Positions 1-64,000 are shown, counted from the first letter of the stretch. The stretch is DNA of 64,000 nt from Hymenobacter radiodurans (GCF_004355185.1 NZ_CP037922.1:248001-312000), one strand, 5' to 3'. The notes: generated by a model not told the origin, from the sequence alone. Translations and numbers: made by a program.

Positions 1-53
1 CTCAGCACTTTGGTCAGGATAGCCTGAGCCTCTTCTTTGGAAAGTATGGCCAT
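1..53 (-). CDS. TldD/PmbA family protein, N-terminus only
   Basis: Only the first 17 codons are inside the window, reading MAILSKEEAQAILTKVL from an ATG at 53-51. This opening is typical of the second TldD/PmbA-family protein that follows tldD in Bacteroidota (known family pattern). It lies 63 bp downstream of the tldD stop on the same strand, so the two probably form an operon encoding a TldD/TldE-type heterodimeric protease. The identification rests on a very short stretch and on context. Confidence 0.6.
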   Translation of the reverse strand, partial: MAILSKEEAQAILTKVL

Positions 54-116
54 TAGTTGGTATGGATGTACTGATTATTTATGTGTGAATTTGCCCCCCA
101 GCGACGGTGGCAATCA

Positions 117-1769
117 TTACCCAATTTTGCGGGCAGTGTTAATGACGTTCACGCCGTTGAAGCGCGTGGTGGCGCTACCGTGGCTCACGGCTGACACCTG
201 CGAAGGCTGGCCTTTACCATCGAAGAACGACCCGAACAAACGGTAATCAGACTCGTCGCAGATGGCAGCGCACGAGTTCCAGAATTCCAGCGTGTTGGTC
301 TGATAAGCTACGTCCTCTAGCATGCCGTCAATCTTACCCTTGTTGATGGCATAGAACACGGTGCCGCCAAACTGGGAGTTGTAGCGCTGCTGATCGATGG
401 AGAAGGAACCACGGCCGGCGATATAAATGCCTTTGTCGACGTTCTTAATCATCTCATCTACCGATAGCTTCGCTTTGCCAGGCTGCAAGCTCACGTTGGG
501 CATGCGCTGGAATTGAACGGAACTCCAGGAGTCGGCATAGCAGCAGCCGTCCGACTCATTCTGACCCACCATCGCGGCCTGGTCGCGAATCTTCTGGTAA
601 TCAACCAGTACTCCATCCTTAATGATATCCCACTTTTTGGTCTTCACACCTTCATCATCGTAGCCAACTGCACCCAAAGAGCCAGGTTGCAGCTTGTCGG
701 CCACGATATTCACCAGCTTGGAGCCGTAAGGCTGCTTTTTGGCGCGCCACTCCAGGGTAGCAAAGCTGGTACCGGCGTAGTTGGCTTCGTAGCCGAGCAC
801 GCGGTCCAGTTCCGTGGGGTGACCCACGCTCTCGTGAATGGTCAGGCCCAAATGGTTCGGGTCGAGCACCAAGTCATATTTGCCTGGCACCACCGATTTA
901 GCCGTGATTTTCTCCTTGGCTTGCTTAGCGGCTAAGGCAGCATCTTCCAGAATGTCGTAGCTGTCTTTGTAACCAACAAGACCGGTGCCGGCCGGACCAG
1001 CAATTTTGCCGGCGGCCTTCGGCGTCATGTATTCGTAGCCCATGCCCATGGGCGCACTCAGAGCCTGCCGCGTCCGGAACTTACCGGAAGCGCGGTCGAT
1101 GGCCGTTACGTCGAAGGTTGGCCAGATGCGGTGCACATCTTGATCAATATAAGAGCCGTCGGTGCTGGCAAAGTACTTCTGCTCGTTTATTTGGAAGAGC
1201 GACGAGTTGACAAAGTTGGCGCCATTATCAAGAGCCTTTGCGTTGGCGGCGAGCAGGAGTTCCACCTTCTGGGCGATCGGAACTTCGAACGCATTCTGCT
1301 GAATAGGGGTCTTCCAGCTGACCTCGCCATGACCTTTGACGGGCGCCAGTTTCACCTGCTCTTTCTGCACTTTCGAGTTGGCCTTGGCAATCTGGACCGC
1401 TAGCTGGGCGGCTTTGGCTAGGCCAGCTTCCGTCACCGTATTGGTAGCCGCAAAGCCCCACGTGCCATTGGCGAGTACCCGCACGCCGGCGCCAAAACTC
1501 TCGCCGCTTTGAATATTTTGCACCTGCTTTTCGCGGGTGAAAATGCTCTGGTTTAAGTACCGGCCAATGCGTACATCAGCATAAGAGGCACCGGCCGACT
1601 TAGCGGCATTGAGCGCCGCATCGGCTAAACGCTTGTTCACTGCGGCATCCATAACTGACTCAAGCAACCGCTCTGGGGTAACCAGAGTGCCACCGAAACC
1701 GGGGAAGTTGGGCAGGAACACAGCCCCCGCCGCCAGGGCCGAGAGTCCTACAAAATCACGTCTTTTCAA
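117..1769 (-). CDS. tldD: TldD-type metalloprotease, Tat-signal
   Basis: A 550-residue TldD/PmbA family protein. The zinc motif HESVGH (HExxxH) lies at about residues 311-316, which marks the catalytic TldD-type subunit rather than the TldE/PmbA partner. The start is a TTG followed at once by KRRDFVG and a hydrophobic stretch, a twin-arginine-like signal, so export or membrane association is likely (inference); the E. coli enzyme is cytoplasmic. TldD/E proteases trim peptides such as microcin precursors and the CcdA antitoxin; the substrate here is unknown. The next gene downstream (ATG at 53) starts a second family member. The upstream 270 bp holds a REP-like inverted repeat. Confidence 0.85.
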   Translation of the reverse strand: MKRRDFVGLSALAAGAVFLPNFPGFGGTLVTPERLLESVMDAAVNKRLADAALNAAKSAGASYADVRIGRYLNQSIFTREKQVQNIQSGESFGAGVRVLANGTWGFAATNTVTEAGLAKAAQLAVQIAKANSKVQKEQVKLAPVKGHGEVSWKTPIQQNAFEVPIAQKVELLLAANAKALDNGANFVNSSLFQINEQKYFASTDGSYIDQDVHRIWPTFDVTAIDRASGKFRTRQALSAPMGMGYEYMTPKAAGKIAGPAGTGLVGYKDSYDILEDAALAAKQAKEKITAKSVVPGKYDLVLDPNHLGLTIHESVGHPTELDRVLGYEANYAGTSFATLEWRAKKQPYGSKLVNIVADKLQPGSLGAVGYDDEGVKTKKWDIIKDGVLVDYQKIRDQAAMVGQNESDGCCYADSWSSVQFQRMPNVSLQPGKAKLSVDEMIKNVDKGIYIAGRGSFSIDQQRYNSQFGGTVFYAINKGKIDGMLEDVAYQTNTLEFWNSCAAICDESDYRLFGSFFDGKGQPSQVSAVSHGSATTRFNGVNVINTARKIG

Positions 1770-1940
1770 GAGGGTAAGGTTTTGGGAAGATGAGTGAAGA
1801 TTTAAGTTTAGAGAGAAATCGGGAGAAACTCAATTTTAAGGACAAAGAATGCCCCCCAAGGCTGCATTGAACAGGATTATATACATTGTTGAATCGATAC
1901 AAATAGTCCGCATCGTTGCGCTCTTTTATCGTTTGTCCTC

Positions 1941-2009
1941 CTGAGGCACGAAGGACCTGCTCGCAGAAGCGCAAGTTGTTTCTCAATGAAATGGTCCTTC
2001 GTGCCTCAG
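1941..2009. repeat. REP-like inverted repeat
   Basis: Two perfect 17-bp arms, CTGAGGCACGAAGGACC at 1941-1957 and its reverse complement at 1993-2009, enclose a 35-bp loop. The outer flank reads CAGAATGACAG, resembling the 'GTCATTCTGAG...GAAGGACC' REP family I associate with Bacteroidota genomes (recall, not checked). It lies between tldD and mcrC, which run in the same direction, and could form a strong mRNA hairpin. Confidence 0.75.
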
Positions 2010-2036
2010 AATGACAGATGGGGGCAAGGTTGCATT

Positions 2037-3068
2037 TTACTCGATCAGCTTCAGCAAATCAGCAGCAATTCCTGGCCAAGGTTGATTCAAGTCCAGCGTC
2101 ACGACGCGTACCGGGTGGCCGCCGAGCGTGTAGCGCAGGTCTATTTCGCGGGTGGCGGCAGGGTAGAGCAGAATGCCTTCCAAGTGCTGGCCGGGGGGCT
2201 TTTTTTGGTTCTGCAAGTAAGCGTACAGCTGATACAGGTGCGGCGAAATGAGGCGTTGCCGGTCGTAGCGCGGCCGCAGGGCGGCGCGGTAGTATTTGGT
2301 GTCGAGAATGATTTTGCGGTCGGGGGCCTCTAGCGTTGTGTCGGTAATCATGGCGGGCAGCATGCTCAAATCTTCGGGCTCCTCGGCGGCAGCTTGCCAG
2401 CTTATTGTCTCCGATAGCACCCGAAAGCGGCGCTGCTCTAGGCGGTAAAAGTTGCGTACAAAAGCCTCAAAAAGCTGGGCCATCAACCGCTCATCGCGCC
2501 GAAAATCCATGAAGCGAGTGCGGCCATCGGCGGCTGGTTCGGGAAGGGCACTGCGGTGCAGTAATTCGCACACATTAAGCAGCAGTGCCTCATGACCAAC
2601 GGGGCGGGTGCGACGCACGGCCCGCAGCGCATGACTGCTAAGCGGCGTGGGGGGCAAATCAGCAGGAAAAAGACGCATGACAGCACGCAGCTCATGCCGC
2701 AATGATGCCGATACCTGCCGTGCCCGACTTACTTGGGCCAGCGCCCCAAGTACGACCCGTAGAAAAGGCGTATCCGGCCCCAACTCATCGTAAGCACACA
2801 CTGCCCGGCCCCGCCGCAGCAGGTCGCGCGATAGGGAGGCCTCTAGCAACACCCGACCCCGGAGTTCGCCCAACTCTTCCTCGCGCTCTGCATAGGCCTG
2901 CCGCAGCCTCTGCCGCAACAGCCGACGCGTACCCATGAGCAGCACACGGCCCAGCAACTCCAGCGGCCGGTGAAAAGACGTCGCTTCCGACGTCAGCCAC
3001 TGCTCCTGCTCGGGTAAGCGGTTCCACGCGTAGCAAAGCAGATAGTAGAGGTTCTGAATCGGAATCAT
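2037..3068 (-). CDS. mcrC: McrC-family restriction endonuclease subunit
   Basis: A 343-residue McrBC-family C subunit, the nuclease partner of the McrB GTPase in modification-dependent restriction. The N-terminus MIPIQNLYYLLCYAW is characteristic of the family. The C-terminal half carries a PD-(D/E)xK-like core: TDTTLE followed by IILDTKYY, with the DTK at about residue 275. The ATG lies 9 bp after the McrB stop, the usual mcrB-mcrC operon order. It reads without interruption, unlike its partner. Function is by family; methyl specificity cannot be read from the sequence. Confidence 0.85.
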   Translation of the reverse strand: MIPIQNLYYLLCYAWNRLPEQEQWLTSEATSFHRPLELLGRVLLMGTRRLLRQRLRQAYAEREEELGELRGRVLLEASLSRDLLRRGRAVCAYDELGPDTPFLRVVLGALAQVSRARQVSASLRHELRAVMRLFPADLPPTPLSSHALRAVRRTRPVGHEALLLNVCELLHRSALPEPAADGRTRFMDFRRDERLMAQLFEAFVRNFYRLEQRRFRVLSETISWQAAAEEPEDLSMLPAMITDTTLEAPDRKIILDTKYYRAALRPRYDRQRLISPHLYQLYAYLQNQKKPPGQHLEGILLYPAATREIDLRYTLGGHPVRVVTLDLNQPWPGIAADLLKLIE

Positions 3069-3077
3069 GGGGTGAGG

Positions 3078-4389
3078 CTACCGCAGCAAGCGTTTCCTGT
3101 GAGCCGCCGCTTTCGTGGGCTGATCAAGCCAGTATTCGTCCAGCAATGGCGCAATTTCCTGCTCCAGAATAAGTGTTAGCCAACTGTCAGCAGCCGCTGA
3201 GTCAAGGGGCGGCTGGCAGAAGTAGCTGTGGCCTATCTGATAATCTTCGCCTAAATCGGGGTCGTCGCTGATGGCTTGGTTAAGCTCCGTGAGCCGCGCT
3301 ACCAGCCGCGTAATAACGGCGGCCGGTAGGCCTTTTTGCGCCAGAAACCCTTGTAGCGGCTCGCCAAACTCCGGCTGCATTTTGACGAACGCAAACCTGC
3401 GCCGCAAGGCATAATCCAGCGGCGCCAAAGAGCGGTCGGCGGTATTCATGGTGCCGATAACGTACAGGTTGTCGGGCACGAAAAACCGGGGCGCATGCGG
3501 TGGCGAGTAAGGAAGGCGGACAGCATGCGCAGGGCCGCGCTTATCAGCTTCTAGCAGAAGTAACAACTCGCCAAAAATCCGCCCCAGATTGCCCCGATTG
3601 ATTTCATCAATCAGCAGAAAATAAGGCTTGTCTGGGTCTTGGGTAGCGCGGTGGCAAAACTCCAGTAGCACACCCAGCGTCAGCCGAAAAATGCCCTGGT
3701 CATCTGGCCGGAAACCTTGCACAAAATCTTCGTAGCTATAGCTAGGGTGAAACTGTACCAACTCTACCCGCGTCATATCCGTGGAGCCCAGCTCCAGCCA
3801 AGCCAAGCGTCGGGCCAGAAAGGTTTTGCCTGTGCCAGGTGGGCCATATAAAATAAGATTGCGCCGGCGGCGCAATGCAGATAACGTGTCCTCAAGCTTT
3901 TGCTCCGACACAAACAACTCCTGCAAAGCCGTGGCGCGGCCGTAGGGCTCCGCGGGGGCAAATTGTAGCTAGAAGTTGGCTCCTGTACCGCCGAGGCTTG
4001 CGACGGCTTAGCAGATTTTTCGAGGTGAGTAGGTGGCGAGTCGCTGGGCCGGCCGGTGTACAAATCCTGCATGGCTTGTTGGGCGGCCACATCGCCATCG
4101 AGAGGAGAATTGGCTAAGCTGGGCCGCTTTGTAGCAACCGTAAAATCGAGGTGCTCCAGTAGGCCGTTGGTGGGGCCGCCAGCGGGCAGCGGCCACTTAG
4201 CATCCGTCTGGCCGGTAGCCAGGCGGTAGGCTAGCTGAGCCACGGGGCGGGGCGGGTAGCGCCGCCCCCGATACACCAAGTCGTAGACGGTGCTGGGGGC
4301 AAATTCAGCCCTTGCCGGTCAATGTGCCGGAGGGCGCGCAGCACATGGTCGCGGGTGAGTTGAGAAGGGTCGAAAGAAGGGGCTGGCAT
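3078..4389 (-). pseudogene. mcrB: McrB-family AAA+ GTPase, two frameshifts at G5 runs
   Basis: Three reading-frame segments together give one about 437-residue McrB. The ATG at 4389 opens MPAPSFDPSQLTRDH. The frame breaks at G5 run 4295-4299 and again at G5 run 3954-3958. One added G at each (G6) restores LNLPPSTVYDLVYRG and YNLPPAEPYGRATALQELF. The last segment carries Walker A GPPGTGKTF, Walker B LLIDEINRGN and the McrB-type motif MNTADRSLAPLDYALRRRFAF. McrB powers the McrC nuclease. Both breaks lie in copies of the window's CTGGGGGGC-A/T motif that are one G short. Either the assembly is wrong or the restriction system is inactive or switchable. Confidence 0.8.
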
Positions 4390-4592
4390 CCGGTTTAAAG
4401 GTAGGAGCAAAACGAATGCAACACCAGAAAGGGTTCGGGTAAAGGCAAAACGATATTTCGTAAGCTGCCGGCCCCTTCACAGGCGCAGTGTGGCCGAAAA
4501 GCAAATAACTTTTAAGTAACTAGTGCACTCTTTCATTTAGTGCCTTCGCATCACAGCTGGTTCACTACCTTGCTTCCCTCAAGCATTACACT

Positions 4593-4966
4593 ATGACTAA
4601 TTCTCTACGGCTATTTCTGCTGATTCTCATCGTGGCTGCTGCCGCCCAACTGGTGCTGCCCTGGTGGAGCATTACGCCCATCGCCTTGGTATTGGCGTTT
4701 GTGCTGGGTCGCCGGGGCTGGGGGCTTTTTGGGCTGGTTTTGCGGGCGTGGGACTGGGTTGGCTGGCGTTGGCGAGTTGGCTCAATATTCAGAACGAAGG
4801 CCATCTGAGCCACCGCGTAGCCGAGCTGATTCCGCTGGGCGGCAATGGCTGGCTACTGGTGCTGGTCACGGCCGTGCTCGGCGGACTGGTTGGCGGCCTA
4901 GCTGCTCTGGCGGGCGTGTGGCTGCGCCAAGCTCTAGCGAAAAATAGCCAAACGGCTTCAACCTAA
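4593..4966 (+). pseudogene. Small multi-pass membrane protein, frameshift at G5 run
   Basis: Two overlapping frames join into a 124-residue hydrophobic protein. The start MTNSLRLFLLILIVAAAAQL is in the first frame; the end, with LIPLGGNGWLLVLVTAVLGG, is in the second. The break is at G5 run 4720-4724. A sixth G restores RRGWGAFWAGFAGVGLGWL and again recreates the CTGGGGGGCTTTTT motif. About four transmembrane segments, no recognisable catalytic motif. It resembles small unannotated inner-membrane proteins of Bacteroidota. It is divergent from mcrB, with about 200 bp between. Confidence 0.65.
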
Positions 4967-4992
4967 AACTTCAATTTTGGACGTAGACAAAG

Positions 4993-5047
4993 CACGTAAA
5001 AAAGCCCCCGACTCCTCTCTAAGAAAGGCTGGGGGCTTTTTTACGTG
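4993..5047. terminator. Bidirectional intrinsic terminator built from motif pair
   Basis: Stem CACGTAAAAAAGCCCCC facing GGGGGCTTTTTTACGTG, with a T/A tract on both sides. It sits between convergent genes ending at 4966 (+) and 5114 (-). Both arms are five-G versions of the dispersed motif. Confidence 0.85.
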
Positions 5048-5113
5048 TGTCAACTAAAGAAATTTCTCCTCAATAAACTGTCGTTGTAGAGCAAGGACAA
5101 GTTTGAAAAGCAA

Positions 5114-6358
5114 TTAGTTAATCTCCTGAAACTCGCCGAAAAAGGCCAGCGCCTCCAGCGTGTATTGAGGCACAGAAGAAAAGTGGTTGCCGTCTTTAAT
5201 TGGGTGTAGCTCTACCTGCATCGCACCGCGGGCGCGCATGGCTTTGTAAGCGTTTTCGGAATTGAAAAAGGGCACATAATCATCGGCAGTGCCGTGAAAC
5301 AGGGCCAGCGGAGCACGGGGGCGCCAATCGTAAATGTCGTTGTCGTGGAAAGCCGCCAGCATGGGCTGGTCCGTTTTGTTTAGCACGCCCGCCCGGAAGG
5401 GTTCCGTGAATAGCTCCTTGGCCTGTTCGGGCACTTTAGCGAACGGATTAGCCTGCAAATGCGTGGCCCAGGGCTCCTGAAAATAACCAGCGTAGGGCCG
5501 GTTGATGTTGTACACCCGATTGTATGTGTCCAGCACCCAAACGTAAGAACTGAGGAAGTTCAGTGGCTGCTCCGACTGCAAGATATAGTCGGCAAAGGCT
5601 GACTTATTGTAGGCGCCAGCGCCGGGCGCGCTGGCCGTGATGGTAAAATCCGACGCGTGCTGCTCCTCAATCAGCTTGTGCAAGGCCAGCGTAGCAAAGC
5701 CGCCCTCCGAGTAACCCAGCAGGAAATTCTTATCATTCAGCTGAATCTTCTCCTGCTTACAAAACTCGTGCGCCGCCCGCATCATATCCAGCGAGGCCGA
5801 AGCCAGCGAAGCAGCATGCTCATATGGGTGCGGCAAGCTCTTGGAAGCGCCATAGCCAATATAGTCAGGAGCCACCACCAAATAGCCCGAAGATGCCAGC
5901 ACCGATATAGCCGTATACACTTCGCCGCCGGAGCGGTAATAGGAGGGAGCCCGCGCTTCGTCTTTAGGCGAAATGGTACCGTGCTGATAGCTCAGCAGCG
6001 GCAGCGGCTGCGTAGCTACCGGCACCAGCACCGCGCCTGAGGCCGTCACAGGTTGACCATTGGTATTAGGCGTAGTGTACGTCAGCTTATACACCCGAAT
6101 CGAGTACTTCGTCAGGGCACTGACGATGGGCAAATCGGGTACGCGGCCAGCCAGCATGCTCGGCGTGTATTCCCCAATGAGGGTGCTGCTAAGCAAGCGG
6201 CTACTCGCTACCGGAGTGATAGGTGCCGCTGGAGCGGTAGGCGTAGCGGCTTCTAAAGCCGGTTCCTTCGTGCAACTCAGGCCGGGCGCCACCACCAAGC
6301 TCAGCCAGAAAAGGAAGGCGAAATGGGACAAGCGGCGGCTATTGATTTTCAAAGACAT
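5114..6358 (-). CDS. Secreted lipoprotein alpha/beta hydrolase (lipase/esterase-like)
   Basis: A 414-residue alpha/beta hydrolase. A hydrophobic signal ends in a lipobox-like GLSC at about residues 26-29, so it is probably a lipoprotein. The nucleophile motif GYSEGG (GxSxG) is in the middle. The likely acid is in FHGTADDYVPF and the catalytic histidine in DGNHFSS near the C-terminus. The layout resembles secreted fungal and actinobacterial triacylglycerol lipases (LIP family), but the substrate is not determinable. It is divergent from the BlaI gene and shares its upstream region. Confidence 0.75.
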   Translation of the reverse strand: MSLKINSRRLSHFAFLFWLSLVVAPGLSCTKEPALEAATPTAPAAPITPVASSRLLSSTLIGEYTPSMLAGRVPDLPIVSALTKYSIRVYKLTYTTPNTNGQPVTASGAVLVPVATQPLPLLSYQHGTISPKDEARAPSYYRSGGEVYTAISVLASSGYLVVAPDYIGYGASKSLPHPYEHAASLASASLDMMRAAHEFCKQEKIQLNDKNFLLGYSEGGFATLALHKLIEEQHASDFTITASAPGAGAYNKSAFADYILQSEQPLNFLSSYVWVLDTYNRVYNINRPYAGYFQEPWATHLQANPFAKVPEQAKELFTEPFRAGVLNKTDQPMLAAFHDNDIYDWRPRAPLALFHGTADDYVPFFNSENAYKAMRARGAMQVELHPIKDGNHFSSVPQYTLEALAFFGEFQEIN

Positions 6359-6491
6359 TAGGAGGTTGTTGAGGGCAAGCTGCCTTCATAACACCATTCA
6401 GCTCAAAAGATTTCGTGCCATCACAGAGAAAACGGAGAGCCTTATTTAAGCGGTCTTCCTTAGAATACTTAATTAAAACTAAAGAATTAGT

Positions 6492-6517
6492 TGTATAACT
6501 AAATAATTAGTTATACA
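6492..6517. promoter_or_regulatory. Candidate BlaI-type operator, 11-bp dyad
   Basis: TGTATAACTAA and its exact reverse complement TTAGTTATACA are separated by ATAA. The dyad lies 23 bp upstream of the BlaI/MecI start in an AT-rich stretch. BlaI-type repressors bind dyads and usually repress their own operon, so autoregulation is likely (inference). Confidence 0.65.
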
Positions 6518-6540
6518 TTCATTTATCTCAAAAAGCCCCC

Positions 6541-6942
6541 ATGCAAACCTTTCCTGAGCTAACCCGCGCCGAGGAGCAAGTGATGCAGGTGCTATGGCAG
6601 CGCGGCCCTTCTTTCGTGAAGGAAGTAGTAGCCGAAATGCCTGCCCCGCAGCCCGCCTACAACACTGTTTCCACTATCATTCGCATTCTGGAGCAGAAAG
6701 GCTTTGTGGGCCACGAAGCCTTCGGTCGGACGCACCGCTACCAAGCGCTAGTAGCGCAGGATGACTACCGCCGCTTCTCGTTGCGCAAGCTGTTGGGGGG
6801 CTATTTTGGGAATTCATTTCCGCAGTTGGTGTCCTTTTTTGCGAAGGAAGAAAACCTCGATGCCGCGCAGCTCGATGAGCTGCTTCGCCACGCCGCCCAA
6901 CCTCCAACCCACGACTCCGATGCTTCCAATCAGTCTGCTTAA
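6541..6942 (+). CDS. BlaI/MecI/CopY family transcriptional repressor
   Basis: A 133-residue winged-helix repressor. The opening LTRAEEQVMQVLWQRGPSFVKEVV and the recognition region AYNTVSTIIRILEQKGFV are typical of BlaI/MecI. The C-terminal part is the dimerisation and cleavage region. It overlaps the M56 peptidase start by 23 bp, the standard two-gene sensor unit in which the membrane peptidase inactivates the repressor. The 11-bp dyad just upstream is the probable operator. No beta-lactamase is adjacent, so the signal is probably another envelope stress. Confidence 0.9.
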   Translation: MQTFPELTRAEEQVMQVLWQRGPSFVKEVVAEMPAPQPAYNTVSTIIRILEQKGFVGHEAFGRTHRYQALVAQDDYRRFSLRKLLGGYFGNSFPQLVSFFAKEENLDAAQLDELLRHAAQPPTHDSDASNQSA

Positions 6943-8293
6943 ATGGATGGTGCTCAGTACGGTACTGCTGGGCGTGTGGTGGCTTTGCTACCACGTGGTA
7001 TTGTGTCGTGAGCGGAGCTTTGGCTACAATCGGGCATTTCTGGTGCTAGGGCCACTGCTAGCGGCGGGCTTGCCGCTACTCCCGCTGGATTGGCCAAGCA
7101 CTTGGGGGGCAAATTCGGGCATCCTCCTGCCGGGTATCACAACCGTGCTGCTTCCACCTGTCCAAGTGGGTGTGCCTACCAGCAATCCGGTGCTTCACTG
7201 GTCGCAGTGGCTGCTGGTGGGGTACGTAGGTGGGGCGCTGGCCACGCTGGCCCGGTTAAGCTTCGGGCTGACCAAGCTATGGCTCAGCACCCGCAATTTA
7301 CCTCGCGAAAAGCAGGCAGGCTACACACTGGTACGCACGCAAGGACTGCTGCCAACTAGCTCATTTGGCCGAGTCGTGTTTTGGGATGACAGCTTACCAC
7401 TCAACGATGCTGAAGCCCAACAGGTGCTGCACCACGAGCTAGCCCATGTGCAGCAAGGCCACACCTTCGACCGGCTCTTGCTGGAGGTGTTGCGCGCCGT
7501 ACTCTGGTTCAATCCATTCGTGCATCTGTGCGCTCGGGCTCTCACACTTACGCACGAGTACCTAGCCGATGCGGCCGCCCTGAGCACTACTACTGCCTTC
7601 TCAAATACTGCTTCTCATTCCTATACCCACCTACTGGCTCGGCAAGTAGCCACCCGCCTCGGTTTCTCCATTCCGCTTGCGCACTCCTTTTCTCATTCCC
7701 AAACCCTACGTCGCATTGCCATGATTCACCGAACTTCCCCTATCCGTCGCTGTAAACAATGGCTGGCCCTGCCGCTGGTTGCTTTGTTAATGTTTACCAT
7801 CGCCTGTGAGCGAAATACGGAGTCAGTAGCCCCTTCGCAAAATGCCGAGATTTCGCCCAATCCGAAGCGCATTGATATATCATCCTCGTCCGGCAAGCAA
7901 ACTCTCACATCTTCTTCATCTGATGAAGTTTATACCTATGTAGAAGAGATGCCTCTATTTCCTACTGGTAAAAATGAGGATATAACGCGAGCTATCTTAA
8001 GTAATCTCAAGTATCCAGCGGAGGCTGTTCGCAATCAAGTAAAGGGTAGAGTTTTCGTTGCTTTTACAGTAGGTAGTGACGGTCAGGTACGGGATGCAGC
8101 TATCACAAAAGGGCTAGGCTCAGGGTGCGACGAAGCAACTCTGAATGCCGTTCGCAAATTGCCGCGGTTTATCCCTGGTAAGCAAAATGGCAAGCCAGTA
8201 TCAGTTCGTTTTACAGTACCTATCGAATTTAAGCCGTACTCCGCTCCACTCAGTAATATATTTGGCGGGTTAACGGGTTTACGAGGTTGCTAA
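6920..8293 (+). CDS. BlaR1-type M56 metallopeptidase fused to TonB C-terminal domain
   Basis: A 457-residue protein starting MLPISLLKWMVLS, inside the end of the blaI frame. N-terminal membrane segments are followed by the M56 zinc motif HHELAHVQQGH (HExxH). A further membrane segment (WLALPLVALLMFTIACE) leads to a periplasmic tail ending in a TonB C-terminal domain (YPAEAVRNQVKGRVFVAFTV, then LPRFIPGKQNGKPV). This fusion is common in Bacteroidota, paired with BlaI. The longer upstream frame is only an open extension; the ATG at 6920 gives coupling to blaI. Probable role: signal-responsive cleavage of BlaI. Confidence 0.85.
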   Translation: MLPISLLKWMVLSTVLLGVWWLCYHVVLCRERSFGYNRAFLVLGPLLAAGLPLLPLDWPSTWGANSGILLPGITTVLLPPVQVGVPTSNPVLHWSQWLLVGYVGGALATLARLSFGLTKLWLSTRNLPREKQAGYTLVRTQGLLPTSSFGRVVFWDDSLPLNDAEAQQVLHHELAHVQQGHTFDRLLLEVLRAVLWFNPFVHLCARALTLTHEYLADAAALSTTTAFSNTASHSYTHLLARQVATRLGFSIPLAHSFSHSQTLRRIAMIHRTSPIRRCKQWLALPLVALLMFTIACERNTESVAPSQNAEISPNPKRIDISSSSGKQTLTSSSSDEVYTYVEEMPLFPTGKNEDITRAILSNLKYPAEAVRNQVKGRVFVAFTVGSDGQVRDAAITKGLGSGCDEATLNAVRKLPRFIPGKQNGKPVSVRFTVPIEFKPYSAPLSNIFGGLTGLRGC

Positions 8294-8342
8294 AGTATAA
8301 TCTCTAGGCTCGGTAGAGCTCATTATAAGGACAAACCGTGTG

Positions 8343-8376
8343 GAAAGCTCCGAATATTGTCGGGGCCTTTCTGCGT
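8343..8376 (+). terminator. Weak terminator-like hairpin
   Basis: GAAAGCTCCG faces CGGGGCCTTTC about 50 bp after the M56 stop. The stem is imperfect and only a short T run follows. Confidence 0.3.
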
Positions 8377-8448
8377 TTAGAGCAACGCTAACTGCCCGAA
8401 ATGGGCTAACTTGCGGATAGTTTTGGCCTTCTAATCAAGCTTTATCCA

Positions 8449-9471
8449 GTGTTGTTACCGTTTTCGCCGCGTCACGCCGTAGTGGCCGCCTCCTTAAGCC
8501 TCTTTTCTCTATCTGTATTGCCCGGCTGCGGCACCCGCACCGATGGAGAAGCCACTGCCGCCAAAGCTTCTGTTGAGGCTGCCAAGCCAGCGCCCATCGA
8601 TACGGTGGCCATCAAGATGGCGGCTATGCGTCGCGACTCGCTCAAGGCCGACTCTATTGTAAAAGCCAACGGCCAACTACCAGGGGCCATTTTGCCCGGT
8701 AAGCGTATTGTGGCTTTCTACGGCAACATTCGGGCGAAGGGCATGGGTATCTTGGGCCGGGAGCCCAAGGAGCAGATGTTCCGCAAGTTTGACAAAGTAC
8801 TGGCTGAGTGGCAAGCCGCCGACCCGAGCATCCCGGTGCAGGCTGCCATTCACAACGTGACTATCACGGCCCAGGGGGCACCCGGTAAGGACGGTAAATA
8901 CCGCCTTATGAACTCCAAAGCCACCATTGAAGAGGTTATTCGCTGGGGCAAGGAGCACAACTGCATTGTATTTCTGGACGTGCAAGTGGGCCTGAGCAAC
9001 CTTGAAAATGAGCTGCACAAGCTAGAGCCCTACCTGAAGGATCCTATCGTGCACATGGGCATTGATCCAGAGTTTGCCATGGAAACCAAAGGTGTGCGCC
9101 CCGGCAAAAAGATCGGCACGTTCGACGCCAAAGACGTGAACTACGCCGTGAAATTTCTGGCCCGCATCGTGAGCGAAAACAATTTGCCCCCCAAGGTGCT
9201 CACCGTGCACCGCTTTACTCAGGGCATGATTACGAACTACAAAAACATCAAGCTCGACCCCCGCGTGCAGATTGTGATGCATATGGATGGCTGGGGCGAC
9301 CCCATTCTGAAGAAGGATTCCTACAAAGCCTACATCCAGAAAGAGCCCGTGCAGTACACCGGCTTCAAGCTGTTTTACGAGTACGACAACCGTCCTGCTC
9401 CCCACCACATCATGACGCCGAGCGAAGTACTGGCCCTCACGCCCAAGCCCATGTACATTCAGTATCAGTAG
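8449..9471 (+). CDS. Conserved lipoprotein of unknown function, possible TIM-barrel
   Basis: 340 residues from a GTG start. The signal peptide has a lipobox-like LPGCG at about residues 24-28. The rest has spaced motifs such as RIVAFYGN, CIVFLDVQVG, VHMGIDPEFAM, LPPKVLTVHRFTQGM and QIVMHMDGWGD, which look like successive beta-strand ends of a TIM-barrel-like fold. I recall similar lipoproteins in actinobacteria; no activity is known to me. The acidic residues after strands (IDPE, MDGWGD) would be candidates for an active site. It is followed by a strong terminator. Confidence 0.6.
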   Translation: MLLPFSPRHAVVAASLSLFSLSVLPGCGTRTDGEATAAKASVEAAKPAPIDTVAIKMAAMRRDSLKADSIVKANGQLPGAILPGKRIVAFYGNIRAKGMGILGREPKEQMFRKFDKVLAEWQAADPSIPVQAAIHNVTITAQGAPGKDGKYRLMNSKATIEEVIRWGKEHNCIVFLDVQVGLSNLENELHKLEPYLKDPIVHMGIDPEFAMETKGVRPGKKIGTFDAKDVNYAVKFLARIVSENNLPPKVLTVHRFTQGMITNYKNIKLDPRVQIVMHMDGWGDPILKKDSYKAYIQKEPVQYTGFKLFYEYDNRPAPHHIMTPSEVLALTPKPMYIQYQ

Positions 9472-9491
9472 GCTACGAGATTATAAGAAAT

Positions 9492-9529
9492 AAAAAAGCC
9501 CCCCAGAATAAGTCTGGGGGGCTTTTTTG
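9492..9529. terminator. Bidirectional terminator from inverted motif pair
   Basis: AAAAAAGCCCCCCAG, loop AATAAGT, CTGGGGGGCTTTTTT: a perfect stem made of two facing full-length copies of the dispersed motif. It lies between convergent genes ending at 9471 (+) and 9567 (-). Confidence 0.92.
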
Positions 9530-9566
9530 TATCAAACAAAGTGAAAGTACTAATTATGCGCCGACG

Positions 9567-11138
9567 CTAGTGGGCCGCGTTCAGATCAACGGCTTGACCG
9601 GGCCGATTGCGCTTGATCATGAACATAAGCGGCAGACAAAGCAGAAAGAAAGCGCCAATGAGGAGGAAGGTTTGGGCGTAAGTAATGATGGCCGTTTGCT
9701 TCATCAGAGAGCCCTCCAAGGCCGCGTAGGCCTGCTGCTGAGCCTGCACGAAGCTGGCGCCTTTAGACATGAAGTTGGCAATAAAGCCTTGCAGACGCTG
9801 CTGAGTTTCCGGGTCGTACAAGGAAATATTGGGCAACAGCGACACGCGATTCTGCATCATGGAGCGCTCCAAGTAAGTGCCTACCAGCGCCACTCCAAAC
9901 GAGCCGCCCAACTGACGAATCATACCGGTAAGACCCGCCGCCTGCCCGGCATCTTTACCACTGATACCGGATAGCGACATCGTTGTAATAGGCAAGAAAA
10001 GCAATGCTAGGCCAAAGCCCCGCAGCATAAGCGGCCAGAAAAAGTCACTTTCGCCGGCCAATGGGGTAATGCGTAAGCTCATCCAGTACGAGAAGATAAA
10101 GAAGCAGATAAAGCCCACCGGCAGAATATATTTCTGCGGTATGCCCCCCTGAATCATCTTCCCCACCACCGGCATCATAAAGCCCGACAGCAAAGCCCCC
10201 GGCAACAACAGATACCCCGTTTGTGCGGCCGTAAAGCCCAGAATTCGCTGACAGAAAATTGGGAAGATGAACACGGACGCAAACAGTCCGAAGCCCAGAA
10301 TAAACGACAGGAATGCGCCAATGGCCAGGTTGCGGCTACGCGTGAGTACCCGTAAGTCCACGATGGGCTGCTTGGCCGTTAGCTCCCGCCAGATAAAGCC
10401 GACCACGCCAATGACAGAAAATACAGTGAAGACGTTGATATAGAGGCTCTCAAACCAGTCCTCACTTTCGCCCTGCTCTAGCACCAGCTGCAAGGAGCCA
10501 ACCCCAAGAATCAGCAGGAAAATACCCGACCAGTCAATCTCGCGCAGCGGCCTTGGAATCGCATTTTTGATGCGCTCAGGGTCGCGGATGAACAGCATAG
10601 TGAAGATGGAGGCGAAAATGCCCACCGGTACGTTCACATAGAAAATCCAGGGCCAATCGAAGTTATCCACGATGTAGCCGCCCAGTGTGGGACCAATGGT
10701 GGGACCAATGATGACGCCCATACCAAATATTGCCTGACCGAGCGCCAGCTGCTTGGGCGGAAAGGTGTCAATCAGAATAGCCTGCGAAGTAGCCATAAGG
10801 GCCCCGCCCCCAACACCCTGAATGAAGCGAAAAGCCACCAGCTCCCAGATGTTAGTACTTTGTCCGCAGGCTACTGAGGCAAGGGTGAACAGTATCACCG
10901 AGAACAGGTAGTAGTTTTTGCGGCCAAACTGCTCAGCCAAAAAGCCCGTCATCGGAATCACGATAACGTTGGCAATGCCGTAGGAGGCCACCACCCAGCT
11001 TACTTCCTGCTGTGTAGCCGACAGGTTGCCCATCATCTGGGTAAGAGCCACGTTCACGATGCTGGTGTCAATCAACTCCAGCAAGACGCAGAGGACCACC
11101 GTTACGACGATGATCCACTTGGTAAATCCGGTTTCCAT
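9567..11138 (-). CDS. DHA2-family MFS multidrug efflux transporter (EmrB-like)
   Basis: A 523-residue, 14-helix major facilitator protein of the DHA2/EmrB type. Family features include the opening with LIDTSIVNVALTQM, the GRKNYY loop and the antiporter motif GPTIGPTLGGY. It would export drugs or other toxic compounds by proton antiport through a periplasmic adaptor and TolC. It starts 8 bp after the EmrA-like gene and is the last gene of the tolC-uspA-emrA-emrB set. Confidence 0.9.
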   Translation of the reverse strand: METGFTKWIIVVTVVLCVLLELIDTSIVNVALTQMMGNLSATQQEVSWVVASYGIANVIVIPMTGFLAEQFGRKNYYLFSVILFTLASVACGQSTNIWELVAFRFIQGVGGGALMATSQAILIDTFPPKQLALGQAIFGMGVIIGPTIGPTLGGYIVDNFDWPWIFYVNVPVGIFASIFTMLFIRDPERIKNAIPRPLREIDWSGIFLLILGVGSLQLVLEQGESEDWFESLYINVFTVFSVIGVVGFIWRELTAKQPIVDLRVLTRSRNLAIGAFLSFILGFGLFASVFIFPIFCQRILGFTAAQTGYLLLPGALLSGFMMPVVGKMIQGGIPQKYILPVGFICFFIFSYWMSLRITPLAGESDFFWPLMLRGFGLALLFLPITTMSLSGISGKDAGQAAGLTGMIRQLGGSFGVALVGTYLERSMMQNRVSLLPNISLYDPETQQRLQGFIANFMSKGASFVQAQQQAYAALEGSLMKQTAIITYAQTFLLIGAFFLLCLPLMFMIKRNRPGQAVDLNAAH

Positions 11139-11146
11139 GTAGGCTG

Positions 11147-12256
11147 TTACTTGGTTTCCACCGTGGCCGTCACGCTCATGCCGGCACGCAGGGGATGCTG
11201 AGGATCAACTTTGTCGAGCACAATTTTGACCGGCACGCGCTGGGTTACTTTCACGAAGTTGCCGCTGGCGTTGTCGGGGGGCAAAAGGGCGAAGCGGGCA
11301 CCCGTCGCCGCCGAAAGTGACTGAATGTGGCCTTCAAATTCTTCGCTAGGGTACGCGTCAACCTCTACCGCCACCTTCTGGCCCTCGCGCATGTTTTCCA
11401 GCTGCGTTTCCTTGAAGTTGGCAATTACCCAGGTGTTGCCGCTGGCCACAAGTCCCATGATCTGCTGACCCGGTGACACCACCTGACCGGGCTGTGCGCT
11501 TTTCTTGCTTACAATTCCGTCGCCAGGTGCGGTGATGGTGGTGTAGCTCAGCTGTAGTTTGGCGTTGTCGAGGTCAGCTTGGCGCTGCTTTACTACGGCT
11601 TCGGCTACGGCCACTTGCTGCTGCGCGGCGGCTACCTGCTGGCGTGCTACCTGCACCTGGTCGGCGGCCGTGGCGCGCTGGGCGCTGGTAGCTTTCAAGT
11701 TGGCTTGCACCGCGTCGTACTCGCTTTGCGGAATGATGTCTTGCTGACGCAGGAAAGTGCTGCGCTGCAAGTCTTTTTGCAGCCGGGCGCGGTTGGCTTC
11801 GCTTACTCCAATCGTCGATTGGGCGGTGCGCACATTGGCCTGCGCCGTGCCTACTCCGGCGCGAGCCGCCACTACATTGGCCTGAGCCGCCGCCAGAGCC
11901 GCCTCCGCAGCGTTCACGCGCTGCTGGTAGTCGGCCTGATCGAGGGTTACGAGTATGTCACCCTTCTTTACGAGTTGATTGTCCTGCACTTTTACTTCGA
12001 GCACCGGGCCACCTACGCGGGGCAGAATGGGATACACATCACCTTCCACCTGAGCATCGTCGGTTTCCTCGTGCGTTTGCCCAAACTGGTAGCGCTGCCA
12101 GCCAAAATAGCACCCCACGAGGAGTAGCAGAGCCAGAATAACGAGAATAATAGGACGCTTTGAACGGCCTTCCGGTGCCTCAATTTCCGGTGTGTAAGCC
12201 GAATCTTGGTGAGGAGCAGAAGCTACAGCCGGCGCTTGTTGAACGGGGGTTGCCAT
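11147..12256 (-). CDS. HlyD/EmrA-family periplasmic adaptor
   Basis: 369 residues. A single N-terminal membrane anchor (residues about 33-52, PIILVILALLLLVGCYFGW) is followed by a biotinyl-lipoyl-like segment. A long alanine-rich coiled-coil hairpin then runs from about residue 105 to 225 (AEAALAAAQANVVAARAG and similar heptads), and the beta-barrel region follows. This links the EmrB-like pump to the TolC-like outer-membrane channel. It sits between uspA and emrB in the same direction. Confidence 0.9.
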   Translation of the reverse strand: MATPVQQAPAVASAPHQDSAYTPEIEAPEGRSKRPIILVILALLLLVGCYFGWQRYQFGQTHEETDDAQVEGDVYPILPRVGGPVLEVKVQDNQLVKKGDILVTLDQADYQQRVNAAEAALAAAQANVVAARAGVGTAQANVRTAQSTIGVSEANRARLQKDLQRSTFLRQQDIIPQSEYDAVQANLKATSAQRATAADQVQVARQQVAAAQQQVAVAEAVVKQRQADLDNAKLQLSYTTITAPGDGIVSKKSAQPGQVVSPGQQIMGLVASGNTWVIANFKETQLENMREGQKVAVEVDAYPSEEFEGHIQSLSAATGARFALLPPDNASGNFVKVTQRVPVKIVLDKVDPQHPLRAGMSVTATVETK

Positions 12257-12359
12257 ATAAATTACTTGGTTATGCGTGTTTTGAAGTTGGTAGTAAGCCG
12301 CTGGGGGCTTTTTTGGATAGCTAGCAGTAGGGAGCTACAAAACCATTATTAACAAATTG

Positions 12360-12791
12360 TCAGGCCGATTGGCGGAGTGTTTCGGCGGGCCGGCATTTCA
12401 TCAGGAAAGTAGCGCAAGGTGCCGTGCGCACTACCAATTCGGCCGTATTTCCCATCAGGAAGCGCGTAAGACCAGTTTGGCCGTGTGCCCCAATAACGAT
12501 CATATCAGTAGTGTGGCGCTTAGCCTCGGCTACGATCTCCTGGGCGGCATCACCGTGTAGGATGACCGTGCTGACCTGGGCACCAGCTAGCTTGGCCGCG
12601 GCATGATGGTGGGCCAACTGGCTAGCAATATCAAGGTCTGATACGGCGGTGGCCAATGTGGGCTGCGGTTCCAGCACGTGCAGCAAACGCAGTTCCGCTC
12701 CGGTACCGGCGGCCAGCGCGGCCGCATACGCCACCAGACGCTCCGTAGCCGCCGAAAAGTCAATTGGGCAAAGAATGGTGGTGTGAGTCAT
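12360..12791 (-). CDS. Universal stress protein (UspA family) inside efflux operon
   Basis: 143 residues. It opens TILCPIDFSAATERLVAYA and ends with the nucleotide-binding pattern GAHGQTG...GNTAE (G-2x-G-9x-G-N/S/T). This fits an ATP-binding UspA domain. It lies between the TolC-like gene (28 bp upstream) and the EmrA-like gene (about 100 bp downstream), all on the same strand. A cytoplasmic stress protein within a tripartite efflux operon is unusual and suggests co-regulation with toxic stress (inference). Confidence 0.9.
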   Translation of the reverse strand: MTHTTILCPIDFSAATERLVAYAAALAAGTGAELRLLHVLEPQPTLATAVSDLDIASQLAHHHAAAKLAGAQVSTVILHGDAAQEIVAEAKRHTTDMIVIGAHGQTGLTRFLMGNTAELVVRTAPCATFLMKCRPAETLRQSA

Positions 12792-12819
12792 GGATGAAAG
12801 GAAAACGAGGTGTGCACTA

Positions 12820-14144
12820 TTACCAGATCTGCTCGCCGGTGGCGCGCTTCAATTGGTATTGGCCAAGTGTATAGTTATAAATAGCCTGTAAGCGGGCTAG
12901 CCGAGCTTGTGCCAGCGAGGTCTCCGCGTCGAGCACGTCGAGGTTGGAGCCTACGCCGTAGCGGTAGCGCGACTGCGCCCGCGTGAAGGCATCCGTGGCC
13001 TGATTAATCTGCTGTAAGGCGTTGTCGTGGCGCGCCGCGCTTGCCTGCATATTGTTCAAGGCCTGCTGCACATCGGCCCGAATTTGCTCCTGCGTATCCT
13101 GGGTGCGCGCCTGCGTACCCCGAATGGTAGCCAGGGCCTCTACCCGCTGGTTCTTATTCTTGTTGCCATCATAAATGGGCACGGAGAGCTGCACGACGCC
13201 CACCGAGTTCGGCCGAATCTGGTCGAGGTTGGGCTGGTAGCCGTTTTTGGCCCCCAACTGAGCCCCAACACCAAGTATTGGCTTGTTGCTGTGTTCAATA
13301 AACTTCAGATTCAGATTAGCGGTGTTTTCCGCGTCGCGCGCCAGCTTTACTTCCGGCCGGTTCTCACTCGCTTGTGCTAAGGCCGCATTTACGTCAACGG
13401 CCTGCGGCTGATAAGCAAAAGCGCCCCGCACGGGTACGTTCTCATATTCCGGCTTGTGCAGGAGGCGCGCCAGCTGCACCTGCTGGTTGCGGAGCTGGTT
13501 TTGCAGATCAATCTTAGTGTTCTGAGCCTGGGTAATGCGCACCTGTGTCGTAGTCACGTCGAAACGGGTGCTAACACCGCCTTCCACGCGCTTCTCCATT
13601 TCGCGCTGGTGCTGCTGCAAAGAAGCAATCTGCGCATCCTGCACCTTAATGCTTTCGCGCACAAACAGAATATTGTAGTACACCTGTGCCGCTGAGTAAG
13701 CCAAATCGCGACGAGTTAGGTTTACTTGGTCGGCGGCCGCTATCCGGCGGCTTTCAGCCAAGTTGTACGAGGCATTCTTCTTTCCGAAGTCGAGAATACC
13801 GTACTGCAGCGTGATGTGGGCGTCGTAATTATTGTTAGGAGCAAATTGAAACTCCGGCGAGTCTGGAGAAAGCTGAAGCTTCACCACCGGGTCGATACGA
13901 GTGTAGGTAGCGGTGCCTGTTATCTGGGGCAAAAAGCCCCCCGCGTCTGGGTTACGCGGCTAGCAGCGGCATTTACTTCCTCTTCCAGTGTAGTAATGGC
14001 TGGGTTAGCATCGAGCACCGCGCGAATTGTGCCATCCAAAGCCAGAGAATCAGAGATAGTGGGCGTTTGAGCGTGTACTGCCCCAGCCGTCATAGACAGC
14101 CCAAGAGTTAATAGCGGAGCAATAATAGTTAGTCGAGAAAACAT
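12820..14144 (-). pseudogene. TolC-family outer-membrane efflux protein, frameshifted at motif copy
   Basis: The first frame starts at ATG 14144 (MFSRLTIIAPLLTLGL, signal peptide) and ends in SRVTQTRGAFCPR. The second frame continues with PQITGTATYTRIDP to the stop at 12820. The break is at the motif copy around 13931-13942. One extra T in the five-T run gives TRGAFLPQITG; one extra G would give TRGGFLPQITG. Restored length is 441 residues, normal for TolC. Two outer-membrane efflux repeats with long helical segments are visible. First gene of the efflux operon. Confidence 0.8.
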
Positions 14145-14361
14145 GGTTGAAGCAACTGTTGTTGCTGCCCTCATAACCAACCATGTGCCAAGTGATTAAA
14201 ATATCTTTAATGTGTTAAAATACGTCTAATACACGCTCTAATCGCATAAAATTAGTTTGTATGTAGCTACTTATTGCTGGTTTATACAAAAAATAATTCC
14301 TCATATTTGAGAATATCCTCATTATATATCCTGATATTTAAGGAGAAAATTTGTTCCTTAT

Positions 14362-16449
14362 ATGCCTGACCAAGACGACTCATTGCTGCTGTATATCAAC
14401 GAGGCCATTGCTACGACTCGTGATAAGGATACGCTGTTCCGCAACGTGACGGAGAAGCTTCGGCTGATATTCCCTTTTGACGCAATTACCATTCTGACGC
14501 TGGATGCGGACCACCAATACCGTCGCGTATTTCTGCGAGACTACTTAGGTGAAGTGCAGTTGCCATACATGACGGGGAACAAACCCAGTCAAATGCCCGT
14601 GGAGAACACCCCAATCGAAACGTTTATTCGTCAGCCACACCTACAGCAATTCGACTTGACAGAATTGCTCAAGGCGTATCCGGATTTTCAACCTTTTGAG
14701 TCGTTGTTGGCGGGCGGAATGCGCTATCTGACGGTTGTGCCATTGCGCACCAGTGGGCGGCTGGTAGGGCTGCTGTCGCTGGTAGCACATCGGCGGCCAG
14801 ATTTCTCACCCTCTGATGGCGATTTGCTGGAGAAGATTGGAAGCCTGGTAGCCGTGGCAGTCACCAATGCCCTGGCCTTCGAGGATATTGCGCGCCGCCA
14901 GCAGGAAACGGCGATGCAATTGGCCTTGAATAATGCGCTCCTTAGCATTAAAGAAAGGGGAGAACTGTTTCGCACAATCGCGACGGAAATCAATCGGGTA
15001 GTGCCCTGCGACTATTTTGGGGTGCGGGTGCGTCTGCTCACTACGCCGGGCCGGGCCTTCGCTGAGTTCGGCAAAGATGCTGCTGGCCACTTCGTGGCGC
15101 TCGACGAAAACCGGTGGGATGATCTGCCGAACGCGGAAGCTGCCCGTCAAGCCGCCGCCGATCTATTTTCGAAGCCAGGATTCTATGTGGGGGACAATTT
15201 TGACGAGCTAGCCAAACACTACGACCTGATGCGCTACATCCGCGAACAGCGTGGTACCCAATCGGTACTCTACGCCCCGCTGGATGTACATGATGAGCAA
15301 ACAGCTACCCTGATACTATCGAGCAAAGACCCTTTCGCTTTCACGGAGGAGACGTTGGCCTTGATGCTTAACCTCGTGCCCCAAATCCAATTGGCCGTGC
15401 AGAACGTCTTTGCCTTCGAGCAAATTGAGGCGTTGCGGGCTCAGCTGGAGCAGGAAAAAACATATTTGCTGGATGAAATTAACACCACGGGCAAATTTGA
15501 GGATTTCGTGGGCTCAAGCACCGTGATGCAGCAAGTGCAGGTGCGTATTGCGCAAGTAGCGCCCACCGATACGACGGTGCTGGTAACGGGCGAAACAGGT
15601 ACGGGCAAAGAGTTAGTAGCCCGCGCTATTCACAACCTGTCGACCCGTAAAGAGCGCGCACTTATCAAGCTCAATTGTGCGGCTTTGCCCGCTCAACTAA
15701 TCGAGAGTGAGTTGTTTGGCCACGAAAAAGGCGCGTTTACTGGCGCCCACGACCGACGTATCGGTAAGTTTGAACTAGCAGATGGCGGCACCATTTTCCT
15801 GGATGAAATCGGTGAACTACCCCTGGATCTGCAAGCTAAACTACTGCGGGTATTACAGGAAAAGGAGTTTGAGCGCATTGGCGGCCGGCGCGTTATTCCA
15901 ACCGACGCCCGCGTTATTGCCGCTACCAACCGGGTGCTGGAAGACGAGGTAAGTGCTGGCCGCTTCCGCGCCGATCTATACTATCGGCTCAACGTGGTTC
16001 CTGTTCGGCTGCCAGCGTTGCGGGAGCGGCCTGAGGACATTGAACCACTCGTTCGCCACTTTCTGGACCGCCTCAGCCGGAAGCTGGCCAAGCCCGTGCG
16101 AGGGCTGCGCGAGCGAGATTTGCGGGCCCTGCGGCAGTATACCTGGCCCGGCAATGTGCGCGAGCTAGAGCATGTGCTGGAACAGGCCGTGATAGTGTCG
16201 CAGGGGGCTTTTCTGGAATTTGCGGGCTTCTCCGCTACCCGAACTCCCACCGCCAAACCCACTGATGCGGCTCCGCTTAAAACGCTCAAAAACCAGGAGC
16301 GCGACCATATCTTGGCTGCTCTGCAGCGCACGGGTGGCCGGGTAAGCGGACCAAATGGCGCGGCAGTGCTATTAGATATCAACCCTAAAACGCTGGAAGC
16401 CCGCATGAAAAAGCTCGGCATTCGCCGAACGGTAGGCGTGGAAGAGTAG
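14362..16449 (+). CDS. GAF-GAF-AAA+ sigma-54-type regulator with Fis HTH
   Basis: 695 residues: two N-terminal GAF-like domains (about 1-170 and 185-350), then an AAA+ enhancer-binding domain with Walker [16 protein letters not shown], the GAFTGA loop ([15 protein letters not shown]), Walker [14 protein letters not shown] and WPGNVREL. The end is a Fis-like HTH ([18 protein letters not shown]). The layout is like FhlA/NorR. AGGAG at 14340-14344 is about 17 bp before the ATG, further than usual for a ribosome site. It is divergent from the efflux operon across a 217-bp AT-rich gap, so it probably controls that operon in response to a small ligand (inference). Confidence 0.9.
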
Positions 16450-16521
16450 GGGGGCTTTTATTGATAAAAATGCCGCGGCCTGGCTAGCGCTACAACCAGG
16501 CTGGCTATTTCTTTCTTCTGC

Positions 16522-18545
16522 ATGAAACGTATCTTGTTGCTCTCCATACTGTCTTTCCTGACTGCCTGTGCCGTTAAGCCTGCTACTACCAGCCGGCCGG
16601 CGTTGGTGCTGCCTGACTTCACCAGTTACCCCGTGTATTATGGGCCCGATCTGGGACTCACGTTTCAAGGGGGCGCGCCACGTTGCGGGTGTGGGCACCG
16701 ACGGCCGACGCGCTCCACCTTAAGCTATACACAACCGGCACGGGAGGGGAGGCCGTGGCCGATTTTGCCATGCGGAAGGCTGAAAGCGGCACCTGGGTTT
16801 TTACTTTACCCTCGCAACCAGCGGGCCGCTTCTATGTAGTTCAAGCCACTATTGGGGGGCAAAAAATGGCCGAAGTGCCTGACCCTTACGTGCACGCCGT
16901 GGGCCTGAATGGACAGCGCGGCGTGCTGCTTGATCCGGCTACAGTTAACCCGATGGGCTGGCTGGATGACCAACGGCCAACCCTGGCCAAGCCGACCGAC
17001 GTGATAATCGGGGAGCTGCATCTACGGGACTTGTCTATGCACCCTGAATCGGGCGTCGAGCATAAGGGCAAATACTTAGGGTTAACGGAGTCTGGAACCC
17101 AAGGTCCCGATGGCGTGAGCACGGGCCTCGACCATCTGGCGGAGCTGGGTATCAGTCATGTACATCTGCTGCCGACCAACGATTTTGCTTCCATCGATGA
17201 GAGTAAGCTGAGCGAAAATCGCTACAACTGGGGCTACGAGCCTTTGCATTTCTCAGTGCCCGAAGGATCATTTGCCACCGACCCCGCCGACCCTGCTGCC
17301 CGCATCCGGGAGCTGAAACAAGTGGTGCAGGCATTGCACCAGCGCGGCCTGCGCTTGGTGCTCGATGTGGTGTACAACCATACTACTGACGCCGCCCGCA
17401 CCAGCTTTGAGCAGTTGGTACCCGGCTACTACTATCGACATAATGACGACGGCAGCTACTCCAACGCCACCGCCTGCGGCAACGAAATTGCCTCGGAGCG
17501 GCCCATGGTGCGTAAGTTGATCGTGGAGTCGGTGGCATACTGGGCCCGCGAGTATCACGCCGATGGGTTTCGGTTTGACCTGATGGGGGTGCTGGATAGT
17601 GAAACCATGCGCGCCGTGCGCGTAGCCCTCGACCAGCAGGACCATAGTATTCTGATGTATGGCGAAGGATGGACTGCAGGCCCCAGCCCATTGCCCGAAA
17701 CGGCTCGCGCGGTAAAAGCAAATGTGCAGCGTTTGGAACGGATTGCCGCCTTCAGCGACGAGTTGCGCGATGGGGTGCGTGGGCATGTGTCGCGGCGCGA
17801 GGAGCCGGGCTTTGCCAGTGGGCATCCGGGGCTGGAGGAAAGCGTGAAGTTCGGTATTGTGGCCGCCACCGAGCACCCCCAGATTGATTACTCGAAGGTG
17901 AATTACAGCAAAACGCCCTGGGCCGCGTCGCCCGCCCAAACCATCAACTACGTGGCCTGCCACGACGACCAGTTGCTTTGGGATAAGCTACAGTCATCGA
18001 ACCCCAGCGCAACGGAAGCTGAGCTAATTCAGCGGGATATCCTTAGCAATACTATCGTGTTCACCTCGCAGGGAATCCCGTTTTTGCCCATTGGCGACGA
18101 GTTTCTGCGCACGAAAGGCGGCTCCCACAACTCCTTCAACCAGCCCGACAGCGTTAATCAAATTGACTGGGGCCGCAAAGCCCGCTATGCGCGGGTGTAT
18201 GCGTTCTACCGCGAACTGCTGGCGTTGCGGCGAGCCCATCCGGCGTTTCGGTTGCCCACCCGCAAATTGGTGCAGCAGCACCTCGAGTTTTTGCCCAATT
18301 TGCCCCCCGGCACCATCGCCTACCGCCTCCGCGACTACGCCGGCGGCGATACATGGCGCAACATTGTCGTGGTGTTCAATGGCAACAAAGCGCCAACTGC
18401 CGTCATGGTGCCGGCCGGTAGCTACACGGTGGTGCTGCGCGGCGATCATTTAGTACCAGCTGGTATCGAAAAATTGCCCCCCAGTGCTAACCCATTCGCG
18501 CTAAAAATGCCCCCCAGCACGGCTATGATTCTGGTGGAGAAATAA
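16522..18545 (+). pseudogene. pulA: Type I pullulanase (GH13), lipoprotein, frameshift at G5 run
   Basis: Restored length 674 residues. The first frame has a lipoprotein signal (MKRILLLSILSFLTAC) and YYGPDLGLTFQGG. The break is at G5 run 16669-16673; a sixth G gives QGGRATLRVWAPTADALHL, joining the CBM48-like domain. The GH13 regions follow: DVVYNHT, DGFRFDLMG (nucleophile Asp), MYGEGW (acid/base Glu) and NYVACHDD, plus the pullulanase signature YNWGYEP. It would cleave alpha-1,6 bonds of pullulan or branched glucans on the cell surface. The frame break may be an assembly error. Confidence 0.85.
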
Positions 18546-18572
18546 GTAGGCTCAAGGGTAGGTAAGGTAATG

Positions 18573-19175
18573 CTACGCCACGATTATTTCGTGCTTGCTG
18601 AGCAAACCAGGTAAGCCTTCTAGACTGAAGCGGGCGCGCTTTACTACGTTCATATCGGGGTCGATGAGGAAGCCGGAAGCGGTGGTAAAATCGGTGGCGG
18701 TGAGCTGAGTTTGCTCGAAAACTGCCCCGGTTAGGTTACACTCCTGAAAGACTGCTTCCGTTAAGTCGGCATAGCTGAAATCGGCCTCGGTCAGCACACA
18801 GTTCGCGAAGCGGGTGCCGCGCATGCGCTTACCGTGGAAGGAAGCGTAGGGAAGCTGGCAATGCGCAAACTCCACTTCAAACCACATATCCCGACAGGCT
18901 GCAAACTGCACGCCCGAAAGCTTGCACTCCCGAAACGACACATTCTGCAAGCCTGCACCGGCCAACTTTGCTAATGATAGATTACACCGCTCAAACAGGC
19001 AGTCGATAAAGCGTTTATCAGTGAAGTCGGCGCCCGAGAAGTCGCAAGCCACGAACCGACATTGCTCCATTTCTTGCTGGGGGGCAATTTCAACAGCAGT
19101 CCACCGCTCAAACACGTTCTCAGGTGAAAAAATGAGTGCTTTTTTGACGGTTGGAGTGGCGCGCCGTGGTTTCAT
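18573..19175 (-). CDS. Pentapeptide-repeat protein
   Basis: 200 residues dominated by A(D/N)LXX-type repeats, for example CDFSGADFTDKRFIDC, CNLSLAKLAGAGLQ and ADFSYADLTEAVFQ, from about residue 38 to 165. These build a right-handed quadrilateral beta-helix. The size and repeat layout are like Qnr-type or McbG-type proteins, but many such proteins have no known function and resistance cannot be inferred. It ends 28 bp from the convergent pullulanase stop, with no clear terminator between. Confidence 0.85.
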   Translation of the reverse strand: MKPRRATPTVKKALIFSPENVFERWTAVEIAPQQEMEQCRFVACDFSGADFTDKRFIDCLFERCNLSLAKLAGAGLQNVSFRECKLSGVQFAACRDMWFEVEFAHCQLPYASFHGKRMRGTRFANCVLTEADFSYADLTEAVFQECNLTGAVFEQTQLTATDFTTASGFLIDPDMNVVKRARFSLEGLPGLLSKHEIIVA

Positions 19176-19210
19176 TAGACAGGAGAAAGGAGGGCCTTAC
19201 GCAGAGTATT

Positions 19211-21532
19211 TTAGTCGAGCGAACGGCCATGAAACAGCAGGTAGCCAATATGGCCAAACACCCCAAAGCGCTTGGCTGAGTCGTCGTAGTAGATGCCGTG
19301 CAGAGCAAGGGGCCCAACGGGCGTCTGATACACGAAACCTGTGCTAGCTGTCAGGCGAGGCCGATCGAAGCCGGATTTTTGAAGTGCCCGCTGGCCTTCG
19401 CTGTCGCGCAGAGGCTTATACACGAGGTGGGCAAAAGCCTCGGAGCGCCATTCTAACTTACTAGCCAGCAGGCTCTGGGAGAAGCGCAAACCAGCGGCGG
19501 CGTAGCGCGGCGAGCGGTAGTTATCCAGAAATAGCGTGCGCGAATCAACGAGGGGGGCAAATGTCGGTGAGGTCGTCTGGGAGGAGCGGAAGTTGGCAAA
19601 GCGCGCCTGTCCGCTGACAACTACTTCCCCAAAATAGCCCCATATCTGCTTTTTGTTGAGCAGCATAAAATACTGCTCCGTGGTAGCTGAAAACTGTAGC
19701 CATTGGTGGTTGTCGCGGTACTCGTTCTCAAATACTGAGGTGGAGCCGGGGCTATATATCTCAGTGCCCTGCACGCCGCGTATACTAGCCAAAGCTCGAC
19801 GCCCGGCCGTAGGGTATTGCTTGCGATTCAGGGAGTTGCGGCTGTAGCGGACCGCCGCTGTCAGGCCGCGGAAGCTGGTGCGGTCCAGTACGTCGCTGGA
19901 GGATACTTCGCGGGTATTGGCGTAGTTATCCTGGTTGCCAAAATAGCCCGCCTCCAACGAAACCCGACTGCGGTAGCGGGGGCTAATCCCAATCTGCACG
20001 CCTAAGGCTAAGTCGCTCTGCTCAATTAGCGTATTCTGAATATCACGCCCCAGCAGGCCGCCGGTTTTCTGATAGCTCCAGTTATTGTAAGTCACGCTGG
20101 GCTCCACAAAGAAGGGCAGCTTCTCTGGAATACTCACCCGAAACCGGCCCTGCACCGCATTATAAAAGCGCCCCAGATTAGCATTTACAGCCGCCGAATA
20201 CAGGTATTTGGTCAGCCAGCGGTATTCCAGCCCCACATAAATATTGTCCACGGCGCGGGTAGCCAGTACAAAGCCCGCCTCGGCCGACAGGTTGTTATTC
20301 TGGCGGGCATCGATGTTGAATACATAGCCCTGCCGGTCCTGATCGTAGCGAATGCGCGGGTAGATATTGCGAAAAAAGTCGTCGGCCGCGAGGCGGTAGT
20401 AGCCTTCCTCAATCTCGTCGATGGTATAGCTACGGCCCTCCCGCCGGAAAAACCGGCTTACATAAGTGTTCTGCTTTTCGGCCAGACCCTGCACCGTGAT
20501 GCGTTTAAAAACCGGACCGGGGGCCGAATTCTGAAACTCGCGGCGGCGGCTGGCCAGCGCCAGTGTATCGACGCGGCGCGGAATGCGGCGTAGCATCTGC
20601 GTGAGCTTATCCTGCGCCGCCTTTTCGCCCAGTTCGATCAGCTCGCGCACTTTGTCGAAGTCGGTGGCGCCGTAGCCTTCCAGATCAGGCTGAATGAATA
20701 CTCCGTTTGGCCCTACGGCCAGTGTATCAGCTACATCGGCGCCCAAAAAAACGATGGAGCCCAGTAGCAGCTCGTCGTCCTTCTCGAAAGGGTATTTTTT
20801 GTAGGCCACATCGCCCACGTTCACCCCAATGATAATATCAGGCTGAAATGCGGACCGCATAACATCGGTGGGGAAGTTGTTGTAGATGCCCCCATCAAAA
20901 AGGTAGCGGCCGTCGGGGTTGCGAATGGGGCGAAATACCAGCGGCACCGCCATCGAATTGCGCACGGCATCGGCAAGCGAGCCGCTCTCCTGTACTACTT
21001 GCTTGCGGGTAAATACCTCGGCGGCAAGGCACCGGAAGGGAATAAACAGATTGTCGAAATCGTAGTTGGCAGCCGCGGCAGCTGGCGCCAGAAACTTGGC
21101 CAGCGCGAAGTTCAAGTTAACGTCGTTGATCAGATTGGGCGAGATGCGCGTGTTCAACGACGAGTCGATGGCCACGCCCACGCGCAGAGCCGCCGGGGAA
21201 GCATCAGCGTTCAGATAGTTGAAGGCTTTGTCTTGGAGTTGCTCACCGGACACCCAGTATTGAAAGTCGGGGTCCATCACGATTTCCTCGATTTCGGCTG
21301 GCGAATAACCCGCCGAATACATAGCGCCTACCACCGAGCCCATGCTGGTGCCAATGATGTAGTCAATTGGTATCTTGTTCTTCTCCAGAACTTTCAGTAC
21401 GCCCACGTGCGCCAAACCCTTGGCGCCGCCGCCGCTCAGTACTAAGCCAACTTTCTGCGCTTGAACTGACAGAGTGGACCCGCTGAGTCCCAAGATTAGG
21501 AAGCAGAAAAAAAGAAACCAGTTACGTAACAT
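19211..21532 (-). CDS. Patatin-like phospholipase with C-terminal BamA/TamA-type barrel
   Basis: 773 residues from ATG 21532 (MLRNWFLFFCFLILGL, signal peptide). The patatin domain has the oxyanion loop LVLSGGGAKGLAHVG, the nucleophile GTSMGS and the catalytic DGGIYNNFP. A POTRA-like segment follows (about residues 355-420) and then an Omp85-type beta-barrel to the C-terminus. This is the PlpD-like type Vd layout common in Bacteroidota. The patatin part probably acts as a lipase or phospholipase, outside the cell if secreted (inference). Confidence 0.85.
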   Translation of the reverse strand: MLRNWFLFFCFLILGLSGSTLSVQAQKVGLVLSGGGAKGLAHVGVLKVLEKNKIPIDYIIGTSMGSVVGAMYSAGYSPAEIEEIVMDPDFQYWVSGEQLQDKAFNYLNADASPAALRVGVAIDSSLNTRISPNLINDVNLNFALAKFLAPAAAAANYDFDNLFIPFRCLAAEVFTRKQVVQESGSLADAVRNSMAVPLVFRPIRNPDGRYLFDGGIYNNFPTDVMRSAFQPDIIIGVNVGDVAYKKYPFEKDDELLLGSIVFLGADVADTLAVGPNGVFIQPDLEGYGATDFDKVRELIELGEKAAQDKLTQMLRRIPRRVDTLALASRRREFQNSAPGPVFKRITVQGLAEKQNTYVSRFFRREGRSYTIDEIEEGYYRLAADDFFRNIYPRIRYDQDRQGYVFNIDARQNNNLSAEAGFVLATRAVDNIYVGLEYRWLTKYLYSAAVNANLGRFYNAVQGRFRVSIPEKLPFFVEPSVTYNNWSYQKTGGLLGRDIQNTLIEQSDLALGVQIGISPRYRSRVSLEAGYFGNQDNYANTREVSSSDVLDRTSFRGLTAAVRYSRNSLNRKQYPTAGRRALASIRGVQGTEIYSPGSTSVFENEYRDNHQWLQFSATTEQYFMLLNKKQIWGYFGEVVVSGQARFANFRSSQTTSPTFAPLVDSRTLFLDNYRSPRYAAAGLRFSQSLLASKLEWRSEAFAHLVYKPLRDSEGQRALQKSGFDRPRLTASTGFVYQTPVGPLALHGIYYDDSAKRFGVFGHIGYLLFHGRSLD

Positions 21533-21635
21533 AGGTAGGAAGTAGCACAAAAAAGCCCCCCAGGGGCAGTAAGCCGACGCAAGTTGGCGCGACCGGTGAG
21601 CAAATTACCGCTTTCCAACGGCACTACCGTTTAGC

Positions 21636-22007
21636 TTACCATTTGCGAAAGATGACATACACTGCCGCCACCAGCAGCCCGAAGCCCACTACATGGTTCC
21701 AGGCCAGCTTATCAGTTTTGAAAATGTACACCGCGCACAGCGTGAAGACGCTCAGCGAAATGACCTCCTGAATAACCTTAAGCTGAAACAGGTTAAATGG
21801 TCCGCCATTTTCATCAAACCCAATGCGATTGGCGGGTACCTGAAAAACGTATTCAAAAAACGCTAGGCCCCAGCTCACCAGAATCACGCCAACCAACCCC
21901 AGCCCGTGTAGCCAGGTGATCTTTTTGAACTGCAAATGCCCGTACCAGGCAAACGTCATGAAGAGGTTGGACACGGTGAGCAGCAGAATGGTGTAGAGGG
22001 CTTTCAT
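21636..22007 (-). CDS. DUF486 (DMT-type) small membrane protein
   Basis: 123 residues with four hydrophobic segments and the family signature FFEYVFQVPANRIG. DUF486 proteins belong to the drug/metabolite transporter superfamily; no substrate is established. It lies between the patatin gene and the phospholipase C-like gene, 22 bp after the latter, all on the minus strand. Confidence 0.85.
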   Translation of the reverse strand: MKALYTILLLTVSNLFMTFAWYGHLQFKKITWLHGLGLVGVILVSWGLAFFEYVFQVPANRIGFDENGGPFNLFQLKVIQEVISLSVFTLCAVYIFKTDKLAWNHVVGFGLLVAAVYVIFRKW

Positions 22008-22029
22008 ATGTGTAGGGGAGGTTGCCGTT

Positions 22030-22998
22030 TTAGTCCTCGTGGCCCGGAATACTGCGCTGGGGGGCGTTTTTCAATTCCGTGCTTTCCTTATCCAAGCGGC
22101 GTTGCTCTGCAGCAGAAATGCTGGGGGGCAAATTTTTCAGATCGGGCTGGCCGGCGTTTACCCAGCAGGTGTACCAGAAAGCTCCCACAAGCTGCACGGC
22201 CCGCCGCATTTGCCGTTCTACCTGCCCGTGCAGGCGCTCGTGATAAGCACGGCTAAACTCGCGCGAATACACGCGCACCGCGCCCTGAGCACCGCGCTCC
22301 TCAAAGCCGTATTTCTTGTCGTCAGGAAAACGGTTGGTCAACTCCCGCTCAAACCGCAACACCGAATCTACTGCGGCATTAGAGCGGCCCACGGCTTCCC
22401 AGATGCTGAAAGCAGGGTTATCAAGGTAGGGTGCTGGGCCAGTGAAAAAATCATAATTCGCACTCAGCAATTCCGGCAAACGACTTTCCCATAACCCATG
22501 AATACCCCGCTGACCGGACAGTTGGCCGTTATAGTTGCGGGTGCTGTGCAGCGGCACGCAAGCGTCGGCAACATAGTGCCCCAAGTCGGCGGAAAGGTGC
22601 AGAATGCGGTCAGCGTCGCGGGTGCGGAAAGCCTCGGTCAGTTGAAGCTGCATGCGCGCCACGTGCCACGGTACAATGCCGTGCCGCTGCAAAGTATCTT
22701 CGCCATAGCGCGCTACGGCGTCGGCCCAGCTACGGGGCAAACGAACTATCGCGCTGTCGCCATAAGCATCCACGTCCAAGAAGTGACGAGCTGCCTCACC
22801 CGGTACCACGGCCCGGCGTTGGTCAGGCCGGGTGGCGTGGTCGGTGAGATAGTCAATGTGCTTTTTGTAAAACCCCAGCAGCTCGGTCGGCAGGGTAAAT
22901 ACCGCCAGCCGATTGATCATGCGATGCCCGAAAAATCCCCACGCCCGCGGCTGCAAAGGCAACAGCAGGAGCAACAGAAGCAGTGGGAGTTTCTTCAT
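22030..22998 (-). CDS. Secreted zinc-dependent phospholipase C / S1-P1-like protein
   Basis: 322 residues. A signal peptide (MKKLPLLLLLLLLPLQPRA) is followed immediately by WGFFGHRMINR, so the mature N-terminal Trp and the early His would be metal ligands, as in phospholipase C and P1 nuclease. Further ligands are likely in ARHFLDVD and in LSADLGHYVADACVPLHST, an HxxxD pattern. Related Bacteroidota proteins are annotated as zinc-dependent phospholipase C; the substrate is not proven. Two copies of the G6 motif lie in its last 40 codons (22059, 22133). Confidence 0.75.
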   Translation of the reverse strand: MKKLPLLLLLLLLPLQPRAWGFFGHRMINRLAVFTLPTELLGFYKKHIDYLTDHATRPDQRRAVVPGEAARHFLDVDAYGDSAIVRLPRSWADAVARYGEDTLQRHGIVPWHVARMQLQLTEAFRTRDADRILHLSADLGHYVADACVPLHSTRNYNGQLSGQRGIHGLWESRLPELLSANYDFFTGPAPYLDNPAFSIWEAVGRSNAAVDSVLRFERELTNRFPDDKKYGFEERGAQGAVRVYSREFSRAYHERLHGQVERQMRRAVQLVGAFWYTCWVNAGQPDLKNLPPSISAAEQRRLDKESTELKNAPQRSIPGHED

Positions 22999-23029
22999 AA
23001 TCGGTGGCTGGGGGGCTTTTTCTTATGGC

Positions 23030-23653
23030 TTAGCGCCGCCCTTGCCCTGCGAAGCGCAACCGATAATCGGCCTTCACATCGCCCTTACTGATGCGCGTAA
23101 GCTTGCCCTTCAGCAGTTGCTTCTTGAAGCCCGATAAATGATCGGTGAACAGAATGCCTTCTAGGTGGTCGTACTCGTGCTGAATGACGCGGGCCGTCAT
23201 GCCGGAGAAGGCTTCTTCGTGTACCACGCGGTTTTCGTCCTCGTAACGCAGCACGATATTGGCCGGCCGGTACACCATCTCCCGCACGCCCGGAATGCTC
23301 AGGCATCCTTCTTCAAAGCCCCATTCTTCGCCGGTTTCGCTCACCATTACGGGGTTAATAAAGGCCCGCTTTACTGGCTGGTCCTGGGGGGCATTTTCGG
23401 CAACGGAAGGAGCTTCAGTAGTTTCTTCCTCATCCTCATCTTCGTCGTCCAGCATAGGCGCCGAGTCGATAACAAACAAACGTACGCTGCGCCCAATCTG
23501 CGGAGCGGCCAAGCCCACACCGCGAGCGTGATACATAGTGTCAAACATATCGGCAATGAGCTGTTTCAGCTCTTTGGCATCAACATCTACTGATATGTCC
23601 TTGGCGGGTGTCTTTAATACTGGGTCGCCGAAGGCAACGATGGGATAAATCAT
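23030..23653 (-). CDS. def: Peptide deformylase
   Basis: 207 residues with all three deformylase motifs: GVGLAAPQIG, EEGCLSIPG and IQHEYDHLEG (metal ligands Cys, His, His and catalytic Glu). It removes the formyl group from nascent protein N-termini. A 25-residue acidic insert (DEDEDEEETTEA and so on) lies between motifs 1 and 2; the tail of the insert, ENAPQDQ, is encoded by a copy of the G6 motif at 23386. The start codon overlaps the ruvX stop (ATGA), so the two are translationally coupled. Confidence 0.95.
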   Translation of the reverse strand: MIYPIVAFGDPVLKTPAKDISVDVDAKELKQLIADMFDTMYHARGVGLAAPQIGRSVRLFVIDSAPMLDDEDEDEEETTEAPSVAENAPQDQPVKRAFINPVMVSETGEEWGFEEGCLSIPGVREMVYRPANIVLRYEDENRVVHEEAFSGMTARVIQHEYDHLEGILFTDHLSGFKKQLLKGKLTRISKGDVKADYRLRFAGQGRR

Positions 23654-24060
23654 CGGGAATTAAGGAAAGATTGCAAAATAAGCGTGGCACTCACGCGGTC
23701 GACGGTGGCTTTGTCGCGGCGGTCTTTCTTCGAAAGCCCCCCAGCCAGCATCGCGGCGTGCGCCATGCGCGAAGTGTAGCGCTCATCGAGCTCGTGCACC
23801 GGTACAGTTGGCAGCTCGCGACGCAAACGCCGCACCAAACCAACCACAGCACTGGTTACGTCTGTTGGCTCATTGAGCAAAGTGCGCGGCATCCCCACTA
23901 CAATAGCTGCCAACGGTTCACGCTGATGGTACGCCTGTACATAAGCCAACAGGTCCTGACTATGGATGGTTTCGAGGGGCGTGGCAATGAGCTGCAACGG
24001 GTCGGTCACGGCCAGTCCCACGCGCTTGTTGCCGTAGTCAATGGCAAGAATTCGGCTCAT
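23650..24060 (-). CDS. ruvX: RuvX/YqgF Holliday junction resolvase-like protein
   Basis: 136 residues from ATG 24060 (MSRILAIDYGNKRVGLAVTD). The RNase H-like fold is shown by DYGNKRVGLA, IVVGMPRTL and the C-terminal DERYTSRMA and KDRRDKATVDRVSAT. The longer upstream frame lacks family similarity. RuvX/YqgF acts in rRNA maturation or Holliday junction processing. It is coupled to def by the ATGA overlap and has a good -7 box at 24107-24114. Confidence 0.9.
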   Translation of the reverse strand: MSRILAIDYGNKRVGLAVTDPLQLIATPLETIHSQDLLAYVQAYHQREPLAAIVVGMPRTLLNEPTDVTSAVVGLVRRLRRELPTVPVHELDERYTSRMAHAAMLAGGLSKKDRRDKATVDRVSATLILQSFLNSR

Positions 24061-24430
24061 TACGTCGGGATGAAAATAGAAAGGTGCAGTAATCTGGCTA
24101 CTCGCCCAAAGATACGGCACCTATCGCTATTGCTCGTCTCCACTAAGTTGATTTCTAGCCTACCTAGGCTGTAATGAGCTTTAATCTTTTTATTGGAAAT
24201 TTTATATATTTTCAATGTAATACTTTAGTAATAACTCTAGTATAATGCCAGCGTATTTACCTTGTTATATTATAAATATGTCTTACAAAATATAAAATTG
24301 CATTGTTATTTGAAAATAATGTAGGGGTATAAATAGGCATGATTTTCCCGTAATAGTTTTACTAGATTTGGAATGTTGCCTTGTCGCTAACTGCCGTTTA
24401 TAGTTAAAACATCTACTCTTCCAGCCTTTT
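24061..24430. other. AT-rich intergenic region between divergent genes
   Basis: This 370-bp gap between ruvX (-) and the S41 protease (+) is much more AT-rich than its surroundings between about 24175 and 24420. It has the ruvX -7 box at 24107-24114. I see no convincing ORF or RNA gene in it. Confidence 0.6.
24107..24114 (-). promoter_or_regulatory. Bacteroidota -7 box for ruvX-def
   Basis: Minus-strand TATCTTTG matches TAnnTTTG exactly, 47 bp upstream of the ruvX ATG. No clear TTTG element is seen at the -33 position. Confidence 0.5.
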
Positions 24431-26112
24431 ATGAACGCCAAGTCGAACACTGTTTCGACGCCTACTCCGGAGCTCACTCCGACGTCGGCGCCTCGTGCTT
24501 CCCGCTTACAGGTGCGGCAGCCATGGCTGTTAGCGTTGGTACTAGCTGGCGGTATGTTGGTAGGTGCGAATCCATTCAGGCCCTCCGGCCAAAACCCCGA
24601 TAGTACCTCGCGCGGCTATCTGAAGTTCAAAGAGATTTTGAGCTACGTAGACCGCGATTATGTCGACTCTGTTGATGCCGAAGCGCTTTCCGACTACGCC
24701 ATTGGCCGTATGCTGGAGCGCCTCGATCCACACTCGGTATTTATACCAGCAAAAGAGCAAACCCAGGCTTCCGCCTTCCTTCAGAGTGATTTTGACGGTG
24801 TAGGAGTTGAGTTCAATATATTTCAAGACACAGTTACAGTAATAGCTTCGCTGGGGGCGGCCCGGCGGAGCATGCTGGCCTTCGGCCCGGCGACCAACTG
24901 CTGGCTGTGAATGGTGAGGCCGTATCTGGGGTGCGCATGACGACCGAGCAGGTGTATGGCAAACTGCGCGGTCCGCGGGCTAGCCGTGTGCAAATTCAGG
25001 TTCAGCGCCGTGGCTCACTCAAGCTGCTGAACGTGACGGTGACCCGCGAGCGGGTACCAAATAATTCAGTGGAAGTAGCCTATATGGTTGATAACCAAAC
25101 TGGCTATATCAAAGTGAGTCGGTTTGCCAACAATACCTATGAGGAGTTCAAGCAGGCATTAGGTGATTTGCGCCGCCAAGGCATGTCGCGTTTGGTGCTA
25201 GACTTACGGGGCAACCCCGGCGGCTACCTCGACCGCGCCACCAAAATGGCCGATGAGTTCATCGCCGGTACCCGCAAAATCGTGTATACCGATGGTAAAG
25301 GCGACCAATACGATACCCAAACCTACTCCCGCGTGCTGGGCGAGTTCGAAGAAGGCCCTTTAGTTGTGCTGGTAGACGAAGGTAGTGCCTCCGCCGCTGA
25401 GGTAGTGGCTGGTGCCTTGCAAGATCATGACCGCGCCCTGCTGGTCGGTCGGCGCACGTTTGGGAAAGGCTTGGTTCAGCAGCCCATTGCTCTCAATGAT
25501 GGCTCAGAACTGCGTCTGACTATCGCCCGCTATTACACGCCCTCGGGCCGCTCTATCCAGAAATCGTATCAGGGCGGACACGCTGAGTATGAGCAGGAAC
25601 TGGCCAAGCGTCAGCGCCAAGGCGAGTACTTCCACGCCGACAGTATTCACTTCGCCGACTCTCTGCGGTATCGCACGATGCACGGTCGTACGGTATATGG
25701 CGGGGGCGGTATCATGCCTGATTTATTTGTGCCCCGAGATACCACGGCTTTCTCCAAGTATTTCCGCCGGTTGCAAAGCCGCAATCTGGTGCGTGAGTTC
25801 GCGCTGAAGTTTTACCAAGATCATCAGCCTGAGCTAGAAGGCCTTCGTTTTGAGCAATTCAATGCATCGTTTCGCATCACGGATACCCAGCTTCAAGCTC
25901 TAAGCGCTTTAGCGGCCCGCGCAGGCTTGGTGGCCGATGCAGCTGGTTTGCGCCGGGCGGCTCCGCTCCTACGCACACAACTTAAAGCGCACATTGCCCG
26001 GAGTGCTTACGGCAAAAACGCCTATCACACGGTGTTAGCTGAGCAAGACGTAGAGTTTCAACAAGCATTGCGCGCTATTGATACGAGTACGGCCCAGCTT
26101 ACTGGGAACTGA
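24431..26112 (+). pseudogene. S41 C-terminal processing protease (CtpA-like), frameshift at G5 run
   Basis: Restored length 560 residues. The first frame has a cytoplasmic N-terminus, a membrane anchor (WLLALVLAGGMLVGA) and the start of the PDZ domain (SDFDGVGVEFNIF). The break is at G5 run 24853-24857; a sixth G gives LGGGPAEHAGLRPGDQLLAV, a classic PDZ segment. The second frame carries the protease core: VDEGSASAAEVVAGALQDHD (catalytic Ser) and GRRTFGKGLVQ (catalytic Lys). It would cleave envelope proteins in the periplasm. The break again lies at a motif-like CTGGGGG(G)C. Confidence 0.85.
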
Positions 26113-26304
26113 GCATAGTTCTTGCCTATTGTACGTTCGCCACCACTTAGCACATAGAGTCAAGGTGGCGGATGGATAGGTAATTAATGGATTCAATTGA
26201 TTGATGGGTGATTGTTGATAATGCTCCAACACCTGCTTAGGCTGTTTTTTTGGTGGAAAGCCCCGCCGTTACGGTAGACGCAATTAACCTTTTTCGGAAA
26301 ACGA

Positions 26305-26979
26305 ATGAGCGACGCACACAAAGATTTACAGCAGGCTTTAGAGCAATTCTGGAGCTATATGGCGCGGCGGCAGGGTGGAGCAGTATTGGTGGAAGAACTA
26401 AAGCTGAACTTCTGGGACGACGACCACGATACCATGGAGCGTCGGCGCTACCGCAGCGACCTGCACCGGGCCACTATATCCGAAATTGAAAAGCAGAACG
26501 GTGGCTGGGGCGACGTGAACGGCATTGACTTGCTGCTGGAAGCCATCACGGCCGACTATCTACACGAGGATGTTCTGTATGAGTGCCTCGAAACGCTGAA
26601 GCCTGCTCGTCGCACTATTCTACTGGAGCGTGGGTTGCTTTCGCCGCTCTACCACACGCGCTACCTGGCTGCTGAGCATGTAGCTCACTATATCATTCCT
26701 CATCGCACGGAATTGATGGAATTCCTTATCTGCCACGACGATCATAAGCTCGTCAGCCGATATGCACTCAATACACTGTCGGATTTGCACCCCGCAAAAG
26801 CGGTAGAATATGCGTTGCCTCGCCTCACCGATGAGGATGCGTATATGCGGCTGGCTAGCGTAATGGCGCTACAAGCAGCCGGGCATAGTTTACCAGCTGA
26901 GTTGGTAGCCGCCCTGCGCACCGATTCGAATGAGTATGTCCGCGAAGCTGCTACCGAGTTGGTAGTAGCTAAACAATAA
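26305..26979 (+). CDS. HEAT-like repeat protein of unknown function
   Basis: 224 residues, soluble, largely helical. The second half has HEAT/Armadillo-like units (LISPLYHTRYLAAEHVAHY-type helix pairs, then DEDAYMRLASVMALQAAG and NEYVREAATELVVA). The first half (DHDTMERRRYRSDLHRA) is not recognised. No signal peptide or catalytic motif, so a protein-binding role is possible (inference). It stands alone, followed by a terminator. Confidence 0.65.
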   Translation: MSDAHKDLQQALEQFWSYMARRQGGAVLVEELKLNFWDDDHDTMERRRYRSDLHRATISEIEKQNGGWGDVNGIDLLLEAITADYLHEDVLYECLETLKPARRTILLERGLLSPLYHTRYLAAEHVAHYIIPHRTELMEFLICHDDHKLVSRYALNTLSDLHPAKAVEYALPRLTDEDAYMRLASVMALQAAGHSLPAELVAALRTDSNEYVREAATELVVAKQ

Positions 26980-27033
26980 CCTCTTATCTATATCTATTTG
27001 CTAGAAATCTACTATTACTAAGTGCTAACAAGA

Positions 27034-27075
27034 AAAGGCCGGTCGCCTCTCCGTAAGGAGACGATCGGCCTTTTT
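27034..27075. terminator. Intrinsic terminator after HEAT-like gene
   Basis: AAAAGGCCGGTCGCCTC faces GAGACGATCGGCCTTTTT with two mismatched or wobble pairs and a T5 tail. It lies between the convergent HEAT-like (+) and transglutaminase (-) genes and does not use the G6 motif. Confidence 0.85.
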
Positions 27076-27148
27076 GCGTTTAGTAGCTGTTATTCCCAGC
27101 TTTGTTTTGACACCTATAGCTACCCGATCTCTATAGACGACTGTTCTG

Positions 27149-28219
27149 TTATTTCCGCTTGCTGGGGGGCAATTTCAGGTCCTGATAATAGAAGTTTTGT
27201 TCCAAACTGGTGAAGGGCTGACCATCTACTTCAGCATAGGGATAAACAAAATAATTTAGCGGCGCACCTTGTTGGCGGGGAGCTAGTGTAAGGTCGCGGC
27301 CACGGGTCAGTTCCACACGATTTTCATCGTGGGCCCCAAAAAAGTAGGTGCGCTGGGCTGGGTTTTTGGCCGCCTCCGACGCGTCTATAGGCACCCAGCC
27401 GGTTTCGCGAGTATAAAACTCGGCCCAGCAGTGATACCCTTTCACCTCGCCTGTACCGCGCTCGGGAGGTAGCGGAAAGCCAATGCTGAAGCGCGCCGGA
27501 ATACCAAGAGCGCGACAGTAGCCAATAAATACAGCGTGGAAATCGGTGCAGTTGCCGCGGCGGGCATCGCAGGCGTAGTAGATGTCGCCACGCCCCCAGC
27601 CCTGACCCGTTTTATCGTACTTAACGGTAGAAACCACGTGGTTATAAATAGCCTGCGCCTTTTCGAGGTCGGTATGGGCATTGGCTTGCGAAACCACCTC
27701 ATTTGCCCATTGCTTGATCTTACCATCCAAGGGCACAAGGCGGTCGGGCTCTAGCCAGCGGGCCATATTGGGGTCTCCAGCTTCGGTGTTCTTCGTAGCC
27801 GCCGCGGCTGACTTTGGTGCCGCAGCAAGGTTCAGGTGCTCGCGCCGGGCTGCCTGAAAACGCACTGATACGGTGAAAGGCTCTGCCGACGGATTCGTCA
27901 CCTTCAGGTGCAGCACTTGGTTGTTGTACTGCGCCTTTACTACCTCGTACGGATGCGGAGATTCTATCTTTAAGTCACTAATAGTTTGCGACTTATCGGA
28001 ATGCGGTACCGGAAGCCACAGGTCGACGGCCTTGGCGCTGGGGGGCAAATTTCGAACAGTGGTTCTGTATTCAAAAGTAAATGTCCGAACGCGGGCTGGC
28101 TGGGGGGCTTTTTTGGCTGCTGACTCCGCCCACCGACCGGTGTGAGGAATAAAGGCAGTAAGCAAAACCAGAAGTGCAAGTGGCCCAAGTAGTTTAGGCG
28201 AAAAAAAAGTACAGATCAC
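27149..28219 (-). CDS. Secreted transglutaminase-like protein
   Basis: The transglutaminase core is clear: RRGNCTDFHAVFIGYCRALG (catalytic Cys), GYHCWAEFY (His) and GWVPIDASEA (Asp), so a papain-like protease or cross-linking fold. The start is uncertain. The open frame runs up to an ATG at 28351, but a perfect -7 box at 28316-28323 would then lie inside it. GTG 28219 gives a signal-like N-terminus (ICTFFSPKLLGPLALLVLL) and is preferred here. Two motif copies (28040, 28102) flank the poorly conserved post-signal region. Confidence 0.75.
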   Translation of the reverse strand: MICTFFSPKLLGPLALLVLLTAFIPHTGRWAESAAKKAPQPARVRTFTFEYRTTVRNLPPSAKAVDLWLPVPHSDKSQTISDLKIESPHPYEVVKAQYNNQVLHLKVTNPSAEPFTVSVRFQAARREHLNLAAAPKSAAAATKNTEAGDPNMARWLEPDRLVPLDGKIKQWANEVVSQANAHTDLEKAQAIYNHVVSTVKYDKTGQGWGRGDIYYACDARRGNCTDFHAVFIGYCRALGIPARFSIGFPLPPERGTGEVKGYHCWAEFYTRETGWVPIDASEAAKNPAQRTYFFGAHDENRVELTRGRDLTLAPRQQGAPLNYFVYPYAEVDGQPFTSLEQNFYYQDLKLPPSKRK

Positions 28220-28315
28220 AGTAGAGGATAGTTTTGCTACAAACCCCTGCTCCAATAAAAAGTTGGTGAGCAGCAGCTTATAAATGAAGCAGATACGACG
28301 GGCGATGTAGGTCTG

Positions 28316-28323
28316 CAAAGGTA
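28316..28323 (-). promoter_or_regulatory. Bacteroidota -7 box upstream of transglutaminase gene
   Basis: Minus-strand TACCTTTG is an exact TAnnTTTG. The predicted transcription start is near 28308, which argues that translation starts downstream of the longest open frame. Confidence 0.5.
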
Positions 28324-28427
28324 CGGCGCCAGCGTGAGGTGAGCTTCGCACGTAGCGTTTTTAGGGGAATTTGCCGACCTTCCAGCTTGCATTACTAGGC
28401 AATCCCACCCTTGCTTTCCCTATTTCT

Positions 28428-29630
28428 ATGGCTTACTACCACCGCCTCGGCCAGATTCCGCGTAAGCGCCACACCCAGTTTCGTCAGCCCGATGGGTCGC
28501 TGTACGCGGAGCAGCTTGTGGGCACGCTCGGTTTCCATGGCGTCTCTTCCTTGCTTTATCATATCCACCCGCCCACCCAGATAAAAGAGGTTGGTGAGCC
28601 AGTGCCCTACAGCGAAAAACTGCTAAAGGACAGAGCATTACAGCCCAGCCATCTGCGCACCCTCGCCCAAACCACTACGGGTGGCGACTATCTGCAGGCC
28701 CGGCAGACGCTGATGGGCAACGCAGACGTGATGCTCAGCATCTGCAACCCTACGGAGCGCCGCATGCAGTACTACTACAAAAACGCGTTGGCCGATGAGG
28801 TGATTTTCGTGCATGAAGGCCGTGGCGAGCTGTGGAGTCAACTGGGCAAAGTCAGCTTCGAGCCCGGCGACTACGTGGTAGTGCCGCGCACGATTATTCA
28901 TCAGTTTCATTTCGAAGAAGGGCCTGTGCGCCTGCTCATTATTGAGTCGTTCAGCCCCATCGAAACGTGCCGGCGCTACCGCAACCACTTCGGGCAACTA
29001 CTGGAGCATTCTCCTTACTGTGAGCGGGATATGCGACCTCCAACTGAGTTAATCATGGAAGAGGAGCCCGGCGAATACCGCGTGCAGGTAAAAAAGGAGG
29101 GCTATCTGCACCAACTCACCTACGCCCATTCGCCCTTTGATGTGGTTGGCTGGGATGGGTATTTTTTCCCCTATGCCTTCTCCATTCACGATTTTGAGCC
29201 GATTACAGGTCGCATTCACCAGCCGCCGCCCGTGCACCAAACGTTTGAAGCGCATAATTTCGTCATCTGCTCCTTCGTGCCTCGCCTCTTCGACTATCAC
29301 CCTTTGAGTATACCGGCGCCCTACAACCATTCCAACGTTGACTCTGACGAGGTGCTCTACTATGTAGCCGGCAATTTCATGTCGCGCAAAGGCATTGATC
29401 TAGCATCGTTTACGGTGCATCCCAGCGGTTTGCCTCACGGCCCGCACCCCGGCACGGTAGAGGCTAGCATTGGCAAAAGAGAAACCCACGAGCTGGCGGT
29501 CATGGTAGATACCTTCCGGCCCATGTATCTCACCGAAACAGCCCTGCAATACGTGGACGAGAAATACCCTATGAGTTGGAATCCGGATTTTAAGCACGAG
29601 CCTCCTCGCGCCGCCGATATGATGGACTAA
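28428..29630 (+). CDS. hmgA: Homogentisate 1,2-dioxygenase
   Basis: 400 residues from ATG 28428 (MAYYHRLGQIPRKRHTQFR). The opening, YHIHPPTQI, the cupin segments and the C-terminal metal-binding region HPSGLPHGPHPG...ETHELAVMVDTFRPM all match homogentisate dioxygenase. It opens the homogentisate ring to maleylacetoacetate in tyrosine catabolism. The longer upstream frame lacks family similarity. The other steps of the pathway are not in this window. Confidence 0.9.
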   Translation: MAYYHRLGQIPRKRHTQFRQPDGSLYAEQLVGTLGFHGVSSLLYHIHPPTQIKEVGEPVPYSEKLLKDRALQPSHLRTLAQTTTGGDYLQARQTLMGNADVMLSICNPTERRMQYYYKNALADEVIFVHEGRGELWSQLGKVSFEPGDYVVVPRTIIHQFHFEEGPVRLLIIESFSPIETCRRYRNHFGQLLEHSPYCERDMRPPTELIMEEEPGEYRVQVKKEGYLHQLTYAHSPFDVVGWDGYFFPYAFSIHDFEPITGRIHQPPPVHQTFEAHNFVICSFVPRLFDYHPLSIPAPYNHSNVDSDEVLYYVAGNFMSRKGIDLASFTVHPSGLPHGPHPGTVEASIGKRETHELAVMVDTFRPMYLTETALQYVDEKYPMSWNPDFKHEPPRAADMMD

Positions 29631-29694
29631 ATGGTTTGTCATCTATGAAATCGATTGGCCAAATTGTTGCTCAAATGCAGCAAAAGCCAATCAC

Positions 29695-30219
29695 ATGAAA
29701 AAAATACTATTCATCATCCCACTTGCGCTCCTCTTTTTGACAGCTGGTTGTGAGAAAATCGATCAATTGCTCACCTTCTACATTGATGACACTCAGAATA
29801 TTAAGGTTGCTGGCAATGCTGTTGTGGGGCTAATCCCGGTAGCTCCGGTAGCCGTGACAACCCGTTCAGAGGAACGCTTCAAGAATGAAGATACCCGCGC
29901 CGATTTGGTAAAGGATGTGAGCCTGAACAAGCTTACGCTCACTATTACCGACCCAAATAATGAGAATTTCGACTTTTTAGAAAGCGTAACCCTTTATATC
30001 AGTACTGATCAGAGTGACCGGGTAGCACTGGCTTCGCTTAATCCGGTGCCGACGGGGCAAAAGGTTATCGACCTTAAGCCAAGTGGCGCCAAACTGGATA
30101 AGTACCTCAAGGCCTCGGGCTACACACTCACCACGGAAGCCCGCGTGAAGCGCGCCGTCGCTCAGGATATTACTATGCGTGCCGACTCACGCTTCAAAGT
30201 GACAGCTGATCCGTTGTAA
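29695..30219 (+). CDS. Hypothetical lipoprotein
   Basis: 174 residues. MKKILFIIPLALLFLTAGCEK is a clear lipoprotein signal with lipobox TAGC. The rest is rich in beta-type sequence (LNKLTLTITDPNNENFDFL, VTLYISTDQSDRVALASL) with no motif I recognise. Related 'hypothetical lipoproteins' are frequent in Cytophagales. It is followed by a strong terminator. Confidence 0.75.
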   Translation: MKKILFIIPLALLFLTAGCEKIDQLLTFYIDDTQNIKVAGNAVVGLIPVAPVAVTTRSEERFKNEDTRADLVKDVSLNKLTLTITDPNNENFDFLESVTLYISTDQSDRVALASLNPVPTGQKVIDLKPSGAKLDKYLKASGYTLTTEARVKRAVAQDITMRADSRFKVTADPL

Positions 30220-30234
30220 CCAAGAGATATAAAC

Positions 30235-30284
30235 CACATAAAAAAGCCCCCCGGAGTAGCTCTGGGGGGCTTTTTTATGTGACT
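30235..30284. terminator. Bidirectional terminator from inverted motif pair
   Basis: CACATAAAAAAGCCCCCCGG faces TCTGGGGGGCTTTTTTATGTG across a short loop, an extended stem with two G6 motif copies as its core. It lies between convergent genes ending at 30219 (+) and 30293 (-). Confidence 0.92.
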
Positions 30285-30292
30285 TACGTAGG

Positions 30293-31087
30293 TTACTCGG
30301 GCTGAACTGTCCTGTTGTATTCGTCGACTATCTGGACTACGTGCGCCAAATCGACGAATGTGAGCTTGTGAGCTGAAGCGTAGCTCGCCATCCGGTTCGC
30401 ATCCTTTCCAAATAGATACAGAACACCGGTCTTGTTAAGATTTATCTCCTGCACGGTAGTGCGCTTGGGCGTACGGGCATACAGACGACTTACGCGCTCT
30501 ATTCTTTGATCGGCGGGCCGCCCAGTACCGCCAGGAGCGAAGGCGGAAGATGTAGTTTGGGCAACTACTTCGTGCAGCAGCAATAGATCCACGGGCCCTG
30601 GCACGGAGTTTATCTTTTCAAACAGGTTAAGGTCGTGGCGCGATTGATCCGACTGGTACGGATGAGCCACAAACTCCCGAAATAAGGATGGTAAAGCAGT
30701 GCCAAATTGTGCTGCCTGAAACTGCGGGAGTAGTAACACGCTGTCTGGCTTGGCTGGAGGACCTGGGCGCTGAATCTCCAGGGCCCGCGCCACCAAATTG
30801 TAGCGCATAGGAGCTTTGATTTCCTGTCCATTAGCTAGTTTTACAGTGCCCGGCCGCCAGTCGCTATCATAATAGGTCAGGGGTGAGGCCATCTTAAGCT
30901 GCTCCACTATTCGCTGTTGATGGGCATTCCGAACGCCCACCTGAAAGGTTTCCTGCCGCAGCTGTGCCATAGAAGGCCCATTTACGCCCGGACTCATGTT
31001 AACAGTCTCCTGCGCGTAGCTAGCCGAGCAAAAAAGCAGAGGTATGGTAGCGCCAAACCCAAGACAGATAATAAAGGAGCTTTTCAT
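30293..31087 (-). CDS. Secreted protein of unknown function, paralogue A
   Basis: 264 residues with a signal peptide (MKSSFIICLGFGATIPLLFC). It shares an order of short blocks with its neighbour at 31157: YYDSDWRPGTVKLANGQ, PMRYNLVARALEIQ, VDLLLLHEVVAQ and a C-terminal LTFVDLAHVVQIVDEYN. I do not recognise a family. The two genes run in the same direction 69 bp apart, so they are probably a tandem duplication and co-transcribed. Confidence 0.75.
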   Translation of the reverse strand: MKSSFIICLGFGATIPLLFCSASYAQETVNMSPGVNGPSMAQLRQETFQVGVRNAHQQRIVEQLKMASPLTYYDSDWRPGTVKLANGQEIKAPMRYNLVARALEIQRPGPPAKPDSVLLLPQFQAAQFGTALPSLFREFVAHPYQSDQSRHDLNLFEKINSVPGPVDLLLLHEVVAQTTSSAFAPGGTGRPADQRIERVSRLYARTPKRTTVQEINLNKTGVLYLFGKDANRMASYASAHKLTFVDLAHVVQIVDEYNRTVQPE

Positions 31088-31156
31088 AAATGTAATGCCA
31101 GTAGCAAAATCATGCTTTACTATGCGGAAGCTATATGAAAGATAACTATTTGGCTG

Positions 31157-31885
31157 TTATTTGATTAGGCTCTGGTAGTGTTCCATCATCTTCACTACGT
31201 TGGGCAGTTGCTCATAGCTTAGATTGTTCTGACTGGCGTATGCTTCTATTTGGGGGGCTTTTTCATTGAACATCCGCAGCACAGCTTTCTTGGTTAGGCT
31301 CAGGGGCTCAACTCGCTCCTGACCTGCGCGCAAAACGTACGGCTGTGTACTGCGCAGGTATTGTGCAGCGCGTGTTTCAACGCCAAGGGCTTCGTTGCGG
31401 GCGGCTGGACGCTCTACCACTTCATGCAGTAGGAATAAGCGCACAGGACCTTGGTTGAGCGATTCAAAAAAGTTTTTGCCGCTGTAACTGGCCGACCGAT
31501 ACGACTGAACTTCAAAAGCCTGCCCGTTTTTGCCGGCGGGCCCCAGAATAAATCCTCGGATACTGGCAGCGGGAATTATCCGAATACCGCCTTCGGCAGT
31601 TGGGTCCTGTACCTCTACTAGGCGCATGGCCATATTGAAGCGCATGGCTGGTACGGCCAGCGCCTGTTCGTTGGTAAACAGCAGCGTACCAGCTTTCCAG
31701 TCAGGCGTGTAATACGCTTGCTCGGGCGTGAGTTTCGTCTGATCTACGAGGCGCTTGTATTCAAATGGTGTATATGATCCACCTGTTAGTCGCCCTACTT
31801 CGCTCATTGTAATGTTTTGATTCTGAGCCATGCTCGGGCTAACCAACGCCACATTCAATAATGCCAGTAAGCTTATTCTTTTCAT
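31157..31885 (-). CDS. Secreted protein of unknown function, paralogue B
   Basis: 242 residues with a signal peptide (MKRISLLALLNVALVSPSMAQ). Matching blocks to the 30293 gene are AYYTPDWKAGTLLFTNEQ, AMRFNMAMRLVEVQDP, VRLFLLHEVVER and LSYEQLPNVVKMMEHYQ. No catalytic motif is visible. The proteins could be envelope or secreted sensors or enzymes of a Bacteroidota-specific family; that is speculation. A G6 motif copy lies near its 3' end (31252), encoding KAPQ. Confidence 0.75.
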   Translation of the reverse strand: MKRISLLALLNVALVSPSMAQNQNITMSEVGRLTGGSYTPFEYKRLVDQTKLTPEQAYYTPDWKAGTLLFTNEQALAVPAMRFNMAMRLVEVQDPTAEGGIRIIPAASIRGFILGPAGKNGQAFEVQSYRSASYSGKNFFESLNQGPVRLFLLHEVVERPAARNEALGVETRAAQYLRSTQPYVLRAGQERVEPLSLTKKAVLRMFNEKAPQIEAYASQNNLSYEQLPNVVKMMEHYQSLIK

Positions 31886-31964
31886 TTTCGGATGGAGTAA
31901 CTATAAATCTGTTAACTAAATACCAGCACCGCTAAAGCGACCAAGCTGACCTGCGGCCCTTTTC

Positions 31965-33524
31965 TTATCGATTGCGGCCGTACTGCTCGTGGCTGCTGAC
32001 CCAGTCGCTGCTCGAAATGGCAGCACCTAGGCTTAGTTCGCCCGCCAGTACCACGCCGGCCACTATTTCGGCAAACTTATTCACGGTGCCCCGGCCCACG
32101 CAGCCCAGCATCCGCAGGCATTCATTCTGAGTGGCCAGACCGGTGCCGCCACCGTGGGTTGCCACGATGAGCGACGGAATCGTGATGTTCAGATACAAGT
32201 CGCCCTCCTTGGTTACCTCCGAATACAGCACGCCCGCCGATGATTCCGACACGTTAGCCACGTCTTGGCCAGTAGCAATGAATAAGGCGGTAATGCCGTT
32301 GGCTGAGTGCGCGCCGTTGTTGTTGGCGCCCGAAATAAAGGCTCCCACATTGCTTACTTGCCCATGATAAGCTAGTTGCTCGGGCGTCACGCGCATGCGT
32401 TGCTGCAGGATGTCGCGCTTCACGACGGCCTCGGCCACTACGCGCTTTCCACGCGTACGCATCACGTTGATTTGGGAGGCTTTTTTGTCGGTGGCGAAGT
32501 TCGATTCGAGGTAAAAATGACGGATGCCAGGGCCCTTATAGTTTTCCAGAATCCAGGAACAGGCGGCGAAGGTGGCGCGCCCCACCATATTCTGCCCGGC
32601 CGCGTCGCCGGTGCTGTAGTTGAAGCGCAGGTACGCAAACTTGGTAGCCAGATACGTATCGATGTACTGAAGCTTAGCCACGCGCGACGTGCTTTCGGCT
32701 TCCTGACGAATAGCGTCTATTTCGGCCTCTACCCACTTAGAAAAGTCGCGGGCACCACGGGCGTCGTCGAACACAAACACGGGAGCCCGCTGCATGGCGT
32801 CGCCGATGACGGTGCACTTTACGCCGCCGCATAGGTTCAGCACTTGAATACCGCGGTTATAACTGGCTACCAGCGTGCCTTCGGTAGTTGCCATCGGGAT
32901 GAGGAAGTCGCCTTGGGCGTGCTCGCCGTGCACGGTAAGCGGCCCGGCCAAACCCACCGGAATTTGGGCTACGCCTACAAAATGCTCGCAGTTGCCCTGG
33001 AGCATGTGGGGGTCGAAGGAGTAGTTTTTCAGATGCTCGAACTCCTGGCCAGTGTATTCCTGCGCAAAGCGCTGTCGCTCCTGAATGGCCGACTCGGCGT
33101 AGTCGTCGGCATCTTGGCGCGGAATGCGCGTGCGATTAGTCGACTGATTGACGATGCTGTCCTCTACCTCCACATGCAGGTCGCCAAACGGATCGGCCGC
33201 AAACTGCACCTGTACGCCGTGCAGGCCTTCAGTAAGCGCAGCGGTGGTGAGGTAAAATGTAATGCTGTGACCCACCAAAAACTCCAGGCCGCCGGGGGTG
33301 CGGCTCAGCACATCGGGTGCGGGGCGAATGTCGCCGTCGCCCAGGTCCAGGGCAATATGATCGGGGGTGATTCGCTCCCCGTCGATCTGCACGTAGTCGA
33401 GGCGGGTGAAGCGGACGGTGTCGAGACGGTTCTTGATGCTGAAAGCCACGCCATTAGGCGTGTTGCGCAGGCTGCCACGGGTATAGAGCAGCTTGAGCAG
33501 CATAGGACTGGGCGTAAAGATCAT
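31965..33524 (-). CDS. HMG-CoA reductase with extra N-terminal domain
   Basis: 519 residues. The C-terminal about 350 residues are HMG-CoA reductase of the class I-like type: CEHFVGVAQIPVGLAGPL (catalytic Glu about 180), ATTEG, STSRVAKLQ, GDAAGQNM, GQDVANVSESS and THGGGTGLATQ. This makes mevalonate from HMG-CoA, the committed step of the mevalonate isoprenoid route. The first about 130 residues (FSIKNRLDTVRFTRLDYVQI and following) are a beta-rich domain I do not recognise. It has no membrane anchor. Confidence 0.85.
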   Translation of the reverse strand: MIFTPSPMLLKLLYTRGSLRNTPNGVAFSIKNRLDTVRFTRLDYVQIDGERITPDHIALDLGDGDIRPAPDVLSRTPGGLEFLVGHSITFYLTTAALTEGLHGVQVQFAADPFGDLHVEVEDSIVNQSTNRTRIPRQDADDYAESAIQERQRFAQEYTGQEFEHLKNYSFDPHMLQGNCEHFVGVAQIPVGLAGPLTVHGEHAQGDFLIPMATTEGTLVASYNRGIQVLNLCGGVKCTVIGDAMQRAPVFVFDDARGARDFSKWVEAEIDAIRQEAESTSRVAKLQYIDTYLATKFAYLRFNYSTGDAAGQNMVGRATFAACSWILENYKGPGIRHFYLESNFATDKKASQINVMRTRGKRVVAEAVVKRDILQQRMRVTPEQLAYHGQVSNVGAFISGANNNGAHSANGITALFIATGQDVANVSESSAGVLYSEVTKEGDLYLNITIPSLIVATHGGGTGLATQNECLRMLGCVGRGTVNKFAEIVAGVVLAGELSLGAAISSSDWVSSHEQYGRNR

Positions 33525-33584
33525 AAGCCGGGAGAGGTGGGGTTAGAACTATCGGCTTATAAGGTGCGAATTTTTTGGGAAGGA

Positions 33585-34259
33585 TCAAGGCGTGGGCTTG
33601 CCTGGTGGCCGGAAATTGACTGGTATAGTGAATGGCACCTCAACAGGTTGACCATTCTGCTTACCGGGATTCCACGGCCCCAAGAGGCTCACGGCTCTAA
33701 GCGCTTCCTGATCAAACGGAGAGCCTAGACCTTTGATTATTGTTGGCTCCTGTAAAAGCCCAGCCTTGTCGATAGTAAATTTAACAATTACACGACCAAC
33801 AATCGTGTGACCAGCAGGGTAGCGCAAGTTTTGCATTATAGCTGTAATGATAGCTGCATTACCTCCATTTTTGTAAACGGGCATTTGCTGTGCGACCATG
33901 CCATAGACTTTGGTGTCTATGGGATAATGACGCTGAGTGCTATCCTGTATTTGTGCCATTACCTCCTGCCTCGTCAGCCCCAACCCGCACACCAACACTA
34001 GCGCTACCAGAAACTGCCGCAGCTTGGGCCGCAACCGCACCGTTGGCATCAATTGCGCCGGCGAGAATCGGCCGCATACTCGGCCATCCAAGGAATCTAC
34101 CCGCGCCTGCTCCAAGTCGGCCTGAGAACTGTTGGTAAAATCCTGCACGAGCCGGTCGCAGAGGGCGCAGTGGTGACCTAGCGCCTGGGGCGTCAGGTGG
34201 TGCTGCTCGGCTACTAAGCAGGGTTGAATGCGGACGTTGAGAATAGGCAGGTTGAGCAT
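33585..34259 (-). CDS. TonB-domain protein with Cys-rich N-terminal region
   Basis: 224 residues from ATG 34259 (MLNLPILNVRIQPC). The N-terminal cytoplasmic part has HHCALCDRLVQDFTNSS and GRVCGRFSPAQL, a CxxC-type module common in Bacteroidota TonB-like proteins. Then come one membrane segment (LRQFLVALVLVCGLGL) and a TonB C-terminal domain (VIVKFTIDKAG, LGPWNPGKQNGQPVEVPF). It may pass energy or signals to outer-membrane receptors. The open frame extends upstream, but the ATG at 34259 matches the family opening. Confidence 0.75.
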   Translation of the reverse strand: MLNLPILNVRIQPCLVAEQHHLTPQALGHHCALCDRLVQDFTNSSQADLEQARVDSLDGRVCGRFSPAQLMPTVRLRPKLRQFLVALVLVCGLGLTRQEVMAQIQDSTQRHYPIDTKVYGMVAQQMPVYKNGGNAAIITAIMQNLRYPAGHTIVGRVIVKFTIDKAGLLQEPTIIKGLGSPFDQEALRAVSLLGPWNPGKQNGQPVEVPFTIPVNFRPPGKPTP

Positions 34260-34353
34260 ACTGTACTGCGCCGCGCGGGCTTGAAGATTTGTCTGGTAAG
34301 CTACTAGAAAAAAGATAAAAAAGCCCCCCAGCGAACTACCCACGGAGTTTGCG

Positions 34354-35181
34354 TTACTCCTCAAAAAACTCCCGGCCCCGTGTATCAATATACCCCGCCT
34401 GCCCGCTCTCGGTGAGCACTCGCGCCGTGCCGGCCACGAAGGGCTGTGCCTCGCGATACTGAGGCTTCACCATTAATTTGCCATCGGCATCGAGGTAGCC
34501 TAGGCGTCCAGCCTGCTCAACGATGGGGAAGGCGTAGCCGTTGGCGGGCGTGGCCCGAATGGCGTCGTATTCTAAGGGCAACACCAACTTGCCTTTTTGG
34601 TTGATGACACCCCAATTTGCCCCCCGCCGCACGAAGAGCAAGCCGTTGTAGCTGTCTCGGATTTCATCATACTCGGCGGGAACTACGGCGTGACCGACGG
34701 TGAAGCGGAAGCCGACTTTGCCGTTGCGGCGCACCAAGTCGCCCTGCTCCATAAAGTCAGTTTCGGCGGTGGAGTCGGGAGCCGTACTGAGGCGGTTGCC
34801 GGTTCGGTCTATCTGATAAGTCTCGCCTTTTAGCTCAACGGTAGCGCGGCCCCGAAAGAAGTTTTCGGCGCGGGTGAAGTGCAAGGGCGTGAGCGGGTTG
34901 CCATCGGGGCTGATGTAGCCAAAATTTGCCCCCCGGCGCACCCAGGCAATGTCGTCGATGAAGGGTCCGGCATCGTCGTAGCCTAGGGGCAGCACCAAAC
35001 GGCGCTGCTGGTCTGCGTAGCCCCAGAGGCTGCCGCGACGGAAGGGCACGAGACCACTGGGGGACAGTTGAGCCAGCGCAGGAGTCAGTAGCAGGAACTG
35101 AAAAGCCAACAACAGCAGCAGGACGCGCCGCCCCGCTGGGCCGGAAATGCGGAGAAGCCGAAGAGAAAAAGAGGCAGGCAT
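34354..35181 (-). CDS. WG-repeat secreted protein
   Basis: 275 residues from ATG 35181, with a signal peptide (LLLLLAFQFLLLTPALAQ). The body is a series of WG/KWG repeats: GSLWGYADQQRRLVLPLGYDD, GANFGYISPDGN, GANWGVINQKGKLVLPLEYD and GRLGYLDADGKL. The repeats form a beta-propeller-like scaffold of unknown ligand. Two AAATTTGCCCCCC motif copies (34619, 34928) sit in the repeats. It is divergent from the M20 gene. Confidence 0.8.
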   Translation of the reverse strand: MPASFSLRLLRISGPAGRRVLLLLLAFQFLLLTPALAQLSPSGLVPFRRGSLWGYADQQRRLVLPLGYDDAGPFIDDIAWVRRGANFGYISPDGNPLTPLHFTRAENFFRGRATVELKGETYQIDRTGNRLSTAPDSTAETDFMEQGDLVRRNGKVGFRFTVGHAVVPAEYDEIRDSYNGLLFVRRGANWGVINQKGKLVLPLEYDAIRATPANGYAFPIVEQAGRLGYLDADGKLMVKPQYREAQPFVAGTARVLTESGQAGYIDTRGREFFEE

Positions 35182-35281
35182 CAGATCGGTAAAGATAGGT
35201 GCGCACCAACTTAGACGGGCTGCCGGGTGTTGCGTTCGGTTTGTACCTTGTGTGTCCATTCGTTCGCCAACACCTACTCTT

Positions 35282-36600
35282 ATGAAATCTATATACTCCG
35301 CGCTTACGGTCGTTGCTCTGCTGACCAGCGCTGGAATCGTGCCGGTTTCGGCCCAGAATGCTGCCCTCGACGCTCGCATTGCCAAACTGGCCCAGCAGCA
35401 GGAAGCCCAGGTAATCGCCTGGCGCCGCGACTTCCACGAACACCCCGAACTGGGCAACCAGGAGAAGCGCACCGCCGAGATTGTAGCTGCTCACCTCAAA
35501 AAGCTGGGTATGGAAGTGCAAACCGGCGTGGCTCGCACGGGTGTTGTGGGCATTTTGCGCGGCGGTAAGCCCGGCCCCGTGGTTGCCCTGCGCGCCGATA
35601 TGGACGGCCTACCCGTAACCGAGAGCAACGAATTGACCTTCCGCTCCAAAGCTACCACCACCTACAACGGCCAGCAGGTAGGCGTGATGCACGCCTGCGG
35701 CCACGACTCGCACGTGGCTATGCTGCTGGGCGCTGCCGAGGTACTCACGCAGGTCAAAAAAGATCTGCCAGGCACGGTGAAGTTCATCTTTCAGCCCGCG
35801 GAAGAAGGCTCTTTGCCCGGTGAGGAAGGTGGTGCCAAGCTTATGGTGAAGGAAGGTGTGCTCGACAACCCTAAAGTGGATGCCATCTTTGGGGTGCACA
35901 TCAACGCCCAGACCGAGGTAGGTACGCTCAAGTATCGGCCGGCCGGTACCATGGCCAGCTCCGACGTGTTCACGATTAAAGTAAAAGGCAAGTCGGCCCA
36001 CGGCGCTTACCCGTGGCTGAGCGTAGACCCGGTGGTAACCTCGGCTCAGATTATTACCGGCCTGCAAACCATCATCAGCCGCCAAACGGAGCTGACGGAG
36101 GATGCGGCCGTCATTACGGTGGGCATGGTGCACGGCGGCGTGCGCAACAATATCATCCCGGAGCAAGTGGAGCTGACCGGCACCATCCGGACGCTGAGCA
36201 AGGAGATGCAAACCAAAATCTGGGCGGACATCCGCCGCACGGCCACCAACATTGCCGAAAGCACTGGCGCTACAGCGGAGGTTGATATTGTGAACTACGC
36301 CCCCGTGACTTACAACGACCCGCGCCTCACCGAGCGGATGGTGCCCACGCTGCGCACGGCGGCCGGCGCGGCAGATAAAGTGGTGCTGCAAAAAGCAGTA
36401 ACCGGCGCTGAGGACTTTGCTTATTTTCAGGAGAAAGTGCCCGGCGTGTTCGTCTTTGTTGGCGGCATGAGCAAGGGCACCGATCCGGCCACCACCGCCC
36501 CCACCACACCCCCGGCTTCCGCCTCGACGAAAGCGGCTTTACGCTGGGCGTGAAAACCCTGGCTATGCTGGCCGCCGATTACCTGACGATGAAGAAATAG
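35282..36600 (+). pseudogene. M20 amidohydrolase, frameshift at C5 run near C-terminus
   Basis: 439 residues when restored. It starts MKSIYSALTVVALLTSAG (signal peptide). The M20/AmhX-type core has WRRDFHEHPELG, LRADMDGLPV, MHACGHDSHVAML and FQPAEEG, with metal ligands Cys, His, Glu and His. The frame breaks at C5 run 36498-36502; a sixth C gives TAPHHTPGFRLDESGFTLGV and extends the protein to the stop at 36600. It would hydrolyse N-acyl amino acids or indole-acetyl-type amides outside the cytoplasm. Truncation in the given frame removes the last about 30 residues. Confidence 0.85.
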
Positions 36601-36627
36601 GCGCTGGGCACTCATCATCTTATTAAC

Positions 36628-36664
36628 AGGCCGTGATGCAGAGCGGCGCGAAGCATCACGGCCT
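36628..36664 (+). terminator. 12-bp perfect hairpin after M20 gene
   Basis: AGGCCGTGATGC faces GCATCACGGCCT with a 13-base loop, 28 bp after the M20 stop. There is no T tract, so it may be a transcript-end hairpin rather than a classic terminator. Confidence 0.55.
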
Positions 36665-36701
36665 TGTATAACTGTAACCTTCAAGCATAAAGTACAACGC
36701 A

Positions 36702-37574
36702 GTGAATATCGCTTTAGTAACCTACGAGCCCGTAGGCAAATACACCGGGGCCGGGGTAGAGCAGGAAGATGCCCTGCTTACCAGCTACTTACAAAGCTGC
36801 GGCCACCGCATAACGACCGAAATCTGGAGTGATTTGGCTGTTGACTGGCCCAGCTACGAGGTGGTGTTGTTAAAATCGCCTTGGGATTACTTTGACCGCA
36901 TAGCTGAGTTTTACGCATGGCTCGACACCTTGGAGCGCCTCGCGGTGCGCGTGCTCAATCCGGTGGCTACGGTGCGCTGGAATTCCGATAAAAAGTATCT
37001 GCTTGATATGCAGGTCGCTGGCGTGCGCATTGTGCCCACGCACTGGCTACCCCGCGGCTCCCGCTTCGTACCCGAGGCCTTGTTTGCGGAACTGCAAACG
37101 GAGCAGCTGATTGTAAAGCCTGCCATCAGCGGCGGGGCCAAAAACACCTTCTCCCTGCTGCCGACCGAAGCCGCTACCCGCACTGCGGAGCTGGATCTAC
37201 TACTGGCCGAGGAAGATTTTCTGGCCCAACCATTCCTGCCCCAGATTCAGACCGAAGGTGAATGGTCATTTATCTATCTGGGGGGCAAATTCAGCCATTG
37301 CGTGCTCAAAACGCCCAAACAAGGCGACTTTCGGGTGCAGCATTATCTTGGTGGTGGGGTAGAGCCACGTCAGGCACCAGCCCATTTACTGCGCACTGCC
37401 AATGATATTGTGGCCCGGTTTGCCCAAGCCTGCCTGTACGCCCGCGTCGATGGGGTAGAGGTAGAAGGCGACTTTCTGCTTATGGAGCTGGAGTTGATAG
37501 AACCCTTCCTATACCTCGATGCAGGCCAAAAAGCCCCCCAGCGTTATGAAGAGGCCTTGCAAGCGCTCCTGTAA
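36702..37574 (+). CDS. ATP-grasp domain protein
   Basis: 290 residues from a GTG. The ATP-grasp fold is suggested by NSDKKYLLDMQVAGVRIVPT, QLIVKPAISGGAKNTFSL (nucleotide lysine), EDFLAQPFLPQIQTEGEWSF and VDGVEVEGDFLLMELELIEP (metal-binding acids). This resembles the RimK/glutathione synthetase-like group of Bacteroidota. It would ligate a carboxylate to an amine; neither substrate can be named. Two motif copies (37280, 37533) encode LGGKF and KAPQ. Confidence 0.75.
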   Translation: MNIALVTYEPVGKYTGAGVEQEDALLTSYLQSCGHRITTEIWSDLAVDWPSYEVVLLKSPWDYFDRIAEFYAWLDTLERLAVRVLNPVATVRWNSDKKYLLDMQVAGVRIVPTHWLPRGSRFVPEALFAELQTEQLIVKPAISGGAKNTFSLLPTEAATRTAELDLLLAEEDFLAQPFLPQIQTEGEWSFIYLGGKFSHCVLKTPKQGDFRVQHYLGGGVEPRQAPAHLLRTANDIVARFAQACLYARVDGVEVEGDFLLMELELIEPFLYLDAGQKAPQRYEEALQALL

Positions 37575-37595
37575 GACACTCATACTTGAAAGTAA

Positions 37596-37646
37596 CCAGA
37601 AAAGGCCAGTTGGGTAGTAAAGCGACTGCTCCGCTGGCCTTTCTGG
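37596..37646. terminator. Bidirectional terminator
   Basis: CCAGAAAAGGCCAG faces CTGGCCTTTCTGG across a 20-odd base loop, between convergent genes ending at 37574 (+) and 37660 (-). Confidence 0.75.
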
Positions 37647-37659
37647 CTACACGCAGGTT

Positions 37660-38457
37660 TTAAAAGCTAAACCCATTCACGGCAAAGCCACCATCTACGC
37701 TCAGGCACTGGCCAGTGATGTAGCTGGCGGCGGGCAAACACAGAAAGGCCACGGCTGCTCCTACTTCCTCCGGCTCGCCAATGCGCTTCATCGGGGTGCG
37801 AGACAGTACTTGCTGCAAGAATTCGTCGTCGCTGAGAACCCCGGCTACCAGAGGCGTGCGGATGTACCAGGGCGCGATGGCGTTTACCCGAATACCATCG
37901 GCAGCCCACTCTACGGCCAAGTTGCGGGTGAGCTGCAGGATGGCCGCTTTGGTCATGCCGTAAATGGAGCCCGTGCGCAGGTGCATCAGTCCTGCCACCG
38001 ACGACACGTTCACGATACTGGCCCGGCCAGCAGCTTGCAGCAGCGGAAAAGCCCCCTGGCACATTCCAAACACCGATTCGAGGTTGGTAGCCATGATGTG
38101 TTGGTACTCTTCGGGTGTGTACTCGGCCGTGCGCTTGCGGATGTTGGTGCCCACGTTGTTCACCAGAATATGCAGCTGCGGCCACCGCTGACTTACTTCA
38201 GCCAAGAGCGCCGCCCGTCCGGCAGCACTGCTGACATCGACCGGTATGGCGTGCGCATCGAGGCCGCGAGCGCGCCACTCTGCTACCTGAGCGTTCAAAT
38301 CTGTTGGGTTGCGGGCTACGGCTACCACTGTAGCGCCAAAGCTCAGCAGCTCCTCTGCCACGGCCGCGCCGATGCCTTTTGAGGCACCCGTAACGAGGGC
38401 AACCTGACCCGTCAGCTGCCAACGGTTGGGGAAAGTAGAAGGATTCGAGGCTGGCAT
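37660..38457 (-). CDS. Short-chain dehydrogenase (tropinone reductase-like)
   Basis: 265 residues with classic SDR features: [15 protein letters not shown] (TGxxxGxG cofactor loop), NNVGTN, the catalytic Ser in VNVSSVAG, and YGMTKAAIL (YxxxK). The whole resembles bacterial 'tropinone reductase' homologues, but the substrate is unknown. An NADP-binding preference cannot be read with confidence. It stands alone, facing the ATP-grasp gene across a terminator. Confidence 0.9.
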
Positions 38458-38729
38458 TTTGATTATAGGAAGATTACAGGACGGGAGACGAATAGCTCAG
38501 AAGTCACAAATGAGGGATTTTTTAGGCTGAAAGCGGGCGGTTTTAGCTTTCAAATGTTCGCAGAGAGGATTCTTTAAGCATAAAAGACACTTTCTGTTTT
38601 CTATATAGCCACGTCACATTTTGGGGGTTGTTGGGTGGTGAAGGAGTGGGCAAAATCGTAATTTGAGGCATAAGTCGATTGCAGTCGGCTGTACTCCGTT
38701 CCCTTTTCCATCACCAAACCTCCTCATTA

Positions 38730-41198
38730 ATGGTTAACAAGTACTCTGTTGCCACCCTGCTTTTGCTGGGTGGTATTTCTTCCGCTTACGCACAAGGTCA
38801 GGATTTGACGCGCGTAAAACACAAAGAAGTAGGCGAAAAAGGCATGCCTACGCTTATCCAATTCCGTCTGGAGGGCAAATCGTACCAGATGAGCGAAGCC
38901 CGAAAGGCGTTAGCTGAACAACTCGAACTGACGGCCGACGACCAGTTCCAGAGCGCCAAAATCGAAGCCGACCCAGAAGGTTTTGTGCACGAAAAGTTTA
39001 ACCAGTATTACAAAGGCATTAAGGTAGAGCACGCCGAATACACTGTACACGCCCGCCAAGGCACGGTTGAAACCATGACAGGCAACTTTGAGCGGGTGCA
39101 AAATGTAAAGACGGCGCCAACTATAAATGAGAACGCTGCGTTGCAACGCGCTCTCCGCTTCGTGGGGGGTAAAAAATACATGTGGGAAGATGCCGGCGAA
39201 GAGGCTACCCTGAAAGAGCAGGAAAATAACCCGCGCGCCAGCTACAAGCCAGAGGGCGAATTGGTGATTGTGGCCAATACCCAAGCGGAACCCGGAAGCC
39301 CCGAGTTTGAGCAGCCTACGTTGGCCTGGAAGTTTAATATCTATTCGCAGCAGCCGGTAAGCCGGGCCTACATTTATGTAGATGCGCAAACCGGTGACAT
39401 TGTAGCCAAGGATGCCATCATTAAGCACGCGGCGGCCACGGGCACCTTTGCCACCCGCTACAGCGGCACCAAAACCAGCGCTACGGAAAGCATTAACGGC
39501 AGCTACCGCCTGCGTGAGCTTACGCGCGGCTCGGGCATCGAAACCTTTAACTGCCGGAAGGGCAACAGCTACACCACTGCCGTCGATTTCACCGACGCCG
39601 ACAACAGCTGGACGGAATACGCCAACGCTAATTTGGACAACGCTGCCCTCGACGCGCACTACGGCGCCCAAAGCACGTACGACTACTTCAAGAACATTCA
39701 CGCCCGCAACAGCTACAACAATGCGGGCGCGAAAATCAAGAGCTACGTTCACTTCGACGACACGCCCGGCGACGGCAAAGGCTACGAGAATGCCTACTGG
39801 AATGGCTCGGTAATGACCTACGGCGACGGTTACACCCGCTTCGACCCATTGACCTCGCTCGACGTAGCGGCTCACGAAATTGGCCACGCCGTGTGTTCCA
39901 GCACCGCCAACCTTACCTATTCGTATGAGTCGGGGGCGCTGAACGAAGGCTTCTCCGATATCTGGGGAGCGGCCGTGGAGTATTATAAAGATCCGAATAA
40001 AGCTACTTGGCTGATTGGCGAAGACATCGACAAAGTGCGGCCCTCACTGCGCTCCATGAGCAACCCGAACGCCGAAGGCCAGCCTGATACTTACAAAGGC
40101 ACCAACTGGTACGCCGGCAGCGGCGACAACGGCGGCGTACACACCAACAGCGGCGTACTCAACCACTGGTTTTATCGGTTGGCCGTGGGCGGCAGCGGCA
40201 CCAATGACATCGGCAGCAGCTTCAGCGTAACGGGTATCGGCATTGATGCGGCGGCCAAAATCGCTTACCGCACAGAGAGTGTATACCTCACGGCTTCCAG
40301 CAACTATGCGGCGGCTCGTACCTATTCTATTCAGTCGGCCACCGACTTGTATGGTGCAGGTTCAGCCCAGGTAATTGCCACTACAAATGCCTGGTATGCG
40401 GTAGGTGTGGGCGCGGCGTACAGCGGCGGCACCACTCCACCTCCACCCACGGGCGTAACGTATTGTGCTTCTAAAGGCACCAATAACACGTATGAGTGGA
40501 TTGACTTGGTGAGCCTGGGTACTATCAATCGTACTTCTGCCAAGGAAGTGGGTGGCTACTACAATGGCACGGCCATGAGCACCAGCGTAGCAGCAGGCTC
40601 TTCGCAGACCATTAGCTTTAGCGCCGCCTTCTCCTCTACGGCCTATACCGAATACTGGAAAGTGTACATCGACTGGAACAAGGACGGTGACTTTGTGGAT
40701 GCCGGCGAAACGGTAGTGAGTGGTACTTCCGCCAGCGCGGCTACCCTCAGCGCCACCTTCACGGTGCCCACCACGGCCCGGAGCGGCAGCACCCGCATGC
40801 GCGTTTCCCTGAGCGATGCGGCCCAAACCAGTTGCAGCAGCTTTACTTACGGTGAAGTGGAAGACTACACCATCAACGTGACGGGCGGTGCCGCCCTCAC
40901 CAACAATGTAGTAGCCGTAAGCAACACGAGCAGCAACGCTACACTTGGCAGCGACAACTTGGTAGGCGCTGAGGTTGGCGTATATCCAAACCCGGCTACC
41001 GATGTGCTGCGCGTAACGTTGCCCAACAATGCCTCCGCCGTATCAGCGCAGGTAGCGGATATGCAGGGCCGGACCATAAAAGCCCCCCAGCTGACGAGCA
41101 ACGGCGAGCTAAACGTGACGCAACTTGCTAAAGGAATGTATATGCTCAGCGTAAGCGACGGGCAGAAAACCTTCCGCCAGCGTTTCGTGAAGCAATAA
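38730..41198 (+). CDS. Secreted M4 metalloprotease with T9SS sorting domain
   Basis: 822 residues from ATG 38730 (MVNKYSVATLLLLGGISSAYAQ, signal peptide). Order: FTP/PepSY propeptide to about residue 225; M4 thermolysin-like catalytic domain with VAAHEIGHAVCS (HExxH, about 381) and NEGFSDIWG (third ligand Glu, about 405); a GEVEDY beta-sandwich domain ending GEVEDYTINV; and a type IX secretion C-terminal domain starting VYPNPATDVLRV. It is exported through the T9SS and acts outside the cell. A G6 motif copy (41082) encodes KAPQ inside the sorting domain. Confidence 0.92.
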   Translation: MVNKYSVATLLLLGGISSAYAQGQDLTRVKHKEVGEKGMPTLIQFRLEGKSYQMSEARKALAEQLELTADDQFQSAKIEADPEGFVHEKFNQYYKGIKVEHAEYTVHARQGTVETMTGNFERVQNVKTAPTINENAALQRALRFVGGKKYMWEDAGEEATLKEQENNPRASYKPEGELVIVANTQAEPGSPEFEQPTLAWKFNIYSQQPVSRAYIYVDAQTGDIVAKDAIIKHAAATGTFATRYSGTKTSATESINGSYRLRELTRGSGIETFNCRKGNSYTTAVDFTDADNSWTEYANANLDNAALDAHYGAQSTYDYFKNIHARNSYNNAGAKIKSYVHFDDTPGDGKGYENAYWNGSVMTYGDGYTRFDPLTSLDVAAHEIGHAVCSSTANLTYSYESGALNEGFSDIWGAAVEYYKDPNKATWLIGEDIDKVRPSLRSMSNPNAEGQPDTYKGTNWYAGSGDNGGVHTNSGVLNHWFYRLAVGGSGTNDIGSSFSVTGIGIDAAAKIAYRTESVYLTASSNYAAARTYSIQSATDLYGAGSAQVIATTNAWYAVGVGAAYSGGTTPPPPTGVTYCASKGTNNTYEWIDLVSLGTINRTSAKEVGGYYNGTAMSTSVAAGSSQTISFSAAFSSTAYTEYWKVYIDWNKDGDFVDAGETVVSGTSASAATLSATFTVPTTARSGSTRMRVSLSDAAQTSCSSFTYGEVEDYTINVTGGAALTNNVVAVSNTSSNATLGSDNLVGAEVGVYPNPATDVLRVTLPNNASAVSAQVADMQGRTIKAPQLTSNGELNVTQLAKGMYMLSVSDGQKTFRQRFVKQ

Positions 41199-41213
41199 GC
41201 CTTCAGCAAGGGC

Positions 41214-41282
41214 ACAAAAAAGCCCCCAGAACCAAAAAGCCCCGTCGCACGACGGGGCTTCTTGGTTCTGGGGGCTTTTTTA
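41214..41282. terminator. Long nested bidirectional terminator
   Basis: AAAAAAGCCCCCAGAACCAA faces TTGGTTCTGGGGGCTTTTTT, with an inner GCCCCGTCG/CGACGGGGC stem. Outer arms are five-G motif copies. It lies between the M4 gene (+) and the outer-membrane barrel gene (-). Confidence 0.92.
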
Positions 41283-41289
41283 AGCAAGC

Positions 41290-42020
41290 TTAATGGATAG
41301 AATATTCAATCTTCAGCTCCACAGTACCGTAGCCATCGTTCTTCTTGGTGTTGCCGCGCAGGCTGACATCGTCCAGCTTATCGGTGCTGGTGAAGTTGTA
41401 AGCCGCCTCGGCCGTCGCGCTAAAGTCGCGGGAAAGGCGGAAAGTAAGGCCGCCACCTACTGGCGCAATCACGGCTACGTTTGGATAGCCAGTGCTTTCG
41501 GGTGCCAAATACACTTGGTTGTTCACGGGCCGCCCGGTGCCTATGTAAGTCTTCGGATCATACATGGCTAGGCCAATGCCCGCTTTTACATACGGTTTGA
41601 GAATGGCCGCCGGCCCGCGGGGGAGGCAAACTGGGACTCATCGCCAAACAGCTCATAGCGCAGGAAAGTAGTCAGCGAGCCGTTACGGCCCCGGAAAGCC
41701 AGGTTACGCTCGGGCAGCTGGTCGGTAGCGCCAATCTGAAAGTAAGACACTTCGCCACCTACCAGCAGGCGCGGCCGCAGCAGATACAGCCCGCCCACGC
41801 TTACGCTGGGACCCGGCAGGTTCTGCGACCATTTGCCTAGGTCGCCGGTGTAGAGGGCTACGCCCCCGCCCACCGTTACGCGAAATGGCCCCCGGTAGTA
41901 GGGGCGGGCTTGGCTGCTAAAGTAGCGCCGCCGCTGCCCGGGGCCTTGCGCGGCAGCAATGTATGAAGAGGCTAAAGACCAGAACAGCAAGGAGCTGAGA
42001 AGAAGCAAACGAGGTTTCAC
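41290..42020 (-). pseudogene. Outer-membrane beta-barrel protein, frameshift at G5 run
   Basis: Restored length about 243 residues. The N-terminal frame starts near GTG 42020 or TTG 42026 and has a signal peptide (LLLLSSLLFWSLASSYIAA) and strands such as FRVTVGGGVALYTG. The break is at G5 run 41619-41623; one extra base gives FASPRGPAAILKPYVKAGIGLAMY, running into the second frame. The end, YGTVELKIEYSIH, is a typical last barrel strand. The family resembles small porin-like or OmpW/OprF-type barrels; no function known. Confidence 0.75.
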
Positions 42021-42099
42021 AGGCAAAGACTTAGTTGAAAGTAGCCGCGACTTACGCGATTAACTACCAGTTCGTTGCCTAACGCTGTTGCCTCCAGCT

Positions 42100-42825
42100 T
42101 TATTTGAACTTGCCCGTGGGGTCGGGTTGCTTGGCCAGCAGCTCGCCAATAAAGCCGAAGTCAAAGCCGACCATATTCAAGCCTTGGCCCTTATGAACCG
42201 CCTCCCAGGCCTTGGTGTAGTCTTCCTGGAAATAATAGCCCCGCGCCATCTGCTGCCACGCTACTGCATTATTAGGGTCGGCGGCAATGGCCTTTTGCAG
42301 GTATTCCATGCCAGTAGTCAGGTCCTTTTTCTTTTTGGTCTGCTCGAAGCGAATCAGGTAGCTAGCGCCCAAGTCACTGAGCGTATTTCCATCGGCTGGG
42401 TTAACGGCCAGGGCTTGCGTGAGCAGCTTAATCGACTCGTCGGGCGTGGGGTTGCGGCTGGTCACTACGCCCAGGCCGCGGTAAGCATCGGCGTTTTTCT
42501 GATCGAGCAGCCACGCCAGATTGAAGCGGTACATAGCCGTATCGGGCTGGTTTTCAGTTAAGTACTCAAAGCCTTTGGTGGAAAAAAACTTGCTAGCCTC
42601 AGCCCGCGAAGGGAAGTTACGGTCGATATCAGCCAGGAAGTTTGGGCCAACCACCTGCTCGGCCTGAGCCGTGCTGATGCCGCCAAATAATGGCAACAAG
42701 CGATTGGCCTTGCTGACAGGAGCGGTAGCGGCCGATGCTTTTTCCTTTTTGTTTTTGCGCTGTGCCAACGTAGGCGTGGCACCAAAAGCCAGCAGCAACG
42801 CCGCCAGCACCAGAATATTTTTCAT
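42100..42825 (-). CDS. Secreted TPR-repeat protein
   Basis: 241 residues with signal peptide MKNILVLAALLLAFGATPTLAQ. TPR units are visible as AMYRFNLAWLLDQKNADAYRG, IKLLTQALAVNPADGNTLSDLG and MEYLQKAIAADPNNAVAWQQM, followed by DYTKAWEAVHKGQGL. It is a periplasmic or surface scaffold of unknown partner. A good -7 box at 42892-42899 lies 67 bp upstream. Confidence 0.85.
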   Translation of the reverse strand: MKNILVLAALLLAFGATPTLAQRKNKKEKASAATAPVSKANRLLPLFGGISTAQAEQVVGPNFLADIDRNFPSRAEASKFFSTKGFEYLTENQPDTAMYRFNLAWLLDQKNADAYRGLGVVTSRNPTPDESIKLLTQALAVNPADGNTLSDLGASYLIRFEQTKKKKDLTTGMEYLQKAIAADPNNAVAWQQMARGYYFQEDYTKAWEAVHKGQGLNMVGFDFGFIGELLAKQPDPTGKFK

Positions 42826-42891
42826 GCAACAGGTAGAAAGAAAACGCTAAAAATTGCCCCCCAGTACCAAAATGCCGGCCGGGCTTTCGTA

Positions 42892-42899
42892 CAAATATA
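42892..42899 (-). promoter_or_regulatory. Bacteroidota -7 box for TPR gene
   Basis: Minus-strand TATATTTG matches TAnnTTTG exactly; no convincing -33 element is seen. Confidence 0.45.
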
Positions 42900-43115
42900 A
42901 CGCCCTCAGCCCAAGGATAGTCTAGGAGGGACGCTGTAGCTGATGGAAGGCACAAATGGGCGGCGAGTACACACCGATTAAGCCAGGAGGCTAACTGGGG
43001 GGCTTTTTTAGCGGCTCGGTACAGGCCGGCAAACCAGTAAGCAAATCCACGAGTATATGCGGGCTAATCCGGAGGCAATTCCAGTGTGGAAGCGCCCGCT
43101 ATTTATTCCCTTTCG

Positions 43116-44000
43116 ATGCGTGTTTCTCGTGTATTAGCGCTGTCAGCGTTGCTTGTGTTGCTACTTGTAATAGTCGGGGCCAATGAATATGCGGTGGCCC
43201 GGCCCAGCCGCCGCACCCAGGATATTGCCTACGTAGCTGCCACCGACGCCAGCTTCAGCACCGAGCGCCACCGCCTCGATGTGTATGCCCCGCGGCGCAA
43301 AGCGGCTGCCAGCCAGCCGGTTGTGCTCTTTATTCACGGCGGCAACTGGGACAGTGGCAGCAAAAGCATCTATACCTTCATTGGGCGGCGGCTGGCGAAG
43401 CAGGGCGTAGTGGCGGTCATTATCAACTACCGACTCTCGCCCGAGGTGCAGGTGCCTGCTATGGCCGACGACTGTGCCCGCGCCGTGCGCTGGACCCAGC
43501 AGCACATTGCCGAGTACGGCGGCGACCCCCAGCGTATTTTTCTGATGGGGCACTCGGCTGGGGCAGGATTGGCGGCGCTAATTGCGACTGATAATCAGTA
43601 CTTCACCCGGCTGGGAGTAGCCCAAAATCCCGTGCGCGGCGTCATCCTCGACGACCCCGCCGGCCTCGACATGTACGACTATCTCCTCAAGAAGCAGTAC
43701 GCCGGCGACGAGCAGTACCTCACCGCCTTTGGCCGCGACCCGCAGGGCTGGAAGGCCGTATCGGCGCTGTATCACCTCACGGCCGCCAGTCCACCTTTTC
43801 TCACGTTCGTGGGGGGCAAAACGTATCCTTCCATTGCCAGTAGCAGCCAGAAGTTTCGGAGCCGGTTGGTGGAGCTAGGCGTGCGGCCGCAGTTCACGGT
43901 GCTGCCAGATAAAAAGCACATTCCGATGGTGTTACAACTGTATTGGCAGCACAACGTAATTTACCGGCAGCTACTGCCGTTTATAAGCAAAGCCAACTGA
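43116..44000 (+). CDS. Membrane-anchored or secreted carboxylesterase (alpha/beta hydrolase)
   Basis: 294 residues from ATG 43116. The N-terminal hydrophobic segment (LALSALLVLLLVIVGA) is an uncleaved signal or anchor. The alpha/beta hydrolase core has the oxyanion loop FIHGGNWDSG, nucleophile GHSAGAGLAAL, and C-terminal DKKHIPMVL for the histidine. It is of the hormone-sensitive-lipase/BD-FAE type; the substrate is unknown. A motif copy at 43811 encodes VGGKT. Confidence 0.8.
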   Translation: MRVSRVLALSALLVLLLVIVGANEYAVARPSRRTQDIAYVAATDASFSTERHRLDVYAPRRKAAASQPVVLFIHGGNWDSGSKSIYTFIGRRLAKQGVVAVIINYRLSPEVQVPAMADDCARAVRWTQQHIAEYGGDPQRIFLMGHSAGAGLAALIATDNQYFTRLGVAQNPVRGVILDDPAGLDMYDYLLKKQYAGDEQYLTAFGRDPQGWKAVSALYHLTAASPPFLTFVGGKTYPSIASSSQKFRSRLVELGVRPQFTVLPDKKHIPMVLQLYWQHNVIYRQLLPFISKAN

Positions 44001-44157
44001 TAGTTGAAGGTATATAAGAATGCTGGCTGCTAGGCTGACTTAAAAAAAGTCACAAAAAATGTAGCCGGAAACTAATTAAAAATCAGACATAAACGTAAAG
44101 GGGTATTTCCAGATTTTTAAAATGCTATAGGCCCCTTTATCGTTATAAATCAGGTAG

Positions 44158-44877
44158 ATGAAAAATAAGGAACAGTTGCTTACCTCATCTGGGGAATTGA
44201 ACCGGATGCGGATTCTGGGCCGCTATACGATTCTTCGTACGCTACCTGAGAACTTACTCGATGATTTGATTTGTCTGACGGCCGCTCTGTTTGATGTGCC
44301 AATAGTGCTGGTGTCGTTTGCCGCGGCCGAAACGGAGGAGCAAGCGGCTACTTATGAGGCATTTGGCTGGGATACTAGCGGAGAAGAGGATTTCGGCACC
44401 GTGGCCATACGACGGAGCGAAACCGCGTTGCTCGAAGAAATGGCCCCCAAGCCGCTGGAACTGGCAAATCCTTTTGTGACACGCGCCCTCAACTTCCGGT
44501 TTTACGCCGCCACCTCCCTAAAAGGCACCCACGGCGATAACCTAGGCAACTTGTGTGTGGTCGGCCGGCGGCCGCGCACGTTTTCCCCCACCGAGCGCGA
44601 TGTGCTGAGCAATATGTCGGCCTTGGTAAGCCGGCTCCTCGACGTGCGTCGGGTATTAGGGCCAGCGAGCCTGGCACTGGCGGGCTTGTGGAACACTATC
44701 TATGCGGCCAGCGCCGATCCGCTACACCGCATTATGGCCCTGACGGATCGGCTGAAGAATCAGGAAGATCTGGAAACCATTACGGCTGTTATTCAGCGGA
44801 AGCTTATCTGTAAAGATGCCAATCTGATAGCGGGCATTGCTAATCAGCACATCAGCAGCCTGCTAGAAAATCAATAG
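44158..44877 (+). CDS. GAF-domain protein without output domain
   Basis: 239 residues. The N-terminal about 165 residues look like a GAF sensor: LICLTAALFDVPIVLVSFAAA, then FYAATSLKGTHGDNLGNLCVVG and FSPTERDVLSNMSALV. The remaining about 70 residues (IMALTDRLKNQEDLETIT) are helical without a kinase, cyclase or HTH motif. It may sense a small ligand and act on a partner; none is adjacent. It is convergent with the glycoside hydrolase gene. Confidence 0.65.
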   Translation: MKNKEQLLTSSGELNRMRILGRYTILRTLPENLLDDLICLTAALFDVPIVLVSFAAAETEEQAATYEAFGWDTSGEEDFGTVAIRRSETALLEEMAPKPLELANPFVTRALNFRFYAATSLKGTHGDNLGNLCVVGRRPRTFSPTERDVLSNMSALVSRLLDVRRVLGPASLALAGLWNTIYAASADPLHRIMALTDRLKNQEDLETITAVIQRKLICKDANLIAGIANQHISSLLENQ

Positions 44878-44902
44878 CAAATCGTGGCTAAGTGCCTGAT
44901 TA

Positions 44903-46126
44903 TTACATGGTGGAAGTTGCCTTTCGCTGCACTGATTGAGTGTCGGTAGCCGAAGTGAGCACCTCCTCTATATAGGCCTGCGCCCGCAGTAGCTCCTCTG
45001 CGTATGGCTCGTAAAGAACTCGTGTGGGTGGTCCATCCGGCACTAACTCCGCATCCCACAGGCCAGATCGGTGCCAATTATCCTGAAAATCCCAGTCGGG
45101 CCGGTCGATGATAGGGTAGAGGCAAACGCCCCACAGAGGTACCCCCTGCCGCAATGCGACGGCACACTCCCGGGCGATGTGCTGCATCCAAAGTGGCCGA
45201 TCAATACCCGGATGACTGGTTTCGGTGAGTACTACCGGGCGCTGATAGCGTTTGTAAGCCATTTGCAACAGCGCACTCAGCGGCTTCCAGCGCGGATCAA
45301 GCGGCGAATCGGCCCAGCCCAGCGTTTGGCGCGGCTCTAGCTGCCACTGGTTGTCGTAGTAGAAGTTGAAGCCCAGAATATCCAGAAAATCGGGGGAGCC
45401 GCCGAGTTCAGGGCACAATCTGCCCGCCAGCATATCTACCGATTGAAACTGATTGATCGTGAACTCAGTAGTCCGGTTGCGCTCGGTCCGACTGGCACCA
45501 ATTCGGGGCACAATGTTGATGAGCGGCTCTGTGGTGAGTATACGAATGCCAGGATCCATCTCACGTAGAGCCGCCGTACCTTCGATGTAGGCCCGCATCA
45601 GCCCGCGCTTTACTTCCCAACCCTGGCCTACGCAGTAAGGAGAGGTACCGCGCACATCGCCGCCCAGCCACGACATAAAGCTGACCTCATTGATGGGCGT
45701 CACGATGAGAACGTCGTCGGGGCGCTGGCTACGGTAAAACTCCACGAAGGCGCGGCACAGAGCGGCAAAGCGCCGGGCGAACATCGGGTGCAGTGGCGTC
45801 AGGTCGTCGGGATACCCGAAGTGGCAGAGGTCCCATACCTGCTGGATGCCGTGGCGCTGCCCGGTGGCCAGCATCGAGGCTACCGTGCTCCAATCGTAGT
45901 GGTAAGGCGTACGCTCCACTTGGCTCCAGCGGATGCCTTCCCGCACTGTGCGAATGCCGAAGGGATTCAGCGCCTGATAATCAGCGTCCAGCTTCTGAAA
46001 GTGGCCGGTAAGGTGCAGAAAGTCAACCCGGTGACCAAAAGCATTAAGCTGATCAGTACATTCGTAGCCACCCATCCAGAACGATTGAAAAGGGTTCTGG
46101 GGGGCTTTATTATAAACATGGTACAT
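44903..46126 (-). CDS. Glycoside hydrolase, clan A TIM-barrel (GH1-like)
   Basis: 407 residues with no signal peptide. The barrel strands include WMGGYECTDQ, FGIRTVREGIRWSQVE, QVWDLCHFGYPDDL, VTPINEVSFMSW (probable acid/base Glu) and RPVVLTETSHPG (probable nucleophile Glu). This arrangement is that of clan GH-A, closest in look to GH1-like proteins. The substrate is unknown. It starts 63 bp after the CDF transporter stop in the same direction. Two motif copies (46099, 46160) lie at its 5' end, the first encoding NKAPQN in the N-terminus. Confidence 0.75.
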   Translation of the reverse strand: MYHVYNKAPQNPFQSFWMGGYECTDQLNAFGHRVDFLHLTGHFQKLDADYQALNPFGIRTVREGIRWSQVERTPYHYDWSTVASMLATGQRHGIQQVWDLCHFGYPDDLTPLHPMFARRFAALCRAFVEFYRSQRPDDVLIVTPINEVSFMSWLGGDVRGTSPYCVGQGWEVKRGLMRAYIEGTAALREMDPGIRILTTEPLINIVPRIGASRTERNRTTEFTINQFQSVDMLAGRLCPELGGSPDFLDILGFNFYYDNQWQLEPRQTLGWADSPLDPRWKPLSALLQMAYKRYQRPVVLTETSHPGIDRPLWMQHIARECAVALRQGVPLWGVCLYPIIDRPDWDFQDNWHRSGLWDAELVPDGPPTRVLYEPYAEELLRAQAYIEEVLTSATDTQSVQRKATSTM

Positions 46127-46188
46127 GGATGTGTCGTCGTAAGGAAGTTGCGGGCAGGCGGGGGGCTTTTGGTAGCTCAGGCCACTGC

Positions 46189-47124
46189 CTAAACGGATGT
46201 TTTGTGCGCAACCTCTGTGATAGATTTGGCTTCGATAAAAATGCGCTTGAACTCAGGATGCTGGCTTTTAATAGCACTCTGTAGGCGCACAATAGCCTGC
46301 TCTACTTCCCCAGCCGAAAGGTTATCATGAAAGTCAATGTCGAGGGCCAGCACTACGTCGCGCGGGCCCAAGTGCAGGGTCAGCGGCCGGCGAACCTGCC
46401 GAACGGTGTCGTCTGCACAGGCAAGCTTTTCCAGCGTTGCAATTGTCTCGTCGTCCACGCCTTCCCCTACAAGCAAACCTTTGGTCTTGTAAATCAGGAA
46501 GATGGCGACTCCAACGAGCATAATGCCGATCAGAATGGAGGCCGCTCCATCGAGGTAAGGATTGTTGAGCGAATGACCAAAGTACACGCCAAACAGAGCA
46601 ATAGCTAAACCCAGCAGAGCCGCCATGTCCTCCATCAGAATAGCAAATACGGAGGGGTCTTTGCTGCGGGCTATGCTGCTCCAGAATGGCGCATTGCCCC
46701 GCTCCCGATTGAAGGCTTTGAGGGCTAAGTAGCAGGAGGTGGACTCAAAAACGATGGCTAAGCCCAGCACCACGTAGTTCCAGGTGGGATCGGTGAGGGG
46801 TGAGGGATGTTGCATGTGGGAAATGCCCTCATAAAAAGACATGCCGCCGCCAACGGCAAACACAAGCACCGCCACGATAAGCGACCAGAAGTAAAGCTCT
46901 TTGGAACGCCCGAATGGATAGCGGGCATCGGCTGGCTTCTGCGCCCGGTTTACTCCCAATAATATCAAGCCGCCGTTGCCGCTGTCAACCAACGAGTGTA
47001 TCCCTTCTGACAGCATCGCTGAACTGCCCGTGAAGTAGGCGGCTACGAATTTGGAGATGGCAATCGCAATGTTGGCACCAATAGCCCCGTAAATGGCGGT
47101 TTTTGATTCGGAGTTGTTGCCCAT
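46189..47124 (-). CDS. Cation diffusion facilitator transporter
   Basis: 311 residues with about six membrane segments. Family marks are SEGIHSLVDSGNGG (HxxxD metal site), the loop ARYPFGRSKELYFWSL, and the C-terminal cytoplasmic domain (VALDIDFHDNLSAGEVEQAI). It exports Zn2+, Fe2+, Co2+ or similar ions by proton antiport; the metal is not resolvable. It precedes the glycoside hydrolase gene. Confidence 0.9.
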   Translation of the reverse strand: MGNNSESKTAIYGAIGANIAIAISKFVAAYFTGSSAMLSEGIHSLVDSGNGGLILLGVNRAQKPADARYPFGRSKELYFWSLIVAVLVFAVGGGMSFYEGISHMQHPSPLTDPTWNYVVLGLAIVFESTSCYLALKAFNRERGNAPFWSSIARSKDPSVFAILMEDMAALLGLAIALFGVYFGHSLNNPYLDGAASILIGIMLVGVAIFLIYKTKGLLVGEGVDDETIATLEKLACADDTVRQVRRPLTLHLGPRDVVLALDIDFHDNLSAGEVEQAIVRLQSAIKSQHPEFKRIFIEAKSITEVAHKTSV

Positions 47125-47370
47125 AAGGAAGGAAAGACAAAGAAGTTCACAGCTACGCAGACTACAGCACAGAGGTTAGTAGAAACACGAAGCGGCAGCG
47201 TTTCTAGCCGCCAACACGTAGGCCACCAGTAAGCCATTCGACAGCCAAAAAAAGCCCCCCAGACGCCTGAAACCGTAGTGAACTCAACTATTGGCTGAAC
47301 ATTCTGCTTTTCTCCGACTTTTACGGCGCCGGTTACCTCATCTCTGCTCCCGACTGCCTACTTCCGACCT

Positions 47371-48728
47371 ATGCCTCAACTCGACTCAGCAAAGCCGCCT
47401 ACTCTTCGCCGCGACTTAGGGCTGGTGCAAGCCACCGCCCTGAACATGATTGATATGGTGGGCATCGGGCCGTTTGTGGTGCTGCCGCTGGTCATGCACC
47501 TGATGGGGCCTTACTTTCTGCTAGCCTGGATGGTGGGCGCGGCTTTGGCGGTCGTCGATGGCATGGTGTGGGCCGAATTGGGCGCTGCCTACCCTGAGGC
47601 AGGCGGCAGCTACCGCTTTCTCAAGCTAGCCTATGGCGAAGCTAAGTGGGGCCGGCTGATGTCGTTTCTGTATGTGTGGCAAACCCTGGTGCAGGCGCCG
47701 CTGGTGGTGGCGTCGGGGGCCATTGGCTTTGCCCAATACTTTGGCTATCTGGTGCCGCTTACCGAGTGGTGGCAGCCTAAGCTGGTGAGTGGCGTAGTGG
47801 TGCTGCTGCTTATTGCGTTGCTCTATCGCCGCATCGATGATATTGGTCGCCTGGGGGTGCTGCTGTGGGTGGGCGTATTGTGTCTTATGGGTTGGCTGAT
47901 TTTTGGAGGCATCACGCACTCAACTCACGAAGTGGCCTGGCTGCCGGTGGGGGGCATTTCAGATGTGCCGGGGCTGCTGTTTTCGGTAGCTTTGGGGCAA
48001 GCCGCCGTCAAAACCATCTATAGCTACTTGGGCTACTACAATGTGTGCCACTTGGGGGGCGAAATTCGTAATCCGGAGCGCGTTATTCCGCGCAGTATCT
48101 TCCTTAGTATTCTTGGAATCGCGGCGTTGTACCTGCTGCTAAACTGGAGCGTAGGTACCGTCATTCCGTGGCAGGAGGCCCAGCACTCCGAGTTTATCGT
48201 GAGCACCTTCGTCGAGACAATTTATGGCAGCACGGCCGCCAAGCTGGCTACCGCATTGGTGCTGTGGGTGGCGTTTGCGTCGCTGTTTGCCGTGCTGCTG
48301 GGCTACTCACGCATCCCGTACGCCGCCGCCGCCGATGGTGAGTTTCTGCCGGTATTTGCCAAAGTGCATCCTACCAAGCAGTTTCCGCACGTTTCCTTGC
48401 TCATACTCGGGGCGTAGGCTTCGTGTTTAGCCTACTGTTTCGGCTGGGTGAGGTGATTACAGCCATTCTGGCCATGCGCATTCTAATTCAGTTTGTGGGG
48501 CAGGCAGTTGGCTTAGTGGTACTTCGCCGCCGACGCGGCACCACTGGTTTGCCCTTCCGAATGCCATTATATCCCCTGCCGGTTATCATAGCGGTAGCCG
48601 TGTGGCTGCTGATTTTCTGGAGCACTGGCCCCGCCTTTATGCTTTCGGGCCTGACGGTGATTGGGGCGGGTGTAGTCGTGTTTCTGCTCTGGAGTCGTAA
48701 GTTGGAAAGATGGCCTTTTGAAAAGTAA
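47371..48728 (+). pseudogene. APC-family amino acid permease, frameshift at G4 run
   Basis: Restored length 452 residues. The first frame has the APC start LGLVQATALNMIDMVGIGPF and about nine membrane segments. It stops at VSLLILGA. The break is at G4 run 48409-48412; one more G gives SLLILGGVGFVFSLLFRLGEV, joining the second frame that encodes the last segments (LPVIIAVAVWLLIFW). It would import amino acids or a related compound. The missing base is in a G run, like the other frameshifts here, though this one is not a clear motif copy. Confidence 0.8.
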
Positions 48729-48792
48729 AAGGCTAACCTTCTCAAAACATGGTGAATGTCTTAAGGAAATTTAGCGCTGACTATACATTCAC

Positions 48793-48828
48793 AAAAAAGC
48801 TCCCCAGAATAATCTGGAGGGCTTTTTT
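48793..48828. terminator. Bidirectional terminator with degenerate motif arms
   Basis: AAAAAAGCTCCCCAG and CTGGAGGGCTTTTTT face each other across AATAAT. Each arm differs from the motif at one base, leaving one wobble and one mismatch in the stem. It lies between the permease (+) and hemB (-). Confidence 0.8.
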
Positions 48829-48841
48829 GGATTCTTTTGCC

Positions 48842-49834
48842 TTAGCCGCGCCGGAGTACCTGCGCCGCTTCCTTGGCGAAATAAGTCAGGATGGCGTCGG
48901 CGCCTGCGCGCTTGATGCTAAGCAGCACTTCCATCATAGTACGCTCGCCATCTACCCAACCGTTTTGGGCCGCCGCTTTCACCATCGCGTACTCCCCCGA
49001 TACGTTGTAGGCGGTGACGGGCAAAGTAGTCGCATTGCGCACTTCCCGGATGATGTCGAGGTAGCTCAGCGCGGGCTTAATCATCACCATGTCGGCACCT
49101 TCCTGCTCATCGAGGGCTAGTTCGCGTAGCGCTTCGCGGCGGTTGGCGGGGTTCATCTGGTAGGTTTTCTTGTCGCCTTTTTTGGGTGCCGAACCCAGCG
49201 CATCGCGGAATGGACCGTAGAAAGCCGAGGCGTACTTGGCGGTATAACTCATAATGCTCACGTGCGAGAAAGCGTTGCGGTCGAGCACATCGCGAATGAA
49301 AGCCACGCGGCCATCCATCATATCAGAAGGGCCGATAATGTCGGCGCCGGCACGGGCTTGGGCCAGAGCCATTTGGCCGAGTACTTCCAATGACGCATCG
49401 TTCAGTATCTCACCACTTTCGGCATCTACAATACCATCGTGGCCATCGGAACTGTAGGGGTCCATGGCTACGTCAGTCATGAGCACGACCTCTGGGAAAT
49501 GGCGCTTGATGTCTGCTACCGTGCGCAAGTACAAGCCCTCGGGGTTGGCGCTTTCGCGGGCCAGGCGGTCTTTCAGCTCCTCGTTAATCTGCGGAAATGG
49601 GGCAAACGATTTAATGCCAAGCTCTACACAGGCGCCAATTTCATCGATGATACGGTCGGCGGAGTAGCGGAAAATGCCCGGCATCGACTTCACTTCCACC
49701 AACTGATTCTGGCCTTCGGTGAGGAAAATAGGATAGATAAAATCGTGGGTGGTGAGGTTGGTTTCCTGCACCATATTGCGAATGACTTCAGACTTGCGGT
49801 TGCGCCGGGGGCGGTGCGTGGGGATAAGCGCCAT
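48842..49834 (-). CDS. hemB: Porphobilinogen synthase (delta-aminolevulinate dehydratase)
   Basis: 330 residues from ATG 49834 (MALIPTHRPRRNRKSEVIR). Family motifs are FIYPIFLTEG, MSYTAKYASAFYGPFRDA and the Schiff-base lysine in MVMIKPALSYLD. It condenses two 5-aminolevulinate molecules to porphobilinogen in haem synthesis. The longer upstream frame is not family-like. A perfect -7 box lies 42 bp upstream. Confidence 0.95.
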   Translation of the reverse strand: MALIPTHRPRRNRKSEVIRNMVQETNLTTHDFIYPIFLTEGQNQLVEVKSMPGIFRYSADRIIDEIGACVELGIKSFAPFPQINEELKDRLARESANPEGLYLRTVADIKRHFPEVVLMTDVAMDPYSSDGHDGIVDAESGEILNDASLEVLGQMALAQARAGADIIGPSDMMDGRVAFIRDVLDRNAFSHVSIMSYTAKYASAFYGPFRDALGSAPKKGDKKTYQMNPANRREALRELALDEQEGADMVMIKPALSYLDIIREVRNATTLPVTAYNVSGEYAMVKAAAQNGWVDGERTMMEVLLSIKRAGADAILTYFAKEAAQVLRRG

Positions 49835-49875
49835 AGGTTGTTTTTCAGTAATAAGACGGGGTAGAACAACGGGTG

Positions 49876-49883
49876 CAAAGGTA
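49876..49883 (-). promoter_or_regulatory. Bacteroidota -7 box for hemB
   Basis: Minus-strand TACCTTTG, an exact TAnnTTTG; predicted start of transcription near 49868. A CAAT/ATTG sequence near 49901 could be a weak -33 element. Confidence 0.55.
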
Positions 49884-49950
49884 AGGTTGCGGTAGCGCCC
49901 CAATCCCTTTGTCCCTTGTTGACACTGCCGGAGGTAAAAAGCTTCCCAGT

Positions 49951-50478
49951 TTAAAGATTAAAAAACTCCTGAAAGATTTCGGTCCAGGCGTGCGGGCCAC
50001 CCATCCCCAAGATCAGGAAATAATAGCCCAGCAACACAATCAGCGCCCCAATGCCCAAGCCCAGCCAGCCGCCCAGCACTAAACCTACTACTACCCCGCC
50101 TACTACCAGCAGCCCACCCAGCGCAAGGTTTAAGAGTTTTCGGTCAGCTACAGTGTGGTTAATTAATGCAGCCGAAGGAGCCTTCTTGAATTGCACAGCC
50201 GGTAGCCCCGTTTGCGCCAGACTTTTGGGCTTAAGCGAGCTAGGTGTTACCTGTTTATTCTGGCTTGAGGGAGAAGCAGCCACAACGTCCAGCGCATGAG
50301 ATGCGCGGGTTTTGCTGACCGCAGACGTCGCCACGGAAGTACTGTCTGCTAGTACGCTGGTGTACGCTAAGGGCTTAGTTTGGGGCGGGTGAAAGGTGAA
50401 GGCTGCTTGCTGGCCTCGGCAACCGACAACCGTTACCAACAAAAAAGCCCCCCAGAGGCGCCAACGTATTAAACTCAT
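49951..50478 (-). CDS. Hypothetical lipoprotein with C-terminal membrane segments
   Basis: 175 residues. The lipobox is VVGC after a short hydrophobic stretch (WGAFLLVTVVGC). A polar, Ser/Thr-rich middle follows, then a glycine-rich membrane stretch LNLALGGLLVVGGVVVGLVLGGWLGLG. I do not recognise a family. A motif copy at 50447 encodes WGAF in the signal peptide. Confidence 0.65.
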   Translation of the reverse strand: MSLIRWRLWGAFLLVTVVGCRGQQAAFTFHPPQTKPLAYTSVLADSTSVATSAVSKTRASHALDVVAASPSSQNKQVTPSSLKPKSLAQTGLPAVQFKKAPSAALINHTVADRKLLNLALGGLLVVGGVVVGLVLGGWLGLGIGALIVLLGYYFLILGMGGPHAWTEIFQEFFNL

Positions 50479-50550
50479 GGGTTGAAGATCAAAAAATAAG
50501 CGGACTTCTCGGCGTGGAGAAATCCGCTTAGTGAGAGCAGAAAACAGGAT

Positions 50551-51792
50551 TTAGAAAGCCAATAGCACCGATTCGATGATGTCGCAGGCTTCGTGCAGCT
50601 GCTCTTCGGTAATAACCAGCGGGGGGGCAAATCGGATGATGTCGCCGTGGGTGGGCTTGGCTAGCACGCCGCGCTCCATCAGCGTCACGCACACATCCCA
50701 GGCGGTGCGGCCATCGTCGGTGGGCCGAATAATTACGGCGTTGAGTAGGCCTTTGCCCCGCACTAGCTCTACTACATCGGGGCGCTTTTGCTGGACTTTG
50801 CGCATCCGCTCGCGGAATATTTCGCCGAGAATGCGGGCATTATCAACCAAATTTTCATCCCGAATGACATCCAGAGAAGCCCGCATAACGGCACAGGCCA
50901 GCGGGTTGCCGCCAAAAGTAGAGCCGTGCTGCCCCGGCTGAATCGTGAGCATCACCGCATCCTGCGCCAGCACCGCCGACACCGGCATAGCGCCACCCGA
51001 TAAGGCTTTGCCCAGAATCAGAATATCGGCGTGCACACCGTCAGCATAACTGGCCAACCACTCGCCCGTGCGGCCCAAGCCGGTCTGAATTTCGTCGGCA
51101 ATAAATAGAACGTTATGCGCTTTGCACAACGCCTGTGCCTTTGCCAGGTAGCCTTCGGACGGCACCACTACGCCCGCTTCGCCCTGAATAGGCTCTACCA
51201 TAAAAGCGCACACCTGATGATCCTTTACGGCTTCTTCCAGCGCCTCTAGGTCGTCGTAGGGTACTACTTGGTAGCCAGGGTTATAAGGACCAAATCCGCC
51301 GGTGCTATCGGGGTCGGTACTGAAGGAAATAATACCAGTGGTGCGGCCGTGAAAGTTGTGTTCGGCCACCAGTATGCGGGCCTGGTTGGGGGCAATTCCT
51401 TTTTCCTGGTAGCCCCACTTGCGGGCTAGCTTGAGGGCGGTTTCCACGGCCTCGGCGCCGGAGTTCATCAGCAGCGCTTTGTCATAATTGAATAACTCGC
51501 ACAGCTGCTTTTCGGCCAGGCCAAGCTGATCGTTGAAGAAGGCGCGGGAGGTTAGCGTGAGGCGCTGGGCCTGCTCCACCATCGCCCCAATAATACGCGG
51601 GTGACAATGACCCTGATTCACGGCCGAATAAGCCGACAAAAAGTCGAGGTACTGCTTGCCCTCCACGTCCCAGAGGTGCACGCCCTCGCCCCGGCTCAAC
51701 ACCACTGGCAAGGGGTGATAGTTGTGGGCGCCGTAGCGGTCTTCGAGGTCCATAAACTCCTGACTGCGGTGGGCGGTGGCGGTGGTTTCCAT
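50551..51792 (-). CDS. rocD: Ornithine aminotransferase
   Basis: 413 residues. The opening [19 protein letters not shown] and the core [35 protein letters not shown] and [16 protein letters not shown] (PLP lysine) identify ornithine-oxo-acid transaminase. It converts ornithine to glutamate semialdehyde in arginine and proline metabolism. The motif near 50622 has seven G and encodes FAPPL in frame, the only G7 copy seen. Confidence 0.93.
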
Positions 51793-51909
51793 AAACTAGA
51801 GCCTGAGTGGGGATAAAGCCGGAAGAATTTCCTACTTCGAAAGTACGCAAAAACGCTGGGAAGGGTGTTGGGGGGCTTTTTGGCCAAGCTGCGCGAGAAT
51901 AACAGGTAG

Positions 51910-52023
51910 GATAACCTAAACAGAAAAGCAGTGTTTGCGGCCGGCAAGCAGAACCCGGAAGATGTGGATATGAACTTCGCCGGCGTCGACGCGCTCAAAG
52001 AGTTGAAGAACATTCCGAAGTAG
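51910..52023 (+). pseudogene. Possible C-terminal remnant of a lost gene
   Basis: A 37-codon open stretch after an in-frame TAG reads as ordinary protein: KAVFAAGKQNPEDVDMNF then AGVDALKELKNIPK and a stop. Codon use is normal for the window. No start codon or upstream frame supports it as a gene, so it could be the end of a decayed gene or chance. It lies between rocD and the DUF2314 gene, both on the minus strand. Confidence 0.3.
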
Positions 52024-52043
52024 GAGAGGGGGTTGGTGCGCTG

Positions 52044-52550
52044 TTATTGTTGGAGAGTGTCAATGAGTTTGCCCACATAGTTGCCCTCCTCACTGCCATC
52101 CGGTTTTGCAATAGTCCAGTCCAGAATGGCTTTCTCAGGAAACACTATTGACTGATTTATTTTGTATTGCTGAACTACCCCTAGCTCGTTAGCAATAGTG
52201 CCCACTACTGTGGTATTCTCCCAGCTCGTGACGCGCACAAATACCTGTTCAAATTTTCCATCTGAGTCATAGATGCGGGTGGTAAGAAAGAAAGCTTCAT
52301 CTGGTTTTAGGCCAAGGAGAAAACGCTTTTTAGCCTGAGGCAGCGTTTTGTGAGCTTGTTTAACGGCGAGTGCAATTACTTTTTCAAATGCTTTTAAGCC
52401 AGCACCCTCTTCTGTACTTGCAATACTTAATGGTTGGTCGGTTGGGGCATTTGGAGCTATAGGAGCCGTGTTCTTTTGAGCTGTTGCTTCTGTGGTAGCT
52501 AGGCAAATAAGCACTAGACCAATAAGTCTGGAAGCGGATTTAGTGAACAT
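52044..52550 (-). CDS. DUF2314 domain secreted protein
   Basis: 168 residues with a signal peptide (LIGLVLICLATTEATA). The region from KAFEKVIALAVKQAHKTLPQ to ILDWTIAKPDGSEEGNYVGKL matches the DUF2314 pattern (aspartate-tryptophan near the end). The domain's function is unknown. It is in the same direction as the membrane protein upstream. Confidence 0.75.
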   Translation of the reverse strand: MFTKSASRLIGLVLICLATTEATAQKNTAPIAPNAPTDQPLSIASTEEGAGLKAFEKVIALAVKQAHKTLPQAKKRFLLGLKPDEAFFLTTRIYDSDGKFEQVFVRVTSWENTTVVGTIANELGVVQQYKINQSIVFPEKAILDWTIAKPDGSEEGNYVGKLIDTLQQ

Positions 52551-52655
52551 AAGGGAGAGAAATATGATAACTGAAGGCTAGAAGCGCATAAATGCAGTAG
52601 TTGAAGCAATTATATAGTATTTAATTTATATAAATATTAAATAAAGCCCCCCGCA

Positions 52656-54143
52656 TTAATAATAGTGGAAATCGGGGTGGGCCTGAGGCAGCAGCGCTTT
52701 ATCAACGACGATGCTTTTGACATCAAAGTATAGGGCCGTTTCAGTATTAATATAGTGGCCCGGCTCGGTGGTTAGCTCCCATTCCGTAATAAGCACTCGG
52801 TAGGGCCTGATACCTAAAAGCGGCTTTACCACAACGTGCTCCACACCTTTCGACCATGCTCCGCGCAGCTGGGCTTCGCGGGCCAGAAGCTGTTGGTCGT
52901 AGGACGGTGCGCTGAAAAGCAGCTCTTGCCAGGCCCGGCGCGGTATGCCTATCCAACTGAAAACACCAATATATAGTACCGGCCCCCAGCGTAATAGCCA
53001 AGTGGGTAGCTGCCACCGAATAGGGCGGGCGTGGTAGGTTAAACCAGCCCAGATACTCAACAGCCCAGCCGGGAAGAGAAACAACAGCAGGCCATTGATG
53101 GCGCGGTCGGGGGGCATTTGCTTCATCACGCCAATAAACAGCAGCATACTCAGCGCGTAGCTTATCAGCAGAAAAAAAGCCCCCCAGTACCAGGGAAGCC
53201 GGATAGTAGTGCCCAGCCAGCCCCGGCGCTGCCAATAAAAAGCCACGAGAAGCCCCAGCACCGTCGGCAACAGTAGCTTAAAGGCCAGGCCACGGCGCAC
53301 CAGCAGCCGAAACATAGCATCGGGTGTGCCGGGTATTGCTCCTAGCACTTGCTGCATCAGATTGGCACCGTTCGCCTTCTGCGCATACCCTTCAAACTGC
53401 ATGCGGACATAGTTGCCGGGTGCTATTACCGTAATTACGGCCACTACCAGTGTCAGCAGTAGCAATGCACCCCACCAGCGCAGTTGCGACCATTGGGCGC
53501 GGTACCAGCTGATGCCTAGCACAAGCGCCAAGCTTAGCAGCAGGTGCAGCAGCGTCATTTCATTGGCGGCCGCGGATATTACAGCACAGCCAACCGCAAG
53601 TGCTCGCCAACCAAGCCGACTCTTAACCTGAGCAGCCTGTCGGGCGCGTTCGGAAGCAATGAACACGAGCAGCAAGGTAAGGCCTGCCAGATGGTACACC
53701 ACGGAGCCCGTAAACCAATAGATGGCCGAATACGGGTCAGGAATCATGTGCAGGTAAAATATCAGAAAAATTCCCGCTGCCACGGCGGCCTGCAAGCGCG
53801 GCAGCTGCCGCTGGCTAAGGGTGCGCAAACCCAAATAAATAGTCCCCAGCGTAGCGAGCAGGGTAAGGGCCGGAGTCCAGCGAAATCCATCGTACCAGCC
53901 ATAAACCAGCGGATTGGCCGCCGTTACCAACAGAGAAGACGAAAAGCGCCCCGTCCAGCGCAGATACAGCTCTATCTGCTGAGCCCAAAGGCCGGTGGTG
54001 CGCACATTGGCGGCATTATAATAATCATCCATGAAGGGATGATTATAGTAGCTCAGGAGCAGAAAGGGTGTCACCGCTGCCACCGTTACTGCCACCAGAA
54101 TTAGGTAAGGTAAACGGGAGGTGAGCCGAGTAAAAAGGGCCAT
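52656..54143 (-). CDS. DUF6056-like multi-pass membrane protein
   Basis: 495 residues from ATG 54143, with ten or more membrane segments. The opening includes YYNHPFMDDYYNAAN and LRWTGRFSS, a pattern I associate with DUF6056 proteins of Bacteroidota; the conserved DD after the first helix resembles GT-C type glycosyltransferases, so lipid-linked sugar transfer is possible (inference). Two motif copies (53109, 53179) lie in loops. Confidence 0.65.
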   Translation of the reverse strand: MALFTRLTSRLPYLILVAVTVAAVTPFLLLSYYNHPFMDDYYNAANVRTTGLWAQQIELYLRWTGRFSSSLLVTAANPLVYGWYDGFRWTPALTLLATLGTIYLGLRTLSQRQLPRLQAAVAAGIFLIFYLHMIPDPYSAIYWFTGSVVYHLAGLTLLLVFIASERARQAAQVKSRLGWRALAVGCAVISAAANEMTLLHLLLSLALVLGISWYRAQWSQLRWWGALLLLTLVVAVITVIAPGNYVRMQFEGYAQKANGANLMQQVLGAIPGTPDAMFRLLVRRGLAFKLLLPTVLGLLVAFYWQRRGWLGTTIRLPWYWGAFFLLISYALSMLLFIGVMKQMPPDRAINGLLLFLFPAGLLSIWAGLTYHARPIRWQLPTWLLRWGPVLYIGVFSWIGIPRRAWQELLFSAPSYDQQLLAREAQLRGAWSKGVEHVVVKPLLGIRPYRVLITEWELTTEPGHYINTETALYFDVKSIVVDKALLPQAHPDFHYY

Positions 54144-54240
54144 AAGCAGGCTCAAGTCAGGCTGAGAGAGGCTATACAGATGAGCCGCGGCGCTATCCGT
54201 CGGCGTTCGAAGCGGGAAAGATACAACAAGCGAACCGTCG

Positions 54241-54248
54241 TACTTTTG
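54241..54248 (+). promoter_or_regulatory. Bacteroidota -7 box for DUF5522 gene
   Basis: TACTTTTG matches TAnnTTTG exactly, 23 bp before the ATG at 54271; the transcript leader would be short. No -33 TTTG is visible. Confidence 0.45.
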
Positions 54249-54270
54249 CCCATCAGCTTGTTATTAGTTC

Positions 54271-54453
54271 ATGCCCGCAACTCCGCAACCGCTCCATCCC
54301 GGCGACTTTTACTTCACGCCTGAGGGCTACATGGTGTTCACCGAGCAATACCACCGGCGGCGGGGCTATTGCTGCAAAAGCGGCTGTCGACACTGCCCAT
54401 GGAGCTTTGGCCGCGAGAAAAAAAAGCCCCCCAGCGGCGCTACGGGCGGCTAA
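54271..54453 (+). CDS. DUF5522 small cysteine-rich protein
   Basis: 60 residues with the family core DFYFTPEGYMVFTEQYHRRRG followed by YCCKSGCRHCPWSFG. The CC-x3-C-x2-C pattern suggests a metal or Fe-S site. Function unknown; it is widespread in Bacteroidota. The C-terminal tail KKKPPSGATGG is encoded by a G6 motif copy (54426), so the motif appears to have lengthened or replaced the end of the protein. Confidence 0.85.
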   Translation: MPATPQPLHPGDFYFTPEGYMVFTEQYHRRRGYCCKSGCRHCPWSFGREKKKPPSGATGG

Positions 54454-54476
54454 CATGCTATTTTTCAGTGGGCCAG

Positions 54477-54507
54477 TTTGACGTTGTCGGACTTTTACCG
54501 ATATTTG
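54477..54507 (+). promoter_or_regulatory. Promoter for rpmB
   Basis: TTTG at 54477-54480, 19 bp, then GATATTTG at 54500-54507, which fits TTTG-N19-TAnnTTTG except at the first two bases. The rpmB ATG is 42 bp downstream. Confidence 0.55.
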
Positions 54508-54549
54508 CGTCCCTTTTTCCAGTACTGAAACCTCTAAGTTCCTGATATC

Positions 54550-54789
54550 ATGGCCCGAGTTTGTGATCTAACCGGCAAGCGTACCCGCGTAGGCAACAAC
54601 GTGTCGCACGCCAACAACAAGACGAAGCGCAAGTTTTACCCCAACCTGCAGAAGAAGCGCTTCTATATTCCCGAGGAAGATGCTTGGGTTACGTTGAAAG
54701 TAGCTACCAGCACTATCCGCACCATCAACAAGAATGGCATCATGGCCACCTTGAAGAAGGCCAAGGAAAAAGGCTTCATCGTTTACTAA
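54550..54789 (+). CDS. rpmB: 50S ribosomal protein L28
   Basis: 79 residues. [20 protein letters not shown] and the middle [15 protein letters not shown] are diagnostic of L28. It is part of the large subunit near the E site. In many Bacteroidota rpmB, rpmG, DUF4295, ftsY and rimO are contiguous; here pepP separates rpmB from rpmG. Three hairpins follow the stop. Confidence 0.97.
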
Positions 54790-54794
54790 AGATT

Positions 54795-54861
54795 TTTCGG
54801 CAGTTTTAGGAGCCGAAAGACGCGACGGGTAAACTACCCGGCCCAAACGCAACGTTTGGGC
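54795..54861 (+). promoter_or_regulatory. Three adjacent stem-loops between rpmB and pepP
   Basis: Three stems in 67 bp: TTTCGGC/GCCGAAA (54795-54818), CGGGTA/TACCCG (54826-54840) and GCCCAAACG/CGTTTGGGC (54841-54861). None has a T tract. They could shape rpmB mRNA ends, attenuate or regulate pepP, or bind a ribosomal protein. Confidence 0.6.
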
Positions 54862-54885
54862 GCTAGCCGCAGTCTTTCTTTTATT

Positions 54886-56544
54886 ATGCCCCTATCCTTG
54901 CTGAAAAAAGCCCCCCGGCTGGTTCGTGTTGCTTGCGTAGCGACTCTGCTGGCGAGTTTTGTACCAGAGGTTAGCGCCCAGCGCGCCGCTGGCCCCGACC
55001 GCCCCGCCGATTTTATGGACCCCGCCTTTCACCGGCAACGGAGAGAGCTGCTGCGACAAAAGCTGCCAGCTCGCTCCGTTGCCGTTTTATTTGCGTCTCC
55101 CGTCCGCAACAGGGCCAACGACGTGGACTTTAAGTACCACCAGGACCCGGACCTTTTCTACCTCACTGGCTACGAGGAGCCGGATGCCGTGCTAGTTCTT
55201 TTCAAGGAGCCACAGACGGTGGGAGGGCAAAGTGGCGTAACGGAAGCGTTATATGTGCAGCCTCGCAACCCTAGGGCCGAACAGTGGACAGGGCGCCGCC
55301 TCGGGACGGAGGGTGCCAAGCAGCAGCTCAAACTGCAATATGTAGCCGACAACAAAGAATTTGCCGCTGCCAAACTGCCTTGGAGCAGCTTCGAGCAAGT
55401 TCTTTTCTTAGATCAGCCCCAGGATGCCCGCGATGATGCCAGCAACCCCGGCGATGTGTACAGCCTCATCCAAACCTTCCGCCAGGGGGCAAACTTTCCC
55501 GCCGACTACAATCCGAGTCGCAATGAGGCGTATGCAATGATTCGCAGGTACGCTGGTACGCCAGGTGCCGCCAACTTAGCTCCCTATCTGACTAACTTAA
55601 CGCAAGAGCAGCCTCAACTGGGCTCCGACCGCTACCTGCAAGCCTATTTGAAAGCCAGCACCGACGACGCCCGCAAGCAAGCCGTTGCGGCCTTGCCCAC
55701 GTCGCGCTTCGATGGGTCGGCTTTGTCGACTTTGTTGGATGAATTGCGGGAGATTAAGACTCCTGAAGAGATAAAGCACTTGCGGCAAGCCATTCGTATC
55801 TCGGCGGTTGGCCAGCAAGAGGTTATGAAGGCCATGAAGCCGAATATGACCGAGATGGAAGTGCAGGGCCTGCACGAGTTTGTATACCGGAAGTATGGGG
55901 CCGAATTTGAAGGCTATCCCAGCATTGTAGGCGCCGGCAACAATGCTTGTGTACTCCACTACACCGTCAACGATAAACCCCGTCTCGGCAACGACTTGGT
56001 ACTGATGGACTGCGGCGCCGAATACCACGGCTACACCGCTGACGTAACCCGTACCATTCCTGCCACGGGTAAGTTTACCACGGAGCAGCGCCAGATTTAC
56101 GAGTTGGTGCTAGCTGCCCAGCAAGCCGGCTTCGAGCAGTGCAAGCCCGGCAGCGCTTTTCGAGCACCAGACGAAGCAGCCCGGAAGGTGGTCACGGAAG
56201 GATTGCTTAAACTGGGCATCATTAAAGACGCCAAAGAAGCTCGACAATACTTCCCACACGGCACCTCGCACTACCTCGGCCTTGATGTGCACGACCGTGG
56301 TACTTACGGGCCACTGCGCGCAGGCAATGTTATTACTGTCGAGCCAGGAATTTACATTCCCGAGAACAGTCCCTGCGATAAGAAGTGGTGGAATATCGGG
56401 GTGCGTATTGAAGATGACGTGCTGGTAACGGATAAAGGCTGGGAAAACCTATCCAAGGAGGCTCCGCGCACCGTGGCCGAAATTGAAGCACTTATGGCTA
56501 AATCGAGCGTCCTAGATGACTTTAAGCTTCCGGAGCTGAAGTAG
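54886..56544 (+). CDS. pepP: Secreted Xaa-Pro aminopeptidase (M24B)
   Basis: 552 residues from ATG 54886 (MPLSLLKKAPRLVRVACVATLLASF, signal peptide). The N-terminal aminopeptidase P domain has VLFASPVRNRANDVDFKYHQD and FYLTGYEEPDAVLVL. The M24 core shows DCGAEYHGYTADVTRTI (two Asp ligands), HGTSHYLGLDVHD (His), VEPGIYIP and IRIEDDVLV (Glu ligands). It removes N-terminal residues before proline, here probably in the periplasm. A G6 motif copy (54910) is in the signal peptide. Confidence 0.92.
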   Translation: MPLSLLKKAPRLVRVACVATLLASFVPEVSAQRAAGPDRPADFMDPAFHRQRRELLRQKLPARSVAVLFASPVRNRANDVDFKYHQDPDLFYLTGYEEPDAVLVLFKEPQTVGGQSGVTEALYVQPRNPRAEQWTGRRLGTEGAKQQLKLQYVADNKEFAAAKLPWSSFEQVLFLDQPQDARDDASNPGDVYSLIQTFRQGANFPADYNPSRNEAYAMIRRYAGTPGAANLAPYLTNLTQEQPQLGSDRYLQAYLKASTDDARKQAVAALPTSRFDGSALSTLLDELREIKTPEEIKHLRQAIRISAVGQQEVMKAMKPNMTEMEVQGLHEFVYRKYGAEFEGYPSIVGAGNNACVLHYTVNDKPRLGNDLVLMDCGAEYHGYTADVTRTIPATGKFTTEQRQIYELVLAAQQAGFEQCKPGSAFRAPDEAARKVVTEGLLKLGIIKDAKEARQYFPHGTSHYLGLDVHDRGTYGPLRAGNVITVEPGIYIPENSPCDKKWWNIGVRIEDDVLVTDKGWENLSKEAPRTVAEIEALMAKSSVLDDFKLPELK

Positions 56545-56615
56545 CTCTGAGCTGGAGTTTAAGGTGCATTTGCCTTAAGCCAAAGTAAAAAGTGGAATTT
56601 ACATTGTGCTGACCA

Positions 56616-56646
56616 TTTGGTAATTCCGCAAAGGCTCGTACCTTTG
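56616..56646 (+). promoter_or_regulatory. Consensus Bacteroidota promoter for rpmG operon
   Basis: TTTG at 56616-56619, exactly 19 bp, then TACCTTTG at 56639-56646: both elements match fully. Predicted start near 56653, with the rpmG ATG at 56677. Confidence 0.8.
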
Positions 56647-56676
56647 CAGTCCTTAATCCAAAAACCCCCAGTCGAG

Positions 56677-56859
56677 ATGGCTAAGAAAGGAAACCGGGTG
56701 CAGGTAATCCTGGAGTGCACCGAGCACAAGAACTCGGGCCAGCCAGGCACCTCGCGCTATATCACTACGAAGAATCGTAAGAACACTCCTGAGCGCATTG
56801 AATTGAAGAAATTCAACTCTGTGCTGAAGAAGATGACCGTTCACAAGGAAATCAAGTAA
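56677..56859 (+). CDS. rpmG: 50S ribosomal protein L33
   Basis: 60 residues. [19 protein letters not shown] and [21 protein letters not shown] identify L33; the start is the ATG at 56677, not the upstream open frame. It lacks the zinc-binding CxxC pairs (a C- form). It has its own consensus promoter and is 8 bp before the DUF4295 gene. Confidence 0.97.
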
Positions 56860-56867
56860 GCTGAGCA

Positions 56868-57029
56868 ATGGCTAAGAAAGTAGTAGCAACCCTGAAAGTA
56901 GCGGGCGGAAAAGACTGGGCTAAAGTCATTCGCGCCGTGAAGTCGCCAAAAACTGGCGCTTACACCTTCCGTGAGGAAATGGTGCTCGTAGACAAAGTAC
57001 AGGAGTATTTGGCCTCCGGGACCAAGTAA
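56868..57029 (+). CDS. DUF4295 small basic protein
   Basis: 53 residues, MAKKVVATLKVAGGKDWAKV to VQEYLASGTK. This is the small basic protein found between rpmG and ftsY in Bacteroidota. It is thought to be ribosome-associated (context only). It starts 8 bp after rpmG and is followed by a terminator. Confidence 0.92.
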   Translation: MAKKVVATLKVAGGKDWAKVIRAVKSPKTGAYTFREEMVLVDKVQEYLASGTK

Positions 57030-57065
57030 TCTGACGCCTTTGTGGCGTTCCTGTAGTAAGTGAAG

Positions 57066-57092
57066 AAGTCCCGCCAGCAGTGGGACTTTTTT
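57066..57092 (+). terminator. Intrinsic terminator after DUF4295 gene
   Basis: AAGTCCC faces GGGACTT with a 9-base loop and a T6 run. It would end the rpmG-DUF4295 transcript before ftsY. Confidence 0.75.
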
Positions 57093-57097
57093 GCGTT

Positions 57098-57200
57098 GTA
57101 GCGCGAAGCTCCAGCTTCGTGCGTCGTTGCCCAATTAGTTTAGCTAGCTTGTGGTAACTATTTGCATGCAACGATACGCGAAGCTGGAGCTTCGCGCTAC
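57098..57200. repeat. REP-like inverted repeat, 33-bp arms
   Basis: Left arm GTAGCGCGAAGCTCCAGCTT at 57098-57117 and beyond, with its inverse ending at 57200. The outer 22 bp are identical and the rest nearly so. Each arm also holds the smaller palindrome GAAGCTCCAGCTTC. The right arm ends 10 bp before the ftsY ATG, a BIME-like element; I recall similar elements in Hymenobacter. Confidence 0.8.
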
Positions 57201-57210
57201 TTCCTCACCC

Positions 57211-58188
57211 ATGGGACTTTTCGACTTTTTCAAAAAGGATAAAGAAAGCAAAGAGCAGCAGGAGTCGCTGGACAAAGGGCTGGAAAAGTCTAAAACCAGC
57301 TTCTTCGATCAGCTCAGCAAAGCTGTTGTTGGTAAAAGCAAGGTAGACGAGGAAGTACTCGACGACCTAGAAGGGGTGCTAGTGCACGCCGACGTAGGCA
57401 TCGACACTACGGTGAAGGTTATCAAGCGCATCGAAGACCGCGTGGCTCGCGACAAGTTTGTGAGTACCAGCGAGCTTGACCGTATTCTGCGTGAAGAAAT
57501 TGCTGAGTTGCTTTCCGAAAACAACTCCGGCAGCGCCGTTCTCGACCGTCCTGATACGGGTGCCTACTCGGGGCCCTTTGTGATTATGGTAGTTGGTGTG
57601 AACGGGGTGGGCAAGACTACGACTATTGGTAAGCTAGCGCATCGCTTTCATTCAGCAGGGAAAAAAGTGGTGTTGGGAGCTGCTGATACCTTCCGTGCCG
57701 CCGCCGTGGATCAGCTTATTGTGTGGGGACAGCGTGTGGGTGTACCCGTGATTTCGCATGGCATGAACACCGACCCTGCTTCTGTAGCTTACGATGCGGT
57801 GCAGAAAGGCGTGGAGATGCAAGCCGATGTAGTGATTATCGATACGGCCGGGCGCCTGCACAACAAGGTGAACCTAATGAACGAGCTAAGCAAGATCAAG
57901 CGCGTGATGCAGAAGGTGATTCCCGATGCGCCCCACGAAGTGCTCTTAGTACTCGATGGCAGCACCGGTCAGAACGCTTTTTTGCAGGCGAAAGAATTTA
58001 CTCGCGCTACGGAGGTATCGGCTTTGGCCATTACCAAACTCGATGGCACTGCTAAAGGCGGCGTGGTTATCGGTATCTCCGATCAGTTTAATATTCCCGT
58101 GCGCTATATCGGTGTAGGAGAGAAGATGACCGACTTGCAGTTGTTTGACCGGCATACGTTCGTTAACTCGCTGTTTTCTAAGAAGTAA
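57211..58188 (+). CDS. ftsY: Signal recognition particle receptor FtsY
   Basis: 325 residues from ATG 57211 (MGLFDFFKKDKESKEQQESL); an upstream in-frame ATG at 57151 lies within the REP-like element and is not used. The NG domain has GVNGVGKTTTIGKLAHRF (G1), DTFRAAAVDQL, DTAGRLHNK and TKLDGTAKGGVV. It docks SRP-ribosome complexes at the inner membrane. It has only a short charged A domain. Confidence 0.95.
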   Translation: MGLFDFFKKDKESKEQQESLDKGLEKSKTSFFDQLSKAVVGKSKVDEEVLDDLEGVLVHADVGIDTTVKVIKRIEDRVARDKFVSTSELDRILREEIAELLSENNSGSAVLDRPDTGAYSGPFVIMVVGVNGVGKTTTIGKLAHRFHSAGKKVVLGAADTFRAAAVDQLIVWGQRVGVPVISHGMNTDPASVAYDAVQKGVEMQADVVIIDTAGRLHNKVNLMNELSKIKRVMQKVIPDAPHEVLLVLDGSTGQNAFLQAKEFTRATEVSALAITKLDGTAKGGVVIGISDQFNIPVRYIGVGEKMTDLQLFDRHTFVNSLFSKK

Positions 58189-58197
58189 TAAAGGTCT

Positions 58198-58243
58198 AGA
58201 AAAAGCCCCCAGTGCTGCTCGTGCGGTGCTGGGGGGCTTTTTG
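58198..58243 (+). terminator. Terminator after ftsY, uneven motif pair
   Basis: AAAAAGCCCCCAG (five C) faces CTGGGGGGCTTTTT (six G) across a short loop. One G is unpaired, as expected if one C were lost from the left arm. Confidence 0.88.
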
Positions 58244-58405
58244 CTTCATTCACGCAGCGAGATCATCCTATATAAGGCTGTAAGCAGATCAACTAGCCTT
58301 GCCTGTATGAAGTTGTTACTTGGTTTTTAGCATAGCATGGAAGGAGAGCAGGAGCCAATGCAGGCTATTGAACGTTCGGCCTAGGAAAAGGCGTTGGCTC
58401 GTACG

Positions 58406-58413
58406 TACCTTTG
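58406..58413 (+). promoter_or_regulatory. Bacteroidota -7 box for rimO
   Basis: TACCTTTG, an exact TAnnTTTG, 85 bp before the rimO ATG. No good -33 element is visible at the standard spacing. Confidence 0.45.
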
Positions 58414-58497
58414 CGCTCCCATTTTCGCGACATGCGGCTAGGGGCCAATTCATTCAGGATTAGGCGCTTCAATCTCTTCCTGACATACCCAATTGAC

Positions 58498-59814
58498 ATG
58501 AAAGTAAAAGGCACTCGGGCCAATAAAGTAAACGTCATCACGCTGGGCTGCTCCAAAAATGTAGTGGACTCGGAAGTGCTGATGGGCCAGCTCCGGGCCA
58601 ACCAGTTCGATGTAACGCACGAGGCGGCGACTAGTGATGCTAACATCGTGATTATCAACACCTGCGGCTTCATTGATAACGCCAAGCAGGAAAGCATTGA
58701 TACCATTTTGCGCTACGCCGACGAGAAGGAAGCAGGCCGATTGGAAAAACTCTACGTAACGGGTTGCTTATCGCAACGCTATAAGTCGGACCTGGAAGTC
58801 GAAATTCCGCAGGTAGACGCGTATTTCGGTACGCTGGAATTGCCGCAATTGCTGAAGACGCTGGAAGCCGACTACAAGCATGAACTCGTGGGTGAGCGGC
58901 TGATTACGACGCCTTCGCACTACGCGTACTTCAAAATTGCCGAAGGCTGCAACCGACCTTGCTCGTTTTGCGCCATTCCGCTGATGCGCGGCAAGCACGT
59001 AGATCGGCCGATGGAAGACTTAGTGCGCGAAGCCAAGCGTTTGGCTTCTATGGGCACGAAGGAGTTGATTCTTATTGCCCAAGATCTGACTTACTATGGC
59101 TTACAGGCTTATGGTGAGCGGAAATTGGCTGATTTGCTCCGCAACTTGTCCGATGTGAACGGTATCGACTGGATTCGGCTGCAGTACGCGTATCCTTCGC
59201 AGTTTCCGCTGGATGCGCTGGATGTAATGGCCGAGCGCTCCAACATTTGCAAGTACTTAGATATGCCTCTGCAGCATATCTCGGATAACATGCTCAAAAC
59301 CATGCGTCGGGGAATTAGCAAGCGCCGGACGATAGAGCTGGTAGATACCATGCGCCAACGCGTGCCGGGCATTGCCCTGCGCACGACGCTGATTGCGGGC
59401 CATCCCGGCGAAACGGAACAGGATTTCGACGAGCTGTATGATTTTGTGGAGCGCACCCGCTTCGATCGGTTGGGCATCTTCACGTATTCGCACGAAGAAA
59501 ATACTCATTCGCACTCGCTAATTGACGATGTGGCTGCCGAGCTAAAGCAGGAGCGCGCCGACCAGATTATGGAGCTGCAGCAAGGTATTTCGATGGAGCT
59601 GAACGAGCAGAAAGTAGGGCAAACGTACAAAGTGCTGTTTGACCGCAAGGAAAGCGGCTACTTCGTGGGCCGTACGGAGTTTGACTCGCCGGAAGTAGAC
59701 AATGAAGTATTGGTAGCCGCTACGCCCGACACCCACGTGCGCTTAGGCGACTTCGCGCCCGTGCTCATTCACGACGCTTCCGACTTTGACCTTTATGGTA
59801 CGTTAGTGCGCTAA
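58498..59814 (+). CDS. rimO: Ribosomal protein S12 methylthiotransferase RimO
   Basis: 438 residues from ATG 58498. UPF0004 cysteines are in NVITLGCSKNVVDSE, IINTCGFI and VTGCLSQR. The radical SAM cluster is CNRPCSFCAIP (CxxxCxxC). A TRAM domain ends the protein. It methylthiolates an aspartate of S12. It follows ftsY as in the conserved Bacteroidota cluster. Confidence 0.95.
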   Translation: MKVKGTRANKVNVITLGCSKNVVDSEVLMGQLRANQFDVTHEAATSDANIVIINTCGFIDNAKQESIDTILRYADEKEAGRLEKLYVTGCLSQRYKSDLEVEIPQVDAYFGTLELPQLLKTLEADYKHELVGERLITTPSHYAYFKIAEGCNRPCSFCAIPLMRGKHVDRPMEDLVREAKRLASMGTKELILIAQDLTYYGLQAYGERKLADLLRNLSDVNGIDWIRLQYAYPSQFPLDALDVMAERSNICKYLDMPLQHISDNMLKTMRRGISKRRTIELVDTMRQRVPGIALRTTLIAGHPGETEQDFDELYDFVERTRFDRLGIFTYSHEENTHSHSLIDDVAAELKQERADQIMELQQGISMELNEQKVGQTYKVLFDRKESGYFVGRTEFDSPEVDNEVLVAATPDTHVRLGDFAPVLIHDASDFDLYGTLVR

Positions 59815-59834
59815 ACCTAGCATTGAACCAGGTA

Positions 59835-59880
59835 GAAAAGCCCCCAGAGCCAGCTAAAACTTGCTCTGGGGGCTTTTTGG
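59835..59880. terminator. Bidirectional terminator from motif pair
   Basis: AAAAGCCCCCAGAGC faces GCTCTGGGGGCTTTTT. Both arms are five-G motif copies. It lies between rimO (+) and the acyltransferase gene (-). Confidence 0.88.
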
Positions 59881-59945
59881 TGCATTTGACTACAAACGAC
59901 CGGCTCCCATTAGGGCAGAATACCCTCACAGACAGATATCTCACG

Positions 59946-61124
59946 CTACTTTTTGCTGCCCAGCGAGGCCGGAGCTAAAATAGGCTCGGCCGCCGCCGGA
60001 ATTGGCGCAGCGGTGCGCGACCGGCCTTTCAAACGGAGAAAGGGCGTCTCGAAGTAGCGGTAGCTTACCCAGGCCATAGCCGCACTGATCAGCAGTGCCA
60101 AGGCCGAGTAAACCAGCACGAAGCTCAGATCTTCAGGCCCGGGCCAGAAGCGGCGCACACCTATCAAAGCTATTTGCAGGCCGATGGGGTGGAGGCAGTA
60201 AAAACCGTAGGTAAACGTGCCCCAGTAGGTAAAGAGGCGGTTTCGGCTCATTTTGTAAAACGACTGGGTGGCATAGTTTTGCTCCAGAATAACAAATACA
60301 AAAAACAGCGCCAGCACCACGCGCCGCCCAGTAAGCAGCACAGGGCCGGTAAGCAAGTGCTCTTGCCCCAAGATCAGAGTAAAGCCTGCGACGTAGCCCA
60401 ACACGATGGTCAGCCGAGACCAAGAACCTACCCAATCCCGAAAGCTGGGCCGGTGAAAGGCAAGCCACGCCGCGCCGCCGCCCATCACCAAATCGGACAG
60501 AACAGAGAACGTGTGCTGGTAGAGTACATCGCCGTCGGAGCGATAGAGGTAGCGGAAGGCCAGCGAAAAGACGATGAGCAGGATAAATAACGTGGGTCGG
60601 GCCTTGCGGAAGAGTAGCAGGAGCAGCGGCCAGAACAAATAGAACTGCTCCTCAATCGCCACTGACCATAACACACTCAGATTGAAAGCGGCCGCATCTA
60701 TTCCATCGTGAAACAGCGCCATATTGGCCAGAAAGGTGAGATAATAGAGGGGGCTGGCACCTTCTACCCATTCCTGCCCCATCTTCGCTTTCAGTACGGG
60801 CATTACCAGAAAGCCGAAGGCCACGCAGGCGTAATACAAGGGCCAGATGCGCACAATGCGGCGGCGGTAAAAAGCGGGAATGTCGTAGCGGCCCCAGTTT
60901 TTCTCCTCCTCTAGAAGCAAGTAGGTGATGAGAAAGCCCGACAGCACGAAGAAGAAATTGACGCCTACGTGACCCGTGCTCAAAGCATTAAGACCATAGC
61001 GGTAGGCCGCCGTTGACTGCACCTCGGGGCTGGGAAGATTGATGAAACTGTGAATAAGAAAAACGGCCAGACACGCCACTGTCCGTAAGCCATCGAGGTT
61101 GGGAAAGTAAGGACGTGAAGCCAT
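59946..61124 (-). CDS. Acyltransferase family 3 membrane protein
   Basis: 392 residues with about ten membrane segments. Family marks are NLDGLRTVACLAVFLIHSF (catalytic His), VNFFFVLSGFLITYLL, FYRRRIVRIWPLYY and SVLWSVAIEEQFYLFWPL. It would O-acylate a surface carbohydrate or related molecule; the substrate is unknown. It is divergent from bshC. Confidence 0.88.
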   Translation of the reverse strand: MASRPYFPNLDGLRTVACLAVFLIHSFINLPSPEVQSTAAYRYGLNALSTGHVGVNFFFVLSGFLITYLLLEEEKNWGRYDIPAFYRRRIVRIWPLYYACVAFGFLVMPVLKAKMGQEWVEGASPLYYLTFLANMALFHDGIDAAAFNLSVLWSVAIEEQFYLFWPLLLLLFRKARPTLFILLIVFSLAFRYLYRSDGDVLYQHTFSVLSDLVMGGGAAWLAFHRPSFRDWVGSWSRLTIVLGYVAGFTLILGQEHLLTGPVLLTGRRVVLALFFVFVILEQNYATQSFYKMSRNRLFTYWGTFTYGFYCLHPIGLQIALIGVRRFWPGPEDLSFVLVYSALALLISAAMAWVSYRYFETPFLRLKGRSRTAAPIPAAAEPILAPASLGSKK

Positions 61125-61320
61125 GTAGCGGAACTAAAAGGGAAAAGTGAGGCTAATTTACTGAAGGCCGAATACAGCGTCGATATAGTTCTACGAATAA
61201 AAATGGCTGGTATTTTGGAGGCAATACGGGCAAATTTGGGAGGTCGGCACGGGCAACTACGGAAATAGCCCGTTACTTTGTTGGGCTTTGCTGGTTAAAC
61301 CAGCTTATCACACTCCAATC

Positions 61321-62898
61321 ATGCACGTGACCACCCTCCCGTACGCCGCTACCGGTGCTTTTTCCGCTTTAGTTACCGATTACTTAGCCCAGCAAGCAGC
61401 GCTGAAGCCTTTCTATCACCGCTTCCCCACCTTGGAGGCCTTTGGTGGGCAAATTGAGGAGAAACAAGCCAGCTATTCTGCTGAAAGTCGGGAGCGGCTG
61501 GTGGCTGGTCTGCGGGAGCAATATAAAGAGGTGAATTTGCCCCCCAGCGTAGCGGCTAACCTTGAACTGCTGGCGCAGCCTACCACCTTCACGGTTACCA
61601 CAGGGCACCAGCTAAACCTGTTCACGGGGCCTCTGTACTTCATTTATAAGATTATAACTACCGTTAAGCTGAGCCAGCAGTTGAAGGCGAAGTATCCGCA
61701 GTACGACTTTGTGCCGGTGTACTGGATGGCTACCGAAGACCACGATTTTGCCGAAATCAACCACTTTCAGCTCTTCGGTAAGCGCTACGAGTGGCAGGCT
61801 GAGAATGTAGGTGGTCCTGTTGGTCGGATGACGTTGGACGGGTTGGAGGAGAATGTGCTCAGCCAGTTGTCGGCGGATGTACCAGCCGCTTTTATAGAAG
61901 CATACCGCAAATCATCGACCCTAGCTGAGGCCACGCGTCTGCTTGTAACGGAGCTGTTTGGTGAAATGGGCTTGGTTTGTCTGGATGCCGATATGGCCGC
62001 GTTGAAGCAGGCGTTGGTGCCCGTGCTGAAACAGGAAATCAGTGCCCAGGCTTCCTTTAAAGCGGTGCAAACCACCAATGAGCAGCTTACGGCTGCCAAT
62101 TATAAGCCCCAGGTGTATGCCCGCCCGGTCAACCTGTTTTTTCTGACTGACCAAGGCAAGCGCGAGCGGATAGAACCCGAAGACGACTCTTTTGTGGTGC
62201 GTAATACGGACCTGCGCTACAGCACGGAGGAATTACTGGAGCTAGTCGGTAAACAGCCCGAATGCTTAAGCCCCAATGTGGTGTTGCGCCCGCTGTATCA
62301 GGAGCTGCTGCTGCCCAATTTGTGCTACATCGGAGGTGGCGCGGAAGTAGCCTACTGGTTTCAGCTCAAGCAGGTATTTGCCGATAACAAAGTGCCTTTC
62401 CCAATACTGTTGCTGCGCAATTCGGGCCTATATGTGGGTAAGGCCAGTGCGGGCAAATTACGCAAGCTAGGCCTGACAGCTAACGACTTATTTCAGCCGC
62501 TGCCGGAGTTGAAAAAACAAGTCGGCAGTGCAATAGGCCAGGAGGAAGTGAGCTTGAAAGCGCAGCAAGAAGCGCTGGGGGGCATTTTTAAGGAGATAAC
62601 CGACCTCGCGCAGCGCCTCGACCCTACGCTGGTTAAAACCGTAGCGGCCGAAGCTCAAAAAGCGGCCGCTGGCATCGGCAACTTGGAAAAGCGCCTGAGC
62701 AAAGCTGCCGAAAACAAACACGAAATTGTTTTTACCCAGCTTACGGCTTTGAAAGACAAGCTTTTCCCCAATGGCGACCTACAGGAGCGGGTGGAGAATG
62801 TGTTGAGCATTATCATCAACAACCCTGAGTTTCTACAGCAGCTTTTCGACGCCTTTGATCCGCTGGCGCTGGAGTTTACGGTGCTGGAGGAAGAGTAG
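61321..62898 (+). CDS. bshC: Bacillithiol biosynthesis cysteine-adding enzyme BshC
   Basis: 525 residues from ATG 61321 (MHVTTLPYAATGAFSALVTDYL). Diagnostic stretches are TTGHQLNLFTGPLYFIYKI, VYWMATEDHDFAEINHF and PNVVLRPLYQE. It adds cysteine to glucosamine-malate in bacillithiol synthesis. Motif copies at 61539 and 62577 encode NLPPS and LGGIF in frame. Confidence 0.93.
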   Translation: MHVTTLPYAATGAFSALVTDYLAQQAALKPFYHRFPTLEAFGGQIEEKQASYSAESRERLVAGLREQYKEVNLPPSVAANLELLAQPTTFTVTTGHQLNLFTGPLYFIYKIITTVKLSQQLKAKYPQYDFVPVYWMATEDHDFAEINHFQLFGKRYEWQAENVGGPVGRMTLDGLEENVLSQLSADVPAAFIEAYRKSSTLAEATRLLVTELFGEMGLVCLDADMAALKQALVPVLKQEISAQASFKAVQTTNEQLTAANYKPQVYARPVNLFFLTDQGKRERIEPEDDSFVVRNTDLRYSTEELLELVGKQPECLSPNVVLRPLYQELLLPNLCYIGGGAEVAYWFQLKQVFADNKVPFPILLLRNSGLYVGKASAGKLRKLGLTANDLFQPLPELKKQVGSAIGQEEVSLKAQQEALGGIFKEITDLAQRLDPTLVKTVAAEAQKAAAGIGNLEKRLSKAAENKHEIVFTQLTALKDKLFPNGDLQERVENVLSIIINNPEFLQQLFDAFDPLALEFTVLEEE

Positions 62899-62967
62899 AC
62901 TTTCGCTTATCTACGAAGCGTGAGTTTGAGTGCTCAGGTCGCTTGGGGGCTTTTTGCTGATTCTTTT

Positions 62968-63543
62968 ATGCTGAAAGCAGACATACGTCGCACCTTTTTA
63001 ACTCGCCGCCGCACGCTAACGGAAGCAGAAGTAGAGCGGCGCAGTGCGCTGCTTAGCCAGCAGTTATTCGAGAGCTTTCCCATTGCCGACTGGCGTTGGC
63101 TGCATGTGTTTCTACCTATCGCGAAGCAGCACGAGCCGGATACCTGGCTAATTATTCACCGCATCTGGGCGGAGTTTCCGCTAGTGCAGTTGGCCGTACC
63201 CATAATGCAGGCCGATGGGCATACGTTGCGCCACTATCACCTTACCCCTGACACGCAGCTGGTTACGAATCGTTGGGGAATACCGGAGCCGGTTGGAGCG
63301 GAAGAAAAGCCCCCCACGGTCTTTGATGCTGTGCTGGTACCGCTGCTGGCGTGCGACTTGAGCGGCCATCGGGTAGGATATGGCAAGGGTTTCTACGACC
63401 GTTTTCTGGCGCAATGTCGGCCGGAGGCGCAGCGGATAGGCTTGTCACTGGAGCCACCCATTACCCAAGTTGTGGATGTAAACACTACTGATCAGCCGCT
63501 GACGGCTTGTATCACGCCCGAGCAAATATTCTGGTTTCGCTAA
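62968..63543 (+). CDS. 5-formyltetrahydrofolate cyclo-ligase
   Basis: 191 residues from ATG 62968 (MLKADIRRTFLTRRRTL). The nucleotide and folate site is shown by DAVLVPLLACDLSGHRVGYG followed by KGFYDRFL. It converts 5-formyl-THF to 5,10-methenyl-THF. A five-G motif copy (62945) lies just before the start. Its 3' end overlaps the next gene's end by 4 bp on the opposite strand. Confidence 0.92.
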   Translation: MLKADIRRTFLTRRRTLTEAEVERRSALLSQQLFESFPIADWRWLHVFLPIAKQHEPDTWLIIHRIWAEFPLVQLAVPIMQADGHTLRHYHLTPDTQLVTNRWGIPEPVGAEEKPPTVFDAVLVPLLACDLSGHRVGYGKGFYDRFLAQCRPEAQRIGLSLEPPITQVVDVNTTDQPLTACITPEQIFWFR

Positions 63544-64000
63544 GGACGGGGCACACCTAAGCTGTCTGGCGCGACTATTTCTAAGCCCGTAATACGGGCC
63601 TGACCCCAGGGAGCAATACTAATATTGACGAGTAGTGGCTTCCGTGCCCCTCGCCGCTCCAACTCCTGACCGGTTCCTTCGGGTACGTAGTAGCGCTCCA
63701 GATTGTAGCGAATGCGCAGGTTGCGGCGCCAACGGTCGGCTACCCAGCCACGCAGCACCACTTGGTCGGCGGGTACGTCGGGTTTTTTTGCATACACGCG
63801 CACTGCCTCATACGCCTCTCCAGCCGGCCGAAGTACCACGTACACCGGGTCGCCGCGCCGTGGGCGCGGACCGGGCTCCCGCCACAAACTGGTGGGCAAC
63901 TGACTAATGGAATAATTCAGCGTAACGTAGTCGCCGTAGAGGAGGTCGCGCGGGTCGATAGGGGTGGTTCGGAGCGTAATGACGCGGCCATAGGCCGTGG
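63540..64000 (-). CDS. GDYXXLXY domain protein, N-terminus outside window
   Basis: The frame stays open to the window edge, so the protein continues beyond 64000. The visible part includes RDLLYGDYVTLNYSIS, which is the GDYXXLXY signature, and then a beta-rich stretch (YNLERYYVPEGTGQELERRG). Function unknown. It is usually a membrane-anchored protein found with a DUF2157 or similar partner. Confidence 0.8.
   Translation of the reverse strand, partial: TAYGRVITLRTTPIDPRDLLYGDYVTLNYSISQLPTSLWREPGPRPRRGDPVYVVLRPAGEAYEAVRVYAKKPDVPADQVVLRGWVADRWRRNLRIRYNLERYYVPEGTGQELERRGARKPLLVNISIAPWGQARITGLEIVAPDSLGVPRP

Follow-up and report, generated by a model that had tools for sequence, protein, structure and literature searches.

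Genome-wide self tags have been described for the Pasteurellaceae and Neisseriaceae, and iterated words (HIPs) for cyanobacteria. In the USS of Pasteurellaceae such as Haemophilus influenzae, an inner core stands beside AT-tracts that are rigid and have a narrow groove, and 23% of the copies have another within 100 bp (PMC7811141, consulted in part); in the uptake sequences that have been surveyed, one orientation prevails in genes (PMC2346458). The DUS of the Neisseriaceae, with counts of 1,543 to 3,770 in four species, comes in dialects that share a three-base core (PMC3630211, in part), and HIP variants occur only where HIP1 is low (PMC4390886, in part). Among the Bacteroidota, a screen in Riemerella anatipestifer yielded ComEC, DprA, ComF, RecA, and four proteins with no homologs in known machinery, which its authors read as a unique machinery (PMC8459023, in part). 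R. columbina favors its own DNA in competition, and in the portion of that source consulted (PMC7965970) the top k-mers listed for Riemerella are A/T-rich and no word comparable to the one described below is known.

We analyzed a stretch of 64,000 nt from Hymenobacter radiodurans (GCF_004355185.1 NZ_CP037922.1:248001-312000), here called the window, in which a sequence-only reading had claimed about 57 G6C cores and about 30 copies of a full 9-mer where roughly one was expected by chance. Both figures proved accurate: GGGGGGC occurs exactly 57 times (31 on the plus and 26 on the minus strand; 16.8 expected, standard deviation 4.0), and CTGGGGGGC occurs 30 times (15 on each strand; 1.15 expected, with a maximum of 5 in 100 shuffles). 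The nearly equal use of the strands was likewise borne out, with the earlier split of 30/26 corrected by the recount, while the GC content, put at about 57%, was computed as 55.1%. The extended form YGGGGGGCWWW was found 51 times, versus a mean of 0.88 and a maximum of 3 in 60 order-3 Markov simulations, and WWW directly follows 55 of the 57 cores (Table 1). A genome-wide count had been set beforehand as the test that could overturn the claim, and the excess stood: 1,438 copies of the 9-mer (728 + 710) versus 2 (1 + 1) of the reversed-pattern control, and 3,015 of the extended form (1488 + 1527) versus 51 (27 + 24). The excess is real, and the motif, rather than being limited to the window, is spread over the whole genome.

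Table 1. Motif sites in the window. 9-mer, CTGGGGGGC. Rows rest on a scan for the 9-mer or the core; rel, also on alignment to the genomes of relatives.
Position	Strand	Form	Basis	Remark
93..101	-	9-mer	9-mer scan, rel	intact in qil, 1 mismatch in BT188
1851..1857	-	YG6CWWW	core scan, rel	
2193..2199	+	YG6CWWW	core scan, rel	
2649..2655	+	YG6CWWW	core scan, rel	
6795..6801	+	YG6CWWW	core scan, rel	
7104..7110	+	YG6CWWW	core scan, rel	aligned relatives without it
9186..9192	-	YG6CWWW	core scan, rel	
9498..9506	-	9-mer	9-mer scan, pair analysis	left arm of inverted pair with 9514..9522, hairpin with T6 tails
9514..9522	+	9-mer	9-mer scan, pair analysis	right arm of inverted pair with 9498..9506
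11276..11282	+	YG6CWWW	core scan	
13936..13942	-	YG6CWWW	core scan	
16854..16860	+	YG6CWWW	core scan, rel	
18302..18308	-	YG6CWWW	core scan, rel	
18476..18484	-	9-mer	9-mer scan, rel	
18509..18517	-	9-mer	9-mer scan, rel	
19077..19085	+	9-mer	9-mer scan, rel	
21555..21563	-	9-mer	9-mer scan, rel	
22057..22065	+	9-mer	9-mer scan, rel	followed by GTTTTT, so not YG6CWWW
22121..22129	+	9-mer	9-mer scan, rel	
23008..23016	+	9-mer	9-mer scan, rel	
23384..23392	+	9-mer	9-mer scan, rel	
23736..23744	-	9-mer	9-mer scan, rel	
27162..27170	+	9-mer	9-mer scan, rel	
28038..28046	+	9-mer	9-mer scan, rel	
28100..28108	+	9-mer	9-mer scan, rel	intact in qil, BT188, G041
30246..30252	-	YG6CWWW	core scan, pair analysis	left arm of inverted pair with 30262..30270, hairpin with T6 tails
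30262..30270	+	9-mer	9-mer scan, pair analysis	right arm of inverted pair with 30246..30252
31252..31258	+	YG6CWWW	core scan, rel	
34323..34331	-	9-mer	9-mer scan, rel	
34619..34625	-	YG6CWWW	core scan, rel	several aligned bases differ in outgroup YC55
34928..34934	-	YG6CWWW	core scan, rel	several aligned bases differ in outgroup YC55
37278..37286	+	9-mer	9-mer scan, rel	substitutions in YC55
37533..37541	-	9-mer	9-mer scan, rel	
41082..41090	-	9-mer	9-mer scan, rel	aligned qil and G041 without it
42856..42864	-	9-mer	9-mer scan, rel	
42995..43003	+	9-mer	9-mer scan, rel	
43811..43817	+	YG6CWWW	core scan, rel	
46097..46105	+	9-mer	9-mer scan, rel	
46160..46166	+	YG6CWWW	core scan, rel	
47254..47262	-	9-mer	9-mer scan, rel	
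47949..47955	+	YG6CWWW	core scan, rel	
50447..50455	-	9-mer	9-mer scan, rel	
51870..51876	+	YG6CWWW	core scan, rel	
52646..52652	-	YG6CWWW	core scan, rel	
53109..53115	+	YG6CWWW	core scan, rel	
53179..53187	-	9-mer	9-mer scan, rel	
54426..54434	-	9-mer	9-mer scan, rel	
54910..54916	-	YG6CWWW	core scan, rel	
58229..58237	+	9-mer	9-mer scan	
61539..61547	-	9-mer	9-mer scan, rel	
62575..62583	+	9-mer	9-mer scan, rel	substitutions in YC55
63309..63315	-	YG6CWWW	core scan, rel	

The motif consists of an invariant GGGGGGC core and a directly abutting A-tract (AnTm) in which the TpA step is nearly absent. In 424 kb, there were 342 G6 runs, 299 of them in the form G6CWWW, versus 9 G7 runs and none of G8 or longer; one-mismatch forms within the core occurred at 0.3 to 2 times expectation, the intact 9-mer 137 times versus 5.4 expected. 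TpA was present in 40 of 676 W4 words following G6C, versus 2,920 of 5,927 following any [CG]GC, and the T6, AAATTT, or ATTTT reported earlier downstream of the core hold as examples but not as the full rule. Where relatives had retained the core, the changes in the tract were A<->T exchanges in 6/6, 9/10, and 7/10 cases (three comparisons), versus 49/289, 57/397, and 37/259 for the same class of change in the flanks. This freedom points to double-strand shape rather than single-strand bases, and the A-tract would provide a narrow minor groove. The motif is asymmetric, tolerating the tract in either base order, and conservation beyond about 15 bp is nil.

With GC skew used to place the origin and terminus, the leading and lagging strands carry 348 and 333 copies of the extended motif and 157 and 159 of the 9-mer, i.e., there is no replication polarity. 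The spread is unclustered (variance/mean of site counts of 0.76 per 20 kb; gap CV of 0.95), and close pairs are not in excess, with gaps below 100 bp making up 5.5% versus 7.3% expected. Among 290 sites, there were 10 neighboring pairs at no more than 60 bp, 6 of them of the form GCCCCCC..GGGGGGC and 3 forming tight hairpins; the tight inverted pairs with terminator-like T tails lie at 9498/9516 and 30246/30264 in the window and at 4342/4357 in locus L093. Predicted genes hold 213 of these 290 sites, in several reading frames and with no favored direction (same/opposite orientation, 109/104 and 255/226 in two samples), and the commonest peptide shared among genic sites occurs twice. Copies thus lie in coding and noncoding DNA, as claimed before, but not indifferently: with heuristic gene calls, the density in intergenic versus coding DNA was 1.44 versus 0.575 per kb in one sample and 1.26 versus 0.57 per kb in the other, 2.2 to 2.5 times higher between genes. 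The 190-kb second contig is about 4 times sparser, with 15 9-mers versus 57 expected. Chromosomal segments absent from the relative BT188 were not depleted, holding 16 motifs in 23.2 kb, versus 84 in 110.2 kb (p 0.40); those absent from H. qilianensis (qil) were, with 2 in 9.9 kb, versus 117 in 157.7 kb (p 0.02).

A count in other Hymenobacter genomes, which the sequence-only reading had proposed, gave a result that it had not foreseen: the excess is confined to one small clade, comprising 4 of 120 examined genomes of the genus (the present one and three close relatives, qil included), and the remaining 116 are motif-poor. The three motif genomes sampled in the tree group with 100/100 support. 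At orthologous positions, also proposed for inspection, the motif was better conserved than its flanks, the core being kept above the control rate in G041 (30/36 versus 348/1048), BT188 (20/25 versus 244/603), and qil (28/48 versus 489/1215). In the motif-free outgroup YC55, none of the 11 alignable sites was intact (control, 91/683), and these sites differ by substitutions. Given this one outgroup and the 116 motif-poor genomes, substitutions along the branch leading to the clade probably gave rise to the motif. Of 29 one-kb blocks along the locus, 19/9/1 support different gene trees in alternation, a possible sign of recombination within the motif clade.

Other Hymenobacter genomes carry other iterated words, such as GGGGGTAGG and MCCTAGGK, and none of the genomes combined high counts of any two of the three words surveyed. 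Some of the words (MCCTAGGK, GGCTAGCC, and GGGGCCCC) are GC-rich palindromes, present at 0.6 to 1.2 per kb (1.8 per kb for GGCTAGC). With the G6C-A-tract motif and TGGCCTAG, the genus appears to have at least six words, which look unrelated in sequence and may be candidates for a single system.

The literature, surveyed in part, yielded no account of competence in Hymenobacter, and to our knowledge no DNA-uptake self tag is known in this bacterial group. The T4P/T2SS ATPase (PF00437), by which alone a pilus machine was judged, was over the cut-off in none of 18 Hymenobacter genomes, with one weak match below it in G210; all 14 search controls rang, 13 of them over the cut-off. Any uptake machine would therefore be of another kind. 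The earlier reading had not anticipated that this ATPase, which belongs to the known systems of sequence-specific uptake, would go undetected. ComEC, HHH_3 proteins, and NamZ_N were each present in 18/18 genomes, motif-bearing or not, and hence do not account for which genomes have the motif. The neighborhood of comEC consists of carotenoid and regulatory genes, with no uptake cluster among the 10 ORFs scanned. The DUF5689 domain, part of a protein that R. anatipestifer needs for transformation, had no match in the four motif genomes.

Our best explanation, put forward tentatively and at slightly less than an even chance, is that the motif is a self-recognition tag working like a DNA uptake sequence and read as double-stranded DNA. 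A protein that recognizes the motif, its location at the surface, and its role in uptake are all inferred. A putative sequence-specific binder, most likely at the cell surface, would recognize the core beside the narrow minor groove of the A-tract; tagged DNA of kin would be preferentially taken up and then recombined in, and biased exchange (molecular drive) would rewrite the sequence in place, leaving tags on both strands at intervals of about 1.5 kb. Of the four candidates named earlier, this one is favored because of the double-strand type of core and A-tract, the lack of polarity, the words of sister lineages, and the depletion of the second contig; Chi is disfavored, and HIP1-type iteration and nucleoid sites are less likely candidates. 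Like the USS, the motif has an invariant core with an AT-tract, thousands of copies on both strands, and a tolerance for genes with a higher intergenic density. In contrast to the USS, its core is GGGGGGC with a single abutting tract, and it lacks both an excess of close pairs and a favored orientation in genes. The number of extended copies falls within the range given above for the neisserial DUS, and clade-specific words with other words in other lineages recall its dialects, but the Hymenobacter words have no such shared core in evidence and some are palindromic. Since the ATPase, expected for both known systems, was not detected and close pairs are not in excess, we do not file the motif as a DUS or USS.

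The motif could instead serve chromosome architecture, an abundant cytoplasmic protein binding the core and A-tract every 1.5 kb to organize or segregate the chromosome, with selection keeping the sites. The unclustered spread, the double-strand shape signature, the conservation, the use of both strands, and the sparseness on the 190-kb contig would all suit this reading, which we nevertheless regard as unlikely. The nucleoid proteins known to us do not require an exact 7-base core inside genes, the sharp on/off pattern among congeneric species and the different words would mean that the binder was replaced repeatedly, and the polarity that characterizes KOPS and AIMS sites is absent. Somewhat less probable still is a counterpart of the cyanobacterial HIP1, an iterated word linked to an enzyme of DNA methylation or repair, with lineages swapping the word along with the enzyme. 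High iteration through genes, GC richness, and the mutual exclusion of the surveyed words, as among HIP variants, speak for it, and the palindromic words of the genus come nearer to HIPs than the GGGGGGC motif does. MCCTAGGK, moreover, turns up in lineages far apart on the tree, a distribution that takes 3 changes and would fit the movement of a specificity gene, but shuffled labels need no more changes in 153/500 cases, and one gain and two losses may explain it as well. A methylase usually recognizes one exact, short word, whereas the motif is nonpalindromic and requires an A/T tract but accepts the two bases in either order.

A Chi-like hot spot of recombination for RecBCD/AddAB, to which a short, G-rich, and frequent word present also inside genes would be suited, is very improbable: co-orientation with replication is lacking for both the extended motif and the 9-mer, the A<->T freedom beside the core points to double-strand shape, and a word changing species by species would, we reason, be unusual for Chi. 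Least credible of all is a by-product, be it of intrinsic terminators, of biased codon or peptide usage, of homopolymers prone to slippage, or of a dispersed mobile element; the near-zero Markov and reversed controls already contradict this reading. The three tight pairs do fit terminators, but most copies fall inside predicted genes and pairing is rare; the mixed orientations, frames, and peptides likewise speak against a by-product. G-runs are able to slip, yet longer runs are nearly missing, and nothing is conserved past the motif.

As to the uptake-like tag, the broader proposition that Hymenobacter recognizes its own DNA by sequence and without a pilus (through uptake or a comparable step of mate choice), the word being replaced wholesale between lineages, is a possibility that we hold with more doubt than confidence. 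Within one genus, the motif is switched on or off from species to species, several words occur, and a relative that can be aligned still displays the state without the motif; the birth of thousands of tags, whether by selection, drive, or repair bias, thereby becomes directly testable by comparison. The finding suggests that the Bacteroidota have a reader protein yet to be discovered, and a practical key for transforming Hymenobacter could follow. If pilus-independent self-recognition is true, the genus would be a natural experiment in the birth, spread, and swapping of genome-wide tags.

The excess of G-run motifs that the sequence-only reading had reported in the window turned out to extend over the whole genome. 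In the window, the core GGGGGGC (G6C) occurred 57 times (31 on the plus and 26 on the minus strand) against 16.8 expected, the 9-mer CTGGGGGGC 30 times (15/15 by strand) against 1.15, and the extended motif YGGGGGGCWWW 51 times, whereas order-3 Markov simulations averaged 0.88 and never exceeded 3. The 4.92-Mb genome, comprising contig C2 (4,728,901 bp), in which the window lies, and a second contig, C1 (190,065 bp), contained the 9-mer 1,438 times (728/710 by strand), against 2 matches to the reversed control pattern, and YGGGGGGCWWW 3,015 times (1488/1527), against 51 for its control. Contig C1 had 15 9-mers among the matches listed, versus 57 predicted at the chromosomal density (p 3e-11), in agreement with the 8 found in a 60-kb sample of it; for strain-specific chromosomal segments, the result on motif depletion was mixed. 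The window gave no Rfam or tRNA matches.

We then determined which genomes carry the motif. Four of 120 genus genomes had 2,516 to 3,521 copies of its extended form and the remaining 116 at most 60, while among 200 family genomes the 9-mer was present in at least 1,436 copies in four and in no more than 170 in the rest. In a survey of 291 genomes of the order, the only outliers were the two motif genomes drawn, the next count being 191 with a control of 63. Two carriers besides H. radiodurans have names, H. qilianensis and Hymenobacter sp. BT188; in a tree of HMG-CoA reductase that did not include the fourth carrier, the surveyed genome G041 (HMGR 96% identical), H. radiodurans and these two grouped together as a clade at 100/100 support. 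No account of the G6C motif or of Hymenobacter competence was found in a literature search that covered little of the subscription literature.

Within this clade the core was retained more often than other all-GC 7-mers against a flank identity of 77 to 83%: in G041 it was kept at 30/36 sites (versus 348/1048), in BT188 at 20/25 (versus 244/603), and in H. qilianensis at 28/48 (versus 489/1215). Longer alignments, counted without controls, gave 33/39, 58/83, and 72/112, respectively. In YC55, the nearest named motif-free relative, the core was kept at 0/11 sites versus 91/683 for the control, and the aligned sites differed from the motif by several substitutions, mostly without indels, which makes writing in place the likeliest origin of the motifs. 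At sites with an intact core, A-to-T or T-to-A exchanges made up 22/26 of the tract differences versus 143/945 at flanking A/T positions, both being nonindependent sums over three relatives; thus, the A/T character of the tract is kept, but not its letters. Gene-tree blocks switched along the H. radiodurans locus (19/9/1 of 29), which suggests, for the one clade examined, that it is recombining.

The ratio of G5 to G6 forms in the samples was 0.45 in H. radiodurans, 0.68 in H. qilianensis, 0.18 in BT188, and 0.21 in G041, and 19 of 31 aligned H. radiodurans G5 sites read G6 in BT188. Undercalling of homopolymers in the assemblies probably accounts for many of the G5 sites of H. radiodurans and H. 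qilianensis, and some of these undercalls would mimic frameshifts; the motif counts for H. radiodurans are thus probably low. A G5 variant acting as a second functional form was indistinguishable from such undercalls in these two assemblies.

The anatomy of the motif was determined in 424 kb of the H. radiodurans chromosome, where 299 of 342 G6 runs were G6CWWW and the 9-mer was found 137 times versus 5.4 expected. Position weights gave the consensus (g)(C)(T/C)GGGGGGC-WWWW-T-T, with no conservation outside a span of about 15 bp. Observed/expected ratios for single mismatches at core positions 3 to 9 lay between 0.3 and 2 and were highest for C or T at mid-run, whereas replacement of the first C by T or G, or of the T by C, gave ratios of 5 to 10. 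The tract has the form AnTm, and a TpA step was present in 40/676 four-base tracts following G6C versus 2,920/5,927 following any [CG]GC. Such a scarcity of TpA steps marks a stiff A-tract with a narrow groove.

A 1.004-Mb sample of the chromosome contained 681 extended motifs. Using GC skew to place the origin (base 1) and the terminus (2.36 Mb), we obtained leading/lagging counts of 348/333 (p 0.59) for the extended motif and 157/159 for the 9-mer. The origin is perhaps nearer 4.4 Mb, since the skew is positive in regions at 4.5 to 4.73 Mb, and reassigning these three regions to the other arm gave 336/345 and 155/161. Because replication polarity is lacking, a Chi-like site, which the sequence-only reading had entertained, was rejected, as was KOPS. 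Spacing was random-like, with 8 to 21 motifs per 20 kb (variance/mean, 0.76), a CV of 0.95 for gaps between neighbors, and 5.5% of gaps below 100 bp versus 7.3% expected. By heuristic ORF calls, density was 0.57/kb in predicted genes versus 1.26 to 1.44/kb in intergenic DNA. A bias in encoded peptides was rejected, as genic copies lay in both senses (109 same-sense, 104 antisense) and in several reading frames, the commonest peptides occurring only twice each. Of the 10 neighboring pairs within 60 bp among 290 sites, 6 had the form GCCCCCC..GGGGGGC and 3 of these were tight T-tailed hairpins; a terminator-only role was rejected on the motif anatomy and gene distribution data.

Other iterated words were found from k-mers in named loci and 100-kb samples: GGGGGTAGG in UV11 and ginkgonis, MCCTAGGK in Solirubrum, setariae, and polaris, TGGCCTAG in fodinae, GGCTAGCC in CA2-7, and GGGGCCCC in nivis, the last at only about 5 times the Markov expectation (89 versus 17.2) in a GC-rich sample. 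No comparable word was found in a 100-kb sample of YC55. Density in the samples was 0.6 to 1.8/kb, with an intergenic/genic ratio of 1.2 to 2.8, and some words clumped more than the G6C motif (variance/mean up to 4.7). CTAG, the center of MCCTAGGK, is scarce in most bacteria; the palindromic Hymenobacter words resemble highly iterated palindromes. Genome-wide counts were made for the G6C motif, GGGGGTAGG, and MCCTAGGK, and no genome was high for two of the three. GGGGGTAGG reached 2,419 to 3,530 copies in 5/120 genomes, and intermediate counts of 294 to 1,259 in nine others perhaps reflect a tag being gained or lost. MCCTAGGK had 2,974 to 4,213 sites in 6/120 genomes and at most 182 in the rest; its carriers lie on separate tree branches requiring three changes, equaled by shuffled labels in 153/500 cases; the three changes could be independent gains or a single gain with two losses.

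Locations of sites and segments in H. radiodurans, and sampled loci (L) and surveyed genomes (G) with other iterated sequences
Feature	Location	Observation
Segment not aligned to H. qilianensis and BT188	window 9530-16608	7 kb; 0/30 full 9-mers, only 4 G6C cores
G7C site	window 50622	outside motif definition; common to H. radiodurans and YC55
GGGGGC (G5CWWW) sites	e.g., window 4293, 4718; L109-L112	many are GGGGGGC in BT188 and G041
Change of closest relative	chromosome 242-281 kb	H. radiodurans + BT188 in 6/8 blocks at 242-249 kb; BT188 + H. qilianensis in 18/21 from 250 kb on, one a tie
GGGGGTAGG	L041, L043, L155-L164; G053, G090, G174, G186, G197	core preceded, at about 15 bases, by a weak T
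MCCTAGGK palindrome	L032, L067, L068, L070, L130-L144; G059, G080, G138, G179, G181, G185	
Species-specific words GGGGCCCC, TGGCCTAG, GGCTAGCC	L049, L071, L079, L015, L050	
Dispersed longer repeat with AGATGCTTC / GTCATGCTGA	L028, L029, L030, L036, L045, L065, L130-L134 (several Hymenobacter loci)	looks like a REP/ERIC-type intergenic repeat
CCATTGTGG	L077 (Raineya orbicola)	21 copies in 21.6 kb, about 219 times the number predicted from composition; perhaps an array or a further iterated word

The known pilus-type machine was judged by the T4P/T2SS ATPase domain PF00437 alone, which had no match above the cutoff in 18 Hymenobacter genomes (one weak match, in G210) and matched in 14/14 controls, 13 of them above the cutoff. 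ComEC, HHH_3 proteins, and NamZ_N (PF07075, named DUF1343 in the available text of PMC8459023) are uninformative as genes tracking the motif because they are present in all 18 genomes, and the comEC neighborhood was uninformative on a link to competence. In PMC8459023, ComEC, DprA, ComF, and RecA are reported to serve transformation of Riemerella anatipestifer, along with four proteins not homologous to any known machinery; DUF5689, a domain in one of the four, had no match across the motif clade. R. columbina favors its own DNA, as stated in the accessible part of PMC7965970, and F. johnsoniae may, by a partial account, encode a T4P-type system. No protein reading the word was found in this analysis.

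The feature set of the G6C motif is a closer match to uptake sequences than to any other known kind. It resembles USS in joining a core to a rigid AT-tract read as double strand (excerpted text of PMC7811141) and DUS in its copies in the thousands and apparent lineage dialects (PMC3630211, in part). Two features differ: close pairs are not in excess, and orientation within genes is balanced, whereas one orientation dominates for the uptake sequences described in the available portion of PMC2346458. Weighing these likenesses against the balanced orientation, the pairs without excess, and the missing known machine, we tentatively propose, at a little under an even chance, that the motif may work in this Hymenobacter clade like an uptake sequence, one set apart from the DUS/USS class.
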